Shown: positions 1 through 64,000 of the stretch, piece by piece
Position numbering within the stretch: position 1 is the stretch's first letter
Layout of the letters: every line of letters begins with the position of its first letter
Origin: Cytobacillus pseudoceanisediminis
GTDB taxonomy: Bacteria > Bacillota > Bacilli > Bacillales > Cytobacillaceae
Direction: 5' to 3'
DNA length: 64,000 nucleotides
NCBI RefSeq assembly: GCF_023516215.1
Contig: NZ_CP097350.1
Coordinates: 124,001 to 188,000, forward strand
Notes under the pieces: generated by a model
Seen by the model: only the letters and a program-made list of their open reading frames with translations
Told to the model about the DNA's origin: nothing
Databases searched by the model: none
Made by a program: the position numbers and the translations under genes

Positions 1-285
1 CTTATCTCGAAAAGCGGACAGGGCACATCTGTCTTTTTTACAAACGAGGATTTAATATATGGCACATACGATGGTACAGCTAAATTGACAAAACTATCTC
101 TTTCTGATGAAACAGAAAAAGAGATAGCTTTGCCTAAAATGAAAGATGATGCAGTAATGTATTTTGCTCAAAACCCAAAAAATGAACAGGAACTGACGTT
201 TGTTACTTTTAATGGGGACATATATCATACTGCCGATGGTGGGAATAACTGGGATCCTATTGTTGAAGCTGGAAGTATTAAATAA
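1..285 (+). CDS. C-terminal part of a BNR-repeat (F510_1955-type) protein, 5' end outside window
   Basis: The frame is open from base 1 to the TAA at 283-285, so the gene starts upstream of the window. The last residues contain a Gly-Asn-Asn-Trp Asp-box-like turn (HTADGGNNWDPIVEAG). They match the end of the complete protein at 22104-23048 (TTTDSGETWDKIVEEG), so the two are paralogues of a BNR/sialidase-like propeller family. The family is often labelled F510_1955 glycosylhydrolase, but no catalytic activity can be read from this piece. A hairpin terminator follows at once. Function is unknown; secretion or membrane anchoring is inferred from the paralogue. Confidence 0.75.
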   Translation, partial: LISKSGQGTSVFFTNEDLIYGTYDGTAKLTKLSLSDETEKEIALPKMKDDAVMYFAQNPKNEQELTFVTFNGDIYHTADGGNNWDPIVEAGSIK

Positions 286-290
286 TTAAG

Positions 291-323
291 AAAAAGGATC
301 GAAGGCTTGCTTCGATCCTTTTA
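291..323. terminator. Bidirectional rho-independent terminator
   Basis: The 9-bp stem GGATCGAAG / CTTCGATCC (296-304 and 310-318) has a five-base loop, an A-run on the left and T's on the right. It lies between two convergent genes and can serve both. Confidence 0.85.
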
Positions 324-336
324 GTTTGTTCTTTAC

Positions 337-1833
337 TTACAATCTATCTTTAACCTCAAACTGTCCCATCATCCCCGCATCTTCATGCTCTAAAATATGG
401 CAATGATACATAAAAATCCCCTCATGATCAAAGGTTGCAATTGCTCTAACTTTTTCTCCTGGGTAGACGAGTATGGTATCCTTCCACCCTCTCTCATTTG
501 GTGGAGGCGGGTTTCCGTCTCTGTCAATGATTTGGAATTGCACACCATGAGCATGGAAAGGATGGGCAATACCCCCATTGCCTCCCATCATTCCACCCAT
601 ACTGGAACCATCATTAGAAATCTCCCATATTTCAGTGTCTCCAAGGTTCACTTCTTCATCAATTTGATTCATATCCATTTGTTTGCCATTAATGTTTACA
701 TTTCTACCCATTCCCTGCATGACAAATTCTCTAGTGCGAATGGCATTTCCCGGATTAATCTCAGGGATATCTGTTATTTGATCAGGAACAGCATAACCTT
801 TTCCTTCGTTTGCATTAACAACGAACTTCATAAACTCGCTTCCTTGGTCAGTTAAATGGACGACATCCCCTTCATTATAATTGGAAAAATCAACAATAAT
901 CTCAGCCCTTTCAGCGGAGCTCAAAATTAAGCTATTCATTTCAGCAGGCTGTTCTAAAAACCCGCCATCACTTGCAATCTGTTGGAATGATTGGGCACTG
1001 CTAAACTTAAATTCGTAAATTCTTGCATTTGAGCCGTTTAACAGGCGAAGACGTACCTTTCCTCTAGGCACTTCCAAGTAAGGGTTGATAGCACCATTCA
1101 CAAGTATCCTCTCACCCTGAAGTCCCATCATCACATCGTGCATCCCCAGATTATATTCATATTTTCCACCTGAATTAAATTGCTTATCTTGGATTACCAG
1201 CGGTATATCATCCACACCATATTCTTTGGGGATATTGAGATTTTCCGAGACTTCATCATCTATATAAAACAATCCCGCAAGTCCCATATATACCTGTTCT
1301 CCTGTTGTGTGCAAAAGGTGAGGGTGATACCATAATGTCGCAGCAGGCTGACTTATAGTAAAATTCGGATTCCAGGTTTCACCCGGCAGGATTCCCGAAT
1401 GAGGCCCGCCATCCTGGTCACCATCTACTTCAAGCCCATGCCAGTGGACAGTAGTTCCGACACTCATATCGTTTTCTACTTTTACGGAAACTTCTTCACC
1501 ATTTTTTACTCTAATGACTGGTCCGAGGTAATCACCGTTATAGCCTAATGTTTTTGTCTTCTTGTCTTTAATAAATTCTTTTTCTGATTCCTGTGCAGTC
1601 AAATAAAATTCTGCCTTTTTAGGATCTGGGTTTGTATCCTCTAACAAAGGAGGGATTGGTAAAGGGGTATTAAATAAGGATTCCTCATTTTCCATGTTTT
1701 CTGGTCCATTTCCTATACCGCCCATGGCACCATTGGGAGTATTGCCGCCCATGCCTGAAAATCTCATGAATAGAAACAGGGCTCCAAAAGATAAAACAAA
1801 AATGCTGAGAACAACCATAATACCCTTTTTCAA
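337..1833 (-). CDS. Multicopper oxidase, membrane-anchored (CueO/bilirubin-oxidase-like)
   Basis: This 498-residue protein should oxidise Cu(I) or organic substrates at the outer face of the membrane. An N-terminal hydrophobic anchor (about 5-24) is followed by a Gly/Met-rich linker. All four copper-binding segments are visible: HWHG (130-133), WYHPH (168-172), HPFHAHG (424-430) and HCHILEHEDAGMM (477-489), which supplies the T1 Cys, His and axial Met. A Met/Gly stretch just before 424 resembles the Met-rich inserts of cuprous oxidases. The start is TTG at 1833, preceded by AGAGGT at proper spacing; ATG at 1818 is an alternative. It stands alone, convergent with the BNR gene. No lipobox is seen, unlike the second oxidase at 5268-6905. 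Confidence 0.92.
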   Translation of the reverse strand: MKKGIMVVLSIFVLSFGALFLFMRFSGMGGNTPNGAMGGIGNGPENMENEESLFNTPLPIPPLLEDTNPDPKKAEFYLTAQESEKEFIKDKKTKTLGYNGDYLGPVIRVKNGEEVSVKVENDMSVGTTVHWHGLEVDGDQDGGPHSGILPGETWNPNFTISQPAATLWYHPHLLHTTGEQVYMGLAGLFYIDDEVSENLNIPKEYGVDDIPLVIQDKQFNSGGKYEYNLGMHDVMMGLQGERILVNGAINPYLEVPRGKVRLRLLNGSNARIYEFKFSSAQSFQQIASDGGFLEQPAEMNSLILSSAERAEIIVDFSNYNEGDVVHLTDQGSEFMKFVVNANEGKGYAVPDQITDIPEINPGNAIRTREFVMQGMGRNVNINGKQMDMNQIDEEVNLGDTEIWEISNDGSSMGGMMGGNGGIAHPFHAHGVQFQIIDRDGNPPPPNERGWKDTILVYPGEKVRAIATFDHEGIFMYHCHILEHEDAGMMGQFEVKDRL

Positions 1834-1982
1834 ATTCTTCTACCTCTTTCATATTTTTTCTTAGTCTTTTAAAAGACTGTATAGAGTAAACAGTCAAAAA
1901 ACTCTTATACCTACCTATGTATTAATAAATGATATCCTGCTTATATTTTTAATAGCAACCGAAAAGCACTTCTTTAGGTAAA

Positions 1983-2024
1983 TATGCATTTTTTGTGTAG
2001 TTTATAGGCAAATTGCAGTGGTAA
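1983..2024 (+). promoter_or_regulatory. Sigma-B-type promoter with conserved upstream module
   Basis: GTTTAT (2000-2005) and TGGTAA (2019-2024) are 13 bases apart, close to the sigma-B consensus GTTTAA / GGGTAT. The preceding TATGCATTTTTT with TG and A before the -35 is almost identical to sequence before two other promoters (9738, 18891). The CotF-like gene starts at 2064. Confidence 0.6.
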
Positions 2025-2063
2025 AAATTAAAGGATGAAAAAACATTAGGAGGAATAGAAAAT

Positions 2064-2587
2064 ATGTTACTACCAGCTTCGGATATGGGGATTATAACTT
2101 CTCATTTATCATCACATGATGGAATGATTTTTAAATTTAAAACATACTTAAAGCAAGAAAAAATGGGGAATTGCGAAAAATACTTATAAAACAGTTGGGT
2201 ATTTTGCGGAGCCACACCAGAATAATGCTTGAAATAATGGATCCTGATAAAAGTGAATTCCCAGAACTTCCAAAATTAGATCATTTACCTAAAGTAGAAA
2301 CCATTCAGGAAATAGAAAATGAAAGCAATCCAAATGCAGAAAAACATATTGCATTGGAAGGAAAGGCTTCTGCCGAGTCGATGGCTCAAAATAATTTTGT
2401 TTCTGCACTAAAAATGAAAGACCCTAAAGTGAAACAAATTCATATTGAGATGGCTCTCCAACAAGTGAAGATAATAGAAGAAATAACCGAATTTTTAAAA
2501 GGACAAAACGCAGAAATAGTGCCGTTGGGTACAGCGGTAGAACAAAATAAAGTTATCAAATATTTTCAGCATATAATAAAAGAATAA
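2064..2587 (+). CDS. CotF-like spore coat protein, frame broken by an apparent 1-base deletion
   Basis: Translation starts at ATG 2064 behind AGGAGG. The first part (LPASDMGIITSHLSSHDG) carries the typical CotF-family opening with its TSHL...H segment. The frame breaks in the A6 run at 2157-2163; adding one A rejoins it to residues QLGILRSHTRIML and on to the stop at 2587. The restored protein has about 174 residues. CotF-family proteins are small helical bundles of the spore coat. The second half has a hydrophilic middle segment and ends in a helix that could form the rest of the bundle. A sigma-B-like promoter lies 40-80 bases upstream, which is unusual for a coat gene. Family assignment rests on the N-terminal pattern and is moderate. 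Confidence 0.6.
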
Positions 2588-2605
2588 ATTTGTTGAGGTG
2601 AAATA

Positions 2606-3361
2606 ATGAATCAGCAATCCAGCCATAATATTCATGAGCATGAATCCCATAACCATATAGAAGCAGCTCGTTTAAAGGACATACAAACTGAATGGTTTAT
2701 CAGTCCAACTGCTGTTAAACCTAATCAGGAAGTTGAAGTTACTTTAATAGTCAAAAATGAAGGAAAGAATATTACTTGTTTTTCCATGGTACATGAAAAA
2801 CAGATGCACTTGCTTGTTATCAGTAACGATCTAAGTACTTTTCAGCATTTGCATCCCAATTATGATGGTGAAGGCAGGTTTAGTGTAAAGGCTATTTTAC
2901 CAAAAGCGGGAAAGTACAAAATATTTGCTGATTTCCTCCCAGAAGGTTCAGCGCAGCAGCTTTCCAAGTTTGATTTAATAGTTGAGGGCAAAGAACAAAA
3001 TGAAGGAATTTATCCGGATAAGGAGTTAATCAAAACTGTAGAAGACTTGGTATTTGAGTTAAAATTCGATGACTTGGCTTTAAAAAAGCATATTCTAATG
3101 ACATTTACAGTCACTGATAACAAAGGAAATAAAATCAAGGATTTGGAACCTTATCTTGGATCAGCCGGACATGTCGTAATTGTAAGTGAAAAAATGGAAG
3201 AGTTTCTCCATGTCCATCCTAAAGATGAGTCTGCCAAAGGACCGGATGTTGAATATATGACTACCTTCCCTATTTCAGGCGTATATAAAATTTGGGGACA
3301 ATTCAAATACCTTGGAAAACTCTATACAGTTCCATTCGTTATAAATATTCCGGATAAGTAA
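2606..3361 (+). CDS. Two-repeat HxHP beta-sandwich protein of copper loci
   Basis: This 251-residue protein has a His-rich start (HNIHEHESHNH) and two repeats of one fold. Repeat 1 (about 30-125) contains KQMHLLVISNDLSTFQHLHP and the ending GKYKIFADFLPEG. Repeat 2 (about 140-250) contains GHVVIVSEKMEEFLHVHP and GVYKIWGQFKYLG. Each repeat offers a conserved His-x-His-Pro that could bind metal. Proteins of this kind occur beside copper ATPases and oxidases, but I know of no defined activity. No signal peptide is evident, so it may be cytosolic or exported by another route. It starts at ATG 2606 after GAGGTG, 18 bases after the CotF-like gene, and probably shares its transcript. A perfect hairpin follows. 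Confidence 0.65.
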   Translation: MNQQSSHNIHEHESHNHIEAARLKDIQTEWFISPTAVKPNQEVEVTLIVKNEGKNITCFSMVHEKQMHLLVISNDLSTFQHLHPNYDGEGRFSVKAILPKAGKYKIFADFLPEGSAQQLSKFDLIVEGKEQNEGIYPDKELIKTVEDLVFELKFDDLALKKHILMTFTVTDNKGNKIKDLEPYLGSAGHVVIVSEKMEEFLHVHPKDESAKGPDVEYMTTFPISGVYKIWGQFKYLGKLYTVPFVINIPDK

Positions 3362-3379
3362 ATAATGTTGATAGTCTAA

Positions 3380-3422
3380 TTATAAAATGGGGCACACATA
3401 TGAGGTGTGCCCCATTTTATAA
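3380..3422. terminator. Perfect inverted-repeat terminator
   Basis: A 17-bp perfect stem (3381-3397 with 3405-3421; core TGGGGCACAC) and a 7-base loop follow the HxHP gene and separate it from the MATE gene. Confidence 0.85.
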
Positions 3423-3469
3423 GCATCCTATTATTGTTTACAGTCTTCTCAGAAATGGGGGAGAAATAG

Positions 3470-4909
3470 TTGAAAGAAGATGTAGTAGAAACAAAACTGA
3501 AAAATATTCAATCTAATAAAGATAGGCTAAAAATCATAATAGTCCTTGCCATTCCTGCAGTAATCGAAAATTTTTTCCAAACCATCCTTGGTTTTGTAGA
3601 CACCTATTTTGTCTCCAAGCTAGGGTTGGCAGAAGTATCCGCTGTTGGAGTTACTAATGCAGTTCTTGCAATTTATTTTGCGTTATTCATGGCAATTGGA
3701 GTGGCTGCAAACGTAAGAATTGCCAACTTTCTGGGGGCGAATCAACCTGAAAAGGGAAGACATATTTCCCAGCAATCTATAGTTCTTGCTATTCTTTTTG
3801 GTTTGCTAACAGGTCTAGGAACCCTATTTTTTGCAGAGCCTTTGCTAAAACTTATGGGAATAGAGGCTGATGTGTTAGAAGCTGGTTCTCTTTATTTTCG
3901 CATAGTAGGCATTCCCTCGATCTTCATGTCTTTAATGTTTGTATTGAGTGCCATATTAAGAGGGGCTGGAGATACAAAAACACCTATGAAGGTAAGTATC
4001 ATTATTAATATTGTTAATGCAGTATTAGATTACATTCTAATATTTGGGTTTTTATTTATTCCTGCAATGGGAATTGTAGGTGCTGCTCTAGCAACTGTTT
4101 TTGCACGTCTTGTTGGCAGTGCTGCGCTTATATACTATCTAAAACGCTCAAAAGTTCTTGCTTTCCGACGGGATTACTGGAAACCTGACAAAGTACATTT
4201 AATGGAGCTCACAACACTTGGAGCACCAGCAGCAGGTGAACGCCTTTTGATGAGAGCAGGGCAAATCGTCTATTTTGGTTTTGTTGTGGCGTTGGGAACA
4301 AATGCATTTGCTGCCCACCAAATTGCAGGGAATATTGAAGTGTTTTCTTATATGATTGGGTATGGATTCGCAACTGCAGCTACAATACTCGTTGGGCAAC
4401 AAATCGGTGCAGGAAACCTTGATGAAGCGAGAAGATATGCAAAACTCACAACCGTCGTAACTTTAGCATCAATGACTGCTCTGGGGGCTATATTGTTCTT
4501 TCTCGGTGAATGGGCAGGAAGTTTCTTTACAGAGGATCAAGAAGTAATCGAAAATATTGGAACAGCTCTAAAGATATCAGGAGTTTTCCAACCATTTTTA
4601 GCTGTCCTTATGGTACTAACAGGAGCTTTCCAAGGTGCAAACAATACAAAATTCCCAATGTACCTGACAGCTTTTGGGATGTGGGCAATAAGAACAGTTC
4701 TTGTGTACGTTTTAGGTATTGTGCTGGGCTGGGGATTGGCCGGCGTTTGGATTGCGATTGGCGTAGACATTGCATTCAGGGCTATTGTTTTAGTTATCCA
4801 GTTCAAAAGAGGAAAATGGATGGCACTTAAAAAAGCACCAGAGGCAGAATCTGAGTGTCATCCGCAGACAACAAAAGAAACAATGTCGGCTTGTGTAAAT
4901 AATTATTAA
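3470..4909 (+). CDS. MATE family efflux transporter
   Basis: This 479-residue polytopic protein has about twelve predicted membrane helices in two homologous halves (about 18-230 and 245-450), as expected for a MATE cation/drug antiporter. Family-typical segments are visible: the start of helix 1 with PAVIENFFQTILGFVDTYFV, ILRGAGDTKTPM near 165-175, and the second-half counterpart GAFQGANNTKFPMYLT. It would export organic cations in exchange for Na+ or H+. The start is TTG 3470 with GGGGGAG seven bases upstream. It is flanked by terminators and is therefore a single-gene unit. The substrate cannot be read from sequence. Confidence 0.9.
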   Translation: MKEDVVETKLKNIQSNKDRLKIIIVLAIPAVIENFFQTILGFVDTYFVSKLGLAEVSAVGVTNAVLAIYFALFMAIGVAANVRIANFLGANQPEKGRHISQQSIVLAILFGLLTGLGTLFFAEPLLKLMGIEADVLEAGSLYFRIVGIPSIFMSLMFVLSAILRGAGDTKTPMKVSIIINIVNAVLDYILIFGFLFIPAMGIVGAALATVFARLVGSAALIYYLKRSKVLAFRRDYWKPDKVHLMELTTLGAPAAGERLLMRAGQIVYFGFVVALGTNAFAAHQIAGNIEVFSYMIGYGFATAATILVGQQIGAGNLDEARRYAKLTTVVTLASMTALGAILFFLGEWAGSFFTEDQEVIENIGTALKISGVFQPFLAVLMVLTGAFQGANNTKFPMYLTAFGMWAIRTVLVYVLGIVLGWGLAGVWIAIGVDIAFRAIVLVIQFKRGKWMALKKAPEAESECHPQTTKETMSACVNNY

Positions 4910-4943
4910 AAAGAATTATGCTGTAAGTAGTAATTACTAATCT

Positions 4944-4982
4944 ATAAGATGAAAGGACCCAGGAGGGGTCCTTTCATCTTAT
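4944..4982. terminator. Bidirectional terminator
   Basis: A 17-bp stem (4944-4960 and 4966-4982; core GAAAGGACCC / GGGTCCTTTC) with loop AGGAG lies between the convergent MATE and DUF2759 genes. Confidence 0.85.
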
Positions 4983-4998
4983 ATTCAAATTGATTTTT

Positions 4999-5169
4999 TC
5001 ACATAGCAGGGTACCCTGAATTTATAAAAGTCATTAAGGAGAACCAGCCAAAAACAAGAAAGCTTCCTAATCCAAACAGGACGCCTAGGATATTTTTATT
5101 TTTTAGTGCAGTAAAAGTGCCAAACCCGGCAAATAAAGCGACTAGCCCAAATATAATGACTATACCCAT
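4999..5169 (-). CDS. Small DUF2759-like membrane protein
   Basis: This 56-residue frame begins MGIVIIFGLVALFAGFGTF and ends WFSLMTFINSGYPAM. It has two hydrophobic helices joined by KNKNILG. The pattern and length fit the DUF2759 family of small Bacillus membrane proteins (YqgW type), whose function is unknown. AAGGAG precedes ATG 5169 at good spacing. It lies downstream of the Met-rich oxidase on the same strand. Confidence 0.7.
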   Translation of the reverse strand: MGIVIIFGLVALFAGFGTFTALKNKNILGVLFGLGSFLVFGWFSLMTFINSGYPAM

Positions 5170-5212
5170 TAAAACCACTCCTTTTTATTAACATAACGAG
5201 ATTCGAACTTTC

Positions 5213-5247
5213 CAAAGAAGCGACCTATTTGCCAGGCCGCTTCTTTG
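5213..5247 (-). terminator. Hairpin after the Met-rich oxidase
   Basis: CAAAGAAGCG (5213-5222) pairs with CGCTTCTTTG (5238-5247). The T-run is weak on both strands, so it may be a weak terminator or a transcript-end hairpin. Confidence 0.45.
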
Positions 5248-5267
5248 ATTGCTTAGCGGATTGATAA

Positions 5268-6905
5268 TTACTCTGGTTTATTATTTGCCTTAGGATCAGG
5301 TGTGAAGCTTGGTTTAAAGTCATTGTATTTAACCATATTCACCATTCCTGCTGTCGCATGGTGAAGATCATGACAATGGAATAGCCAATTGCCAGGATTA
5401 TCAGCTTTAAACGCAACAACATATTCATCACCAGGCTTTAGGTTAATCGTATCTTTCATAATCGGAGAACCTTCTACAGGTTTCCCATTCTTGCTAAGGA
5501 CTTGGAAGAAGTGACCATGCAAGTGCATAGGATGGTCATCCATTTGAGAATTATTAGTCAATGTTACCTTAACGAGGTCGCCTTCCTTGACATTTATGTT
5601 ATCAGTATCTGGGAATGTATTTCCGTTAATCGTATAAGCCATTTCGCTGCCATCCATCGCTGTGTTTAAATCCATTTTATATTCAACATCATATTCCTGA
5701 TCAAGCGAAAATTCACCTTTGTCAGAACCGCCATAATTCATAAATGTGAATTCTGGAAGCTCTTCGGATTGGTTGGATTTATCAGTAGAGCCAGGAGAGT
5801 TTTCATATTGTATCATTGTCTTCATACCACTTGTGCCTTCCATGTCTCCGTGGCACTCTATAAACCATTCACCAGGGTTGTCTGCTATAAACTCTATGTC
5901 ATATCGCTCACCAGGGGCTATTGTGATCACCTGATCTTTAATTTCTTTTGGTTCATTTAGTTCTTGCCCATCAATGGCCGCTACTTTAAAATCATGACCA
6001 TGCAGATGGATCTTATGAGACATGTACCCAACATTGACAAGACGAATTCTAACTTTTTCTCCTTCTTTTACCTTTAAGGGCTCAATGCTGTCGCCGCTTT
6101 TGCCATTTATCGAAAAGATATCGTAAGCACTCATGTCATGACCCATTTCTCCCATTCCATTCATGCTTTCATTATCTTCTGACTCCATGCTGCCGTGATC
6201 CATGCCGCTCATACTTGATTCTTCAGAATCAGTCTCTTTATCTTTATCTTCTTCTGAACCCATGTTGCTATGATCCATACCTTCCATGCTGGATTCACCT
6301 TCTTCAGGCTTGCTCATCCACTCATCAAGCATGAGGGTATAATCACGGTCATAAGTTTTTTCGTTTGGTTCTACGATAAATGAACCGTATAGCCCTTTAT
6401 CCATCTGCTCAACAGCATTTTGATGGGTATGGTACATGTATGTTCCAGGATCCTCTGGGGTAAATTCATATGTGAAAGATTTACCTGGCTGGACTGCGTT
6501 TTGTGTCACACCTGGTATACCATCCATATCATTGGGAACTCTAATTCCATGCCAGTGAATGGAAACTGGTTCATTAAGTTCATTTTTTAGGTTGATTTTT
6601 ACCTTTTCCCCTTGCTTTACCCGTATTTGGGAACCAGGGACTGAACCATTGAATGTTAGGGCATTAACGCTAACATTCTCATTCAGCTGATGTTTGCCTT
6701 CTTGAGCAACAATGTTAATTTCATTGCCTGTAAGTGTTTCAGTAGTGCTAGTAGTCTTCAATACCTCGACTTCCTCTTTTTCTTCAGAACTATTATCCTC
6801 TTCCATGTCCATGTTTTCGTGGTCCATTCCACTCATACCACTATTAGAACAGGCAGCGAGAAAAAGAATTGAAAAAATGAATATAGCAAGCAGTTTAATC
6901 TTCAT
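5268..6905 (-). CDS. Multicopper oxidase lipoprotein with Met-rich insert
   Basis: This 545-residue oxidase has a lipobox (LFLAAC, lipidated Cys19), so it should sit on the outer membrane face after processing by Lgt, which is encoded nearby. Copper ligands are seen at HWHG (117-120), MYHTH (157-161), HPMHLHG (458-464) and HCHDLHHATAGM (510-521). Residues 205-260 are a low-complexity insert rich in Met, His, Asp and Glu with repeated GMDH and MxGM units; a shorter copy follows the lipobox. Such inserts bind Cu(I) in cuprous oxidases. ATG 6905 follows AGGAGG. Upstream (6936-6971) lies the 11-base direct-repeat promoter shared with other envelope genes here. A likely role is extracytoplasmic Cu(I) oxidation. 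Confidence 0.93.
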   Translation of the reverse strand: MKIKLLAIFIFSILFLAACSNSGMSGMDHENMDMEEDNSSEEKEEVEVLKTTSTTETLTGNEINIVAQEGKHQLNENVSVNALTFNGSVPGSQIRVKQGEKVKINLKNELNEPVSIHWHGIRVPNDMDGIPGVTQNAVQPGKSFTYEFTPEDPGTYMYHTHQNAVEQMDKGLYGSFIVEPNEKTYDRDYTLMLDEWMSKPEEGESSMEGMDHSNMGSEEDKDKETDSEESSMSGMDHGSMESEDNESMNGMGEMGHDMSAYDIFSINGKSGDSIEPLKVKEGEKVRIRLVNVGYMSHKIHLHGHDFKVAAIDGQELNEPKEIKDQVITIAPGERYDIEFIADNPGEWFIECHGDMEGTSGMKTMIQYENSPGSTDKSNQSEELPEFTFMNYGGSDKGEFSLDQEYDVEYKMDLNTAMDGSEMAYTINGNTFPDTDNINVKEGDLVKVTLTNNSQMDDHPMHLHGHFFQVLSKNGKPVEGSPIMKDTINLKPGDEYVVAFKADNPGNWLFHCHDLHHATAGMVNMVKYNDFKPSFTPDPKANNKPE

Positions 6906-6935
6906 ATCGATAACCTCCTGTAATTATTTAAACAA

Positions 6936-6971
6936 ATCATAATAAAAATAAATGCAGAAATTATGGATAAT
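6936..6971 (-). promoter_or_regulatory. 11-base direct-repeat promoter of the Met-rich oxidase
   Basis: Read on the minus strand: ATTATCCATAA, TTTCTGCATTT, eight bases, then -10 TATGAT. This matches the arrangement at eight other genes in the window. No good -35 box is present, so an activator is expected. Confidence 0.65.
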
Positions 6972-7194
6972 AAAATTTATAACGAAATTTTTTATGTAAT
7001 ACATTGGTCATCTAATTTAGATTTATTACACCATTCATATTTGTAGGGGATTATATTCTGCGAAAAATGATGTTAACCTAAATAATGTATAGATGAGGTG
7101 GCGAATATTAATTAATTACCAGATGAATATTTTTTTCAAGCTTTACTTAGCCCAATCAAGCGGAGAAAACCGAAAAGATGGGAAGTGATGTCGT

Positions 7195-7317
7195 ATGGCA
7201 TGTTGTACCAATAGGAAAGAAAAAAATGGTAAAAAGAGAATATCCTCAGGGTTATTTTTTATTATCTGGTCTATGATTTTGGTAGTAATAGGTATTTTAA
7301 GTATTGTATTTAGATAA
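7195..7317 (+). CDS. 40-residue Cys-pair membrane protein
   Basis: The reading frame gives MACCTNRKEKNGKKRIS followed by one hydrophobic helix (GLFFIIWSMILVVIGILSIVF) and a terminal Arg. A CC pair at residues 3-4 and a basic stretch precede the helix, suggesting a small inner-membrane protein with an exposed thiol pair that could hold metal. GGGAAG lies about nine bases before ATG 7195. A hairpin terminator follows 20 bases downstream, which supports a separate short transcript. I do not recognise the family. Confidence 0.55.
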   Translation: MACCTNRKEKNGKKRISSGLFFIIWSMILVVIGILSIVFR

Positions 7318-7335
7318 AACTGAAGATTTCTTACT

Positions 7336-7369
7336 GAACAGGGAATGCAGTTTTTCCTGTTTATTTTTT
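7336..7369 (+). terminator. Terminator after the small Cys-pair gene
   Basis: AACAGG (7337-7342) pairs with CCTGTT (7356-7361), followed by a run of T's. Confidence 0.6.
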
Positions 7370-7530
7370 TGCGAGAAAACTATTATCCTACACCCCAAAT
7401 ATGAAGATTTGATGGATTTCAAAAGATTGTTAGACTTTTTGAATATTTACTTGTATAAGTGAAATAAATCACTTTTCAATTCTTCTTTGCTTAATAAGAT
7501 TACGTTAAATTCGCAAAGGAGGTCATTTTC

Positions 7531-8645
7531 ATGACTAAGTTAAAAATGAGTATATTCATTGCTACTTTGATATTAGGAGCGTTGATATTGGTTGGATGCA
7601 GTTCAGCAAGTAAAACTGGGGACAATGTAGCTGCAAACAAAGTTGAAGACAAAGAACAACAAACAGAAAACAATGATGAACATGCTGACGGGACGAAAAC
7701 AGTCCAATATTATTACACAGCTAACGAAGGAGGCAGCATCTCAAAAATTGATGCAGCAACCAATTCAATCGTATCGACAATAGAAGTAGATGGTTCTGTT
7801 CATAATGTTCAGGTAGCACCAGACGGAAAAATGATTGGGGCAACGGTTGTACCAAAGATGGCGGGGCATGGCGGTGATGATAATGGCCATGGAGAGGAAA
7901 TGGAAATGAGTGCAAAAGCGCTTTTTTCAGCATTGAGAGTGATGAACTGTTGAAGGAGGTCGAAGTTGGAAATCATCCTGCTCACATTGTTTTTACAGAG
8001 GATGGGAAGCATGCGATCGTAACTAACAATGAAGACAACAATGTTACTGTCATTGATATGGCAAGTTTTAATGTGGTTAGAACAGTAGATACAGGAAAAG
8101 GGCCACATGGTTTCAGAATTTCAGCAGACAGTAAGAGCGCTTATATTGCAAACATGGGTGAAGATACAGTCAGTGTTGTTAATCTTGATACGATGAATGA
8201 GGAAAAACGAATTAAAGTAGGAGCAGCTCCTGTTACTACAGGTGTCACTTCAGATGGAAAAACGCTTGTGGCTACATTAAATGGAGAAAATGCTCTCGCA
8301 GTAGTGGATTTGGCTACTGAGAAGGTTGCTAAAATTCCTGTTGGGACTGGCCCCGCACAAGTATATATTGATGAGAAAGATCAGTTTGCCTACGTTGCAA
8401 ACCAAGGAACAGAAGAAAATCCTTCAAACAGTGTGACAGTCATAGATCTTGCTGCAAAAAAAGCAACGTCTGAAATTATAACTGGAAAAGGATCACATGG
8501 AGTTGTAACAAGTCCAGATAATAAGAAGGTTTATGTTACAAATATGTTTGAAGATACGGTGAGCATCATTGATAAAGAAAAGAATGAGGTAATTGAAACA
8601 ATTGAAGTAAAAGGTGTGCCGAATGGAATAACCATTACAGATTAA
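7531..8645 (+). CDS. YVTN/YncE-type beta-propeller lipoprotein, frame broken by an apparent 1-base deletion
   Basis: A lipobox (LVGC, Cys23) and an acidic linker precede repeated propeller blades of the pattern VxVID...V..V..G..P.G.....G...Y..N, from about residue 55 to the end. The frame breaks in the T6 run at 7922-7927; one added T joins AKALFFSIESDELL to the second part, giving about 371 residues. A His/Met-rich loop (MAGHGGDDNGHGEEMEM) sits between blades just before the break and may bind metal. ATG 7531 follows AAAGGAGG. YncE-type propellers are often surface scaffolds or metal-associated proteins; the exact role is unknown. It is a single-gene unit ending in a strong terminator. Confidence 0.8.
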
Positions 8646-8668
8646 GTAAATATAGATTAATAAAATCC

Positions 8669-8706
8669 CAAAAGCCGCCTAATAGTAATTAGGCGGCTTT
8701 TTCTTT
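8669..8706 (+). terminator. Strong terminator
   Basis: AAAGCCGCCTAAT (8671-8683) pairs with ATTAGGCGGCTTT (8688-8700) and a T-run follows. Confidence 0.9.
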
Positions 8707-8779
8707 CGTTATCATGAGTTTGTTAGTAAGCTGAACTGTATTTTTTGCTTGTCACAGTTTTTTCTTGAAAAATTAATCA

Positions 8780-8815
8780 TTCTTGCACATTTTCTCGATA
8801 TTATCCAGTTACACT
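8780..8815 (+). promoter_or_regulatory. 11-base direct-repeat promoter of lgt
   Basis: TTCTTGCACAT, TTTCTCGATAT, eight bases and TACACT form the shared arrangement; the -10 is weak. The second unit closely matches TTTCTTGATAA at 11542. Confidence 0.5.
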
Positions 8816-8850
8816 GCTAATTACAAATAGTAAAAAGAGGTGAGAACCCA

Positions 8851-9666
8851 ATGGAAAGTATTGAGGCAATTGACCGTATAGCCTTTGAATTAGGGCCATT
8901 CACAGTCTATTGGTATGGATTGATTATTGGAACAGGGCTGTTTTTAGGTTGGCTTCTTGCGACAAGAGAATCAAAAAAACTTGGACTAGATAAAGATATA
9001 TTTGCTGATCTGTTATTGTGGGCGATTCCTATATCAATTTTGAGTGCAAGACTCTATTATGTGATTTTTAAATGGGATTATTATATTCAAAACCCTGGCA
9101 AAATGATAGCGATTTGGGAAGGTGGCATAGCTATTCATGGAGCACTAATTGGTGCAGTAGTGACTGCGATTATTTTTGCAAGAAAAAAGGGCCTCTCATT
9201 TTGGAAACTTGCTGATATTGCGGCACCGAGTCTTCTTCTAGGCCAGGCAATTGGAAGATGGGGTAATTTTATGAACCAGGAAGCGCATGGAGGAGAAGTT
9301 ACCCGTTCTTTCCTCGAAGGACTTTACTTACCAGACTTTATCATTAATCAAATGTATATCGAAGGAGCCTATTATAATCCTACCTTTTTATATGAGTCAC
9401 TATGGAATATAGCAGGCTTTTTCATTTTAATTCTAATCAGGAAATTCCCTATAAAGCGTGGAGAGGTTTTTCTTTCATATATAATCTGGTATTCTGTGGG
9501 CAGATTTTTTGTAGAAGGACTAAGAACGGATAGTCTGATGCTTACAGAATCAATAAGAATTGCTCAACTCATGTCCTTAAGCTTGATTATAGGTGCTGCA
9601 GTCTTAATCTACTTAAGAAGAAGGTCAGGGAAAGCTAGCCATGGATATGCTGAAGAGATTAATTAA
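8851..9666 (+). CDS. lgt: Prolipoprotein diacylglyceryl transferase
   Basis: This 271-residue membrane enzyme moves diacylglycerol from phosphatidylglycerol to the lipobox Cys of prolipoproteins. It has the family landmarks HGALIG (His96), [13 protein letters not shown] (about 135-147, the Lgt signature with Arg136 and Asn139) and the late Arg in VEGLRTDSL. About seven membrane helices are predicted. ATG 8851 follows AGAGGTG. It stands alone, without the hprK/hisC neighbours usual for the housekeeping copy, so it is probably a second lgt. Its direct-repeat promoter links it to the nearby lipoprotein genes (oxidase, YdhK, ZnuA-like) whose products it could lipidate. Confidence 0.95.
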
Positions 9667-9737
9667 ACATCAAACCAATGAAGTGGCCTATCTTTGCTTT
9701 AATTTAGGCTCATTATGTTAAAAAAACTGTTGAAAAA

Positions 9738-9778
9738 ATGCATTTTTTGTGGAGTTTATGATGATGAAGGCTGGGTAG
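9738..9778 (+). promoter_or_regulatory. Sigma-B-type promoter with conserved upstream module
   Basis: GTTTAT (9754-9759), 13 bases, then GGGTAG (9773-9778). It is preceded by AATGCATTTTTTGTGGA, nearly the same module as at 1983 and 18891. Confidence 0.6.
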
Positions 9779-9944
9779 AATTGAGGATAAGAAAATAAGA
9801 TAAACTTATTTAAAAAATGAGAAATACCTCCATTTTATACCTCCTTATTACTAGCCTTGTCGTATGTCAGCTCCAGGGAAAGTTGAAATGGAAAAATAAA
9901 ATTGATATAGATAGTTTGTCTATTAACTGAAAGGTCAGTTTACT

Positions 9945-9977
9945 GTGCTGTCTGTATTCAGACAGCTTCTTTATTTT
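9945..9977 (+). terminator. Terminator upstream of the MurE-like gene
   Basis: GCTGTCTG (9947-9954) and CAGACAGC (9959-9966) form an 8-bp stem followed by a T-rich tail. Confidence 0.7.
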
Positions 9978-9995
9978 AATATACGGAGGCATTAA

Positions 9996-11453
9996 ATGAA
10001 GCTTAAAACTCTTATTTCAGACATCACTAATTCATTGGAGTACGCATCTGACATTGAAGTAAACCGAATTCAGTTCAAGTCAAGAAATGTAAAAAAAGGA
10101 GACATATTTGTTGCTATAAAGGGATTAAAACATGATGGCCACAACTTCATCAATGAAGCTATTTCTAATGGAGCCGTTGCTGTTGTAGGTGAAGCAGAAT
10201 ATGATTGTCTTCCTGTTCCATACATTAAGGTCCAAGATGCTAGGCAAGCCCTGGGGAATCTGGCTAAAACTTTATACTGTGATCCATCTAAGATGCATAA
10301 CATGATTGGGATCACTGGAACAAATGGAAAGACCACAACTGCTTATATGGTAAAACATATTTTTCAAACTGCTAGCGAATCCTGCTCACTCTTCAGCACG
10401 GTTTCAAACTTTGTGAATGGGACTGAACTCATGTCTACTGCAACTACACCTGACATACTTGAATTAAATAAAATGCTTCGGATGAGTATGGACAAGAATG
10501 TTGTAATGGAAGTTTCCTCACATGGGCTGCATCAGAAAAGAGTAGAGGGAATAGAATTCAATTATGGAATTTTCACTAACCTTACTCATGATCATTTAGA
10601 TTATCATCAAAATATGGAAGAGTATTTCAATACAAAGGCCGGATTATTTAAGCTTCTTAAAAAAAATGGTGAGGCCATCATTAACTCAGGCTGTCCCTGG
10701 GGAAGGAAGTTAATAAACCAATTAAAGAACAAGCGTCAGTCTGTCTTATCATTCGGAACTTCTGAGAATGATGATCTTCAGTTATTAAGCACTAAAGATG
10801 GAGTTTCAAAAATAAGAATACAGGGTTCTAATGTAAAGTTAGAGATCAAAATGCCCATGCCCGGAAATCACAACCTGCAAAATGCACTTGCGGCAATATT
10901 ATGCGCTTATAGGGCTGGGGTAAATGTCAATGATATTAAAAGAGCAGTAGAAAGTTTCCCTGGAGTTCCTGGGAGATTTGAAGAATATTATAGCCAAAGT
11001 GTCAACTTTATCTTAGATTACGCACATACTCCAGATGGTCTAGAAAACCTTTTGGAAACAGTAAAAAAATTAAATGGGAATAGAATTGTGCATGTATTTG
11101 GCTTTAGAGGTAACAAAGATATGACCAAGAGGCTAGCAATGCTTGATATTTCCGCAAAATATTGTGACAAAATAATATTAACACTTGATGACTTAAATGG
11201 TGTTGCACTAGAAAAAATGATATTAGATTTAAAAAAGTCAGTTAATTACATTGGAACAAATAATATCCATCTGATAATAGATCGGACAAGGGCTATTGAG
11301 TATGCATGGAAAAACTCAATAAAGGGAGATCGGATTGTAATAACCGGTAAAGGACCCGAACTTTATGAACGGGAGTTTGAATTACCAGCTGACAGCGATG
11401 CAGAAACAATCAAATATTTGTTTTCGAAAAGCTACAAAGCATCTAATGTATAG
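9996..11453 (+). CDS. MurE-like Mur ligase lacking the diaminopimelate motif
   Basis: This 485-residue ATP-dependent ligase has the three Mur domains. An N-terminal UDP-binding part includes the RNVKKGDIFVAIKG pattern. The ATPase core has GTNGKTT (108-114) and the MEVSSHGL and NLTHDHLDYH segments. The C-terminal domain has DYAHTPDGLENLL and FGFRGNKDMTKR. MurE adds diaminopimelate or lysine to UDP-MurNAc-Ala-Glu. The DNPR motif that selects diaminopimelate is absent; the equivalent segment reads LTLDDLNGVALEKM. It is therefore probably a paralogue with another substrate rather than the housekeeping MurE. No mur genes flank it. ATG 9996 follows GGAGG. The substrate is unknown. Confidence 0.85.
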   Translation: MKLKTLISDITNSLEYASDIEVNRIQFKSRNVKKGDIFVAIKGLKHDGHNFINEAISNGAVAVVGEAEYDCLPVPYIKVQDARQALGNLAKTLYCDPSKMHNMIGITGTNGKTTTAYMVKHIFQTASESCSLFSTVSNFVNGTELMSTATTPDILELNKMLRMSMDKNVVMEVSSHGLHQKRVEGIEFNYGIFTNLTHDHLDYHQNMEEYFNTKAGLFKLLKKNGEAIINSGCPWGRKLINQLKNKRQSVLSFGTSENDDLQLLSTKDGVSKIRIQGSNVKLEIKMPMPGNHNLQNALAAILCAYRAGVNVNDIKRAVESFPGVPGRFEEYYSQSVNFILDYAHTPDGLENLLETVKKLNGNRIVHVFGFRGNKDMTKRLAMLDISAKYCDKIILTLDDLNGVALEKMILDLKKSVNYIGTNNIHLIIDRTRAIEYAWKNSIKGDRIVITGKGPELYEREFELPADSDAETIKYLFSKSYKASNV

Positions 11454-11485
11454 GAATTTTTAAGGTAAGGAATATAATCTTGAAA

Positions 11486-11527
11486 GTACGGAAGCCTCAC
11501 TTCATACAAACGGCTTTCGTATTTTTG
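11486..11527 (+). terminator. Terminator after the MurE-like gene
   Basis: TACGGAAGCC pairs with GGCTTTCGTA (one G-T pair) and TTTTT follows at 11522. Confidence 0.75.
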
Positions 11528-11530
11528 TTA

Positions 11531-11566
11531 AAACTGCATATTTTCTTGATAAAGATATGCGATAAT
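11531..11566 (+). promoter_or_regulatory. 11-base direct-repeat promoter of the MsrQ-like gene
   Basis: AAACTGCATAT (11531-11541), TTTCTTGATAA (11542-11552), eight bases, then GATAAT (11561-11566). It resembles the sites before the kinase and resA-like genes. Confidence 0.6.
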
Positions 11567-11673
11567 ACTTTCTAGCCTTTTAACCCAATGTGCTATTTTA
11601 AACCCAATAATTTGACATATTAAAACTGATCTTAATGAAACTCCGGGAAAAAAGAAAAGGGGTATTGTTTACC

Positions 11674-12315
11674 ATGGGCATATTAACAAGGCACTTGGTT
11701 ATTGGATTGACAAGCATAATTCTAGTCTATTTATTCTTAGTTAGCCGTTCAGAATGGAGTCCAATGCATGCCTGGAACAGGGCTTATGCTGATGTAGCTC
11801 TTGTTTTTCTTATTTTAACCATTATTATTGGTCCATTAAGCCGAGTAACAAACCTATTTGTCCGCTTTTTATCCTGGAGAAGGGAGTTGGGGATTTGGTG
11901 CTTTATTATGGCAGTCCTGCATGTCTATATACTTTTCGAGGGATGGTTTTACTGGGAACCCATCAGATTAATTATTGGCGTTATTCAAGAAACGGGCCAG
12001 CTTTCTTTTGATCCTGGTTTCACCCTTGCAAATATTCTAGGTACAGTGGGACTTGCCTATTTACTTTTACTTGCTTTGATATCTAATAATAAAGCAATAG
12101 AAGTACTGGGAAAAAAGTTGGAACTACCTCCAGAAAAAAGTGGAACTCTATACATTTTGATCATATTGCACACGGCGTTCTTTCTCTTCTTTTTTAGACT
12201 AGGGAGTTATAACCCGGTACAAAAGCCTTTTCTAGTGACGGTGACTGTTGTCTTGGTGCTCCATTGGATTGTTTTTTTACAAACTGTCCTAAAAAGTAAA
12301 ATAAGGAAACAGTAG
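11674..12315 (+). CDS. Ferric-reductase-like membrane protein (MsrQ/YedZ type)
   Basis: This protein of about 213 residues has six predicted helices and the YedZ/MsrQ-like segment WRRELGIWCFIMAVLHVY, where Arg-Arg-x-Leu-Gly precedes a helix with a haem-ligand His. A further His lies in IILHTAFF. MsrQ supplies electrons to MsrP for repair of oxidised methionines in extracytoplasmic proteins. No msrP is visible here, so the partner is unknown. The likely start is ATG 11674, eleven bases after AAAAGGGG; an in-frame ATG at 11635 has no ribosome site. A direct-repeat promoter upstream joins it to the envelope copper set, and repair of Met-rich copper proteins would be a natural job. That role is inferred. 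Confidence 0.65.
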   Translation: MGILTRHLVIGLTSIILVYLFLVSRSEWSPMHAWNRAYADVALVFLILTIIIGPLSRVTNLFVRFLSWRRELGIWCFIMAVLHVYILFEGWFYWEPIRLIIGVIQETGQLSFDPGFTLANILGTVGLAYLLLLALISNNKAIEVLGKKLELPPEKSGTLYILIILHTAFFLFFFRLGSYNPVQKPFLVTVTVVLVLHWIVFLQTVLKSKIRKQ

Positions 12316-12367
12316 CCAAGGGATATAAAACGAGGATACTGAGAGAAAAAAGCCGAGGAAATAAAAA

Positions 12368-13150
12368 ATGAAATTGTTTTTAATATTGAATAGCTTTGCT
12401 GCCGCAGTTTTAATACTAATCCTTTTATCTGGAAAAGAAGATTTTTCAAAACTACGAAGTTTAATAGTTTCAGAATCACCTAAAGAAACCACACAAGACC
12501 TTTTAGAGGAGCAAGAATATAAAAATACAATTGTAAAGATTAAGGACAAAGTTCTTATTGATGCTCCTGTAATTAAGCAATTCCCCGAGCTGCCGAGAGG
12601 ATGTGAGGTGACTAGCCTTGCAATGCTGCTCCAATATAAAGGAATTGATACTGATAAAATGACACTTGCCGGTGAAATTAAAAAGAATTCTGTTCCTTTG
12701 AAAAGAGAAGGAGGGAATATTTATTGGGGGCATCCAAATGATGGGTTTATTGGGGATATGTATTCATATGATAATCCTGGATTAGGAGTTTATCATAAAC
12801 CTATTAAGGAACTCGCTGAAAAATATTTACCTGGAGAAATACTAGATTTAACAGGGAAAGAGTTTTCCGAGCTTATGATTTTTCTTTCATTGGACATTCC
12901 AGTCTGGATTATTACGAATACGACTTATAGGGAATTGCCAAAATCAGCTTTTGAAAAATGGAATACCCCTGCAGGAGAAATCGATATAACCTATAAAGAA
13001 CATTCGGTCCTTATTACTGGATATGATGATAAAAATATTTATTTTAATGACCCTATAACCGGGATGAAAAATAAGTCTATGAATAAGGAAGATTTTCTTA
13101 AAGCCTGGAGGCAAATGGGGAGTCAAGCAGTAACCTACCTGCCAGAATGA
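12368..13150 (+). CDS. C39-like papain-fold peptidase, secreted or anchored
   Basis: The 260-residue protein starts with one hydrophobic segment (about 2-21), then a peptidase C39-like domain of the YvpB type. The probable catalytic Cys is Cys79 in LPRGCEVTSLAMLL, the His is His212 in YKEHSVLITGYDD, and the third residue lies in IYFNDP (about 227-228). Such proteins are putative extracellular cysteine peptidases or amidases acting at the cell wall; no substrate is known. It starts at ATG 12368 with a GAGG ribosome site, 52 bases after the MsrQ-like gene on the same strand, and may be co-transcribed with it and with the downstream sulfatase. Confidence 0.8.
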   Translation: MKLFLILNSFAAAVLILILLSGKEDFSKLRSLIVSESPKETTQDLLEEQEYKNTIVKIKDKVLIDAPVIKQFPELPRGCEVTSLAMLLQYKGIDTDKMTLAGEIKKNSVPLKREGGNIYWGHPNDGFIGDMYSYDNPGLGVYHKPIKELAEKYLPGEILDLTGKEFSELMIFLSLDIPVWIITNTTYRELPKSAFEKWNTPAGEIDITYKEHSVLITGYDDKNIYFNDPITGMKNKSMNKEDFLKAWRQMGSQAVTYLPE

Positions 13151-13209
13151 TGTTAAAGATAATTTAATTAATCTAATCAAATGTGAAAATATATGATTGG
13201 GGTGTTAAC

Positions 13210-15164
13210 ATGCTTGGTATTAATCTTTTTAAATCACTTTTAAACAAAAAACTTGGCCTTTTTTATATTGTAGTAATATTCTTTTGGATAAAAACTTATT
13301 TAATTTACAAAACCGAATTTAATTTAGGGGTCAGCAATGCTATGCAGCAGTTTTTATTATTGCTCAACCCAATAAGTTCTGCCCTTTTATTTTTAGGAAT
13401 TGCCTTATTCTTTATAGGGAGAAAACAGCATTGGGTGCTGCTGGCCATGAATTTTATTTTAACATTCTTCTTATATGCTAATGTTGCTTATTATCGCTTC
13501 TTTAACGATTTTATTACTGTTCCAGTTCTTTTCCAGACACAGAATTTTGGGAAAGTTGGAGGGAGTGCCGCAGCGCTTCTAGAGCCAACTGACATCCTGT
13601 ATTTCTTTGATACTTTATTGTTACTTGCTTTAATTCTTTCAAAGAGACTGAAAATGCCGGGTCGATTACCGAGAAGAACTTTAAGTAAGGTATTTTTATC
13701 GGGATTATTGCTACTTGGAGTAAATGTTGGGCTTGCTGAAGCTGATAGGCCTCAATTGTTAACTAGAAGCTTTGATAGAAATTATCTTGTAAAGTATCTT
13801 GGTGCATATAATTTTGCTATATATGATATTATCCAAAACACAAGGTCTTCAGCCCAAAGAGTTATGGCTGACAGCAGTGATATTACAACAGTTGAAAATT
13901 ACACATCATCCAAACATGCAAAGCCTAATCCCGATTATTTTGGTACAGCCAAAGGAATGAATGTCATTTACATTTCGTTGGAATCGTTTCAGAATTTTCT
14001 TATCGGATATAAACTACATGGAGAAGAGGTCACTCCTTTCTTAAACTCATTAGCAAAAGATCCGAACGCAATCTATTTTCCGAATTTTTTCACCAGACAG
14101 CACAGGGCAAAACGTCTGATGCCGAATTCCTAATGGAAAATTCATTATATCCCCTTCCTCAAGGATCTGTCTTTACGACTAAAGCACAAAATACGTACCA
14201 GGGATTACCCGCTATCTTAAAAGATAAAGGCTATTATTCTGCCGTTTTTCATGGGAATAACAAATCATTTTGGAATAGGGAAGAAATGTATAAGTCATTG
14301 GGATACGATATGTTTTATGACTCAACTTATTATAATATGAAAGAAGAAAATGTTATAAACTATGGGCTGGAAGACAAGCCATTTTTTAAAGAGACTATCC
14401 CTTATTTACAATCGATTCCTCAGCCATTTTATGCCAAGTTAATTACGCTGTCTAATCATTTTCCCTATCCGATTGACGAAGAAGATCAGTCGATTGAGCC
14501 TGCAGAAACAGGAGACGAGACAGTTGATGGCTATTTCCAGACTGCACGATATTTAGATGAAGCTCTAAAGCAGTTTTTTGAAGATTTAAAGCTTACTGGT
14601 CTTGATAAAAATACCATGGTAGTGATGTACGGAGATCATTATGGAATTTCTGAAAACCGCAAAAAGCCAATGTCAAAAGTTATGAACAGAGAGATAAATG
14701 ATTTTGAGCAAGCTCAATTGCAGAGAGTGCCGCTTTTCATATACGCACCAAGCCTGAAGGGATTTGTTAATGAAACTTATAGTGGTGAAGTTGATGTGCG
14801 CCCAACAGTCTTAAACCTTCTTGGTATTGACACTTCACATCAGGTAGCCTTTGGAACAGACTTGTTATCAAAAGAAAGAGATCAGATTGTCGCGTTTAGA
14901 AATGGCGACTATATTACCGATAAGGTAACTTCAGTAAAAGGTAAAATCTATGATAACGAAACAGGACAAATTGTTGAGAACATTACACCATATCAAAAAT
15001 ACTCAGAAATTGTTAAAAATGAACTTGAGTTATCCGATAAGGTGGTATATGGGGACTTGCTGCGTTTCCACAAACTTAGCGGAATTCAGACAACGGATAA
15101 ATCAAAATTGGACTATTCAAAAGCTGAGCATTTCAATGAAGACTGGGTTGAGCAGCAGAAATAG
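13210..15164 (+). CDS. LtaS-type lipoteichoic acid synthase / sulfatase, frame broken by an apparent 1-base deletion
   Basis: The restored protein has about 651 residues, the usual LtaS length. Five membrane helices occupy the first 200 residues, then a linker and an extracellular sulfatase domain. Key parts are NVIYISLESFQNF (metal Glu), GKTSDAEF with the catalytic Thr, and MVVMYGDHYGISE (metal Asp-His). The enzyme polymerises glycerol phosphate from phosphatidylglycerol. The frame breaks in the T6 run at 14085-14090, just before the catalytic Thr; one added T restores NFFHQTAQGKTSDAEF. ATG 13210 is preceded by GGGGTG; GTG 13183 is an alternative. Bacillus carries several LtaS paralogues, and I cannot say which this is. 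A terminator follows. Confidence 0.88.
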
Positions 15165-15170
15165 GTTTAT

Positions 15171-15190
15171 GGGGGGATTGCCCCCTTTTA
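15171..15190 (+). terminator. Short GC-rich terminator
   Basis: GGGGG, ATTG, CCCCC and TTTT directly follow the sulfatase gene. Confidence 0.7.
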
Positions 15191-15226
15191 ATTTTCATAC
15201 TTTCTGCATATTTTAGAAGTTATATT
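15190..15226 (+). promoter_or_regulatory. 11-base direct-repeat promoter of the ZnuA-like gene
   Basis: AATTTTCATAC (15190-15200) and TTTCTGCATAT (15201-15211) keep CATA in 11-base phase. Eight bases later comes TTATAT/TATATT. Confidence 0.55.
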
Positions 15227-15297
15227 GCCTAATTAATAAAATTTTTATAATATATAAATCGTAATGGTTACTGTTTAATTCTAGAGGAGGTAACACT

Positions 15298-16266
15298 TTG
15301 TATAAATTAATGTGGCCAATACTGTTTGCTATTGGCATTTTGGTCCTTGGGGGATGCAGTCAAGCAACTCAAGAGGAAAAGAACACTCAAGCTGATGATG
15401 AGAAATTAAAAATTTACACGACAATCTTTCCGCTTCAGAATTTTTCAGAAAAAATTGGAGGGGAATTTGTAGAAGTAGAAAATATCGTTCCAACAGGATC
15501 TGATGCTCATTCCTTTGAACCTACAACTAAAACTATGATCAAAATCGCTGAGGGGGATGCTTTTATCTATTTAGGAACAGGAATCGAAGGGTTTGCCGAT
15601 GCAGTCATTAGTGCCGTTAAAAATGAAGATACTGCCATTGTAAAAGCATCCGAAGGAACTCCTCTAATTGGAGCTCAGAAATCTCCCGAAGATGAACATG
15701 AAGTAGAAAATGATGAGGCTCATGCTGGTGAAGAGGGAGAGGTTGATCCTCATGTTTGGCTTGATCCAGGCAGATCGGTACAGCTTGCTGAAAATATAAA
15801 GAATGCATTAATTAAAATTGATCCTAGCCAGCAAGATTATTTTGAAAAGAATTTTCAGGCTCTCAAAGCTGATTTAGAAACTGTAGACTCTAACTTTGAA
15901 AGCATGGTCAACGAGTCAAAAAATAAAACCTTCATCGTTGCCCACTCTGCCTATGGATATTGGGAAGATGCCTATGGTTTAAAGCAAATTGGAATTAGCG
16001 GCCTTTCTCCTAGTGCTGAACCATCTCAAAAACAGCTTGAAGAAATCATTAAAACAGCTGAAAATGCAGAATTAGATTATATCCTTTTCGAGCAAAATGT
16101 CGAAAATCGGGTTGCTGAGGTCATAAAAAGAGAACTCGGAGCAGAAACTCTGACTCTTCACAATTTAGAATCATTAACTGAGGAAGATATTCAAAACAAT
16201 GAAGACTATATAAGCTTAATGAATAAAAATATAGAAACCTTAAAACAAGCACTGAATAATACATGA
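15298..16266 (+). CDS. ZnuA/AdcA-type metal-binding lipoprotein
   Basis: The 322-residue cluster A-I solute-binding protein has a lipobox (LGGC, Cys20). Metal ligands are seen in GSDAHSFEPTTKT, DPHVWLDP and IVAHSAYGYW, plus a late acidic residue in ILFEQNVE. An acidic His-containing loop (about 125-142, EDEHEVENDEAHAGEEGEVDP) is typical of zinc binders. It should deliver Zn(II) or Mn(II) to an ABC importer, but no znuBC partner is nearby, so it is an orphan. The start is TTG 15298 with GAGGAGG nine bases upstream. The promoter carries the shared direct repeats, so I infer control by the local two-component system. Confidence 0.88.
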   Translation: MYKLMWPILFAIGILVLGGCSQATQEEKNTQADDEKLKIYTTIFPLQNFSEKIGGEFVEVENIVPTGSDAHSFEPTTKTMIKIAEGDAFIYLGTGIEGFADAVISAVKNEDTAIVKASEGTPLIGAQKSPEDEHEVENDEAHAGEEGEVDPHVWLDPGRSVQLAENIKNALIKIDPSQQDYFEKNFQALKADLETVDSNFESMVNESKNKTFIVAHSAYGYWEDAYGLKQIGISGLSPSAEPSQKQLEEIIKTAENAELDYILFEQNVENRVAEVIKRELGAETLTLHNLESLTEEDIQNNEDYISLMNKNIETLKQALNNT

Positions 16267-16344
16267 AGTAAAACAAACCCGTTTGAAAAAGGGTTCCCTA
16301 TTTAGTTCCATTCGTATCATAAAACATAAAATATAATCAATTAA

Positions 16345-16378
16345 AAGCCTAAATCCGATAAAGATTTAGGCTTTTTCA
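16345..16378 (+). terminator. Terminator after the ZnuA-like gene
   Basis: AGCCTAAATC (16346-16355) pairs with GATTTAGGCT (16363-16372), followed by TTTT. Confidence 0.9.
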
Positions 16379-16480
16379 TTCTTTATTAATAGTTTTGGGT
16401 ATTAGAATATAAAAACACTGAGTAAATAAATATTAACATTGCGGCTTATTTTTTATAATTTCGGCTTTGAAAATTTTGAT

Positions 16481-16505
16481 GTTTTAATAACCCTTTTGGA
16501 GGTAT
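16481..16505 (+). promoter_or_regulatory. Possible sigma-B promoter of the first YdhK-type gene
   Basis: GTTTTA, 13 bases, then AGGTAT, about 35 bases before ATG 16540. The conserved upstream module of the other three sites is missing. Confidence 0.35.
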
Positions 16506-16539
16506 ATACTCATGTGAAATATTTTAAAGGAGGAAGAAA

Positions 16540-17414
16540 ATGACCAACAAAATTTTAAAAATTTCAGGGTTAGGTTTGGCATCGCTCGGACTCGTTTTTT
16601 TAACTGGGGAAATCTCTGCAGATGCCCACAATGCGGGAGCCAAATTACAAACCAGTGCTCAAGTTAAAGAGGAATCGAAAGTTGAGAAACATTTAGAAAA
16701 GTTGGAAGGAAAAGTGAATGAGCTTAACCTTAAAATAGGGGGAATAGAAGAATCCCTTGCTGAACCCCCTTAACTGCTGAAGAGGTAGAAAGATACAAGG
16801 AATATAAAGAAAAAATAAGCGATTTCCTTAATCGTTTAAACGCTGCGGAAAACCATTTAGAGGCCTTAACTCACAATCCATACAAACAAAGAGCATCCAC
16901 AGAAGAGATAAAAGTACTTATTAATGAGGTACGAATTAATGCTTTAGAGGTCAATGAAACAATAGAAGCTCATTTTGCTGAGACTATGTCAAGTTTAGGT
17001 GAAGTCCCAAATGGACTGCAAGAAGCTGAGAATCCTTTTTTTGAAATCGGAAGTCAGGCTATAATTCAAGCAGATCATATGCCCGGTATGAAAGGTGCTT
17101 TAGCAACCATTGCAGGAGCATATAAAACAACTGCTTACTCTGTTACGTACTATCCTACAACAGGAGGAGACCCAGTAAAAGATCATAAATGGGTCATCCA
17201 TGAAGAAATAGAAAACGCCGGGGAACAACCTTTTAAACCTGGTACGGAAGTTACTCTTAACGCGGATCATATGAAAGGTATGGACGGAGCAACCGCGGTC
17301 ATCGAATCATCGGTAGAAACTACAGTCTATATGCTTGACTTCACTACTACTACCGGGGAAAAAGTAGATAATCACAAATGGATCATTGAAGAAGAACTTA
17401 CCCCTGAATATTAA
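16540..17414 (+). CDS. YdhK family (DUF1541) secreted protein with helical insert, frame broken by an apparent 1-base deletion
   Basis: A signal peptide (about 1-28) is followed by a helical region of about 130 residues, then two tandem DUF1541 repeats. Each repeat contains a DHMxGMxGA motif (ADHMPGMKGA and ADHMKGMDGA) and ends with DHKW or NHKW. The His and Met residues suggest copper binding; the family is found in copper and stress loci. The frame breaks in the C5 run at 16765-16769; one added C joins LAEPPLTAEEVERY, giving about 291 residues. Compared with the shorter YdhK at 40805, it has an extra coiled-coil-like segment (about 45-150) and no lipobox. ATG 16540 follows AAAGGAGG. Its promoter lacks the direct repeats. 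Confidence 0.8.
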
Positions 17415-17434
17415 CTAAATATTAAAAACCTTAG

Positions 17435-17483
17435 AAAGCCGAATATATACAAGCCTATTTATCTTGTATATATTCGGCTTTTA
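17435..17483 (+). terminator. Long-stem terminator
   Basis: A stem of about 19 bp (AAAGCCGAATATATACAAG and its complement) has an 8-base loop and a T-rich end. Confidence 0.9.
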
Positions 17484-17819
17484 TTATAGTTAGTAGTGCA
17501 GAAGCAGTAATAGAGTTCTTAAAAACCATTAACTACAGGATGTGTGCTGTAATTTTGCAAAAGAGAACCAAACAGATTTACTTTTAAATGTTTTTAGTAA
17601 TCAAAGAAAATATCTTCCTTTGTTTTCTGCGAAGAAATGGAACTTTCAATTTTGTTGAATTTAAAGCAATATCCTCTACCTTTACACCATTGTTATATGG
17701 CTTTATTTTACTAACTCAGATACCCCTATACAATTTTCTGCTACAAAAGGACCTTCATATCCATAAAAAATTCATATTTGTCTGAGAAACTATTCTCAAA
17801 AACGATTGGTGGGAAAGAA

Positions 17820-18446
17820 GTGGATATTTCAAAAAGTGAAGTAGTCATACAAAGGTATAACAGAATTTCTCTTTTTTATGACTGGATGGATAAGATGATT
17901 AAGGATGAATGGAGAAGGAGCCTTTTGGCCGATGTAAGTGGAGATGTACTGGAAGCAGGAATCGGGACAGGAATAAATCTTAAATATTATTCTAAAGATA
18001 TTACTTCCTTAACTGGAGTGGATTTTAGTGAAGGAATGCTCAATTATGCAAGAAAAAAGAAGGAAAAATTAAATGTGGACTACAAGGTAAATCTGATAAA
18101 TGCTGATGTTCAAGCTCTTCCATTCCCTGATAATACATTTGATGCAATAGTCTCAACATGTGTGTTTTGCTCAGTTCCTGATCCAGTCAAGGGATTGAAG
18201 GAATTGAATAGAGTATGTAAGCCAGGTGGGAAAATTTTTATGATTGAGCATATGAGGAGTAGCAACCCTGTTGCAGGAGTAGTTATGGATATGCTTAATC
18301 CACTAACGGTCAGGCTGTGGGGAGCGAATATCAACCGGAATACATTAAATAATGTAGATTTGTCTGGACTAATACTCATAGATAATATTCCATTAATGGG
18401 TACAGTCGTCCGAAAACTAATTTTAAGGCCCAAGAAAATAGTATAA
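17820..18446 (+). CDS. Class I SAM-dependent methyltransferase
   Basis: This protein of about 208 residues is in the UbiE/phosphatidylethanolamine methyltransferase style. It has motif I VLEAGIGTGINLKYY, the acidic end of strand 2 in LTGVDFSEGML, motif II with FDAIVSTCVFCSVPDP, and the CKPGGKIFMIEHMRS segment. The N-terminal VIQRYNRISLFYDWMDKMI is typical of membrane-lipid or quinone methyltransferases. I choose GTG 17820 because GGTGGG lies before it; an upstream in-frame TTG at 17778 has no ribosome site. The small CXX protein at 18493 follows 46 bases later and may share the transcript. The substrate is unknown. Confidence 0.75.
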   Translation: MDISKSEVVIQRYNRISLFYDWMDKMIKDEWRRSLLADVSGDVLEAGIGTGINLKYYSKDITSLTGVDFSEGMLNYARKKKEKLNVDYKVNLINADVQALPFPDNTFDAIVSTCVFCSVPDPVKGLKELNRVCKPGGKIFMIEHMRSSNPVAGVVMDMLNPLTVRLWGANINRNTLNNVDLSGLILIDNIPLMGTVVRKLILRPKKIV

Positions 18447-18492
18447 ACATTTCCGTTTGTTGGACAAACATTAGAAAAAAGGAGATGTTGAA

Positions 18493-18693
18493 ATGGTTAT
18501 TCAATCCAATATGTCACCAAAAGCAATTGTTGAAGTGTGGGCAGAAACAGCGTTAGTCTTTAACAAATACAATATTCCTCTTACAGATCACCCCTTGGAA
18601 ACATTAGTAGAAATGGAGTACTTATCTTGTCTCCTTCAAAAATTAAATTCTTTTGTTGGGAGTTCGGCTGCTACCTGTGTAGAGGGTGGCTGA
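18493..18693 (+). CDS. Small DUF1858/ScdA-N-like protein
   Basis: The 66-residue protein has SPKAIVEVWAETALVFNKYNIPL, a pattern shared with small DUF1858 or ScdA-N-like domains in which a short helical unit precedes a Cys. It ends VGSSAATCVEGG, with a single near-terminal Cys preceded by Ser-Ala-Ala-Thr. AAAGGAGATG precedes ATG 18493. Such domains accompany redox or metal proteins, but no function is established. It lies between a methyltransferase and the Cys-rich copper-storage protein. Confidence 0.55.
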   Translation: MVIQSNMSPKAIVEVWAETALVFNKYNIPLTDHPLETLVEMEYLSCLLQKLNSFVGSSAATCVEGG

Positions 18694-18890
18694 CAAATCC
18701 CATCAAAATTGGAGTAGTTTACTCCTTTGAACCTATTTTGTAATGGGTAATTTGATTTTTGATAAGATAAAAAGACTGTGAACCGTTAGAAGTAATTGGA
18801 GGAAGTGGTTGGATACTTTTCTCCGTATTACTCTGGCCACAATCACCCAATAGTAAATCAATGTCTTTTTTGTGGTGAGCTAACTAGAAA

Positions 18891-18932
18891 TATGCATTTT
18901 TTATGCAGTTTAATTGCGCAATGCAAGGGTAA
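18891..18932 (+). promoter_or_regulatory. Sigma-B-type promoter of the Csp gene
   Basis: GTTTAA (18908-18913), 13 bases, then GGGTAA (18927-18932) is close to the textbook sigma-B promoter. TATGCATTTTTTATGCA precedes it. The start codon is 43 bases further on. Confidence 0.7.
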
Positions 18933-18974
18933 CCTATCTTATGTATTGGAAAAAAACACAGAAAGGATGATTCT

Positions 18975-19301
18975 ATGTATAGCCAGACCTACGAGCAATG
19001 TATTCAGGCTTGCCTTGAATGTATGGAAGCATGTAATGTATGTTATGATGCATGTTTACGTGAAGAAGACATAAAAATGATGGCAGACTGTATTCGAATG
19101 GATCGAGATTGCGCAGATATTTGTGCTTTTGCTGCAAAATCTATGCAATCCAACAGTCCCTTTGTAAAACAAATTTGCCAATTATGTGCGGACATTTGCG
19201 AGGCATGCGGAAACGAATGCAAGAAACATCACCATGAACACTGTCAAAACTGTGCAGAGGCCTGCTTTAAATGTGCAGAAGCTTGCCGTCAAATGTTATA
19301 A
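18975..19301 (+). CDS. Four-helix-bundle copper-storage protein (Csp, DUF326)
   Basis: This 108-residue protein contains 19 Cys residues in CxxxC spacing along helices, for example CIQACLECMEACNVCYDAC near the start and CQNCAEACFKCAEAC at the end. A His cluster KHHHEH precedes the last helix. The arrangement is that of Csp proteins, which fill the core of a four-helix bundle with many Cu(I) ions. No signal peptide is present, so it is a cytosolic Csp3 type. AAAGGATG precedes ATG 18975. The upstream promoter looks sigma-B dependent rather than CsoR controlled. A strong terminator follows, so it forms its own unit. Confidence 0.92.
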   Translation: MYSQTYEQCIQACLECMEACNVCYDACLREEDIKMMADCIRMDRDCADICAFAAKSMQSNSPFVKQICQLCADICEACGNECKKHHHEHCQNCAEACFKCAEACRQML

Positions 19302-19308
19302 TTTAGCA

Positions 19309-19342
19309 AAAAAACAGACACCTTGGTGTCTGTTTTTTTTTT
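19309..19342 (+). terminator. Strong terminator after Csp
   Basis: AAACAGACACC pairs with GGTGTCTGTTT around a TT loop, followed by a long T-run. Confidence 0.92.
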
Positions 19343-19591
19343 GCCCATCAATAATTTAAATAGTTAATCATTCTCAATATAAAAAAATTTTTGAAGATAC
19401 ATCCGATTTTTCTAAAAGTGTACTACAAGGAACATTTAACTGCATATCTCTGTAGGAAATAAGAGAGTCTAAAACTGCAAGAAAATAGTGCTATATAAGT
19501 ATTAATAGAGTTTAATAGAGAATCTATTCTATTATCAATTTTTTATCATATATTAAAGTACCAAGGAGAAATACTAGAACGGAGGGAACAA

Positions 19592-20745
19592 ATGAAAGAT
19601 AGGAATCATACTTCCATGTTTTTTATACGAGTTCATTGGATTTATCTTGCTCTTTTTTTATTCATTTTTAGTATTGTATTTTTTATAAACTATCTTGATT
19701 TAAAAGAAAGATTAAATTCTTCAATAGTTTCAGCGACTAGTGAAAAGGTGCATGCTAATTTTTTCTAAGCCTAATGTCAACTGAAATTGGCCCGCTTAAA
19801 TCAACTATTAAGGAAGATGAAACGCCATCCATCTCCCGTGCTGCATTTCTCACTTTCACAAATATTTGGCCGGAAGACATTCGGACTTTTCTCGGTAGGG
19901 AAATTCCTGGTTTTTCCATATTCAACACCGAAATTGCCATTGCAGGACTTGGAACAGACCTCACTACTTTGCCAATAGAATCTGCCCCTCCATTAGAGAT
20001 GCTTTTGAAAGAGAAAGAACTGACAGAGAAGGACCAGTCTAATCCAAAAATTTCACAAGAAAAGGGAACTTCTCCTGTCCCTAATACCGGTAAAGATGTG
20101 GCATTTATTTATCATTCGCATAGCTGGGAAGCCTTTTTGCCATCACTGCCTGGAAAGAAAACGGCAGATGAAGCTGTAAGTTTAAATGAAAGTAAAAACA
20201 TAATAGCGGTGGGCAAAAAGCTGAAAGACGAACTAATGAAGCGAGGGATAGGAGCAAGCCATAGTACATCGAATGTTACAGAAGTATTGAAAAAGAAAAA
20301 TTGGAATTATAATTATTCCTACGCTCTCTCAAGAGAAACAGTAATAGAGGCAATAGCCCAAAAATCTTCAATTAGCTATCTTATTGATATTCACAGAGAC
20401 TCCCAGCCAAAGAAACTTACAACGACAATGATAAAAGGGGAGCCATTTGCAAGATTATTTTTTATCGTTGGAAAGGAAAATAAAAACTATGAAAGGAATC
20501 TTGCACTAGCTAAGGAATTGAATAAAAAGCTAGAAGAAGAATTTCCTGGAATTAGCAGAGGTGTTTTTATAAAAACAAAAGATGATGGGAATGGGGTATA
20601 TAACCAAGACCTTTCTAGCCAATCAATGCTCCTTGAGTTCGGAGGAGTAGAAAATAATAACACGGAATTAGATAATTCTATTGAGGCGTTTGCGAAGGTC
20701 TTCAGTGAATATTACTGGGATGCTGAGGAAGTAAACGGAAATTGA
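19592..20745 (+). CDS. SpoIIP-like sporulation cell-wall hydrolase, frame broken by an apparent 1-base deletion
   Basis: One membrane anchor (about 12-32) precedes an extracytoplasmic SpoIIP domain. The active-site segment IYHSHSWEAFLPSL carries the metal-binding His pair, LIDIHRDSQPKK supplies another His, and MLLEFGGVENN closes the domain. SpoIIP is an amidase and endopeptidase that thins septal peptidoglycan during engulfment. The frame breaks in the T6 run at 19759-19764; one added T gives ANFFLSLMSTEIG and about 384 residues. ATG 19592 follows GGAGGG. It lacks the usual gpr neighbour, so this is probably a second copy. A terminator follows at 20852. Confidence 0.85.
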
Positions 20746-20851
20746 TAACTAGAAATCGTCACTATTTAGGATTTTATTTACAGTTCTTCTCAAAGAAACT
20801 GCAATCTCCGTATATTTTAGATGCAAGGAGTTGCCCTACAGAATAAAGAAA

Positions 20852-20898
20852 GAAGCTGATTTTAGAGCATTGAAAAAATGTTCCAAAATCAGCTTTTC
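20852..20898 (+). terminator. Terminator after the SpoIIP-like gene
   Basis: AAGCTGATTTT pairs with AAAATCAGCTT around a longer loop that has inner pairing; TTTT follows. Confidence 0.75.
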
Positions 20899-20958
20899 TA
20901 ATGTTTGGAGAGTCAATTGCTAGATAACTTATTCTGCGAAATATATTAAATATGTCAA

Positions 20959-20994
20959 TCCTTCATAAAATCTTCATAATTAAATGGTATCAAT
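20959..20994 (+). promoter_or_regulatory. 11-base direct-repeat promoter of the CcdA-like gene
   Basis: TCCTTCATAAA and ATCTTCATAAT are adjacent, followed by seven to eight bases and TATCAA. The repeats agree at eight of eleven positions. Confidence 0.55.
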
Positions 20995-21072
20995 GAAAAA
21001 GGAGCTATCTTTAACAGTGAACCTAAACTTTTTTACAGATTAATGAATGATAACAAGGCAGGGGAATTAAAT

Positions 21073-21806
21073 ATGTATGAATTTTTCAGTACAATAAGCA
21101 ACTTCTTTAGTCAACCTCTAATTAATATAGGTTTGAACACCAAGGACATTCCCATAATTTCTGCTTTTATTTTAGGCCTTGTCGGCGCATTGGCTCCATG
21201 TCAATTTACTGGGAATCTGGGCGCGATTACACTATATGGAAATAAGTCTTTCCAAAAGAATATTGCCTGGAAAGAAGTTTTGTTCTTCACGCTTGGGAAA
21301 ATTGCTGTATTTTCCTTTTTTGGATTATTAGTGTGGATCTTCGGAAGTGAAATAAAGACTTCTTTGACAGTTTACTTTCCTTGGATAAGAAGAATTATTG
21401 GTCCTATGTTTATATTGGTAGGTTTATTTTTACTTGGATTTATTAAATTAAGTAAAACAATCTCCTTAGGGGGATTTTTCAAAAGTTCCAAAAGGAAGGA
21501 AGCTTAGGCGCATTCTTTATGGGAGTAAGTTTTAGCCTTGGTTTTTGTCCAACCATGTTTGTATTATTTTTCATCACACTGATGCCAATGGCTATCTCTG
21601 TAAATTATGGGATGATACTCCCTCCTATCTTTGCAATAGGGACTTCTTTGCCTTTGATTATTGCTGTATTTCTTATATGGTATCTAGAGCTGGGAGGTAA
21701 GTTAATGAAAAAGGGGCGAAGAATGGGGGCTATTGTGCAAAAAGCAACAGGCATCATTATGCTGATAATTGGAGTATTCGATACTATTACTTACTGGAGT
21801 TTTTAA
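21073..21806 (+). CDS. CcdA/DsbD-like membrane thiol-transfer protein, frame broken by an apparent 1-base deletion
   Basis: The restored protein has about 244 residues and six predicted helices. Two internal half-repeats each hold a Cys-Pro or Pro-Cys: GLVGALAPCQFTGNLGAI and FSLGFCPTMFVLFF. These are the paired membrane cysteines of CcdA-like proteins, which carry reducing power from cytosolic thioredoxin to the outer face. The frame breaks in the T5 run at 21475-21479; one added T gives GFFQKFQKEGSLGAFF. I choose ATG 21073 because GGGG lies just before it. The ResA-like protein at 44300-44821 is a natural acceptor and has the same promoter type. Confidence 0.78.
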
Positions 21807-21845
21807 TAGAGAGCTTCTTATGTGATATGTGCAAATGAATTATAT

Positions 21846-22051
21846 GATTCAGGTTATTATTTTGATGGACCTATCCAATTCGGCTTCCAACGTTTGAGTA
21901 TTATAGATATTGAAAGTTAACATCAGCCGCTTACATACGAAAATGAGCGTTATTGGATTAGTTTTAATGGAGAAATTTATAACGACGTAGAAAAGAACAT
22001 CTTAATGCTGGTTTAAGCTTTGAAACAAGCTCCGATACAGAGTATTTATAG
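21846..22051 (+). pseudogene. Remnant of an asparagine synthase N-terminal domain
   Basis: One frame reads FGFQRLSIIDIES, stop, HQPLTYENERYWISFNGEIYND, and after a frame change LNAGLSFETSSDTEYL. These are the conserved glutamine-amidotransferase segments of AsnB-type asparagine synthases (usual form RLSIIDxxxGxQP, FNGEIYN, SDTE). A stop, a frame change and absence of the other 500 residues show a decayed fragment, beyond a single-base error. Confidence 0.8.
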
Positions 22052-22103
22052 GAAAATTAGTATTAATTTAAACGATTAAGTTATAAGATCAGGAGGAAAA
22101 AAG

Positions 22104-23048
22104 GTGTCTAATCGAAAGAAACTAAACAAGCTGCGACAGTTTGGCATAGGATGGATTTTTCTGATTGTAATGGGGTTTTTTATTTTCCTTATTTTTATTC
22201 CTAATAACGGAGTTAATAAAATTAAATTTCCTGACTTACATGGTCTTAGCTACTCAGAGGATGGTGGAAAATTAGTTGCTGCAGTCCATGATGGCTTAAA
22301 AGTATATTCTGACAGTTCATGGTCGGTACCAGATATACCGAAAAATGATTATATGGGGTATTCACCTGTTAAGAATGGATTTTATAGCAGCGGACACCCA
22401 GCTCCAGGTTCCAACCTTAAAAACCCCTTAGGAATTGTTAAAAGCAAGGATAATGGGGAAACGGTGGAAATCGTTGATTTTCAGGGGGAGGCAGATTTCC
22501 ATGCATTATCCGTAGGGTATGAAACAGAAGAGATCTATGTTTTTGCAGCTGAACCTAATTCAAAAATGAAAGAACAAGGATTTTATTACTCCTCTGATCA
22601 AGGAGAAACTTGGAATTTAATGAATATGCAGGGGGTATCCGGCTCTCCTCTCACGATGGCAGCACACCCTTCAAAGAATGGAACATTAGCTATTGGCACA
22701 GATCAAGGGCTCTATCTCTCTGAAAACTACGGGAATACGTTTGACAAGATATTAGCAGAAATCAGTGTGAGTGCTACTGTATTTGCAGGTAATGACACAA
22801 TAATTGCCGGTACTAATAATGGGAACAATGAAATTACAGAAGTTAATATTAATAATAATAAATCAACTAATTACAGTATGCCTAAAAATTCAGAAGGGAA
22901 TATTACCTTTATTGCTGTAAATAATAAAAACAAAAAAGAACTTTCGTTTGCTACAGATCAACTCAATATATATACAACCACTGATTCAGGGGAAACATGG
23001 GATAAAATTGTCGAAGAAGGTGCTGGTAAGAACACCGGGAAAAATTAG
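22104..23048 (+). CDS. Membrane-anchored BNR-repeat (F510_1955-type) protein
   Basis: The 314-residue protein has an N-terminal anchor (about 14-33), then propeller-like repeats with Asp-box turns such as SSDQGETWNLM, SENYGNTFDKI and TTDSGETWDKI. It is placed in the glycosylhydrolase-labelled F510_1955 family, but no catalytic residues can be identified and a non-enzymatic sensor or scaffold is equally likely. GTG 22104 follows AGGAGG. It is the full-length paralogue of the partial gene at the window start. It lies upstream of copB but is separated from it by a terminator. Confidence 0.75.
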   Translation: MSNRKKLNKLRQFGIGWIFLIVMGFFIFLIFIPNNGVNKIKFPDLHGLSYSEDGGKLVAAVHDGLKVYSDSSWSVPDIPKNDYMGYSPVKNGFYSSGHPAPGSNLKNPLGIVKSKDNGETVEIVDFQGEADFHALSVGYETEEIYVFAAEPNSKMKEQGFYYSSDQGETWNLMNMQGVSGSPLTMAAHPSKNGTLAIGTDQGLYLSENYGNTFDKILAEISVSATVFAGNDTIIAGTNNGNNEITEVNINNNKSTNYSMPKNSEGNITFIAVNNKNKKELSFATDQLNIYTTTDSGETWDKIVEEGAGKNTGKN

Positions 23049-23116
23049 AGCTTACTATTCCGAATCAATATCTATAAGGTAGTCAATTAATTGCATGAGT
23101 CGCTAAACTGAAATAA

Positions 23117-23152
23117 CAAAAATGCTCAGAGATTTTGCTCTGTGCATTTTTT
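23117..23152 (+). terminator. Terminator upstream of copB
   Basis: AAAATGC, TCAGAG and CTCTG, TGCATTTT form an interrupted stem ending in a T-run. Confidence 0.7.
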
Positions 23153-23219
23153 ATAGGCTTTTATTAACTGAAAAATCAATTCACCGATCATGCTCTTTTC
23201 CTGCCTTGTTTGTTTCGGC

Positions 23220-23236
23220 ATACCTATATAGGGTAT
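23220..23236 (+). promoter_or_regulatory. CsoR-type operator before copB
   Basis: ATACCTATATAGGGTAT is a near-perfect palindrome with the ATACC / GGGTAT arms seen before copA (34584). It lies about 100 bases before the copB start. Confidence 0.6.
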
Positions 23237-23336
23237 ACAAGTATTAATTAAGCAGCGTGTCTTGTAAAGCTGTATCAATATCTCTCAGTTCAGAAAAAAT
23301 AAATTAAAAACCATTTAGTATGAAAGGATGTTAATA

Positions 23337-25483
23337 ATGGCTAGAGATCACCAAACCACTAAGGAACCTGGGAATCACACTAGCAATAACCACAAAGGCC
23401 ATCATAATAATAATCATGATGACCATATGATCCATCAAAATCTTGAACATCACGATCATGAAATGAAAGGAAAATCTATTGAGAAAGAACATCTTCATCA
23501 TCAAGATAGTAATGGGGATCATAATCATAGAGACGGCCATGGATCGCATCATGGCCATATGGTAGAAGATTTCAAGAAACGATTTTATATATCACTCCTC
23601 TTTTCCTTACCAGTCTTTTTCTTTCTCACATGATACAAGAACTTCTTGGTTTTAAGTTTACATTTCCATATGATTCGCTTGTACTTTTTTTACTTTCATC
23701 CTTTGTATTTTTCTATGGTGGATATCCGTTTTTAAAAGGTGCAATTGATGAAATGAAACAAAGAGCACCAGGAATGATGACCCTTATTGCTTTAGCAATA
23801 GTTGTCGCTTATGTATATAGCACATTGACTGTATTTGGTTTAGAGGGAATGGATTATTATTGGGAGCTAGTCACGTTAATAGACATAATGTTGATTGGAC
23901 ATTGGATTGAAATGAAATCTGTGATGGGGGCTTCAAACGCTTTGGAACAGCTTGTTAAATTAATGCCATCCGAGGCACATAAAATCATAGATGATGGTAC
24001 TCAAGAAGTATCCGTTTCAGATCTATTACCTGGTGATAAAGTGCTGGTCAAGCCAGGTGAAAGGATACCTGTAGATGGTATTATTAATAAAGGGAACTCT
24101 ACTGTTGATGAATCAATGTTAACAGGGGAATCACTGCCTGTTGAAAAATCAACAGACGATGAAGTGACAGGCGGTTCTGTTAACGGGGATGGCGCATTAA
24201 CAATAGAGGTCAAAAATATTGGTGAAGAAAGTTATCTTTCACAAGTTGTTAAGATGGTTAAGGAAGCCCAAGAATCGAAGTCTAAAACACAAGATCTCTC
24301 TAATCGAGCTGCTAAATGGTTGTTTTATATTGCTCTAATTGCAGGGATACTAACTTTAATCGGTTGGCTTATTACTGGTTTTACATTTAACTATGCCTTA
24401 GAACGAATGGTAACAGTCATGATCATTGCTTGTCCTCATGCACTTGGATTAGCGGTACCGTTAGTGATTGCGAATTCTACTGCTATTTCTGCAAAAAAAG
24501 GATTGCTAATCCGAAATCGAACACAGTTTGAGGAGGCCAGGAGAATTAATACTGTTGTCTTTGATAAGACTGGTACCCTGACAAAGGGTGAGTTTGGTAT
24601 TACAGATATAATTCTTTCAAATAAGTATGACGAGAATACGGTTTTGAAAGTGGTCGCTTCATTAGAGTCACAATCCGAACATCCGATTGCAAGAGGGATA
24701 TTAAACAGTGTAAAAGATAAAGAATTAACAATCTCAGAGCCTGATGAATTCGAATATATGCAAGGAAAAGGGATTAAAGGGCGAGTAGATGGAAAAGAAG
24801 TATTGGCAGTTAGTCCAGGCTATATGAAGACTCAAAAAATACCTTATCCTGAAGAAAAATACAAGAAACTATCCTCAGATGGTAAAACGGTAATATTCGC
24901 CATTATCGATGGGGAATTTGCTGGTATGTTAGCACTTGCTGATCAAATCAGGGAAAGTGCCATGAAAGCAATAATAGAGCTAAAGGAAATGAATATAGAA
25001 TCAATTATGCTGACAGGGGATAATAACCAGGTAGCGAATTATGTAGGAAATGAAATTGGAGTAGATAAAGTATATGCTGAAGTTTTGCCCCATGAAAAAG
25101 CCAGTAAAATAAATGAAATTAGACAGGGAAATAAAAAAGTCGCAATGACAGGAGATGGAGTTAATGATGCACCAGCATTAGCAAATGCAGATCTAGGAAT
25201 TGCTATAGGAGCAGGTACGGATGTTGCAATCGAGACAGCAGATGTAATCCTGGTTAATAGTAATCCAAAAGATGTGGTTGAAATTATTAATTTGTCTAGA
25301 AAGACATATAGAAAAATGATACAAAACCTTTGGTGGGGGGCAGGATATAATATTATAGCCATCCCTTTAGCCTCAGGAATGCTTTATAAGTTAGGTTTTG
25401 TATTAAGTCCTGCGGTCGGCGCAGTACTAATGTCTCTTAGTACAATTATAGTTGCCATAAACGCTAAGTTATTAAGGGCATAG
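23337..25483 (+). CDS. copB: CopB-type copper-translocating P-type ATPase, frame broken by an apparent 1-base deletion
   Basis: The restored 715-residue pump has a very His-rich cytosolic start (about 20 His in the first 80 residues) in place of CxxC metal domains. Membrane helices carry the CPH ion-site motif ([12 protein letters not shown], near residue 367) that defines the CopB or P1B-3 class. The catalytic parts are [15 protein letters not shown] (phosphorylated Asp near 410), SEHPIARGI and [11 protein letters not shown]. It should export copper or silver. The frame breaks in the T5 run at 23616-23620; one added T gives [17 protein letters not shown] 23337 follows AAAGGATG. A CsoR-type palindrome lies upstream, so copper induction is expected. 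A terminator follows. Confidence 0.93.
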
Positions 25484-25602
25484 TAATTGGGGAATACCCA
25501 AATCAATCTTTATCATTAGAAGATTCAATGGTAAGATTGCAAAGTTTTGGCCATTCCATAGAATTATTCCACCATTCTATTTTAAGTTCCTATACAACAA
25601 AG

Positions 25603-25642
25603 AAGCCATCCCTGTAAAAATACTGAGGGATGGCCCTTTTTA
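25603..25642 (+). terminator. Terminator between copB and the convergent cupredoxin gene
   Basis: GCCATCCCT (25605-25613) pairs with AGGGATGGC (25626-25634), then CCTTTTT. Confidence 0.88.
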
Positions 25643-26565
25643 ATTGACTGTAATAGTGCCTATCATGCCATTTTCTTTATGTCCAGGAATAGTACAATAA
25701 AACTCAAACACTCCGGACTCAAGAGGTGTAAAATTCAGAGCCGCTTCACTCTTTCCTGATGCATGCAGGTGGAAGTCAGCTTGATCGGTGCCATGATTAG
25801 CGTGTTTGTTGCTATCCGATTTCTTAACAGCTATTTGCTTTATTTCAATGTCATGGTCCACGCTGTCTAGATTATTTAGTGTTAGAGCGGTTTCTTGACC
25901 CTTTGTTAGGGTTATTTCTGAAGGGGTATAGGAAAATTTTGATGGATAAACAGTTAAAACGAACTCTTTGGTATTCGAGGTATTTTTAATATCGTGCTCA
26001 CTATGATTCTGCGCTGTATCAGACGAATTAAAGAAGGAAATTGCTTTGCTTTTATCAAGCTGGTTTCCGAAATATAAAAAAGAAAAAGAAGAATAAAAGT
26101 TAAAACTGGTTTTAGGAACCATTTTTTATCGTTAATGGAAGTCTCTGATGAGAAAATATTATACAGCAATAATGAACTCGCTGTAAGTGTGAGTAAGATA
26201 TTAAGTAAGGTAAATGCTTGGTTCTGAGATACCATTTCACCAAGCATGGCGCCCATCATTCCTCCCATTAAACCAGACATAAATCCTTCTAAAGAGGGAA
26301 GGATGCCAAACGCTATTCCGCACGCCAACCCCGCAAATGCCCCAATTCCTGCTGAAACAAGCGTAGAAATAAACAAATTCCCTTGATAAACAGCTCCAAA
26401 TAAAACCCCAGCTGTTAGACCCAAATTCATTCCCATTACCATTGCAACAACCATAGCTTGCATTTTAGTTAATTGCTCCCTGAATTTTATCGATAGCAAG
26501 AAGGCTGCAATTCCCGAAACAGCTATTGTTGTCAAAACAAATAACTGATATGCTCCCAAAATCAT
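25640..26565 (-). CDS. Membrane protein with C-terminal cupredoxin domain, frame broken by an apparent 1-base deletion
   Basis: The N-terminal half has about five hydrophobic helices, including a Gly/Met-rich segment with SGLMGGMMGAMLGEM. After the break comes a His-rich linker and a plastocyanin-like domain ending FYCTIPGHKENGMIGTITV, where Cys, His and Met are the copper ligands with an upstream His (DSVDHDIEI). The two halves are in different frames; one base added to the A6 run at 26076-26081 (T6 on the coding strand) gives a single 308-residue protein. The start is probably ATG 26565 just after AAGGAG, though spacing is short and TTG 26559 is possible. It converges on copB. A role in extracytoplasmic copper binding is inferred. 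Confidence 0.75.
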
Positions 26566-26750
26566 CAACTCCTTTTTATTTGCTAAATGATATGTAAACG
26601 GTAGACAGGCCATACCAAAAAATCTATGAATATCAAAAATAAATAAATTTTCTAAAAATTCTATATTTACAAAATAGGAATTCAGTATTATTATTGTTTT
26701 TAATACCCGATACGATAGAGGGGTACTGTACATTAGGAGGAGGAAATAGT

Positions 26751-27500
26751 ATGTCAAAGGGCAAAAGAATCTTATTTCTTGGTGTTTATGGAATGGAAGT
26801 AGTCGAATGTGGGGGAGCGTTAGCTAAAAATGTTTTAAATGGAGGGGAGTCTTATGCAAGTATTATGCTTTGCAGAGAAACAAGTCAGCCTCAAGTAAAA
26901 AGTGCAGCTGAGGTATTGGGGGTTAGGATTTCTTTCTTGAATTTTGAATATGGCACAGTAGATTTAAGCAAGGAATCAAAGATTAAGCTGATTAAATTAA
27001 TACGAGAAATTAAACCCGACATCCTCATCACCCAAGATCCGGAGCACTCTTTCCATGATTTAGATCCCGACCGCAGACCTGCCATGACCCTTTTGCTAGA
27101 ATCAATTGCACTTGCAAGCAGAGACTATGCCTTAGATGAAACACCCGGTTTGTCCCCACACCCCATCCCGACCATCTACTACATGACGCCACATCATCCA
27201 AATACAGTCGTTGATATTTCTCAAGTTTGGGAGAAAAAAGAAAAGGCAATGGATATGCTTGAAAGCCAAATGGAGTTTAGCGGTATGCATTTTGATGAAA
27301 TTCTTGATACCAAGACAGTTGAATTATTATCACCCGGTTATTCCAAATTAAACAGCCTTCAAGAAAAAGGAAGAGCCATGCATAGAGTGTTGGACAAAGC
27401 TATTCATGTTTATCATGGCCTGGCAACTCACGGACATTTCGCTCTGGCTGAAGCATACAGAAGAGAAGGGAACTTTCACTTACAGGAGCTAATCAAATAA
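26751..27500 (+). CDS. LmbE/PIG-L-fold protein with altered metal motif
   Basis: This 249-residue protein matches the GlcNAc deacetylase fold: KRILFLGVYGMEVVECGGALAKNVLNGGE at the start, ITQDPEHSFHDLDPDRRPA in the middle, and TPHHPNTVVDIS. Enzymes such as BshB use AHPDDE near the start to bind zinc. Here that segment reads GVYGME, so the metal His and both Asp are missing. It may be an inactive or altered hydrolase. ATG 26751 follows GGAGGAGG; a longer frame upstream has no ribosome site. It is the first gene of a seven-gene operon with an ABC importer. The ligand may resemble an aminosugar conjugate, but that is a guess. Confidence 0.75.
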   Translation: MSKGKRILFLGVYGMEVVECGGALAKNVLNGGESYASIMLCRETSQPQVKSAAEVLGVRISFLNFEYGTVDLSKESKIKLIKLIREIKPDILITQDPEHSFHDLDPDRRPAMTLLLESIALASRDYALDETPGLSPHPIPTIYYMTPHHPNTVVDISQVWEKKEKAMDMLESQMEFSGMHFDEILDTKTVELLSPGYSKLNSLQEKGRAMHRVLDKAIHVYHGLATHGHFALAEAYRREGNFHLQELIK

Positions 27501-27529
27501 AAATCTAGATCGCTAAATAGGGGGTGAAA

Positions 27530-29326
27530 ATGAAGAGATCATTTTTTAGTGTTGGATTAATAATTTTATTACTCTTATCAAATTTCAATCCTGTACGGGC
27601 GGAAGAGAAAGTGCAATCATTGAAAGTTGGCATTACAAAGGATGAGAATGGATTAAACCCTTATACATATGTAACAGGGTACCCAGGGTTAGATCTGGTC
27701 AATTTACTTTATGATACTCTATTTAATTTGGATGAAGAAAATCAGCCGGTACCTTGGCTCGTAAAGGATTACAAAGTTAGCGAAGATGGGCTAACCTATG
27801 AACTAACTCTGCATGATAATGTTAAGTGGCACGACGGCAAACCTCTTACGGCTGATGATGTTAAATTCACGATGGAATATTTCATAAAATACCCGAAATC
27901 CAGATTTACAAATCCATTAAAAACAATTAAGTCAATAGAGGTAAGCGGAGCAACTGGTATCACATTAAATTTATCACAGGCTGACCCCAACTTTATTATT
28001 CAGCCTCTAGCAGATTTGCCAATTTTACCACAGCATATCTGGTCTGAAGTAAGTACTCCCGATGATGAAACCAATGCACTCGGAAGCGGACCTTATATTC
28101 TGGAAGAACACAAATCTGGTCAGTACTACAAAATGAAATCCAACAATGATTACTTCAAAGGTGCCCCGCCAATCAACGAATTAATATTTCCGATCATTGA
28201 AGATACAACTGCTATGTATAATGCACTTCAGGCAGGTGAGCTTGATGCTATCTCATCAAGTATTTCACCTGAACTTGTGGAACAATTTAGTTCAAATCCT
28301 GCTTTGAAAGTAGTAAGAGGGCCAGGATATAGTACCAGCTTATTTCAAATTAATGCAGAGAAATATCCAATGACCGAAACAGCATTTCGTCAAGCCATAG
28401 ATTATGCTATTGATAAAGAAAATTTAGTAAATACAGTACTGCTTGGTTACGCAGAAGTCGGTAGTCCCGGATTTATCCACCCATCCTCAGCGTATTTCAA
28501 TTCAAATTTAAAACCTGTTTATGATAAGGAAAAAGCACAACAGATATTAGAAGATGCTGGTTTTATTGATAAGGATGGCGATGGATTTAGAGAAGACCAG
28601 AAAGGCAATAACATCGACCTAACCAATTTGGTATACTCGGGCAATCCGATTCGAATCAGAACGGCTGAATTAATTTCAGAAGCGTTAAATGAAATTGGAA
28701 TCAAAAATTCTGTAAAAGCAATGGATTCAACTACAGTTGACTCATTAATGTGGCCTGATTTTGATGTCAGTAAAGGAAGGGATTACGATCTTGGGGTCTG
28801 GAGCTGGTCCAACACAATGCAGCTATTCCCAGATCGAATGAATGACCTATTTCATTCCGATCCCGCTATTGGGACAGTCAATATCGGGGGATACAAGAAC
28901 CCTGAATTTGACCAACTTGGTGAAAAACTTAAACAGACATACGATGAAACCGAACGACTCAGTCTAATCAAGGACATGCAAGCATTCGTAGCGGAAGATG
29001 CCCCATTTATTACACTATATTATCAAGAAATTGTAGGTGCTTTTAATCCTGCAAAATACGATCAGTATGTCTTCCAGGTAGGTAAGGGAATTATCAACAA
29101 ACTTTCTTTTGTTTCAAGCGAAAAATCCGAATTATCTGACAGCGGGAAGGCAAACAGCGATACAGCTGCTTCAACAGATAGCAAAACAGCAAGTGCTAGT
29201 ACAGAGAAAGAAGGGAATAATACTTCATTAATTGTATTTGGCGTAATTCTATTAGTGGCCGTTGTTGGGTTTGTCCTTTTAAGAAGAAAGAAAAAAGATA
29301 AGGGGAAAGATGATTTTGATTTTTAA
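27530..29326 (+). CDS. Family-5 solute-binding protein with C-terminal membrane anchor
   Basis: The 598-residue protein has a cleavable-type signal peptide (about 1-24, no lipobox) and the SBP5 fold of oligopeptide, dipeptide and nickel transporters. Landmarks are LVNLLYDTLFNLDEENQPVPWL and WHDGKPLTADDVKFTMEYF. After a Ser/Ala/Thr-rich linker (about 530-560) it ends in one membrane helix and a basic tail (LLRRKKKDKGKDD). Gram-positive binding proteins are normally lipid-anchored, so this peptide anchor is unusual. ATG 27530 is preceded by GGGGGTG. It lies 29 bases after the LmbE-like gene, and a hairpin separates it from the permease genes. The ligand is unknown. Confidence 0.88.
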   Translation: MKRSFFSVGLIILLLLSNFNPVRAEEKVQSLKVGITKDENGLNPYTYVTGYPGLDLVNLLYDTLFNLDEENQPVPWLVKDYKVSEDGLTYELTLHDNVKWHDGKPLTADDVKFTMEYFIKYPKSRFTNPLKTIKSIEVSGATGITLNLSQADPNFIIQPLADLPILPQHIWSEVSTPDDETNALGSGPYILEEHKSGQYYKMKSNNDYFKGAPPINELIFPIIEDTTAMYNALQAGELDAISSSISPELVEQFSSNPALKVVRGPGYSTSLFQINAEKYPMTETAFRQAIDYAIDKENLVNTVLLGYAEVGSPGFIHPSSAYFNSNLKPVYDKEKAQQILEDAGFIDKDGDGFREDQKGNNIDLTNLVYSGNPIRIRTAELISEALNEIGIKNSVKAMDSTTVDSLMWPDFDVSKGRDYDLGVWSWSNTMQLFPDRMNDLFHSDPAIGTVNIGGYKNPEFDQLGEKLKQTYDETERLSLIKDMQAFVAEDAPFITLYYQEIVGAFNPAKYDQYVFQVGKGIINKLSFVSSEKSELSDSGKANSDTAASTDSKTASASTEKEGNNTSLIVFGVILLVAVVGFVLLRRKKKDKGKDDFDF

Positions 29327-29336
29327 TTAAAAATAG

Positions 29337-29369
29337 TTTCCCGTAAAAGCATTTTCTTTTACGGGAAAT
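29337..29369 (+). terminator. Hairpin between binding protein and permease genes
   Basis: TTTCCCGTAAAAG pairs with CTTTTACGGGAAA, with no T-run after it. It probably stabilises the upstream message or lowers downstream expression. Confidence 0.6.
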
Positions 29370-29406
29370 CTGTATAAAGACATCTACATATTTGGAGGTG
29401 AAAGAG

Positions 29407-30384
29407 TTGGGTAAATTCATAGCTGGCAAGCTTTTGCAATATTTAATTGTCATATTCCTTATGTTGACGTTAAATTTTCTATTGCCCCGTCTAATGCCCG
29501 GAAATCCATTAGTTTTTTTAGCTGGCGAAGATGTTGGATTTATGTCCAGTGCAGAAAAAGAAGCTATTTTAGACAAATATGGTCTGAATGATTCTATCAT
29601 TGAACAATATGGAGCTTATATAAAGAATATTTTCACAGGTGATTTTGGATATTCTTATCAACAAAAGAGGCCTATCTCAGAACTTTTGGTAGAGAGACTC
29701 CCATGGACAATGCTTCTAACAGGTCTCGGGCTTGTACTCTCAACTGTTATTGGTGTCATGTTTGGTGCGATATCAGCATGGAAACGGGGCACCAGAACGG
29801 ATGCAAACCTTCTTACTGTCTTTATGTTTTTAAGTGCCATGCCTTCTTTTTGGGTTGGCATGATATTAGTATCTATTTTTTCTGCTCAATTAGGCTGGTT
29901 GCCGGTCTTTGGTGCAGAAAGCGCATGGTCCAACTTCTCAGGAATGGAGCGGCTAATTGATATTGGAAAACACCTGGTACTCCCATTAGCTACTCTTATA
30001 TTGATTTCTGTTACGAGTACATTTATGATCATGCGGTATTCTATGCTGAATGTCCTTGGAGAAGATTATATTATGATGGCTAAAGCTAAGGGCGTAAAAG
30101 AAAAGGCTATTAAGTATAAGCATGCTATGAGGAATGCACTTCTTCCCGTGGCTACTGTCTTTATGCTTAGCTTAGGATTTACTCTAGGCGGTGCAACTGT
30201 TATTGAAACCGTCTTTGCCTATCCGGGCGTCGGCCGTTTAATGTTTGAATCTGTATTAAGCAGAGATTACCCTCTTATACAGGCGACATTCCTGATTATT
30301 ACTTTTAGTGTAGTCATTGCTAACTTTCTTGCAGATTTAATTTATCCCTTAATTGATCCAAAGGTGGGAAGCGGCAATGGTTAA
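29407..30384 (+). CDS. ABC importer permease, DppB/NikB type
   Basis: The 325-residue permease has six helices. It contains the cytosolic EAA-like loop (DYIMMAKAKGVKEKAIKYKHAMRNALLPV) that contacts the ATPase subunits. The N-terminal LPRLMPGNPL and the GGATVIETVFAYPGVGRLM segment are typical of the DppB/OppB family. I choose TTG 29407, seven bases after GGAGGTG; TTG 29392 overlaps the ribosome site. It is followed by the second permease with an 8-base overlap. It forms one half of the membrane channel for the SBP at 27530. Confidence 0.9.
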   Translation: MGKFIAGKLLQYLIVIFLMLTLNFLLPRLMPGNPLVFLAGEDVGFMSSAEKEAILDKYGLNDSIIEQYGAYIKNIFTGDFGYSYQQKRPISELLVERLPWTMLLTGLGLVLSTVIGVMFGAISAWKRGTRTDANLLTVFMFLSAMPSFWVGMILVSIFSAQLGWLPVFGAESAWSNFSGMERLIDIGKHLVLPLATLILISVTSTFMIMRYSMLNVLGEDYIMMAKAKGVKEKAIKYKHAMRNALLPVATVFMLSLGFTLGGATVIETVFAYPGVGRLMFESVLSRDYPLIQATFLIITFSVVIANFLADLIYPLIDPKVGSGNG

Positions 30385-31234
30385 TCAAAAGTTAAAGAGA
30401 TATTGGCAGGTACTTACATCAAATAACATTGGTTTGTTTGGCTTAATTCTTTTAGCGATCTTTTTATTGATTGCCCTTTTAGCGCCAATCCTTGCTCCAT
30501 TTGATCCAACTGATCGGGTTGGAGCTCCATTTACAAAACCAAATAGCCAATTTTTGCTGGGAACCAATGATGTCGGCCAGGATATTTTAAGTGAATTGCT
30601 TTATGGAACCAGGATTTCCTTATTGATCGGAGTCATTGCGGCTTTTATTTCCATTCTCCTTGGCTGCCTGGTCGGAATCGTTTCAGGTTACTACGGCGGC
30701 AAAGTAGATGCATTCCTAATGAGATTAGTAGACTTAGTGCTTGTTATCCCTTTTCTTCCTTTAATGATTTTGCTGGCCGCTTTTATTGGCCCTAGTTTTT
30801 GGAACATCGTCCTGGTTATCAGTCTAATTTCATGGGCGAGTCCAGCGAGGGTAATAAGATCACAGGTCCTAACACTGAAAACAAAAGGATATGTGGAAGC
30901 TGCAAAGTCTATAGGCACAAACATTACAGTCATTCTAAGCAGACATATTCTCCCGGGCGTCATTCCTATAGCTCTTTCCCAGTTTGTTTTAGCAGCGAGT
31001 CATTCAATATTAATCGAAGCCTCACTAAGCTTTTTAGGGCTAGGGGATCCGTTTACAAAAAGCTGGGGGACCATTTTATATTATGCTCAGGCCAGAGGTG
31101 CGTTTTTAACTGATGCCTGGATATGGTGGGTTCTGCCTCCAGGCTTATTAATAACAACATTGGTCATTGGATTTGCCTTTACTGGCTATTCACTGGAAGA
31201 AATTCTGAATCCCCGATTGAGAAAGGAGCGTTAG
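30377..31234 (+). CDS. ABC importer permease, DppC/NikC type
   Basis: This 285-residue permease pairs with the previous one. It has the ALLAPILAPFDPTDRVG opening and LLGTNDVGQDILSELLYGTRISLLIG, both typical of DppC/OppC, and the ATPase-contact loop (GYVEAAKSIGTNITVILSRHILPG). EASLSFLGLGDP is also characteristic. ATG 30377 overlaps the end of the upstream gene, so translation is probably coupled. The ATPase gene begins four bases after its stop. Confidence 0.9.
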   Translation: MVNQKLKRYWQVLTSNNIGLFGLILLAIFLLIALLAPILAPFDPTDRVGAPFTKPNSQFLLGTNDVGQDILSELLYGTRISLLIGVIAAFISILLGCLVGIVSGYYGGKVDAFLMRLVDLVLVIPFLPLMILLAAFIGPSFWNIVLVISLISWASPARVIRSQVLTLKTKGYVEAAKSIGTNITVILSRHILPGVIPIALSQFVLAASHSILIEASLSFLGLGDPFTKSWGTILYYAQARGAFLTDAWIWWVLPPGLLITTLVIGFAFTGYSLEEILNPRLRKER

Positions 31235-31237
31235 TTT

Positions 31238-32209
31238 ATGAACACCGTGTTGTCAGTAGAGAACCTTTCAACCTACTTTAAAACGGATAAAGGCATTGCA
31301 AAGGCAGTAGAAAATGTTTCTTTTTCACTCAATAAGGGAGAAATGTTAGGTTTAATAGGTGAGTCAGGATGTGGCAAAACAACAGTTGCCCAATCCATTT
31401 TAAGGTTAATAGAATATCCTGGAAAAGTAGTATCCGGACGTGTCTTATTAAATGGAAGAGATCTCATAAAGGCTTCTGATAAAGAACTTGCTTCCTTGAG
31501 GTGGAAAGAGATTTCGGTAATTCCTCAAAGTGCAATGAACGCTTTGAATCCTATTTTCACAATAGGAGATCAAATTATGGAATCCATTTTCCTTCACGAA
31601 AATGTGAGCAAGCAGGAAGCCCTCAAGCGCACTAAGACCCTTCTCGAATTAGTGGGTATAGATGGTGAGCGGTGGAGAAGCTATCCTCATGAATTCAGTG
31701 GAGGGATGAAACAAAGGGTTGCCATTGCTATGGCATTAGCTTGTAATCCAAAATTGGTTATATCTGATGAATCTACAACTGGACTGGATGTTTTAACGCA
31801 AGCACAGGTAATCGCCTTAATCAAAAGCCTTCAAAAGAAAATGGACTTATCTGTCATCCTGATATCTCATGATCTACCGATGGTTACAGCCATTTGTGAT
31901 AAGATAGCCATCATGTATGCAGGCAATATCGTAGAATGGGCAACCACGGAGGATATTTTAAAAAATGCACAACATCCATACTCACAAGCACTTTTAAACG
32001 CTTCACCTGATTTAGGCAATCCGGAAAAGGAAGTCGTATCTATACCAGGAAGTGTCCCAAATTTAGTGAATTTCCCAAATTCCTGCCGGTTCCATACAAG
32101 ATGTCCACATGCCTTTGATAAATGCCGGCAGGAGAATCCGGAATTTAAAGAAATTAGAAACGGACATTATACAGCCTGCTTTTTAGAGGAGGTAGGAACC
32201 CATGGATGA
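31238..32209 (+). CDS. ABC importer ATPase, DppD/NikD type
   Basis: The 323-residue ATPase has Walker A GESGCGKTT (about 42-50), a Q-loop near VIPQSAMNALNP, signature FSGGMKQR, Walker B LVISDESTTGLD with Asp-Glu followed by Ser instead of the usual Pro, and switch His in ISHDLP. The C-terminal oligopeptide-transporter extension contains CRFHTRCPHAFDKC with several Cys, as in OppD/DppD. AAAGGAGC precedes ATG 31238. It overlaps the next gene by 8 bases. Confidence 0.92.
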   Translation: MNTVLSVENLSTYFKTDKGIAKAVENVSFSLNKGEMLGLIGESGCGKTTVAQSILRLIEYPGKVVSGRVLLNGRDLIKASDKELASLRWKEISVIPQSAMNALNPIFTIGDQIMESIFLHENVSKQEALKRTKTLLELVGIDGERWRSYPHEFSGGMKQRVAIAMALACNPKLVISDESTTGLDVLTQAQVIALIKSLQKKMDLSVILISHDLPMVTAICDKIAIMYAGNIVEWATTEDILKNAQHPYSQALLNASPDLGNPEKEVVSIPGSVPNLVNFPNSCRFHTRCPHAFDKCRQENPEFKEIRNGHYTACFLEEVGTHG

Positions 32210-33204
32210 ACGCTACCTTTTAAAAGTGAGCAATTTGAAAAAAACCTTCATTAAAAAGTCAGGAACTTTTTTAAAAAGAAAAAGAACCGAAGTATATGCT
32301 GTAAATAATATCAATTTAGAAGTCAAGAAAGGCGAAATCCTTGGAATTATTGGGGAAAGTGGCTGCGGTAAAACGACAACGGCCAGAATGGTTATGCGCC
32401 TTATGAAAGAAACCGAAGGGGAAATAATTTTTGAGGGAAAAAACCTTTGTAATTTAAAAGAAGCAGAGACTAACAAAGTCAGAAAAAAATGCAAATGATA
32501 TTTCAAGATCCTTATGATACGTTAAACCCAGGCATGAGAATTCTAGATATTTTAATGGAACCGATTAACGCACATGAAAAAGATTTGCCTTACGAAGCAA
32601 AATTTAAAAAGGTAGTAGAGGCCATAGAAAATATTGAGTTGCGACCTGCAGAAGACTTTATTTATCGATACCCTCATCAATTAAGCGGAGGGCAAAGACA
32701 AAGGATTGCCATTGCCAGAGCGATCATCTTAAAGCCATCTTTTATTGCTGCAGATGAGCCTACATCTATGCTTGATGTATCAGTAAGAGCAGGAATTTTG
32801 AACCTTCTGCTTGAATTAAGAAAGAAAATGGGACTTACCATGATGTTTATTACACATGATTTATCTACAGCGAGTTATATGTGTGATCGAATTGCAGTAA
32901 TGTATCAAGGAAAAATAGTAGAAATTGGTCCCACGAAAAAATTATTCAGCATCCATCGCATCCCTACACGAAAGCACTCGTTGCTGTGGTTAAAGATCTA
33001 AATCATTTTATTAAGAATAGGGAGAAGCTGATTCTTGATGGGGAGGTCGATTCCACAAAAGAGGAAAAAGGATGTCCATTTGTCTCAAGGTGTCCTCATA
33101 AAGAAGCTGTCTGTCATTCACAGGTGCCTAATTTGGAGTCGCTAGACAACGGCCATTCAGTCTCTTGCCATTGTCATACAGAATTGTTGGAAAAGACTTC
33201 ATAA
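32202..33204 (+). CDS. ABC importer ATPase, DppF/NikE type, frame broken twice by apparent 1-base deletions
   Basis: The restored protein has about 334 residues: Walker A GESGCGKTT, Q-loop MIFQDPYDTLNPG, signature LSGGQRQR, Walker B FIAADEPTSMLD and switch FITHDLS. The tail has the Cys-rich CPFVSRCPHKEAVC. The first break is in the A7 run at 32483-32489 (KVRKKMQMIFQD after adding A). The second is at the TT of 32945-32946 (KLFQHPSHPYTKALVAV after adding T). Both restored joins match the family exactly, so the gene is most likely intact. It completes the importer encoded from 27530. Confidence 0.88.
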
Positions 33205-33220
33205 GAAAGGAAGAACCGTA

Positions 33221-33850
33221 ATGGAAAATCAAAGAAAAAAGGTAAAAATGGCTGTAAATGGAGGAATCAATTTTGGTGCAAAGCTTAATGCCAAGCAGTT
33301 GCTTGTTATAGCGAAATATATGGAGGATCAGGATGAGCTTGAATTAACTACTTTTCAGCAACTCTATATTGACGTATTTGAGGACAAGAAAGACGAAATT
33401 ATCTCAGAATTTGAACAGGCAGGACTCCGGTGTTATCCAGTAGGGAGCTTTGTTAAAAGCTTAAGGACATGCAACTTTTGCAAAGGAGAAGAAGAAGAAG
33501 GAATGCCAGTAGCAAAAGAGTTGAATGAACGAATAGCAGGTATTCCTGTTCCTTTCACATTAAAGCCTGCTTATACGGGCTGTCCTGTAGGATGTGGTGA
33601 ACCGCTAGTCAATGACATAGGTATTATGAAGGTAAAAGATCATTATGATTTATATATTGGAGGAAAAGCGAAAGGAAAAGATGCTGAACCGGGGTATCTT
33701 CTAATGAAGAATCTTAAACCAGAAAATTTATATGCAGCGGTTGAAAAGATTATTGAATTTTATCAGCAGCAGGGAAAGAAACGAGAGGCATTTCATAAGT
33801 TTGTAAACAGGATTGGCAAAGAGACGATATTGAAAGAAATTAATATTTAA
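33221..33850 (+). CDS. Small siroheme/[4Fe-4S] nitrite-sulfite-reductase-like protein
   Basis: The 209-residue protein resembles half of a nitrite/sulfite reductase. It has a ferredoxin-like lobe (about 1-75, ending FEQAGLRCYPVGSFVKSLRTC), then Cys84 and Cys87 in RTCNFCKG and Cys121 and Cys125 in YTGCPVGCGEP, which should bind an iron-sulfur cluster next to siroheme. Full reductases have two such lobes and about 500 residues, so a stand-alone assimilatory enzyme is unlikely. AAAGGAAG precedes ATG 33221, 16 bases after the importer ATPase, so it is the last gene of that operon. It may process what the importer brings in, for example a sulfur or nitrogen compound. That is inference. Confidence 0.7.
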   Translation: MENQRKKVKMAVNGGINFGAKLNAKQLLVIAKYMEDQDELELTTFQQLYIDVFEDKKDEIISEFEQAGLRCYPVGSFVKSLRTCNFCKGEEEEGMPVAKELNERIAGIPVPFTLKPAYTGCPVGCGEPLVNDIGIMKVKDHYDLYIGGKAKGKDAEPGYLLMKNLKPENLYAAVEKIIEFYQQQGKKREAFHKFVNRIGKETILKEINI

Positions 33851-33919
33851 GCTGAAGATACAGATCGAGTTCACAAAAATAACATATTTTACAAAAAATT
33901 ATATCCTTTCCTATTTACA

Positions 33920-33936
33920 TAGGGTACGGGGGTATG
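33920..33936 (+). promoter_or_regulatory. CsoR-type operator before csoR-copZ
   Basis: TAGGGTACGGGGGTATG lies 28 bases before the csoR start. It has the G-rich core and TA-bordered arms typical of CsoR operators at copZA promoters, so csoR is probably autoregulated. Confidence 0.75.
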
Positions 33937-33964
33937 ATATATTTAATTTGTAAGGGGAAGCTAA

Positions 33965-34312
33965 GTGCAATCTAAATTCAATACAAATGCATTATTAATC
34001 GAAGAAGAAAGCTGCTGCGCAAGCGAGAGTGAGAGAAAAAGTCACCATTCGGATAAGGTAAAAAACAATCTTGTGACTCGATTAAACCGAATAGAAGGCC
34101 AAATCCGCGGAATAAAAGGTTTAATTGAAAGAGACACTTATTGTGACGATGTCATTACTCAAATATCAGCAACACAATCTGCGTTAAACAGCGTGGCAAA
34201 AATTCTTTTAGAAGGGCATTTAAAAGGATGCGTAGTGGACCGCCTACAACAAGGGGATTTGGAAGTATTAGATGAAGTACTTGTTACTGTCCATAAGTTA
34301 ATGAAAAAATAA
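33965..34312 (+). CDS. csoR: Copper-sensing repressor CsoR
   Basis: The 115-residue all-helical repressor has the family core NLVTRLNRIEGQIRGIKGLIE and the Cu(I)-binding triad Cys60 (DTYCDD), His85 (EGHLKGC) and Cys89. Copper binding releases it from G-rich operators. A 30-residue N-terminal extension with a CC pair and HH pair is longer than in many homologues. The start is GTG 33965 after AAGGGGAAG. An operator lies just upstream and copZ is 14 bases downstream, so the pair is an autoregulated operon. Confidence 0.96.
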   Translation: MQSKFNTNALLIEEESCCASESERKSHHSDKVKNNLVTRLNRIEGQIRGIKGLIERDTYCDDVITQISATQSALNSVAKILLEGHLKGCVVDRLQQGDLEVLDEVLVTVHKLMKK

Positions 34313-34326
34313 AGGAGCTGTTAATA

Positions 34327-34533
34327 ATGGAAAAGGTTACATTAAATGTAGAAGGAATGTCATGCGGACATTGCATTAAAGCAATTGAAGGAAGTGTAGG
34401 AGAATTACCTGGTGTTTCGAATGTTAAGGTTCATCTTGAAAGTGGAAAAGTTGATGTAGAATATAACTCTACAGAAGTTTCCCTAGAGAAAATAAAGGAA
34501 ACAATTGATGATCAAGGGTATGATGTAAATTAA
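34327..34533 (+). CDS. copZ: Copper chaperone CopZ
   Basis: The 68-residue HMA-domain protein carries EGMSCGHCIKAIEG with Cys13 and Cys16, the Cu(I)-binding MxCxxC site. It hands Cu(I) to the CopA ATPase. AAAGGAG precedes ATG 34327. A terminator follows, so copA is transcribed from its own promoter. Confidence 0.96.
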   Translation: MEKVTLNVEGMSCGHCIKAIEGSVGELPGVSNVKVHLESGKVDVEYNSTEVSLEKIKETIDDQGYDVN

Positions 34534-34540
34534 ATCAGAA

Positions 34541-34576
34541 GAAGGGGTGTGCAAATGCGGCACCCTCTCTTTTTCT
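34541..34576 (+). terminator. Terminator between copZ and copA
   Basis: AGGGGTG pairs with CACCCTCT, followed by CTTTTTC. Confidence 0.7.
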
Positions 34577-34583
34577 AAAAAAT

Positions 34584-34600
34584 ATACCCAACATGGGTAT
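34584..34600 (+). promoter_or_regulatory. CsoR-type operator before copA
   Basis: ATACCC, AACAT, GGGTAT is a perfect 6+6 palindrome 65 bases before the copA start. Confidence 0.7.
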
Positions 34601-34664
34601 ATAGAGAGCAACTCACGTTACATCAAATTCATCCTCATTTCAATCTAAAAAGGAGGAATAAAAT

Positions 34665-37094
34665 ATGGCGGAGCAAACAATAGCCAAGACGCAAGCGAAG
34701 GCTACTGGGGAAAATGTCACATTGAGCATAACCGGTATGACATGTGCTGCATGTGCAACCCGTATTGAAAAAAACATTACGAAGGTTCCAGGTGTAAAAA
34801 AAGCTAGTGTTAACCTTGCTACAGAAAAAGCTTCTGTAACGTATGATCCTACAGAAGCCACTGTTGAAGATGTTATTGCAAAAATAAAAAAGACAGGTTA
34901 CGGGGTTCAGGAAGAAAAAGTCCAGCTTGATATCATAGGAATGACATGCGCAGCGTGTGCAACCCGTGTTGAAAAAGGGCTAAAAAAGATCGAAGGGATA
35001 ACAAGTGCAGCTGTCAATTTAGCAACTGAAAAAGCTAATATAGAGTACATTCCTGGAAATACGAATATCGAGCAAATAATAGCTGCTGTAAAAAAAGTCG
35101 GCTATGATGCCAAGGTAGTTGGCGATAGGGATGAGGATTATGAGCGCAGCGCAAGGGAAAAAGAGTACAAAACACAGATAAGGAAGTTTACTATTGGGGC
35201 AATTCTATCCGTATTCTTTTTAGTTCAAATGATATCGGATTTTGCAATGGAATATGGTAATGGAATGTTTTTTCATATGAGTCCTTGGGTCCAATTTCTT
35301 CTTGCTACTCCAGTTCAATTCTATGTGGGCGGCCATTATTACCGTGATGCATACAATGCGGTTCGCGGTGGCAGTGCTAATATGGCTGTCTTAGTTGTAC
35401 TGGGGACTTCAGCCGCCTACTTTTACAGTCTTATTGTCACTATTTTAGGTACAGGGCAATTCTTATATTATGAAGCAGCTGCCATTGTTATGACTTTAAT
35501 TGTTTTAGGAAAACTGCTTGAAACAAGAGCTAAAGGACAAACATCAGAAGCGATCAAAACGCTGATGGGGCTTCAAGCAAAAACAGCTAGGGTCATTCGG
35601 GATGGAGAAGAACTTGACATTCCTCTTGAAGAGGTTCAAACAGGAGACTTGATCTTTGTTCGTGCTGGAGAAAAGATTCCTGTTGATGGAGAAATAATAG
35701 AGGGAAACACTACTGTTGATGAATCTATGCTAACAGGCGAAAGTATGCCTGTTACAAAAGGAACAGGCGATACAGTCATTGGAGCAACGGTAAACAAACA
35801 TGGTGCATTTACATTTAAAGCTACCAAAGTGGGTAAAGATACGGCATTAGCCCAAATTATTAAACTTGTCGAAGAGGCTCAAGGTTCGAAAGCTCCTATT
35901 CAGAAACTCGCTGATAAAATATCTGGGATCTTTGTGCCAATCGTAATCTTAATAGCACTTGCTACATTTGCTATCACTTACTTCCTTGCAGGATTTACTC
36001 CTGCACTTGTCAGCACTATTGCTGTACTTGTTATTGCATGCCCTTGTGCATTAGGCTTAGCGACACCGACTGCTGTAATGGTTGGTACTGGTAAGGGTGC
36101 TGAGAACGGACTTCTTATCAAAGGGGCAGAACATCTTCAAACTTCACAGCGGGTAACTACTGTTGTATTGGATAAGACCGGAACGATTACAAAAGGGGAA
36201 CCAGATGTAACAGATATCGTTACTTTTGGAAAATTCTCAGAAGATGAATTACTGCAGGTGGCTGCATCTGCTGAAAAAGGATCGGAGCATCCACTTGGAG
36301 AAGCAATTATTAATGGAGCAAAAGAAAAAGGTCTTCAGCTTCAAGATGCCCAAGACTTTATTGCCATTCCAGGTCACGGCATTCAAGTTAGTATCAGTGA
36401 TCAAAAGGTATTTATAGGAAATAAAAAGCTAATGCTCAAAAATAATATAGATATAGGTGCTGCGTTAAGTCGGATGGAACAGCTTGAAGGAGAAGGGAAA
36501 ACCGCTATGCTTATAGCAGTCAATGACAGTCTTGCCGGAATAATAGCAGTAGCGGATACAGTTAAAGAAACATCTGCAAAAGCAATTAAACATCTAAAAA
36601 ATATGGGTATAGAAGTTATTATGATTACTGGCGATAATAAGTTGACAGCAGAAGCAATTGCCAAGCAGGTGGGGGTTGATCGGGTACTTGCTGAAGTACT
36701 TCCTGAGGACAAATCAGCCGAAGTCGAAAAATTAAAGCAGGAAGGAAAAATTGTAGCCATGGTTGGGGATGGTATCAATGATGCGCCGGCACTGGCTGCA
36801 GCCCATGTTGGTATTGCTATTGGAACGGGGACTGACGTTGCAATGGAGGCAGCAGATATCACTTTAATGCGTGGTGACCTGATGGGAATAGTTGATACCA
36901 TCAGCTTATCCAAATCAACCATGAGAAAAATAAAACAAAATCTCTTCTGGGCATTTGCCTATAATGTTATATTGATACCTGTTGCAGCAATTGGCCTTTT
37001 AAACCCAATTCTCGCTGGAGGAGCCATGGCTTTCAGTTCTGTCTCGGTAGTAGGTAATACTTTATTTTTGCGAAAATGGAAGCCTGTACGCTAA
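34665..37094 (+). CDS. copA: Copper-exporting P1B-1 ATPase CopA
   Basis: The 809-residue pump exports Cu(I). Two N-terminal HMA domains have MTCAACATR (Cys27/30 and Cys95/98). Eight helices follow with the CPC ion motif (459-461, [12 protein letters not shown]). The catalytic parts are [15 protein letters not shown] (Asp503), SEHPLGEAI and [11 protein letters not shown] (near 701), and the last helix has [14 protein letters not shown] 34665 follows AGGAGG. It has its own CsoR-type operator and a terminator at each side. Together with the CPH-type CopB it gives the region two copper pumps of different class. Confidence 0.97.
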
Positions 37095-37632
37095 ATTGGT
37101 TTAATTAAAGTTATTTATTTTTTCAAAAGAGGGTATGACTCACATTAGTGTCCTGAAGTCATACTCTTTTTTTCGTAATAACGACTATGGTTACCACGAT
37201 ACTATTTATTGACCAATTCAGAAATTGTTGGGTGGTTTTATATAGTAGAGTTAAGTTCTGCTTGAGGTTAAAATTTAAAAACGCCTCATAGGTTATTAAA
37301 CAAGACCCCTCTAATTTCATTTTAAAAGTTATTTCAAGAAGGTAGTTTACTTTCGATCATACTGAAAAAATGTCATTTTTAGGTAAGTAGTGTGCTACTA
37401 CTTTTTTATTCTGAAATTCATTCAAACCATCAGAAAATTCATTCAGATTTTCTGGAATTTTCACCCTCACCTCAAAGAGAAAGATATGACTTGAAATAAA
37501 GTGATACAAGTATGATTTGCTGGCATTTCTCCAGCAATATTTGTTTTAATAAATTTAAGCATTACCTAGAAAGAATTTGTTGATAGGCGTAAGAATTGAA
37601 TCACAATTCAAATAGGAGGCAAATTTATACTT
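37095..37632. other. Intergenic region, 538 bases, no gene seen
   Basis: It holds the copA terminator (37126-37173) and a second small hairpin with T-run (AAGTAGT / ACTACTT, 37385-37409). No frame with a ribosome site was found. Confidence 0.5.
37126..37173 (+). terminator. Terminator after copA
   Basis: AAGAGGGTATGAC pairs with GTCATACTCTT (one G-T pair), followed by TTTTTT. Confidence 0.88.
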
Positions 37633-38139
37633 ATGGTTATAATTCGTGAGGCACTAGATACTGAACTAGAAATTATTCGTGAACGAAGAGTGCAAGCATA
37701 TGAAGAACATATAAACAGTATCCCCAAGGGCCACTGGGAAGCCCTTAAGACGGCTATATCCTCGGATGCTGATGAACAGCAAGGGGTTGAACTTTTAGTA
37801 GCTGAAATAAATGGAGAAATAGCTGGAAGTGTGGCTTTATTCCCTCCGAAGTCAGATGCGTATAAGGGGCTTGCCGATATGTTAGAATATCCAGAAATTA
37901 GAATGCTTGCAGTTAGCCCTGAATATAGAGGTAGAGGTATTGCAGAGGCTCTAGTAAGAGAGTGCATTCAGCGAGCAAAATCTAAAGGCTTTCCTTGTAT
38001 TGGTTTACATACTGCTGAGTTTATGAAATCAGCATTACTGATATATAAACGTATGGGTTTTGAAAGAATACCACAATTTGACTTTCAGCCAGCAAATGAC
38101 GGGATCATCGTGAAAGCATTTAACTTATCCATTAAATGA
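37633..38139 (+). CDS. GNAT family N-acetyltransferase
   Basis: The 168-residue protein has the GNAT core: EIRMLAVSPEYRGRGIAEALVREC (about 96-119), with the R/Q-x-x-G-x-G/A acetyl-CoA loop in YRGRGIA, then GLHTAEFM and IYKRMGFERIPQ near the end. It should transfer acetyl from acetyl-CoA to an amine; the acceptor is unknown. AGGAGG is 14 bases before ATG 37633, longer than usual. It is a single-gene unit. Confidence 0.88.
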   Translation: MVIIREALDTELEIIRERRVQAYEEHINSIPKGHWEALKTAISSDADEQQGVELLVAEINGEIAGSVALFPPKSDAYKGLADMLEYPEIRMLAVSPEYRGRGIAEALVRECIQRAKSKGFPCIGLHTAEFMKSALLIYKRMGFERIPQFDFQPANDGIIVKAFNLSIK

Positions 38140-38283
38140 GATGTATTATAAAACTCAGAGCAGGTATAAAATCATCTATATGACCTCATTTTATTTAAAG
38201 TTAATCGAACTCCATGGTTGATCTTAAGTAATGGATTTTCAGGTGTCTGTTATATTCATGCAAAAAGAACAAAGATAAAAATA

Positions 38284-38324
38284 AAAAAGGGTGCAGGCTG
38301 AATTTTCAGCTGCATCCTTTTTCT
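38284..38324 (+). terminator. Terminator after the GNAT gene
   Basis: AAAAAGGGTGCAG pairs with CTGCATCCTTTTT around an AATTTT-containing loop. Confidence 0.85.
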
Positions 38325-38445
38325 TAGCAAATTCTTCTGTGAATATAATGATGCAAACCTTCTAATATGGTTCAAGCGCACTACTAAATATAAACTTAAA
38401 AAACTAGCCAATAAAGTCTATTGAACTTTACAAATATTAGTAAAA

Positions 38446-38474
38446 GAAAAAAGGAGTAGCCACTCCTTTTTTTT
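38446..38474 (-). terminator. Bidirectional terminator
   Basis: AAAAGGAGT and ACTCCTTTT with a 4-base loop; A-run and T-run flank it. Confidence 0.75.
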
Positions 38475-38481
38475 CTGACTA

Positions 38482-38880
38482 TTAAAATAAGAGCTTCAAA
38501 AATGACCAGCTCATTAAAAAAAACGTGCCCCCGGAGGCTATTAATATAGTAGTTAACTTTCTTTTTTCCCTATTTTGAAGGAGTTTATATTCTTTATAAG
38601 TAATAAGGCCTTTTGCAAACTGTAGTCCTACTTCATCTACATTGACGGAATAAGGCCTTCCATCAGTATCTTCAAGCACGACCTTTGTAACTAAAGGCAA
38701 AGTTCCACCAGAAGATAAATTTAAATTACTTTGTATAGATAAATTTTCTTTAATTTTAATGCTCTCACCACTAGTAGTAGTTATACTGACTAGTTTGTAA
38801 ATAGAGTGTTCCCTAATTTCCTCACATATTTTAAGGGCTTGTAATTCAATAACATTATGAGTAAAGCACAAGTTCTTCAC
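38482..38880 (-). CDS. Hypothetical protein with C-terminal membrane helix
   Basis: The 132-residue protein has a soluble beta-rich part (about 1-105) and a single C-terminal helix (TTILIASGGTFFLMSWSFLKLLF), so it is probably tail-anchored. I recognise no family. GTG 38880 directly abuts GAAGGGG; TTG three codons on has better spacing. It is convergent with the GNAT gene and has its own terminator. Confidence 0.5.
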   Translation of the reverse strand: MKNLCFTHNVIELQALKICEEIREHSIYKLVSITTTSGESIKIKENLSIQSNLNLSSGGTLPLVTKVVLEDTDGRPYSVNVDEVGLQFAKGLITYKEYKLLQNREKRKLTTILIASGGTFFLMSWSFLKLLF

Positions 38881-39195
38881 CCCTTCTTTAAAACAACAGG
38901 AAAGTTAATTCCGAAATCTTAGATGTTTAACAAGGAAGACAATCGCATTAAAAGAGATTATGGTTTTTCTTTTCTCAATAATATGCAAGGTAAAAAGTAT
39001 TTGTGTATGCATAATTTATGCAAATATTTTAGGTATAAGTAAGATACAGAGAAATTAATCGGCTTGGAAAATTATATACTCTCCAAAAATCAAAAAATAG
39101 AACCACTCTGGTTAGTGTGTAGTAACTTGTAAATCACTCACGATCGAATGTACCACTTTAACTTTGAAGGACTAATAAGATTGGAGATATAATAA
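38881..39195. other. Intergenic region, 315 bases
   Basis: The only recognised element is a direct-repeat promoter at 39004-39039. Confidence 0.4.
39004..39039 (+). promoter_or_regulatory. 11-base direct-repeat promoter, target probably the small gene at 39196
   Basis: TGTATGCATAA and TTTATGCAAAT are adjacent, followed by eight bases and TATAAG. It fits the pattern of the other sites well. Confidence 0.55.
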
Positions 39196-39351
39196 ATGGT
39201 CTTTCTATCTTGGTTTATTCAACTCTTGATTATTCTGATTATAATTATTATAGAACAATTTGACAAGGAACAGCCTCTGTATTGCAATAAAGTAATTATT
39301 TTTTGCACTTGTTGCCGGAACAATAATACTATATATCGCATTTTAGCTTAA
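39196..39351 (+). CDS. Small hydrophobic protein, possibly frame-shifted
   Basis: ATG 39196 is preceded by TTGGAG. The first 20 residues (MVFLSWFIQLLIILIIIIIE) form a membrane helix, followed by a polar stretch. In the same frame the end is Cys-rich (IIFCTCCRNNN). In another frame it would be a second helix (FFALVAGTIILYIAF) ending at 39346, so a length error in the T6 run at 39299-39304 is possible. Unlike the other breaks, this would need one extra or two missing bases. No family is recognised. Confidence 0.4.
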   Translation: MVFLSWFIQLLIILIIIIIEQFDKEQPLYCNKVIIFCTCCRNNNTIYRILA

Positions 39352-39464
39352 TTGAGAAGAAAATAAGTGTTAAGTGTTTTCAATTCTTTAATACCCTTCT
39401 ATTATGTGCAAATACACAGATTTCTTGAAGACATGGTTTAAATTGAAATCCTATCCAAGCGGGT

Positions 39465-39761
39465 TAAAGCTGAAGAAACTGATGCAGTGATTGGTGAATT
39501 CATTCATCTATTGGCTCTGTTATGCACTGATATGGCAACGAACTAAAAAAATTTCTCGAAGATAAAAGGCTTGCTGCACGAAACGATTAACGAACGTCAA
39601 AAGCAAAGAGTAAAAAAGCGATCTATCATATACAGCACGTCACTAACTTCCACAGCTTAAAGGGTTGGATGGAGCGTTTTCAGGGTGTTGGAACATATTA
39701 TCTAGATCATTACCAAAACTGGTTTATTTGGGTTGAATTAGTAAATCACTCTTACCAATAG
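39465..39761 (+). pseudogene. Remnant of an IS1595-like transposase C-terminus
   Basis: One frame reads YHIQHVTNFHSLKGWMERFQGVGTYYLDHYQNWFIWVEL, split here by me into YHIQHVTNFHS, LKGWMERFQGV and YYLDHYQNWF. This is the conserved end of IS1595/ISXO2-type transposases (HxQHVNxxHSxLKxWM, then YLxxYLxWF). Upstream, another frame gives KGLLHETINERQKQRVKK, also from that family. Frame changes and loss of the N-terminus show decay. Confidence 0.7.
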
Positions 39762-39776
39762 ATAAACGCATGGAAC

Positions 39777-39811
39777 ATAGTTTGATTTCAACCTGCCAAA
39801 AATCAAACTAT
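39777..39811. repeat. Inverted repeat beside the transposase remnant
   Basis: TAGTTTGATTT and AAATCAAACTA are perfect 11-base arms around a 12-base loop, with no T-run. It may be a leftover IS structure or a processing hairpin. Confidence 0.5.
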
Positions 39812-39944
39812 CATACAGTTGAGATGTTAAGAAGTTGAACAGGCAGTTAGATAAAAAAACGCTCAGAGCCTTTTTTACTCTATGCGTCGTAAATTTAAAT
39901 AAAACGTTGCTCCATGAAAGCTAACATATTCGGAGGAAATAAAA

Positions 39945-40199
39945 TTAAGGCATAGAACTTGTAACAAAGTGTATCCCAACTGTAATTATACTTAGGAAAA
40001 CCATAAAATAGCACGATGACAACAATAGTTTTTTTATCAACAATTGCTCATTTATTCTTTTCTGGACAAAAAACCCAACCGCAACAACTATAAGCCATAA
40101 CACTACTCCTAGCAATGAGAATAAGTATCCAGAGTTCATTATCCAAAGAATTAAAATAGATGCGTGAAATAATAATAGAATCCCAGCAAATGCTTTCAA
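39945..40199 (-). CDS. Small three-helix membrane protein
   Basis: The 84-residue protein has three hydrophobic segments (about 2-25, 27-46 and 58-80) with the basic KRINEQLLIKK loop between the last two. I recognise no family. The start is TTG 40199 with GGGAGAG about seven bases upstream. It has no close partner gene. Confidence 0.5.
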   Translation of the reverse strand: MKAFAGILLLFHASILILWIMNSGYLFSLLGVVLWLIVVAVGFFVQKRINEQLLIKKLLLSSCYFMVFLSIITVGIHFVTSSMP

Positions 40200-40804
40200 A
40201 TTCTTCTCTCCCTTTCTCTATAAAGATGCAAATTCAATCTTCAATAATCCTGCTCTTTCGCTCAAGAAGTTCCTCATACATAATACCATAAAAAGTAAAA
40301 ACAACATTCTTTATGAAAAGAGCCTTCAAGAACAATAGTTATATACCTAAGCAGCCGATAAAGAAGTTGGGATAAAGAAAGAGGTTCTTCCTTATATTTT
40401 TAAACGTTTTTACAGAGGGATAGATCCAGGAACAGCAAAACAGGAGGAATTGGCATAAAGTTCTCCATCGAAATAGCACTAGTTAATGTAAACGCGGGAG
40501 AAATAAATATAAAAGTTAATATATGCTGGCAGCCACTCTGGCTGTTCTTATTTCCTATTAAAGGTAACCACTAACACGTTGTGCGGCTTGCCATTAATTA
40601 TTAAATAGATACTCTTAAAAATAGCCATTTGTATAGTCTATAGTATTTATCAAATAAAAATCCCAAAGCTATGCAGAAGAATAATTTAGTTTCTAGTGGG
40701 GAATAGATTTAAGGACAAAATTTTTTATAGAAACTGCTTTCATCACATTTTCTGCACATTTTTTAGGTATGATATTCTAAATTACTTAAGGAGGAGTTAT
40801 TTAA
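40200..40804. other. Intergenic region, 605 bases, no gene recognised
   Basis: It contains a small hairpin near 40533-40550 and the direct-repeat promoter of ydhK (40738-40773). No credible reading frame with a ribosome site was found. Confidence 0.45.
40738..40773 (+). promoter_or_regulatory. 11-base direct-repeat promoter of ydhK
   Basis: TTTCATCACAT (40738-40748) and TTTCTGCACAT (40749-40759) agree at nine of eleven bases. Eight bases later is TATGAT (40768-40773). This is the clearest of the nine sites. Confidence 0.75.
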
Positions 40805-41421
40805 ATGTTAAAAATGAAATTAAGGAATTCTATGTTATTTGCATTACTTACTGCTCTTTTATTACTTTTGGGAGCTTGTTCAAATGCAAATGATGAAAAC
40901 ACGGGAAACAATGAAGGCAACGAGAATACAGAAGAGAGCCAAGAGAATATGGATGAAGATATGGAAGGCATGGATCACAGTAATATGGATATGTCTGGAT
41001 CGGGCGAAGTTCCCGAAGGTTTAGAAGAAGCAGCTTCACCAACTTATGAAGTTGGAAGCAATGCGATTATTGAATCTGATCATATGCCAGGTATGAAAGG
41101 CGCTGAAGCAACTATTGTAGGGGCATACGATACTACTGTTTATACTATCTCTTATACTCCGACAACGGGGGAGAAAGAGTGGAGGATCATAAATGGGTCA
41201 TCCATGAAGAAATAGAAAACGCCGGTGAAGAACCTTTTGAACCTGGAGCAGAAGTTACTGTAAATGCAGAACATATGGAAGGCATGGACGGAGCAACTGC
41301 AGAAATTGATTCAGCTGAACAAACAACTGTTTACATGGTTGACTTTACTACGACAACTGACGGCAAAGAAGTGAAAAATCATAAATGGGTGACTGAAAGT
41401 GAGCTATCCCCAGCTGAATAG
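40805..41421 (+). CDS. ydhK: YdhK family (DUF1541) lipoprotein, frame broken by an apparent 1-base deletion
   Basis: Lipobox LLGAC (Cys25) and a very acidic, Met-containing linker with MEGMDHSNMDMSG precede two DUF1541 repeats. These have ESDHMPGMKGAEAT and NAEHMEGMDGATAE, each ending with HKW. The Met/His motifs suggest Cu(I) binding on the cell surface. The frame breaks in the G5 run at 41167-41171; one added G gives PTTGGERVEDHKWVIHEE, matching its paralogue at 16540. The restored length is about 205 residues. ATG 40805 follows GGAGGAG. Direct repeats upstream and the adjacent two-component genes suggest local control. Confidence 0.88.
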
Positions 41422-41448
41422 TTTGTAAGATAGAAGATCGATTAAAAA

Positions 41449-41487
41449 TAGAAAGTCGATTCCTTAGCGAAGGAATCGACTTTTGTT
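41449..41487. terminator. Terminator between convergent ydhK and response-regulator genes
   Basis: AAAGTCGATTCCTT pairs with AAGGAATCGACTTT around AGCG. Confidence 0.88.
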
Positions 41488-41532
41488 ATGATTGGGTTTG
41501 ATTTGAATGCTTAAGTTGAAATAGGCTGCGAA

Positions 41533-42209
41533 TTAATCCTTTCCTGTCCATTTATATCCCACACCCCAAACTGTCAGTAAATAATCATCCGCCGGAAATC
41601 CTGCCTTTCTCAGCTTTTCTCGTATGTTTCTAACATGAGAGTCAATTGTACGGTCTTCAATTGATACCCCAAATCCCCAAACCGATTCAATTAAGTGATC
41701 TCTAGAGAAAACCTTGTTTCTGTTACTTATAAGTAACTGTACCATCGCAAATTCTTTAGGTGTCAACAATACCTCTTTATCTTCATAATAAAGCTCATAG
41801 GAATCTGGTTTTAGTAAAAGACCTTTAAATGCGATGAACTCATCTTCTTTTGCAGTTCTTCTAAGTACTGCTTCAATCCTTGCTACAAGTTCTTCTTCAT
41901 CAAATGGTTTTAAAATATAATCATCTGCACCTAATTTTAACCCTTTAACAATATCAGGTTTCTCACTTCTCGCTGTGAGCATGATTATCGGGATATCCCT
42001 GACTTTTTTAATTCTTTGCATGCTTTCCAGCCATCCATTTCAGGCATCATCACATCTAATAATATTAGATCTGCGGGTTGTGATTCTATAAACCTGATTG
42101 CTTCTATTGCAGATGACTTTTTGACGCAATTATAACCTATTGGGGTTAAATACAGGGCAAGTAAATCCAGCATTCTAGATTCATCATCAACTAATAGTAT
42201 CGTTTTCAA
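41533..42209 (-). CDS. OmpR-family response regulator, frame broken by an apparent 1-base deletion
   Basis: The restored 225-residue protein has a receiver domain (DDES acidic pair, phospho-Asp in LILLDVMMPEMDG, MLTARSE, Lys in YILKPF) and a winged-helix DNA-binding domain (LTPKEFAMVQLL, RDHLIESVWG, TIDSHVRNIREKLR). The frame breaks in an A6 run (T's at 41995-42000 on the plus strand); one added A gives KELKKVRDIPIIML. I choose TTG 42209, which lies after AAAGGAGC and overlaps the kinase gene by 23 bases, suggesting coupled translation. OmpR-type regulators bind direct repeats spaced 10-11 bases, which is the pattern found at nine promoters here, including this operon's own. Confidence 0.9.
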
Positions 42210-43596
42210 TTTTATCTGCTCCTTTAAAGACAAGTTCAAATTCTGTTCCTTTTCCTTCCTTGCTTCTCACAGAAACAGTCCCCCCATGGGCTAGAACAAG
42301 CTCCTTTACAATGGCGAGCCCCAAACCTGTTCCTCCTAAAGATCTCGTTCTGGATTTATCTACACGATAAAAGCGGTTTAGAATATAAGGCAGATCTTCT
42401 TCGGGAATCCCTTTTCCATTATCTCGAACTTTAATATAGACATCCTTCTTTTTATTGTTTACAGATAGAATCGTTTTGGCCCCAGGTGGAGAGTATTTAA
42501 TAGCGTTATCCAGTAAATTAAAGATGATTTGCTCAAGCCTAGTAGGATCAGCGATAATAACCGCTTCTTTTGGACAAATTACATCCAATTCCATTTCTTT
42601 TTCTTGGAAAGCCGGAGAAAACTTTTGCTCTATTTTCAAAATAAAGTCTGTTAAGTCTATAGGTCTTTTCTGTATAACGAACGAATTTTTATCCATTTTC
42701 GCAAGATCAAAAAGATCCTTAATTAAATCAGAGAGACGATTTGCTTCTTCATGAATAATATTTAAATATTTATCTCGATCCTCAATAGATAAATTCCTTT
42801 TATGAACAATATCGGCATATCCCTTGATATAGGTGAGGGGTGTCCTGAGTTCATGAGAAATGCTCGCCAAAAAATCGTTTCGCTCTAGTTTTAAATAATG
42901 TAAATCGCTTGCAAGCCGAGAGATAGAATCGGCTAAATCCCCAAGTTCGTCATTCCTATTTTTGGGGAGAGAAACAGTAAAATCTCCTTTACTGATTTGA
43001 GAAGTAGCTTCCTTCATTTTTATTAAAGGTTTAGCAAGACCTTTTGAAAGAAAAATGATTACAGTTAAGGTTAAAAAGACAGCAAATATTCCTGTTAATA
43101 TAAAGTGTTTATTTAGTCTGTCAATCAGAGAGTGTATCGATTCTGTTTCTTGAAACATAAAAACCTTCGCGGTAATGTCGCCATCTATTTCGACAGGGCT
43201 AACCGTTGAGATAAACTTTCCCTCTTTCCAGTTACCGTCAACTACCTCTCCATCTCGTGGGATTACTGAGTCTGCACTATTAATATGGTCTTGAATATCG
43301 CTGCTTTTTGATGAGGAACCAAGTATTCGACCATTCATATCGGTAATAACGACATCCGTATTTGCCTCGGATTCCATTAAAGATACATGAGAGATTGTAT
43401 CTTGATCAAAATGCTTTTCGAGAATGTCCCTATGGGCGTTACCTCTAGCTTGTAAAGAAATAAACTCTTCTTCTATTCTTGAATCTACAAGGGCCGAGTG
43501 TAAGAAGAAAAACATAAAAATCTCAAGGCTAAAAATAATTAGAAAGAATACTATTCCAAGCTTTATTGAAAGCTTTTTTTCATTTATTTCACCCAT
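42187..43596 (-). CDS. Membrane histidine kinase
   Basis: The 469-residue sensor has a first helix (about 12-32), an extracytoplasmic domain (about 33-150), a second helix (about 160-182), HAMP, a HisKA domain with ISHELRTPLTYIKG (His near 247) and an ATPase domain (NLLDNAIKYSPPG, DNGKGIPEEDLPYIL, GGTGLGLAIVK). It phosphorylates the co-encoded OmpR-type regulator. The sensor domain shows no obvious Cys or His cluster, so direct copper binding cannot be claimed. ATG 43596 has a weak ribosome site. Its promoter at 43620-43655 carries the regulon repeats, which suggests autoregulation. Confidence 0.93.
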   Translation of the reverse strand: MGEINEKKLSIKLGIVFFLIIFSLEIFMFFFLHSALVDSRIEEEFISLQARGNAHRDILEKHFDQDTISHVSLMESEANTDVVITDMNGRILGSSSKSSDIQDHINSADSVIPRDGEVVDGNWKEGKFISTVSPVEIDGDITAKVFMFQETESIHSLIDRLNKHFILTGIFAVFLTLTVIIFLSKGLAKPLIKMKEATSQISKGDFTVSLPKNRNDELGDLADSISRLASDLHYLKLERNDFLASISHELRTPLTYIKGYADIVHKRNLSIEDRDKYLNIIHEEANRLSDLIKDLFDLAKMDKNSFVIQKRPIDLTDFILKIEQKFSPAFQEKEMELDVICPKEAVIIADPTRLEQIIFNLLDNAIKYSPPGAKTILSVNNKKKDVYIKVRDNGKGIPEEDLPYILNRFYRVDKSRTRSLGGTGLGLAIVKELVLAHGGTVSVRSKEGKGTEFELVFKGADKIENDTIS

Positions 43597-43619
43597 TTCC
43601 CAAGAAGCTGCTAATTTAT

Positions 43620-43655
43620 ATTATATTTCATGAATTTGAAGAAATTATGCAGAAT
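43620..43655 (-). promoter_or_regulatory. 11-base direct-repeat promoter of the kinase/regulator operon
   Basis: Read on the minus strand: ATTCTGCATAA, TTTCTTCAAAT, eight bases, TATAAT. The 22-base repeat part differs by a single base from the site before the resA-like gene. Confidence 0.75.
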
Positions 43656-44226
43656 AAGGTGATACTCTTTGGATATTATTACTTGTGACTATATCTGAAT
43701 TTACTTAAGTGATAAGTATTTCTTTAATACTGTATCAATAGTTCTTTTTTTGACGGCCTTGTATGCTTTAAAAAGGAAGGAAACATTATTCCTCTGAAGC
43801 AGCGTAATTATGGGTAGTTCCGATAGCGGTCAAGTTTATTCTTCCCACTAAAAAAACAAACCAAGTTGTCATCGGACCAAGCAACGGTTGGAGAATAGGA
43901 ATCTACGGATGAAGTCACAATTAGTTTGAGAATTTCCACCCTTAATACAATATATAAAGGCTTCACACCTATTTATTATAATAAGAGTGTAGCAATTAAA
44001 GAAAACTTATTTCTTTACAGGGAAATTGTAATGGTTGGAATATTCGCAGTTTAGCAAATCCATAATAGATATAGCAGAGTTTAGCTATCTACTAAACAAA
44101 TTATTTAGATAATTGATGAAGAAATGCATTTGCCGTCTTAAATGCGCTGCGGACATTATAAGTTGACCGTTTGGCTTAAGATTAAGGTATTCATGATTTA
44201 AAAGTCACTTGCATTCTATTAAACAT

Positions 44227-44272
44227 TAAATCCCAATTTCTCAATATAATAATGAGAAATTGGGATTTTTAT
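44227..44272 (-). terminator. Terminator after the ResA-like gene
   Basis: AAATCCCAATTTCTCA and its complement (44253-44268) form a long stem; a T-run follows on the plus side. Confidence 0.8.
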
Positions 44273-44299
44273 TAACCGACCTTTGGAGTCAGCGTTTTG

Positions 44300-44821
44300 T
44301 TATGGGGCAATTGAATTCATATAATCCCCTATATTTTCCTCAGTCAAAGTTCCAGTTAAGGTTTTAACAACATTCCCATCCTTATCAATTAAGATTGTAG
44401 TGGGTATTGGGCCAATGTTATATAATTCCGTTACAACACTTCCCCTGTCCATCAAGATTGGAAACGTCAAGTTATGTTTTTTTACGAAAGTCGAGACAGC
44501 TAAGTCACTTTCATCTATATTGACCGCGAGAATTTCTACACCTTTCTCTTTATATTGTTTATATTGATTCTCCATATATGGCATTTCTTTTTCACAAGGT
44601 TTACACCATGTGCCCCAAAAATTCAAAAATACCCCTTGTCCTTTTAAATCAGATAATCTTATTTGATCTCCGTCCAAGGTTTCTAAAGAAAAATCAGGAG
44701 CAGCTGTCCCTTCTTTTATTGAAACTTTATCTTTTGTCAAATTGGCGTAAAGAGTATAACCGACAGCACCAAAAAGCAACAACAAAATTACACAACGTAT
44801 GATCAATCTCTTAGTTTTCAT
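44300..44821 (-). CDS. ResA-like membrane-anchored thiol-disulfide reductase
   Basis: The 173-residue protein has a signal anchor (about 6-27) and a TlpA/ResA thioredoxin domain: APDFSLETLDG, LNFWGTWCKPCEKEMPYM with the active-site CKPC, and GPIPTTILIDKDG with the cis-Pro. ResA-type proteins reduce disulfides on the outer face, for example in apocytochrome c, drawing electrons from CcdA. ATG 44821 follows GAAGGAG; an upstream in-frame start lacks one. No cytochrome c genes are nearby, so another thiol client, perhaps a copper protein, is possible. The promoter has the regulon repeats. Confidence 0.88.
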   Translation of the reverse strand: MKTKRLIIRCVILLLLFGAVGYTLYANLTKDKVSIKEGTAAPDFSLETLDGDQIRLSDLKGQGVFLNFWGTWCKPCEKEMPYMENQYKQYKEKGVEILAVNIDESDLAVSTFVKKHNLTFPILMDRGSVVTELYNIGPIPTTILIDKDGNVVKTLTGTLTEENIGDYMNSIAP

Positions 44822-45167
44822 AAAAATCTCCTTCGTTGTTTCACTATAATTATAATGAAAATGGTTATTAGAATATTTGAGAAGCATATATGTAAAAAGG
44901 GCTTATAACTCTTGGTGGAAACCCAGTGGAGTTACATACTTTAAAAAATTTAATTTTCCTAATTCAATATATATATAGACACCCAAGAAGGTCCTCTTAT
45001 TTTAGCTATTATCTTAATTAATACCAAAAATAAAATGATGATACACGCAGTTAGAGCCAAAAAGGGCATGCTAATACAGCCAAACCGGTTAATTATTGGC
45101 AAACTGTAAAGTACCGCTTAGAGACATATTGGCACAAATGATGGTCCCTTCTAAACTTCTAATTTAA

Positions 45168-45203
45168 ATTATATGTCTTAAATTTGAAGAATTTATGCAG
45201 AAT
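45168..45203 (-). promoter_or_regulatory. 11-base direct-repeat promoter of the ResA-like gene
   Basis: Read on the minus strand: ATTCTGCATAA, ATTCTTCAAAT, eight bases, TATAAT. Confidence 0.75.
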
Positions 45204-45277
45204 ATGACAAAATTATTATTTTGCTCTAAATACCTTTTTATTTGTGTCTCTTTTAAATAATCCATATAAACGAAGTA

Positions 45278-45306
45278 TTGACAATTCGAATAAATTTACT
45301 TAATAT
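45278..45306 (+). promoter_or_regulatory. Sigma-A promoter of the opp-type operon
   Basis: TTGACA, 17 bases, TAATAT. The predicted start near 45313 gives a long leader. Confidence 0.7.
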
Positions 45307-45386
45307 TATGATTAATTATTATATTTTGAATATTATATATAATCAAATTCAATACTTATATAGTCTACAGTTATTAGTTGAAATTA

Positions 45387-45452
45387 AGGGGCTATATCGA
45401 ATCACTATGTGCATTTTGCATGGTTATTCGATATGCTTCCTTTTTTATATTT
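45387..45452 (+). terminator. Terminator-like hairpin in the opp leader (possible attenuator)
   Basis: ATATCGAAT pairs with ATTCGATAT, with extra AAGG / CCTT pairing outside and TGCA / TGCA inside, followed by TTTTTT. It lies between the promoter and the first gene. Confidence 0.6.
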
Positions 45453-45538
45453 AAGTAGGTTTCGGAGGTGATAAGGAGTAAATTCTCAAGTAACTTAGCG
45501 TTTTCGTAAATTAAAAACGAATAATGGGGGGATATTTG

Positions 45539-47194
45539 ATGATTAATACGAGAAGTCGATTATTATTTTTAACCTTCTTAGTAATTAGTTTATTTATCAG
45601 TGCTTGCAGTAATAATAGTCAGGTTAATAATCAGAACAGCACAGAAAATAATAACGATAAAACGGAGTCCGCTAACAAAGAACAAATAATTACGATAAAT
45701 GCATTATCCGAACCTCCTAGTCTTGAGCCGGCTTTAATAGATAACCAGATTGCTGGGGATATATCAAACCAATTATTTGAAGGTCTTGTTCGCTTGGATA
45801 AAGAAGGAAACATTGCTCCAGGTGTAGCTGAAAAATGGGATGTTTCTGAAGATGGTACTGTTTACACTTTCCATTTAAATAAAAATGCAAAATGGTCAAA
45901 CGGTGACCAAGTACAAGCAGAAGATTTTGTTTATTCCTGGGAGAAGGTATTGCGTCCAGAAGTTGCTGCCCCACTTGGAAGTAATCTATTTTTTATAAAA
46001 AATGGAGCAGCATATAACGAAGGAACGATTAAGGATCCCGCTGAGCTAGGTGTTAAAGCAGTAGATGAATATACCCTTGAGGTTACTTTAGAAAAACCAA
46101 CTTCTTTCTTTTTGGGATTAACAGCGTTTTTCACACTATTACCTATAAACAAAGAAGTAGATCAAGCAAATACAAAATGGGCATCAGAAGCTGAGTCTTT
46201 TGTTTCAAACGGTCCATTTAAAATAGAGAGCTGGAAGCACGGACAAGAATTAATAATGGTACCTAATGAAAATTATTGGGGAAAAGATGTCGTAAAACTG
46301 GATAAGTTAAAGTGGGTGATGGTGAATGAACAAAACACAGAATATGCCATGTACCAATCAAATGAACTGGATTTCTCTGCTAATTTACCAAATTCAATTA
46401 GAAATAAATTAATTTCATCTGGAGAGGCAAAAACAGCACCGAGCGCAAGTTTGGCTTATTTACGTTTTAATCATAATGATAAAATTTTTGCTAATGAAAA
46501 AATACGCCAGGCATTAAGTCTGGCACTCGATAGAAATCTCTTAGTAGAAAAAGTGACACAAGGAGGAGAAATTCCAGCTCTAGGTTTAATACCAATAGGA
46601 CTGAGTAGCGGTGCTGGGGAATTTAGGGAATTGGCCGGTGACACATTGTTTCAGGATAATGATGTTGAAACTGCAAAAACTTTGCTCCAGGAGGGACTTG
46701 ATGAATTAGAACTTTCCGCTTTCCCGAAAATGAATCTACTATTCTATACGGACGATACGTACAATAAGCTTTCACAGGCCATGCAGGAAATGTGGAAGAA
46801 AAACTTAGGCATAGAAGTGGAGCTCCAAACAATGGAGCGGAAGGTTTTTGTTCAAAATGTCCAAGCAGGAGATTATCAGTTCGCTATATACAGTACTGGT
46901 GCTGACTATGACGATGCCAGTAATTTAATGGGACAATTCATGACCGGGGATGTTTATAACTATAGCAATATCTCAATTCCAGAGTACGATCTATTAATGA
47001 AAAAAGCAGAAGCAGAATTAAACCTAGAAAATCGTGCCAAGTATTTGGTTGAGGCTGAAAAGGTTCTGATAGACCAGATGGCTATTTCTCCTCTTTATTA
47101 TCGTACAAAGGTGTATCTGCAAAAGGATCATATAAATGGAATTTATCAATATACTATCCAGGCCATTGATTTCCGAGAGGCATATGTAAAGTAG
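45539..47194 (+). CDS. OppA-type peptide-binding lipoprotein
   Basis: The 551-residue lipoprotein has a lipobox (FISAC, Cys23), an Asn-rich linker and the SBP5 fold: LSEPPSLEPALIDNQIAGDISNQLFEGL and the WSNGDQVQAEDFVYSWEKVL segment. It should bind oligopeptides for the downstream importer. I choose ATG 45539, which follows GGGGGGA; ATG 45524 overlaps the ribosome site. A small terminator-like hairpin at 47254 separates it from the permease genes, as is common when the binding protein is needed in excess. Confidence 0.92.
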   Translation: MINTRSRLLFLTFLVISLFISACSNNSQVNNQNSTENNNDKTESANKEQIITINALSEPPSLEPALIDNQIAGDISNQLFEGLVRLDKEGNIAPGVAEKWDVSEDGTVYTFHLNKNAKWSNGDQVQAEDFVYSWEKVLRPEVAAPLGSNLFFIKNGAAYNEGTIKDPAELGVKAVDEYTLEVTLEKPTSFFLGLTAFFTLLPINKEVDQANTKWASEAESFVSNGPFKIESWKHGQELIMVPNENYWGKDVVKLDKLKWVMVNEQNTEYAMYQSNELDFSANLPNSIRNKLISSGEAKTAPSASLAYLRFNHNDKIFANEKIRQALSLALDRNLLVEKVTQGGEIPALGLIPIGLSSGAGEFRELAGDTLFQDNDVETAKTLLQEGLDELELSAFPKMNLLFYTDDTYNKLSQAMQEMWKKNLGIEVELQTMERKVFVQNVQAGDYQFAIYSTGADYDDASNLMGQFMTGDVYNYSNISIPEYDLLMKKAEAELNLENRAKYLVEAEKVLIDQMAISPLYYRTKVYLQKDHINGIYQYTIQAIDFREAYVK

Positions 47195-47253
47195 TGATAA
47201 AAGATAGGTAAACCGGTGAAAATTTTAGTTTATGTAGCTTTTAATAACTGGAA

Positions 47254-47279
47254 GAGTGTACAAAGCGTACACTTTTTCA
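47254..47279 (+). terminator. Partial terminator between binding protein and permease genes
   Basis: AGTGTAC pairs with GTACACT, followed by TTTT. Confidence 0.65.
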
Positions 47280-47323
47280 GTTTGTTCTATCCAGTTGCTT
47301 CTCAAAAATAAAGGAGGGGAAAT

Positions 47324-48253
47324 ATGCGCCAGTTTCTGACTAGGAGAATTATTAGTGTCTTTATGACATTGTTCGTAATTATTTCACTTACCTTTTTATT
47401 AATGTACGCCATACCAGGAGATCCTTTTACAAGTGAAAATCGAATACCAGAACAAGTAGTTGAAAACTTAAAAGAGCATTATGGACTTAGTGATCCCATG
47501 TACATTCAATATTTTAAGTATCTTAAGGGAGCCTTATTATTCGACTTTGGTCCTTCGATCAAGTGGGACAATCAAACAGTGAATGAATTAATAGCAAGCG
47601 GGTTTCCAGTTTCTGCTTTGATTGGTTTGCAAGCAATTATTATTGCAACCTTTTTTGGCATTGCATTAGGCATTCTTGCTGCAATTCGACACAATAGTGC
47701 AATTGACTATTTTTCAATGATTATTGCTATTCTTGGCCTTTCCGTTCCCAGCTTCATATTCGCAACAGTTTTAATTAACTTTTTTGCTATTAAAATGCAA
47801 TGGTTTCCTGTTGCCACTTGGGGGACTTGGAAGCACTCTGTTTTGCCTAGTGTTGCCCTAGCCGTGACACCAATGGCATATATCGCCCGCCTAACTCGAT
47901 CAAGTATTCTTGAGGTCTTATCGATGGATTATATCCAGACAGCGATGGCCAAAGGAGTAACAGGTACAAGATTCGTGTTTAGGCATGTGCTTAGAAATGC
48001 TATGATTCCGGTTGTAACTATTCTGGGTCCCATTACAGCCACTGTATTAACAGGCAGCTTTGTAATTGAACAAATCTTCGGTGTGCCTGGATTAGGTAAA
48101 TATTTTGTGGAAGGCATTACTGATAGGGATTATCCATTGATTTTAGGGACTACAGTTTTTTATAGTGCTATTCTAATATTCTTTGTTATATTAGTCGACA
48201 TTGCCTATGTTCTTATCGATCCAAGAATAAAGCTTCTTAGAGGGAGGGGATAG
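47324..48253 (+). CDS. OppB-type peptide permease
   Basis: The 309-residue, six-helix permease has LLMYAIPGDPF near the start, the ATPase-contact loop DYIQTAMAKGVTGTRFVFRHVLRNAMIPV, and GSFVIEQIFGVPGLGKYFVEGI. AAGGAGG precedes ATG 47324. The OppC-type gene starts five bases after its stop. Confidence 0.92.
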   Translation: MRQFLTRRIISVFMTLFVIISLTFLLMYAIPGDPFTSENRIPEQVVENLKEHYGLSDPMYIQYFKYLKGALLFDFGPSIKWDNQTVNELIASGFPVSALIGLQAIIIATFFGIALGILAAIRHNSAIDYFSMIIAILGLSVPSFIFATVLINFFAIKMQWFPVATWGTWKHSVLPSVALAVTPMAYIARLTRSSILEVLSMDYIQTAMAKGVTGTRFVFRHVLRNAMIPVVTILGPITATVLTGSFVIEQIFGVPGLGKYFVEGITDRDYPLILGTTVFYSAILIFFVILVDIAYVLIDPRIKLLRGRG

Positions 48254-48257
48254 CCAA

Positions 48258-49172
48258 ATGCAGCCAGTTCGGGATGAGCTCTTTGTATTTAAGAAAAAAA
48301 CAGAGAGGAGAAACTACTTAGTAAACCAAGTGTTTCATTTTGGAGAGACGCATTGAGAAGACTGAAACAAAACAAGCTAGCTATGACAGGATTCAGTATG
48401 ATAATTCTTTTAATCGCAATGTCCATTATAGGTCCAATGCTTGTACCTTATTCGTATTCTGACCAAAGTCTGCTAAATGCTAATCTCCCCCATCAAAAGG
48501 TTTTTGGTTTGGAACAGACGATTTAGGAAGAGATATATTTTCAAGGACTTGGATAGGCGCCAGAATTTCCTCTTTATTGGAATAACAGCCGTTTTATTGG
48601 ACTTAATAATTGGTGTTATATGGGGAGGTATTGCAGCCTACAAAGGTGGAAAAACAGATGAAGTCATGATGCGAATCGTAGACATCCTTTATGGATTGCC
48701 TCATTTGCTTGTGACAATTCTATTAATGGTCGTATTAAAGCCTGGATTACTCACCATTATCATTGCTATGGCCGCAACTGGATGGATTGGAATGGCCCGT
48801 TTAGTCCGTGGGGAAATTTTGAGATTGAAAGAGTCTGAATTTGTATTAGCATCACAGGTATTAGGGGGAAACTTTTTCAGAGTGCTTTTTAAACACCTGA
48901 TTCCAAATGCTATGGGCCCAATCATTGTAAGCATGACGCTATCTGTCCCTGGTGCAATATTTGCCGAAGCAACTTTAAGTTTTTTAGGACTTGGTGTACC
49001 TGTTCCGCTTGCAAGCTGGGGAACAATGACGTCAGAAGGTCTTGTCACCTTATTAACAGGTGAGATATGGCGCTTATTTTTTCCAGCTTTATTTATCTCA
49101 TTAACCATGTTTTCTTTTAACGTATTGGGAGATGGCTTAAGGGATGCACTAGATCCAAAACTTAAAAAATAA
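48258..49172 (+). CDS. OppC-type peptide permease, frame broken three times by apparent 1-base deletions
   Basis: ATG 48258 follows GGGAGGGG. The restored protein of about 305 residues contains LRRLKQNKLAMTGFSMIILL, FWFGTDDLGRDIFSRTWIGARISLFIG, the ATPase loop ending RVLFKHLIPNA and EATLSFLGLGVP, all typical of OppC. Breaks lie at GG 48307-48308, the C5 run at 48487-48491 and CC 48569-48570; adding one base at each restores the family sequence and returns to the original frame. All other genes of the transporter are whole, which argues for sequence error. Confidence 0.85.
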
Positions 49173-49215
49173 GAACCTCTAAATTTTAACTTTCATCAAA
49201 GTAAGGAGGATAAAA

Positions 49216-50238
49216 ATGAACAAACTTCTAGAAGTAAAAGATCTTCACGTTCAATTTCACTCTAATAACCGGCATATCCAAGCGGTCCGCGGGGTTTCTT
49301 TTCATATCAATAAAGGGGAAGTTCTTGCTATCGTCGGGGAATCGGGATGCGGGAAATCAGTTACTGCAAAAAGTATTATGAAATTGCTGCCTGAGAAAAC
49401 TTGCACCATCCCCAAGGGATCCATATTGTTTAACGGGAAAGAAATAACCACAATGAAGAAAAAACAGCTATCTAAGATTCGTGGGGCAAAGATAGGAATG
49501 GTATTTCAGGATCCGATGACTTCATTAAATCCGACAATGAAGGTTGGCGATCAAATTGCTGAGGGTCTTATTATTCATAAGGGCTATAATAAAAAGTTAG
49601 CAAAGGAACAAACAATTGAAATTATAAAGCTAGTAGGAATACCGAACCCTGTACATTGCTTTTCAAAATATCCTCATCAACTTAGCGGTGGAATGAGGCA
49701 GCGAATTGTCATAGCTATGGCGCTGATTTGCAAACCTGATCTTTTAATTGCAGACGAACCCACAACAGCTTTAGATGTCACCATTCAATCTCAAATTCTA
49801 GATCTATTAAAAGATCTACAGCAAAAAATGGGCATGGCGATTATTCTTATTACACATGATTTAGGGGTAGTGGCAAGATTTTCGGATCGAGTCAATATTA
49901 TGTATGCTGGAAAAATAGTCGAAAGTGGTACAAAAAATGAAATCTTTTACAAACCTAAGCACCCCTACACTCTTGGATTATTAGAGTCTGTACCTAAACT
50001 TGATCACAACCGAACCCAAAAGTTAACGGCCATCGACGGTACTCCACCGGACCTTTCAGAGCCTCCAAAGGGCTGCGCCTTTTCTCCGCGATGTCCTTTT
50101 GCAATGGAAGTTTGTGATGAACATAATCCGGATAAAACAGTACTTTCACGCACACATCATCTAAATTGCTGGTTAATGGATCCGCGAGCCCCCAAAACTG
50201 CATCTAACAAAGCAGCACCTATAGCGGCTAATGAATAA
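49216..50238 (+). CDS. OppD-type ABC ATPase
   Basis: The 340-residue ATPase has Walker A GESGCGKS, Q-loop MVFQDPMTSLNP, signature LSGGMRQR, Walker B LLIADEPTTALD and switch ITHDLG. The C-terminal Cys-containing extension CAFSPRCPFAMEVC is typical of OppD. AAGGAGG precedes ATG 49216. It pairs with the OppF-type ATPase downstream. Confidence 0.93.
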   Translation: MNKLLEVKDLHVQFHSNNRHIQAVRGVSFHINKGEVLAIVGESGCGKSVTAKSIMKLLPEKTCTIPKGSILFNGKEITTMKKKQLSKIRGAKIGMVFQDPMTSLNPTMKVGDQIAEGLIIHKGYNKKLAKEQTIEIIKLVGIPNPVHCFSKYPHQLSGGMRQRIVIAMALICKPDLLIADEPTTALDVTIQSQILDLLKDLQQKMGMAIILITHDLGVVARFSDRVNIMYAGKIVESGTKNEIFYKPKHPYTLGLLESVPKLDHNRTQKLTAIDGTPPDLSEPPKGCAFSPRCPFAMEVCDEHNPDKTVLSRTHHLNCWLMDPRAPKTASNKAAPIAANE

Positions 50239-50358
50239 GAAACCGTACATTCACTAAATTTCGATAAATATGTATTTTTCCTAATCAATGAAAGCCTATT
50301 AGCCTTGCCGATGCAGAGATTATCTATTATCTCGACTTAGAAATGAAGGGAGCACTTG

Positions 50359-51345
50359 ATGGAAAAAATCCTGGAAGTAAAAAACCTAACAAAACAATTT
50401 CAAATAGGGAAAGGATTAGAGTTAAAAGCGGTTGATGATATTTCGTTTGATATTTATGAAGGAGAAACACTTGGATTGGTAGGCGAATCCGGATGTGGTA
50501 AATCAACACTTGGAAGGACCATCATTCGTTTATATCAGGCAACATCAGGTAACGTAGTTTATAAAGGAAAAGATGTGCATATGTTATCTAATAACGATAA
50601 AAAAGACTTTCACAAAAATATGCAAATGATATTTCAAGACCCATACGCTTCCTTAAACCCGCGGATGACGGTTGCAGATATTATAGCAGAAGGCCTCGAT
50701 ATTCATCGTATTAAAAAAGGTGAGGCAAGAAAAGAGGAAGTGTATCAATTACTTGAAACTGTAGGTTTAAAGCGAGAGCATGCTAATCGTTATGCTCATG
50801 AATTTAGCGGTGGTCAGAGACAAAGGATTGGCATTGCAAGGGCATTGGCTGTAAGACCACAGTTTATCATAGCGGATGAACCTATATCAGCCCTTGATGT
50901 TTCCGTCCAGGCACAAATTGTTAATCTACTAATGGAACTCCAGAAGAAGAAGAAGCTAACGTATATTTTTATTTCACATGATTTATCGATGGTGAGATTA
51001 ATCAGTAATCGCATCGGTGTGATGTATTTAGGAAATATGATGGAATTAGCACCTAGTAATAACCTCTACGAAAACCCGCTTCATCCATATACTAGTTCTC
51101 TTCTAAAAGCAATCCCGATTCCTGACCCAAATATAGAGGAATCCAAAGATCAAATGACCATTTCAGGAGATTTACCAAATCCAACCGATCCTCCCAGCGG
51201 CTGTGTTTATCGAACAAGGTGTCCATATGTAACAGAGGAGTGCTATAGGGAAAAACCCATTTTAAAACAGGTAGACGATCAACATTTTGTAGCATGCCAT
51301 TTAGTGGGAATGAAATTATTAGAAAATTCAGTATTGACAAAATAA
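50359..51345 (+). CDS. OppF-type ABC ATPase
   Basis: The 328-residue ATPase has Walker A GESGCGKS, Q-loop MIFQDPYASLNPR, signature FSGGQRQR, Walker B FIIADEPISALD, switch ISHDLS and the CVYRTRCPYVTEEC tail. ATG 50359 follows AAGGGAG. It closes the transporter operon; hutP follows 68 bases later without a clear terminator. Confidence 0.93.
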   Translation: MEKILEVKNLTKQFQIGKGLELKAVDDISFDIYEGETLGLVGESGCGKSTLGRTIIRLYQATSGNVVYKGKDVHMLSNNDKKDFHKNMQMIFQDPYASLNPRMTVADIIAEGLDIHRIKKGEARKEEVYQLLETVGLKREHANRYAHEFSGGQRQRIGIARALAVRPQFIIADEPISALDVSVQAQIVNLLMELQKKKKLTYIFISHDLSMVRLISNRIGVMYLGNMMELAPSNNLYENPLHPYTSSLLKAIPIPDPNIEESKDQMTISGDLPNPTDPPSGCVYRTRCPYVTEECYREKPILKQVDDQHFVACHLVGMKLLENSVLTK

Positions 51346-51413
51346 TGATCTGTTAATAAGATTAATATATTCCTTTAGTCATACAATTTAACAGAATTGT
51401 GAGTGTCTGCCTA

Positions 51414-51866
51414 ATGAACGTAAGACCTGATTCAAGAATCGGAAGAAACGCAATGCTTTTGGCTCTATTGGGCCAAGAGAAGCTAGAACCAGAGTTCATC
51501 AAGGATTTAAGATTACAAGGTTATATATATTGTCAAGGAAAGACGGGATCCATGGAAACGCAGAAGGTGGTTGCCTCTATTGAAACAGCAGCCAGGCAAA
51601 ATCAAGTTATTGAAAAAGACATATACCGTGAAACGCATGCACTATATCACGCAATTATGGAAGCACTTCACGGTGTCACAAGAGGGCAAGTATTATTAGG
51701 AACTGTTTTACGAACGGTTGGATTAAGTTTCGCAGTAATTAGAGGCAAGCCATATAGTTCAGAGGAAGAAGGGGAATGGATAGCAGTGGCCCTTTATGGG
51801 ACAATAGGTGCTCCGGTGAAGGGTTCTGAACATGAAGCCATTGGTTTAGGCATTAATCATATTTAA
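51414..51866 (+). CDS. hutP: Histidine-dependent antiterminator HutP
   Basis: The 150-residue protein matches Bacillus HutP closely: [13 protein letters not shown] at the start, [31 protein letters not shown] in the middle, and [19 protein letters not shown], ending [12 protein letters not shown]. HutP, with L-histidine and Mg2+, binds NAG triplets in the leader RNA and disrupts the terminator before hutH. ATG 51414 puts the RIGR segment at the same place as in the Bacillus subtilis protein; GTG 51399 is an alternative. Neither has a strong ribosome site. It is preceded by the opp-type operon. Confidence 0.95.
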
Positions 51867-51867
51867 T

Positions 51868-51952
51868 TAGTCCATAGTGATCAGTTATCAGGGGACTATA
51901 TCAACAGATTTCTACGCTTAGAATCTGTTGGTATAGTCCCCTATTCTTTTAA
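51868..51952 (+). promoter_or_regulatory. HutP-binding leader and regulated terminator
   Basis: Four NAG triplets spaced exactly four bases apart (TAG 51868, TAG 51875, CAG 51882, CAG 51889) match the HutP recognition rule. They run into a long terminator stem: AGGGGACTATATCAACAGATT (51890-51910, 5' arm) pairs with 51922-51942, then a T-rich tail. Confidence 0.85.
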
Positions 51953-52044
51953 AGAATTCTATCTATTGATGCACATTTTTTTAGTTCGCAAATTCGGAGT
52001 AGCCGTATCTTATTGAAATTAATTTTCCAAAAGGGTGGTTTGTT

Positions 52045-53574
52045 ATGATTGAATTAACAGGAAATTCGTTAACCATGGAAAAAGCATTTAAAATTGTTTT
52101 TGAAAATGAACCTATTTATGTTCCTGATTATATTTGGGACAAAGTGAAAGTAAGCAGGAAAGCTGTTGATGATATTGTTGCAAACCAACAAGTAATATAC
52201 GGAATTACAACAGGGTTCGGTAAGTTCAGTAATGTTTATATACAACAAAAGAATGTAGAGGAGCTGCAATTAAATTTAATCAGAAGCCATGCTTGCGGCA
52301 CTGGCAAACCTTTTTCAGAAACTGTAACAAGAGCTATGGTCTTATTTCGCATTAATGCTTTGCTGAAAGGTTTATCTGGTATCCGAAGGAACGTTATTGA
52401 ATTATTAATAAACTTATTAAATTATCAAATACATCCCATTGTACCTCAACAAGGCTCATTAGGTGCAAGCGGGGATCTTGCACCTCTTTCACATATAGCA
52501 CTTGTTTTAGTTGGGGAAGGTGAAGTTGTGTACCAAGATAAAAAAATGGAGACTCTAGAGGCATTTGATAAAGTAGGGCTGCAGCCTATTTACTTAAAAG
52601 CTAAAGAAGGTCTGGCGCTTATCAATGGCACGCAAGCAATGACTGCAATGGGTGCGGTTGCTTATATTGAAGCAGAAAATCTTGCATTGCAGGCAGACTA
52701 TATTTCTTCACTTACAATTGAAGGACTTCATGGGATTATCGATGCATTTGATGAGGATATACATTTAGCTAGAGGGTACAAAGAACAAATAGAGGTAGCT
52801 GCAAGAATCAGGAAGATTTTGAATGGTAGTCAGCTCGTTACAAAGCAAGGGGAGTTAAGAGTTCAAGATGCTTATTCACTGCGCTGTATCCCACAGGTCC
52901 ATGGAGCAACATGGCAAGTATTGTATTATGTAAAAGAAAAATTAGAAATTGAAATGAATGCAGCCACAGATAACCCGCTTATCTTCGATAATAAAATATT
53001 ATCCGGCGGAAACTTTCATGGACAGCCAATTGCCTTTGCAATGGACTTTTTATCTATTGGAATGGCAGAGCTGGCAAACATTTCAGAAAGACGTGTTGAA
53101 CGATTAGTGAATCCCCAATTAAATGATCTGCCGCCTTTTCTTAGTCCTGAGCCTGGGTTACAATCTGGTGCAATGATCATGCAGTATTGTGCTGCTTCTT
53201 TAGTATCTGAAAATAAGAAATTAGCTCATCCGGCTAGTGTAGATTCAATCCCTTCTTCTGCTAATCAAGAAGATCATGTAAGCATGGGAACTATAGGTTC
53301 CCGATATGCATATAAAATTATTAATAATACAAGAAAGGTTCTATCAATTGAATATATTTGTGCTATGCAGGCAGCTGAATATAGAGGTATGTCAAAACTA
53401 GCGCCAATTACTCACCAGTTATATAAATTTGGTAGAAGTATAGTTCCATCAATTAAAAAAGACCGGATTTTTTCCAAAGATATAGAGAATATGGAAGTCA
53501 GACTAAAAGCTTTAAACTTTGAACAAAACTTTGTTATGCAGGTAGAGGATGCTGTGGCAGTAAAAAGGTTTTAG
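52045..53574 (+). CDS. hutH: Histidine ammonia-lyase
   Basis: The 509-residue enzyme converts L-histidine to urocanate and ammonia. The Ala141-Ser142-Gly143 triad in [14 protein letters not shown] forms the MIO cofactor, and [27 protein letters not shown] and QEDHVSMG are all family segments. AAAGGGTGG precedes ATG 52045. The upstream HutP-dependent terminator ties it to histidine supply. hutU, hutI and hutG, usually next, are absent here. Confidence 0.96.
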
Positions 53575-53710
53575 CGTTTGTCCCTCCGGCATAGGTTCTT
53601 TTCTGAAACTTAAAGAATATCTAGAGTATTAATTGAATCTGTTCTTCTTGGAAAGAATTAAAAAGCAAAGAAACTAACAAAAGGAGATCTATCTGAGAAA
53701 AATATATAAA

Positions 53711-53760
53711 AATTCACCCTGTAGGAATGAAGTGTTTTTCTTACAGGGATTTGATTTTTA
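53711..53760 (+). terminator. Terminator after hutH
   Basis: CCCTGTAGGAA region pairs with TTCTTACAGGG, followed by a T-rich tail. Confidence 0.6.
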
Positions 53761-53845
53761 AAAAGGATGCTCTTTAGAAAATCAATAAGGTGGTTTAACC
53801 ATTATGACCTCATTAAATACTAGATTGAGCACCATCAAAAATAAA

Positions 53846-54721
53846 TCACAAAAAAGTTGCCTTTAATACCTTTATGAGTAATTCAGAGTTCTCTATTGAT
53901 TTTGTCATTTTTCTTTTCAGTAGATAGATAGACCTTTTCGGCATGGCAATTTCCGTAAGAAAAGGCACATTAATTACATTCTCTTGCTGGATTAAACGTT
54001 TAGCAACTGTATTGGGAAGAAAACCAAGTCCGGTTCGTGTTTTCAAGAACTTTAATAAAAGTGAAACATGATCAACTTGTATATGGTAAAAATCTTGATT
54101 AGAAGAAATTCCTCTAAACCACTCCGTAAATGTTCCTCCCCAATTTAAATGAATGTAATTGCAGTTCCGCAGGTCTTTGTCTAAAACGAAATTATTAGGA
54201 ACAGGAAAACTCGGATCGGCAACCAGAACAAAAGAATCCTCAATAATTAGCTCCATAGTAATACTGGCATGATTAATTGGATAGAACACTATAGCGATAT
54301 CGATTAATCCATCAATCATTTTTCTAATTAAAATATCAGAATGCTCCGTGACTAAAGATAATGAAATTTTAGGATGTGTTTGTTGAAAATTCTCCATGGA
54401 TTCAAATAGTACGTAATCCCATAGTGCGTGTGTAGTGCCTATTATTAGATGTTCACTAAAGCTATTTTCTAATTGAACAGCCTTTATCCCTTCATTGTTT
54501 AATTCCAATATTCTCTCCGCATATGCGAGAAAAATTTTACCTGATTCTGTTAATTTGATGTTTCTCTTGTCCCTTTCAAATAAGTCTTTACCCAATTGTT
54601 TTTCAAGCATTTGAATCCTGGTTGTAACAGTTGACTGTACAACATTTAGTAATTCTGCTGTACGCGTAAAGCTTTTTGTATTGGCAACAAATATAAAGGC
54701 TTTAAGCTGTTCAATATCCAT
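53846..54721 (-). CDS. LysR family transcriptional regulator
   Basis: The 291-residue regulator has an N-terminal winged HTH (about 4-62: IEQLKAFIFVANTKSFTRTAELL, then QSTVTTRIQMLEKQLGKDLFER) and a ligand-binding domain from about 90. It is divergent from the threonine-synthase-like gene, 136 bases apart, which is the usual layout for a LysR protein and its target. The inducer is unknown. ATG 54721 follows GGAGGG. Confidence 0.93.
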   Translation of the reverse strand: MDIEQLKAFIFVANTKSFTRTAELLNVVQSTVTTRIQMLEKQLGKDLFERDKRNIKLTESGKIFLAYAERILELNNEGIKAVQLENSFSEHLIIGTTHALWDYVLFESMENFQQTHPKISLSLVTEHSDILIRKMIDGLIDIAIVFYPINHASITMELIIEDSFVLVADPSFPVPNNFVLDKDLRNCNYIHLNWGGTFTEWFRGISSNQDFYHIQVDHVSLLLKFLKTRTGLGFLPNTVAKRLIQQENVINVPFLTEIAMPKRSIYLLKRKMTKSIENSELLIKVLKATFL

Positions 54722-54857
54722 TAGAGCCCTCCTTAAATATATTCAAAAAACAAATTACTGTAATTAAAAATATTCGTTTTACAAATAAATTGTCGTCCAT
54801 TAATATTATCATATATTTTAATAATTCTAAATATTTTAAATTTTAGGGAGGGGTATT

Positions 54858-56003
54858 GTGCATATTTGGAATAATACTGTGAAAGTTTTTGAATGCATTA
54901 AATGCAACCAGCATTTTTCACCAAATGATTACTTTACGGGTTGCCCTCTATGTTTGGAAAAACATGAACCTTCAAGTCTCAGAGTTTTGTATCAAAAAGA
55001 CATACCATGGAACATAAACAAGTCAGCAAAAGGTATGTTTCGGTACGCAGAACGATTGCCCTACAAATCTTTTCCTACTCTTGGTGAAGGGGAAACGCCG
55101 ATTATTAATATAAAAGGCCTTGGAAGTGAACTAGGTATACCCGAACTTTGGTTGAAAAATGAGGGACAAAATCCCACTGGATCCCATAAGGACAGGATGA
55201 GCCCACTAATAGTTGCAAGAGCTGCTTCCTTGAATCGATCAACGGTAATTGCTGCTTCTAGCGGCAACGCGGGTGCATCATTGGCAGCTTATGCAGCTGC
55301 TGGAGGATTACACTGCAAAATTGTGACAACCCCAAAAATTAATGTAGCTTGGGAAAAAGCAATTCGCCTTTATGGTGCTGAAATTATTAAAGTACAAAGT
55401 TCATTCGAAAGATGGGAAACAGTCCGAAAGATGGTGGAAGAAGGCGACTATCCAGCCACAAACTACAGCATTCCTCCGGTGGGAAGCAATATGTTTGGAG
55501 TTCAAGGATACACAACGGTGGCATATGAGATCGTTGAGCAAATGAGAGAATATCAGCCTACTGCTGTTATTATACCTTGTGCAAGAGGGGACCTGCTTTG
55601 GGGGATTTGGGAAGGATTTGTTGAATCGCTACGGCTAGGATGGATTGAATCCTTACCTCGTTTATATGCCGTGGAACCTTTTCCGCGCTTGGCTCATGTT
55701 CTTCAAGGGAGGGATTACAGAGGGAAATTTAGAGGCGATTCAAGTCTTTTACCTTCTATTGGTGGAGAAACGGTTACGTACCAATCTTTAGAAGCAATAA
55801 GATCTTCAGGAGGTGGAGCTGTAGTGGTTACCAATACTGAAGTTGAAAAGGCTCAATTGGAGTTAGCTAAAAGAGGGATTTTTGCTGAAGGGTCTGCAGC
55901 TGTAACATGGCCTGCTGTCTCAAAACTGGTCAAAGAAGGGAAAATGGACGAAAGTGACCGTGTGCTTTTGATGATTACATCACATGGCTATAAAGGAGTG
56001 TAA
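54858..56003 (+). CDS. Threonine-synthase-like PLP enzyme with zinc ribbon
   Basis: The 381-residue enzyme starts with a zinc ribbon (Cys13, Cys16, Cys29, Cys32) and continues as a fold-type II PLP enzyme. Lys111 in QNPTGSHKDRM binds PLP, and AASSGNAGASLAAYAAAGG is the phosphate-loop region. Threonine synthase, diaminopropionate or cysteate-type lyases share this fold. The absence of hom and thrB and the neighbouring carboxylate symporter point to a catabolic or specialised reaction. The start is GTG 54858 after GGGAGGGG. LysR control from the divergent gene is likely. Confidence 0.75.
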   Translation: MHIWNNTVKVFECIKCNQHFSPNDYFTGCPLCLEKHEPSSLRVLYQKDIPWNINKSAKGMFRYAERLPYKSFPTLGEGETPIINIKGLGSELGIPELWLKNEGQNPTGSHKDRMSPLIVARAASLNRSTVIAASSGNAGASLAAYAAAGGLHCKIVTTPKINVAWEKAIRLYGAEIIKVQSSFERWETVRKMVEEGDYPATNYSIPPVGSNMFGVQGYTTVAYEIVEQMREYQPTAVIIPCARGDLLWGIWEGFVESLRLGWIESLPRLYAVEPFPRLAHVLQGRDYRGKFRGDSSLLPSIGGETVTYQSLEAIRSSGGGAVVVTNTEVEKAQLELAKRGIFAEGSAAVTWPAVSKLVKEGKMDESDRVLLMITSHGYKGV

Positions 56004-56057
56004 TTTAGAAGGTTGTTAATATTATTTAAACAACCTTAATCTAAAGGGGAACAAGGG

Positions 56058-57340
56058 GTGAAATTAGCAACCAAAACTCTTATTGCTATTATGTTGGGAG
56101 TCCTTACTGGTTTAGGTTTAAGCATCTTTGCTCCAAATCTATACGGAATTTTAAATTCCTATATTTTTAGTCCAATCGGTGAATTGTTCATAAAAGCAAT
56201 AAAAATGATTGTGATTCCTCTAGTATTTTCGGCAGTTGTATTAAGTATTACCTCAATTGGAAGTCCAAAGAAATTAGGACAGTTAGGTGGGAAAACAGTT
56301 ATTTTATTTGTAGTGACTACCATGATAGCCTGCTCCATCGGAATTATTGCAGCAATCATAATTGGACCTGGTAAAAATGTCGTAATCCCTGAATCTTCAT
56401 CTATATCACAAAATGAGAACCATAATGGACATGGGGCTTCAGCAACTGACACTGTAGAAATACCAACACTTAAGGACACTATTTTGAACATTATACCCAG
56501 TAATCCCTTTGAAGCTTTTACTTCCGGGGATATGCTGCAAGTCCTAACATTTTCAATTTTTTTGGCATTGGCTTAGCTCTGCTAGGGGATAGGGCAGGAA
56601 CTATTAATCAGTTTATAAATCAACTTAACGAGCTCATGATGAAACTTGTCCAAATAATCATGAAAGTTATCCCTTACGCGGCTTTCTCACTTGTTGCTAC
56701 TTCTATTGGCACCGCAGGATTGGAGCTGGTTGGGTCAATGGTGAAGTATCTTGTTGTCATTGCTGTTGGATTGATTGTTCATGTTGCCTTTACTTATGGA
56801 TCGATGATTTCTCTTTTCACAAAAATTAAGCCGGCTCATTTCTTTCATAAAATGATACCCGCTGTAGGAACCGCCTTTGCAACAAGCAGTAGTGCTGCCA
56901 CACTCCCAGTCACAAAAAGCTGCTGTGAAAATGAGCTGAAAATATCTAAAGATGTAAGTTCTTTTGTTCTCCCGCTTGGAATGACCATAAATATGAACGG
57001 TGCCTCTATGAGCCATGGAGTAGCTGCCGTTTTTGTCGCCCAGCTTAACGGGATAGAGTTAGGCCTTGCTCAATATTTAACTATAGTCTTAATTTCTTTG
57101 CTAGCTTCAATTGGGGCACCTGCGATACCCGGTGGAGGAATAGTCTCCCTGTCAATGGTATTCCTTGCAGTAGGTTTACCGATTGACGGGGTAGGCATAG
57201 CAATTATCTTGGGATTATTTAGATTAGTCGATATGGCATTAACCTCTGTAAATGTACTGGGTGATGCTGTTTGTGCAAGTATAGTTGATAAGAGTAATAG
57301 GAATTCCAGTGAAGTCATTAAGCAAAATTTTGTATCTTAA
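56058..57340 (+). CDS. Dicarboxylate/amino acid:cation symporter (GltP/DctA family), frame broken by an apparent 1-base deletion
   Basis: The restored protein has about 427 residues and the DAACS fold. GELFIKAIKMIVIPLVFSAVV, the serine-rich re-entrant TAFATSSSAATLPVT, and the NMNGASMSHG and GAPAIPGGGIV segments bind Na+ and substrate. The frame breaks in the T7 run at 56557-56563; one added T gives TFSIFFGIGLALLGD. The start is GTG 56058 after AAAGGGGA. It follows the PLP enzyme by 54 bases with only a small hairpin between, so the two probably form an operon importing and metabolising an acidic amino acid or related compound. Confidence 0.88.
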
Positions 57341-58319
57341 TTCCCCGATGAATTGAAACCCATATATTATTTTTATACCTCAAAGGAATCGGTGATTTCT
57401 AATAATATAGGAACAACGTAAAGCTAGCCTTCAAAATTATATTATCTTGGCAATCTTGGATAATCTAAAAATATTATTTCCATCACTTCTTCCTCTTGGA
57501 CATTAAATGTCCAAGAGGATTTTTGGTAAGCACTGAACAAATTTAACTAGCATTTGTTACCTAGTAGGATATGACCCCAGGGAATCAATGAGTATTACAA
57601 GCTGATTTAGAGTTTTTTATCATATGTCACTTATATTGTGATGAAACTAACTCGATAATAAAAGATTTTTTCCTTCATCTCCATACTTTCTCCAAACATA
57701 TATGAAATAATATTTACTTTAATATAAAGAAGAGGAATGATGTACCAAACCTTTGGGGGAATACAGCTTAACAGAGCTTGGAAATTCCATTCTCGCTTGT
57801 TCTTCACACGATTATAACTCTGAAAGGCTTATATAAGGGATAAGCAAAACAAAGAATAAATTTCTGTTATTATTGCTGATTACCATTAGAAGTGTTTTTT
57901 CAATTTTTATAGGTGCACATGCTATTAAAAAAGCGGTCACAATGAAAAGGGCAAAGAACATTTAACGCTGGGATTTTTGCGATTTAACCTAGTTAAAAGA
58001 AGAGAAACTGATATTTTATTATCAGGCTACACAAATAAATGATACCACTGAAAACTTGAACCAGATAGAAGGTTTAAATGTGGTAAAGGAAGTAATTTAA
58101 CCCTTACAGCAACAAACAACAATGGAGAGATTACTTCTATTGATCCGGAGAAGTGAACCAAACAAAAAAACTGAAATTCTTTTAGGACTTAGAAGTGTTA
58201 GAAGGCAGGCTCTTTGCGTTTTTGTCATACGAAAAGATGATGGTATGCCAGAGTTTTATTTTTTAAAACTAAAAGAATTGAATACATATGAACATTATTA
58301 CGTTGGAACGGAGATCTGT
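57341..58319. other. Intergenic region, 979 bases, possible gene debris
   Basis: It holds the symporter terminator (57490-57526). Between 57838 and 57965 a frame without a start reads like a membrane segment (KFLLLLLITIRSVFSIFIGA), and 58020-58320 is open in parts, but nothing is recognisable. It may be remnants of a decayed gene. Confidence 0.35.
57490..57526 (+). terminator. Terminator after the symporter gene
   Basis: CCTCTTGGACATT pairs with AATGTCCAAGAGG, followed by ATTTTT. Confidence 0.88.
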
Positions 58320-59726
58320 ATGAAGTCAAAAATCTATTTAACGTTATTTGTTGTCAGCTTTGTAATAATGGGATTGGAAATGACAGCCACAAGACTTATT
58401 GCCCCGTCATTTGGAAACACTGTTTACACATGGGGAATTATTATCTCTGTTTTCCTGATTGGTTCGAGTGCAGGATACATAGTTGGCGGGTATCTAGCTG
58501 ATAAAGCAAATATTCGAGAAATCATGTTATTTATCTACCTTATTGGTATTCTTTCGATAGCTATTATTCCCTGGATTAAAACTACACTCTTTCCATTACT
58601 TGAATCGCTTTCAAGTACTCCTGGTACAACGCTAGGTGTCCTCTTGCTTTATTTAATCCCCAATTTTCTTCTCAGTATCATCGGTACTATCCTTATGAAG
58701 GATGGTTTAGGAGAATTGGCAAGCGGGAAAATGATTGGCAGCTTACATTCAGCATCAGCCATCGGAAGCGTTCTTGGAACACTTGTGACGACTTTCTGGC
58801 TAATACCATGGATTAATATTAACTCCATTATTGGGCTCCTGGCTGGACTTATATATTTAACAAGCATTTTTTATTGTGATACTAAAACAAAGAAACAAGG
58901 TTTTTTATTGATCATTCCAGCTCTGTTTATTGCCCTTCCTTTTCTTCCAGTTGGAGAGAAATCCCAAGACATTCTTTTGAAAAAGACAAGTCTTTACCAT
59001 GATATTTATGTATTCGAAAAGGATTTCTATCAAGGTAAAGAAGGAAGGTTTCGCTCACTTACCTTCGGCAATGAAACAACTATTCAGGGAATGATGGATA
59101 TGGAACAGCCTGATAAACTTCTCTTGGATTATTCTAAAAGCGTGTGGGAGGTTTCTAAGAAATTTGCTCCAGAGAGTAAAGAAGTCTATATGATTGGCCA
59201 TGGTATAGGAACATTAACACGAAAGTTTGAAAATGCGAATAAAAATGTTCTTGTAGCGGAAATCGATGAAGAGGTATTAGAGATTAGCCGTCAATATTTT
59301 CAATACAATGGAAATAGTGTAGAGATAGGGGACGGAAGAAAAATCCTGAAAGAGCAGCAAAGTAAATTTGATCTAATCTTTTTAGACGCCTATAACAACA
59401 CAACTCAAATTCCGTTTCATCTAATATCAAAAGAGTTTTTTGAGCTTACAAGTGAGAAGTTAAACAGTAAAGGTATTATAGTTATTAATGCAATTGGTGA
59501 ACAGAAAGGAGATTTGTTGATTGAATCGATGAATAGCACATTAAAATCAGTTTATCCCTATGTTTACATCTATGGAATGGATGATGGTAAAGGAATTCAG
59601 AACATGACGATTGTTGGAAGTAAACATCCGATTGAGGATAAAAAAATAAAGGGACACAACCTTATCAAGGTAGGAAAAGGGAAAGTGATTTTAGATGGAG
59701 ACACTAAATTAATTAACCTAAATTAA
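58320..59726 (+). CDS. Membrane protein fused to a spermidine-synthase-like domain
   Basis: The 468-residue protein has about eight membrane helices (1-215), starting LFVVSFVIMGLEMTATRLIAPSFG, a pattern typical of membrane-bound spermidine synthase homologues. A cytosolic Rossmann domain follows, with YMIGHGIGTLTRKFE, VAEIDEEVLEISRQYF, the VEIGDGRKIL segment and FDLIFLDAYNN. Such fusions are usually annotated spermidine synthase, but aminopropyltransferase activity is rarely shown. I choose ATG 58320 after ACGGAGAT; a longer frame from 58122 adds an unrelated-looking N-terminus without a ribosome site. Confidence 0.8.
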   Translation: MKSKIYLTLFVVSFVIMGLEMTATRLIAPSFGNTVYTWGIIISVFLIGSSAGYIVGGYLADKANIREIMLFIYLIGILSIAIIPWIKTTLFPLLESLSSTPGTTLGVLLLYLIPNFLLSIIGTILMKDGLGELASGKMIGSLHSASAIGSVLGTLVTTFWLIPWININSIIGLLAGLIYLTSIFYCDTKTKKQGFLLIIPALFIALPFLPVGEKSQDILLKKTSLYHDIYVFEKDFYQGKEGRFRSLTFGNETTIQGMMDMEQPDKLLLDYSKSVWEVSKKFAPESKEVYMIGHGIGTLTRKFENANKNVLVAEIDEEVLEISRQYFQYNGNSVEIGDGRKILKEQQSKFDLIFLDAYNNTTQIPFHLISKEFFELTSEKLNSKGIIVINAIGEQKGDLLIESMNSTLKSVYPYVYIYGMDDGKGIQNMTIVGSKHPIEDKKIKGHNLIKVGKGKVILDGDTKLINLN

Positions 59727-60067
59727 TTATTTTATAATTATTTATTGAGATCCAGTCATAAACCAAGAAAATTAAACTTAGTCGCCTATATATAGCCGCA
59801 AGCTTATATGGTTTGCACCTTTTCCTGAATTTACTCCGATACATGCTCTCTAACTAATAGGCAATTAGGTGATGTATGTTGTGACAGTATGTTTATTATT
59901 TTTATGAATTTTCAACAGAAACTGTATAGGTGCTATTACTTAATATTATTGTAAGAAATTATGAAGGAGAGTACTTAAACAATAGGGAAGGTTTCTTAAT
60001 AAGAATAGTTAATATCGACTCCAACGAATTATAATATGTTATTAAGTGTTTGTAAAAGGAGATATCT
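59727..60067. other. Intergenic region, 341 bases, nothing recognised
   Basis: AT-rich sequence with no ribosome-site-linked frame and no clear terminator. Confidence 0.4.
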
Positions 60068-60523
60068 ATGCCTGTTATTGATCATCAACAATTTATTAAA
60101 GCACCGATAGAAATATGTTTTAACCTTGCAAGAAACGTCCATATTCATACTCAAACGACCTCTAATACAATGGAAAGAGCTATTGATGGAGTGACAGAAG
60201 GGTTATTAGAACAAGGCGATACCGTTACCTGGGAAGCCATTCACTATGGAATAAAACAAAGGCTAACAGCCAAAGTGACATTAATGGAAAAACCTTATAA
60301 GTTTGTAGATGTTATGGTGAGAGGAGCTTTCCATTCCTTTGTTCATACCCATCAATTTATTGAAGATACTGGCGGAACTATAATGATTGATATATTCCAG
60401 TATAAATCACCCTTTGGTCCAATTGGCATTGTAGTGGATAAGTTATTTTTGGAGAAATATATGACGGCATTTATTATTTCGCGAGCAAAGGCACTTAAAA
60501 AGATTGCAGAAAATATGGATTAA
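60068..60523 (+). CDS. SRPBCC (START-like) family protein
   Basis: The 151-residue protein matches the helix-grip fold: QQFIKAPIEICFNLARNVHIHTQT at the start, GDTVTWEAIHYGIKQRLTAKVTLMEKPYKFVDVMVRGAF in the middle, and a long C-terminal helix (FLEKYMTAFIISRAKALKKIAEN). The fold binds lipids or hydrophobic ligands; the function here is unknown. AAAAGGAG precedes ATG 60068. A repeat-borne terminator follows. Confidence 0.8.
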   Translation: MPVIDHQQFIKAPIEICFNLARNVHIHTQTTSNTMERAIDGVTEGLLEQGDTVTWEAIHYGIKQRLTAKVTLMEKPYKFVDVMVRGAFHSFVHTHQFIEDTGGTIMIDIFQYKSPFGPIGIVVDKLFLEKYMTAFIISRAKALKKIAENMD

Positions 60524-60531
60524 CCTTCATC

Positions 60532-60604
60532 AACAAAAAGGTGTTTATGTTCAAGATCAGCTGCTAATCAGGCAGCTTTTTTCCTTTTCAACTTAAGGGC
60601 CAGG
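60532..60604 (+). repeat. Terminator-containing repeat, copy 1
   Basis: It shares GCTAATCAGGCAGCTTTTT and the flanks (TTATGT before, AAGGGCCAG after) with copies at 61553 and 62364. AGCTGC / GCAGCT forms a stem followed by T's. Confidence 0.75.
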
Positions 60605-60678
60605 ATGCCTACATTTCCAGAAGAAAACGACTTTCTTTCGCTATTCTAATCGGATAATGGTATTTGATTCTACTTTAA

Positions 60679-60965
60679 AAGGCTTACCTTTATTATAATG
60701 AAGCAACCTACAGATTCTCCAATGGAGAGGAAGCTTTTATTGTTAAGCTCTCTCCTTCCTTTGGTGAAGTTAAAATACAGGTAACTCAGCGTAGTTCAAA
60801 TAGATTGATAAACTTATGAATCTAAAACGAGTCGAAAACTTTGAAAGTAAGGCAGATAAAAAAGATCGTGTTAGTGTGCTATTAACAGTAGTTAATGAGG
60901 ATTCTCAACAAACTATTGAAATGATTTTAAGCCATATTTTAAACAGATTATTAAAGAACATTTAA
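60679..60965 (+). pseudogene. Decayed coding fragment
   Basis: One frame reads YYNEATYRFSNGEEAFIVKL and QVTQRSSNRLINL, then stops. From ATG 60816 an overlapping frame continues NLKRVENFESKADKKDRVSV and ends at 60965. The sense and codon use look protein-like across both, so a small gene with a frame break is likely. No family is recognised. Confidence 0.4.
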
Positions 60966-61121
60966 CTCGGTAACAAGAAATCTTAATTAAGCTTAACGGG
61001 TGGAAGAGTTGAAAAAAGTGTTGCCATTCCAGGCAGCACTTTTCTTAATGAACAAACGGTGCAGGTTTGTTGGATAAAGAATGAAAAACTTGGGATATTA
61101 ACTGGGAAATCTAAAAATGGG

Positions 61122-61541
61122 GTGAATTTTATTTTTAAACAATACTTAATCATATTGGGTATTTTATTATTTGCTTTTGCTCATTTACAAACGGTTACAG
61201 CAGAATCTGTTCCAAATGCAGAAGATATCTATATTACAACAGAAGATATTGTTTCAGACCTTGTGTTTCCCATTATCGATAAAAGAATAATTAGAGAGTA
61301 TGGTGGCGATTCTCTTTTTGACTGGCAATGGCAAAGAATCATCGGTATAAATTACAATGATAATCATTCTTATGATGTTACCGTAAGAATTCTTATTCCT
61401 TCAAAAAATAATGATAATGATACAGAAGATATAGTTAAGGTTAGAATATCCCCATCCTGTAACAGTGGAAAGCTGAATAAGTTGAAATGTAATCACGATT
61501 TTAAGATTGAGATATTAGATTACAAACATTTGTCAAAATAA
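61122..61541 (+). CDS. Secreted DUF3888-like protein
   Basis: The 139-residue protein has a clear signal peptide (MNFIFKQYLIILGILLFAFA, cleavage near TAES) and the pattern DIVSDLVFPIIDKRIIREYGG, then FDWQWQRIIGINYNDNHSYDVTVRI, which fits the DUF3888 family of Bacillus secreted proteins. Function is unknown. The probable start is GTG 61122 at the signal peptide; no strong ribosome site is seen. A repeat copy follows. Confidence 0.6.
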   Translation: MNFIFKQYLIILGILLFAFAHLQTVTAESVPNAEDIYITTEDIVSDLVFPIIDKRIIREYGGDSLFDWQWQRIIGINYNDNHSYDVTVRILIPSKNNDNDTEDIVKVRISPSCNSGKLNKLKCNHDFKIEILDYKHLSK

Positions 61542-61552
61542 GTAATGACCAT

Positions 61553-61619
61553 AACAAACAGGTGCTTATGTACATGCTGCTATTCAGGCAATTTTTTCTT
61601 TTTAAACTAAAGGGGCAGT
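61553..61619 (+). repeat. Terminator-containing repeat, copy 2
   Basis: GGTGCTTATGTACATGCTGC, then TATTCAGGCA, T-run and TTTTTAAACTAAAGGGGCAG match copies 1 and 3, with a shortened left part of the stem. Confidence 0.7.
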
Positions 61620-61668
61620 AGCTGAATAAAGTAAAGGGCTAGGAAACACTAAAAAAGAGGTGATGCCT

Positions 61669-62352
61669 ATGAAGATCTATATTGGATTAATTTTGTCAGT
61701 TGTTCTTATAATTCAACCTACCATTGTAGGAGGAGAGATTGAAGGGTATGAAATTGTTAGCAGGAACGACAAAGAAAATATAACCCTTTATGCTAAGAAA
61801 ATGAATGGATTATTTAGGGACTTCAAAATTAATTTCAAAGGGGGATTATACTCTAGACCTTTTTGGATTAGCGAAACAAACCCTACCTATGCTCCACAGA
61901 TTATATACGAGGACATCAACAAAGACCAAAAGAAAGAATTAATCATAATCTTGACAAAGGGTTATGGAACGGGTGTCTTATGGGAAGATGTTTATGTTTT
62001 TCACGCACTAAATAATAGTGGTTTAAACGTAAATGAAGTGATTGTTGAAAATCCTTTAGTTATTATTCATAAGCACGTGAAAACAAAGTTAACTGTAAAA
62101 GATGCCAAGGTCATTATCGGTGACAAAGAATGTACAGTTGATATAACCGCTTTAGAAATAAAACCCGAAAACCTGTTTGATGATGTTGGTTTTGGTAGTA
62201 TTGTCGACTATGAAGTTAGAAACAATCACCTGATTGTAAGTGTCGCTGGACAAATATCTCCTTCCAGCTTTGTTGGAAATATTGTAATTGTTTATGAATA
62301 TCGAGATAAAATGTTTCAAGCAAAATCCATTGAATTTCAACCATGTAAATAA
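61669..62352 (+). CDS. Secreted protein with calcium-loop-like motif
   Basis: The 227-residue protein has a signal peptide (KIYIGLILSVVLIIQPTIVGG) and a segment YEDINKDQKKELIIILTKGYG, where DxNxDxxxEL resembles an FG-GAP or dockerin-type calcium loop. The rest is beta-rich. No family is certain. ATG 61669 follows AGAGGTGA; ATG 61663 and GTG 61660 overlap that ribosome site. It is flanked on both sides by copies of the same repeat. Confidence 0.6.
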   Translation: MKIYIGLILSVVLIIQPTIVGGEIEGYEIVSRNDKENITLYAKKMNGLFRDFKINFKGGLYSRPFWISETNPTYAPQIIYEDINKDQKKELIIILTKGYGTGVLWEDVYVFHALNNSGLNVNEVIVENPLVIIHKHVKTKLTVKDAKVIIGDKECTVDITALEIKPENLFDDVGFGSIVDYEVRNNHLIVSVAGQISPSSFVGNIVIVYEYRDKMFQAKSIEFQPCK

Positions 62353-62363
62353 ACATGTACTTA

Positions 62364-62434
62364 AATAAAAGGGTTCTTATGTACTAGATCAGTTGCTAAT
62401 CAGGCAGCTTTTTCTTTTTAAACAAAAGGGGCAG
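62364..62434 (+). repeat. Terminator-containing repeat, copy 3
   Basis: GTTCTTATGTACTAGATCAG, TTGCTAATCAGGCAGC, T-run, then AAACAAAAGGGGCAGC closely match copy 1 and copy 2. Confidence 0.75.
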
Positions 62435-62551
62435 CATTCCTGTAATGAAGGAAAATGGAGTTTGAACAAAAAAATAACCTCTTGGTAGAATGAGAGAGTC
62501 CTGAAGCCGGGAAGCGAAAAGGACATTACTCAAATACCAGGAGGCTTTAAA

Positions 62552-63841
62552 ATGAATTATAACCAGAATAAGAAGATTGCTCAAATTACTCCTTACACCC
62601 TGATTATAGGGGTGGATATCGCGAAATTCAAGCATGTGGCACGTGCCCAGGATTTCAGGGGAATCGAGTTTGGATCCCCTTGTTATTTTGAAAATACAAA
62701 AGAAGGTTTTGAGCATTTTCTTCATTGGATTTCGGAAACGAAGAAAGCACATAGTATGGAGAAAGTGATTGTCGGTATGGAGCCAACAGGTCATTATTGG
62801 TTTAACCTGGCTCACATTTTAAAAGAGAACGAGATTAAAGCTGTGAACCCCTTGCACGTCAAGAAAAGCAAGGAACTTGATGATAATTCCCCAACTAAAA
62901 ATGATGTAAAAGATGCCAAGGTGATTGCCCAATTGGTCAAGGATGGAAGATACGCCGAACCTACCATACCGCAAGGTGTTTATGCCGAACTCCGTGTGGC
63001 AAAGAAAATACGCGATCTTTTAACCGAGGACCTTCAAACGGTCCAGGGCCAGGTGCATAACTGGATTGACCGGTATTTTCCGGAATTCCTTAAGGTCTTT
63101 AAGAAGTGGGAGGGCAAGGCTGCCTTACAATTCTTACGGCTTTATGCTCTACCGCATGAAATAGCCAATTTCACTGAAGATCAATTGCTTATCCATTTAA
63201 GAAAATCCGTAAAAAGAAGTGTAGGTGCTAATAAGGTTCGGGAGTTAAAGCAAGCAGCGAGTCAGTCCATCGGACTTCGCCAAGGCTCTGAGATGGCAAA
63301 AATGGAGCTGAAAACTCTTCTGGCTAAATATGATTTGATTCAGAAGGAATTCGAAGAATTGGACGGAAAAATAGATTCCCTGCTTGATGAAATTCCAGGT
63401 GTAGCCCAAATGTTAGCGATCAAGGGTGTTGGAAGAGATACAGTCGCTGGTTTCTTTGCGGAAGTGGGTGACCTGCGTGAGTACACTCACCCCCGACAAA
63501 TTATTAAGCTGGCTGGCTTGAGTCTGAAGGAAAATACGCCTGGAAAGCATAAGGGAAAAACCACCATCTCCAAGAGAGGACGGAAGAAGCTAAGGGCTCT
63601 GTTGTTTAGGGTTTGCATGATTCTCGTTGCCAAAAATTCAGCTTTTAAGGCCCTGCATGCTTACTTTACACAACGGCCAGACAACCCGCTAAAGAAGATG
63701 CAGTCCCTTATCGCTTTGTGTAATAAATTGATTCGTATTTTCTTTAGTATAAGTAAAAAGCAATTTGAATTTAGTGAAGAAAAGATGTTAAAAGATATCC
63801 CTCACTTGGCAGGATCAAAGAAGGCAGAACTGGCCGCTTAA
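62552..63841 (+). CDS. IS110-family transposase
   Basis: The 429-residue recombinase has the N-terminal RuvC-like DEDD domain (Asp22 in IIGVDIAKFK, Glu77 in GMEPTGHYW, Asp118 and Asp121 in KNDVKDAKV), a coiled-coil region (about 240-295), and a C-terminal Transposase_20 domain (IPGVAQMLAIKGVGRDTVAGFF, ISKRGRKKLRALLF). Where relatives usually have Ser-Ser-Gly in this last domain, the sequence reads Asn-Thr-Pro-Gly (Thr329-Pro330). If the catalytic Ser is truly absent the copy may be inactive. AGGAGG precedes ATG 62552. The codon use and base content are a little more GC-rich than the neighbours. Confidence 0.93.
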   Translation: MNYNQNKKIAQITPYTLIIGVDIAKFKHVARAQDFRGIEFGSPCYFENTKEGFEHFLHWISETKKAHSMEKVIVGMEPTGHYWFNLAHILKENEIKAVNPLHVKKSKELDDNSPTKNDVKDAKVIAQLVKDGRYAEPTIPQGVYAELRVAKKIRDLLTEDLQTVQGQVHNWIDRYFPEFLKVFKKWEGKAALQFLRLYALPHEIANFTEDQLLIHLRKSVKRSVGANKVRELKQAASQSIGLRQGSEMAKMELKTLLAKYDLIQKEFEELDGKIDSLLDEIPGVAQMLAIKGVGRDTVAGFFAEVGDLREYTHPRQIIKLAGLSLKENTPGKHKGKTTISKRGRKKLRALLFRVCMILVAKNSAFKALHAYFTQRPDNPLKKMQSLIALCNKLIRIFFSISKKQFEFSEEKMLKDIPHLAGSKKAELAA

Positions 63842-64000
63842 TTCTGGTTTCGTTTAGATTAGAAATAGGTCTTGGCTTATAGTTTTGGAGACCATTTGAA
63901 GCACGGATTAGTCGGCAAAGCAACTAAATTACGGGCATGGACCCTGTGGGGCAGCATGGCCGACATCCACCTCATGGAAAGGTTGGACGAAGGAATTTGA
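63842..64000 (+). other. 3' non-coding end of the IS110 element
   Basis: No gene. The sequence is GC-richer than the surroundings and contains CCCTGTGGGG and further short inverted pieces. It could hold part of the structured RNA that guides IS110 recombinases, but this is not shown. Confidence 0.35.

Follow-up and report, generated by a model that had tools for sequence, protein, structure and literature searches.

Known copper regulators and copper-linked genes

Copper control in Bacillales and Lactobacillales is usually described in terms of CsoR or CopY repressors. Copper two-component systems are a known kind of regulator as well, and the sites of OmpR-family response regulators are commonly tandem repeats with a period of about 11 bases, as in the pho box, where two 11-base direct repeats take the place of the -35 box. 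The closest described system is LcoRS, known together with lcoABC from the Lactococcus plasmids pND306 and pNZ712. The account published for pNZ712 presents lcoRS as regulating the copper resistance genes and credits LcoRS with copper-inducible transcription, citing the original work (Khunajakr 1999); its authors name the P-type ATPase of the plasmid as another possible source of its copper phenotype.

In another phylum, Corynebacterium glutamicum possesses in CopRS an envelope copper kinase and regulator with a multicopper oxidase and a P-type ATPase as targets; the CopR box is published as TGAAGATTTnnTGAAGATTT, with one occurrence in the genome, and neither Lgt nor cell-wall genes are among the targets described there (PMC3140484). 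In Listeria and Enterococcus, the lgt2-lit2 element carries a second lgt that is copper-induced together with copper-resistance genes, and its descriptions name no two-component system (PMC8275575, PMC8689077). The copL and mco genes of Staphylococcus are reported to be controlled by the repressor CsoR through a G/C inverted repeat (PMC10233261).

The locus analysed here, a 64,000-nucleotide stretch of Cytobacillus pseudoceanisediminis referred to as the window, carries a kinase-regulator pair and nine promoters that the initial annotation had grouped as one regulon, stating that it knew of none of this make-up. LcoRS constitutes such a precedent, as perhaps does CopR of C. glutamicum.

A direct-repeat box in the window

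An EM motif search over 61 kinase-gene promoter regions from relatives, with the window excluded, yielded the de novo consensus TCTGCAtAaaT-TCTtCAaAttT-TtT.aaa-TAtAAT, that is, two 11-base direct repeats followed by a -10 box. Its score over the 61 regions was 988.5, compared with 151-169 for five dinucleotide-shuffled region sets. Tandem direct repeats, a period of about 11 bases and an adjoining -10 box are the layout of an OmpR/PhoB-type regulon. The pho box resembles it in this arrangement, although the letters differ and the genes concerned are phosphate rather than copper genes. All nine promoters of the initial annotation are present at their positions and on their strands, the motif having been recovered independently of them, and the annotation's remark that a good -35 box is missing agrees with a reading of the matrix, where the columns of the -35 hexamer hold the repeat letters AtAaaT and not TTGACA.

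The nine listed sites all fall within the 11 best window matches of this matrix and of a first matrix whose 62 entries included the whole 11-kb locus L034; with the first matrix, the weakest of them (20959, 8780, 15190 and 11531) scored 14.9-18.3 bits. Eleven matches reached at least 14 bits, as against 0.45 per dinucleotide shuffle, and seven reached at least 18 bits, as against none in 60 shuffles. A second matrix, built from 93 sites of relatives that were picked using the first, returned as its top 10 in the window the nine listed sites and 57678(+); 10 matches had at least 18 bits, where 100 shuffles gave 0.01 each on average. When the matrix columns were permuted 200 times, no permutation yielded more than one match of at least 18.9 bits. 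This tenth box has a 17-bit counterpart 121 b before the homologue of its downstream gene on the C. oceanisediminis plasmid pBO1, and the further matches outside the initial list were 7385(-) and 17758(+). When the scan was extended to the whole genome and to related genomes, as the initial annotation had suggested, boxes were recovered in both. In the Cytobacillus genome, 29 matches were found at E<0.1, including eight of the nine listed sites, and 22 of them lie on one 342-kb contig (6% of the genome).

Table 1. Boxes and associated genes in the window
Feature	Position	Strand	Score or evidence
Multicopper oxidase, Met-rich, lipobox-like start	5268..6905	-	Cu-oxidase domains; sequence
Box before multicopper oxidase gene	6936..6969	-	22.0 bits
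Box before lgt	8782..8815	+	17.6 bits; second matrix 23.0
Lgt, prolipoprotein diacylglyceryl transferase	8851..9666	+	PF01790; TIGR00544 above cut-off
MurE-like ligase, after lgt	9996..11453	+	Mur_ligase domains
Box before MsrQ-like gene	11533..11566	+	18.3 bits; weak in genome scan, E 0.6
MsrQ-like heme membrane protein	11635..12315	+	PF01794 weak; NCBIfam MsrQ below cut-off
Box before ZnuA-like gene	15192..15225	+	17.9 bits
ZnuA/AdcA-like metal-binding protein	15298..16266	+	PF01297
Box before CcdA-like gene	20960..20993	+	14.9 bits; second matrix 22.0
CcdA-like (DsbD_2) membrane protein, two ORFs	21043..21806	+	PF13386 in both pieces
CsoR-type repressor beside CopA, cytosolic copper arm	33965..34312	+	PF02583
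Copper P-type ATPase	34665..37094	+	TIGR01511 above cut-off
Box before small membrane protein gene	39006..39039	+	21.9 bits
Small hydrophobic membrane protein, 51 aa	39196..39351	+	relatives 48, 48, 52 aa
Box before ydhK	40740..40773	+	20.7 bits
YdhK-family (DUF1541) lipoprotein, two ORFs	40805..41421	+	PF07563 in first piece
PhoB-like response regulator, ORFs 41985-42239 and 41533-42021	41533..42239	-	Response_reg, Trans_reg_C
Sensor histidine kinase, 469 aa	42187..43596	-	HisKA, HATPase_c, HAMP
Box, kinase-regulator operon promoter	43620..43653	-	36.1 bits, kinase-promoter matrix
ResA-like thiol-disulfide oxidoreductase	44300..44887	-	NF002854 above cut-off
Box, kinase-promoter duplicate, 280 b before ResA-like ORF	45168..45201	-	34.2 bits
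Tenth box, 409 b before MFS/spermidine-synthase-like ORF ATG	57678..57711	+	24.1 bits
MFS/spermidine-synthase-like protein	58122..59726	+	PF01564

The near-identity of the two minus-strand sites is explained by duplication of the ancestral kinase promoter around a 1.5-kb insert; at the upstream copy, homology to the kinase promoters of relatives stops just behind the box. The gene for the small hydrophobic membrane protein is preceded by a 25-bit box in all three relatives fetched, and its start and ribosome-site sequence are identical in the three. The lgt of the window is taken as an accessory copy. No box was found at the genes of the CsoR-type repressor and the copper P-type ATPase in the matrix scan of the window. 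The CsoR targets of Staphylococcus, namely mco and copL, which we take to be of the YdhK family, are related in kind, whereas the window box is of direct-repeat, activator type.

The kinase-regulator pair

The regulator combines a receiver with a winged-helix effector, with PF00072 and PF00486 falling on its two pieces; in this assembly a frame break divides the gene. Two more kinase-regulator pairs belonging to this family, and orphan paralogues besides, are encoded in the genome. The initial annotation had assigned control of the regulon to the regulator at 41533-42209: its OmpR/PhoB type and the box at its own operon were borne out, but in view of the split gene and the additional pairs and paralogues, the acting protein is not assignable to this very copy. 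Two described families were also considered for the pair and rejected. The kinase scored 218.6 bits with the model of the Gram-negative CusRS/CopRS heavy-metal kinases (TIGR01386, cut-off 292.55) and 231.5 with PhoR (cut-off 334.2) of the PhoPR/PhoBR phosphate system; the best NCBIfam match of the C-terminal regulator piece, which is incomplete, was PhoB, below the cut-off (158 vs 296.2).

Distribution of the box in relatives

Relatives of the pair occur across Bacillales beside copper genes, the neighbours of the kinase being YdhK, CcdA, MCO, Lgt, SpoIIP and MurE. In 39 such loci, the first matrix found the box before 21 of 23 ydhK genes, compared with 14 of 499 other ORFs of at least 150 aa; on the adverse side, it precedes the genes for CcdA in only 6 of 16 cases, for MCO in 3 of 5 and for Lgt in 1 of 3, and none of those for SpoIIP (0/4) or LtaS-like proteins (0/2). 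Likewise, 13 of the 39 kinase genes lacked a box of at least 16 bits at a distance of 350 b or less; ccdA immediately precedes some of these genes. Genomes that encode a close relative of the kinase (50) contain a mean of 7.2 boxes (minimum 1) and the 31 genomes that have none a mean of 1.4 (range 0-5), counts that ignore the kinship of the genomes and derive from a profile partly trained on them. Outside the training set, boxes were found at ydhK, MCO or kinase genes on Priestia and Exiguobacterium plasmids.

The kinase of pNZ712 is 39.5% identical to that of the window over residues 6-453, which cover the sensor and catalytic parts, and it carries the same His/His/Met/Glu sensor pattern. Like the window pair, the LcoRS genes sit near lgt, a multicopper oxidase and a P-type ATPase, and also near genes for DUF2933 and CHAP proteins. 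The only match of at least 12 bits in the 19.35-kb stretch of pNZ712 that was scanned (locus L215), at 30.0 bits, precedes lgt and is a candidate LcoR site; plasmids of L. cremoris SK11 and L. sakei likewise have a box before lgt, and none of these was used in training. The two systems differ in that regulator and kinase are in reversed order and that the scanned stretch of the Lactococcus plasmid has one box, while the Cytobacillus genome has 26 (E<=0.05). As for C. glutamicum, the reverse complement of the CopR box as published matches the window-box core by eye at 14 of 17 bases with the same 11-base period, which suggests that CopR is perhaps related to the window system.

Proposed function and alternative readings

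The computations directly show the box and how it is conserved, the genes it precedes and the link to this kinase family; the boxes are very probably binding sites for LcoR-type response regulators that drive an envelope copper regulon. Copper as the signal, phosphotransfer, DNA binding and activation are what we infer for this locus. Copper outside the membrane would be sensed by the PDC/PAS-like domain of the kinase, probably via H55, H70, M74 and E75, and the kinase would phosphorylate its PhoB-like partner. Two regulator molecules would then occupy the pair of 11-base repeats in head-to-tail orientation, covering the -35 position, and recruit RNA polymerase to the -10 box, which lies 8 bases further downstream. 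The predicted output is the kinase-regulator operon itself along with proteins that bind or oxidise copper (YdhK, MCO, CueP), a second Lgt that would lipidate them, the thiol-redox proteins CcdA and ResA, and a cell-wall or teichoic-acid part (MurE-like, D-Ala carboxypeptidase, LtaS-like).

The initial annotation had left the signal as copper or thiol stress. Thiol/disulfide stress or general envelope damage, with the copper genes as part of the response, would account for the ResA-, CcdA-, Lgt-, LtaS-, MurE- and D-Ala-carboxypeptidase-like targets. Yet no conserved Cys occurs in the sensor domain of 64 aligned kinases, and H55, H70, M74 and E75 are invariant in all 64, so that copper fits better than thiols; furthermore, dedicated copper proteins are often targeted, and the pNZ712 relative is linked to copper resistance in the account of that plasmid. 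We consider thiol stress or envelope damage unlikely as the signal, and it is the copper half of the earlier proposal that stands. That the boxes serve another OmpR-family regulator (PhoP, WalR or a second family of 33-36% identity), with the neighbouring pair a mere target, appears quite improbable. The repeat period is common among OmpR-family sites, boxes in G004:C194, G010:C21, G036:C69 and G067:C13 have a kinase of 33-36% identity in their vicinity, and boxes also occur in genomes lacking a close kinase relative, among them those before cueP in loci L175 and L177, which implies that other regulators may use the box. Against this, box number tracks the close kinase family, the box accompanies that family from Bacillales to the Lactococcus clusters, and the targets are copper genes rather than phosphate or wall-turnover genes.

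Given the window's G+C content of 36% and the AT-richness of the sites, which were first chosen by eye, a coincidence of promoter-like sequence was also considered. For the set as a whole this is refuted by the independent matrices, the shuffles and the column-permuted matrices, as well as by the box on independent Lactobacillales plasmids, and we regard it as scarcely credible. The single weak sites at 11531 and 15190 could have arisen by chance. The MsrQ-like and ZnuA-like proteins had no homologue in loci L002-L069 of relatives (tblastn, 1e-10). Hence, while the copper-envelope set in the original target list is upheld, these two members depend on their window sites.

An orphan regulator and wider implications

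Just outside the window, the orphan response regulator RR2 (C2:122327-123010) lies under the same box; Glu replaces its phospho-accepting Asp, and its DNA-recognition helix is nearly that of the copper regulator. We tentatively propose, as a possible but doubtful role, that RR2 is the amplifier of the regulon: induced a single time by copper and independent of phosphorylation, it would keep every box switched on and so serve as a latch, a memory of copper exposure. If so, RR2, the second Lgt and the spare wall enzymes would together amount to a copper-triggered, self-sustaining rebuild of the envelope. A Glu-site regulator under this box would allow a direct test of signal memory in a metal response. 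A limited literature search returned no description of the box, of the extent of the regulon or of a Glu-site orphan regulator under such a box.

A scannable DNA box is now available for a copper-linked two-component family of Bacillales and Lactobacillales, and it predicts genes by which a Gram-positive cell shields its envelope from copper. Its link to a second Lgt is in line with a commentary on E. coli (PMC6593411), which describes copper as modifying the cysteine of the lipobox and thereby blocking the Lgt step. The 342-kb contig that carries the nine boxes is large, plasmid-like DNA, and its host is a soil bacterium.

The box learned outside the window

The initial annotation proposed that nine window promoters share a motif of two 11-base direct repeats and a -10 box. 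We kept motif learning free of window sequence and submitted 68 regions upstream of relatives of the window kinase (62 after near-duplicate removal) to an EM motif search; one member of the 62 used for the first matrix (L034) was an entire locus, and the run was repeated on the other 61, each of 245 bases. Both searches returned TCTGCAtAaaTTCTtCAaAttTtT.aaaTAtAAT, the motif of that annotation, with a score for the 61 regions of 988.5, against 151-169 in five sets of shuffled regions. On the window, the first matrix placed the nine sites at ranks 1, 2, 4-9 and 11, the others of its top eleven being 57678(+) (24.1 bits) and 7385(-) (15.6 bits); 11 matches reached at least 14 bits, versus 0.45 per shuffle, and seven at least 18 bits, versus none in 60 shuffles. 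The matrix from the 61-region run gave the identical eleven.

A second matrix drew on 93 sites in relatives, from kinase promoters and others alike, which were picked with the first matrix and with the window left out. Its ten best window matches were the nine sites and 57678, the lowest at 18.9 bits, followed by 17758(+) at 17.9 and 7385(-) at 16.7 bits; 100 shuffles peaked at 18.2, and each of 200 column-permuted matrices gave at most one match of at least 18.9 bits. The shared motif is thus borne out by matrices learned without the window, by shuffling and by column permutation, and the matrix scan suggested as a check, run on the genome, relatives and shuffled sequence, found sites in the window far denser than in its shuffles.

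Association with the kinase family

Eighty-one genomes were searched for the kinase (E<=1e-118) and, with stricter filters, for boxes (E<=0.05). The 50 with a kinase match carried 7.2 boxes on average and never zero, versus a mean of 1.4 (0-5) in the 31 without (Mann-Whitney p = 4e-11, or 3e-8 with our genome left out and the count of every other lowered by one box; the genomes are related, so both p-values are only indicative, and the profile was trained partly on kinase promoters of the same genomes). In three kinase-free genomes viewed, the box precedes cueP in L175 and L177 (the latter named by reading) and an unrelated membrane protein in L176. In four genomes (genome:contig G004:C194, G010:C21, G036:C69 and G067:C13), boxes have a kinase of a second family nearby, which is 33-36% identical and may share the box.

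Probable targets of the box

In 39 loci of relatives, which total 780.6 kb and come from named records almost exclusively of Bacillales, the first matrix gave 95 matches of at least 15 bits. Allowing -150 to +350 bases around the extrapolated start (-30 to +350 for comparison ORFs), a box accompanied 21 of 23 ydhK, 3/5 multicopper oxidase (MCO), 6/16 ccdA, 1/3 lgt, 1/2 resA and 1/2 murE-like genes, compared with 14 of 499 other ORFs of at least 150 aa. With the second matrix (at least 16 bits), 26 of the 39 kinase genes in these loci had a box, as did none of four spoIIP and neither of two LtaS-like genes. Sequence reading adds further targets in relatives, among them a small protein rich in Cys and P-type ATPases whose ends are rich in His.

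A profile of 92 of the 93 sites gave 76 matches at E<=10 in our genome, 29 of them with E<0.1; 22 of these lie on C2, the contig of the window, all within C2:118685 to C2:252462. Eight of the nine window sites are among the 29, the remaining one, 11531, having E 0.6. The genes downstream, named mostly by sequence reading or homology to window genes, include three kinase operons, two YdhK, two Lgt, MCO, CcdA, ResA, ZnuA-like and LtaS-like genes, two D-Ala-D-Ala carboxypeptidases (one by family search, PF00768), CueP (a homologue in another genome is PF21172 by family search), two beta-propeller lipoproteins, a spermidine-synthase-like gene and two copies of RR2, an orphan response regulator. 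Among the 26 matches at E<=0.05, six lack a clear target and a seventh precedes one further, unnamed protein.

In the relatives' loci L002 and L004, the kinase promoter directly faces a peptide-binding-protein gene. In the window, the flank of that gene stops immediately past the 45168 box, and the kinase side starts at the 43620 box; a ResA-bearing 1.5-kb segment is thus flanked on either side by a copy of the kinase promoter, and this accounts for the near-identity of the two boxes. The arrangement looks as if conserved promoter boxes had been recombination joints. No long ORF follows the 39004 box; a hydrophobic ORF of 51 aa there has counterparts in three relatives (48, 48 and 52 aa) with identical start and ribosome-site sequence, and all three lie about 160 bases behind a box of 25 bits. 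The likely target of this box is therefore a small membrane protein, whose C-terminal part is unlike that of the nearest relative, perhaps through another frame break. The gene behind the 57678 box has a homologue in pBO1 with a 17-bit box.

Features of the window and the genome
Feature	Position	Remark
Sensor histidine kinase	42187-43596 (-)	469 aa
Partner regulator	41533-42239 (-)	broken into two ORFs
Other genes broken into two ORFs	40805-41421; 21043-21806; 13183-15164; 7531-8645	
ResA-bearing segment	43620-45201	
Small hydrophobic ORF	39196-39351	
CsoR and copper ATPase genes	33965-37094	
Second DUF1541 (YdhK-type) gene	16986-17414	142 aa, behind ZnuA-like gene
Middling match	7385-7418 (-)	15.6-16.7 bits over the two matrices; no assigned target
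Middling match	17758-17791 (+)	12.2-17.9 bits over the two matrices; no assigned target
LtaS-like gene	C1:1886936	downstream of a box
RR2	L170:8327-9010 (-) = C2:122327-123010	other copies in L173, L216-L221

The orphan regulator RR2

RR2 occurs in eight copies (two split) in four genomes, and each follows a box of 27-31 bits at a distance of 34-37 bases. The position of the phospho-accepting Asp holds Glu in seven copies and Asp in L219; Glu can mimic phosphorylation in some response regulators. A tblastn search (1e-8; 9.5-12 kb around the copies) found no window-kinase relatives around RR2 of L170, L216-L218 and L221, and a kinase-regulator pair lies near RR2 in L173, L219 and L220. The recognition helix reads NRTIDSHIRNIREKLRQSGY in RR2, versus DRTIDSHVRNIREKLRKAGF in the LcoR-type regulator of L002.

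The sensor domain

H55, H70, M74 and E75 are invariant in all 64 kinases compared (the window's and 63 of its 68 relatives), and LcoS, the kinase of the Lactococcus plasmid pNZ712, has the same pattern. Cys occurs within the first 175 residues of 12 of the 64, near the two ends of this region, which are taken as membrane spans. A structure model made with 61 sequences (mean pLDDT 89.9) shows residues 30-170 starting with two helices, the first bearing H55 and the second H70, M74 and E75, and continuing as a mixed sheet; its top-scoring solved folds are PDC/PAS sensors, with PctD and WalK first. The hairpin of helices may hold a metal site.

Relation to known copper systems

Plasmids of Lactococcus and Latilactobacillus, among others, encode full-length relatives of the window kinase (38-40% and 34%, respectively), and the training sets contained none of these. 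In three loci (L180 of L. cremoris SK11, L183 of L. sakei and L215 of pNZ712), lgt lies behind regulator and kinase, and the single match above 12.5 bits in each stretch (26.5-30.0 bits) falls between kinase and lgt. A Priestia plasmid (L182) has one box before its kinase gene (34.7 bits) and another before an MCO gene (26.9); a box also precedes ydhK (25.5 bits) of an Exiguobacterium plasmid (L184), where the matrix scan gave none upstream of the kinase.

According to excerpts of PMC5152845, lcoRS is involved in lcoABC regulation, L. lactis with pNZ712 grows up to 4 mM CuSO4 and pNZ712-free derivatives fail at 0.8 mM, a tolerance its authors credit to lcoRSABC and/or a P-type ATPase; Khunajakr et al. 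1999 is cited there for copper-inducible transcription. Judging from gene order, lcoA would be the lgt beside LcoRS. The C. glutamicum CopR box, as given in an excerpt of PMC3140484, matches the core of our box with the same 11-base period, and a copper-regulator box is possibly common to different phyla.

The kind of system is already known, namely the copper two-component system LcoRS; literature searches found no description of the box, the reach of the regulon or RR2. The main line of the initial annotation, an envelope regulon answering to copper, stands, and its thiol signal and the window's own regulator copy as actor are wrong or unproven.

Phosphorylated regulators would bind both repeats at the -35 position, where the matrix columns read AtAaaT, and once bound would assist polymerase at the -10 box; PhoB at the pho box gives comparable help from repeats at -35. 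The boxes would form an envelope arm alongside a cytosolic arm of CsoR and a copper ATPase, whose genes had no boxes in the window scan. A second Lgt would make sense if copper blocks lipidation, as an excerpt of PMC6593411 describes for E. coli.

Replicon and frame breaks

C2 (342,541 bases) is one of two contigs of the 5.69-Mb genome, and the window spans its bases 124001-188000. It is probably a megaplasmid, since the best plasmid matches of the window kinase (87.7% identical) lie on 347-387-kb plasmids of its Cytobacillus relatives C. oceanisediminis and C. firmus. A 10-kb chromosomal stretch of our genome shares 99.4% identity with C. oceanisediminis 2691, and this comparison suggests that the split window genes reflect A/T bases missing from the assembly.
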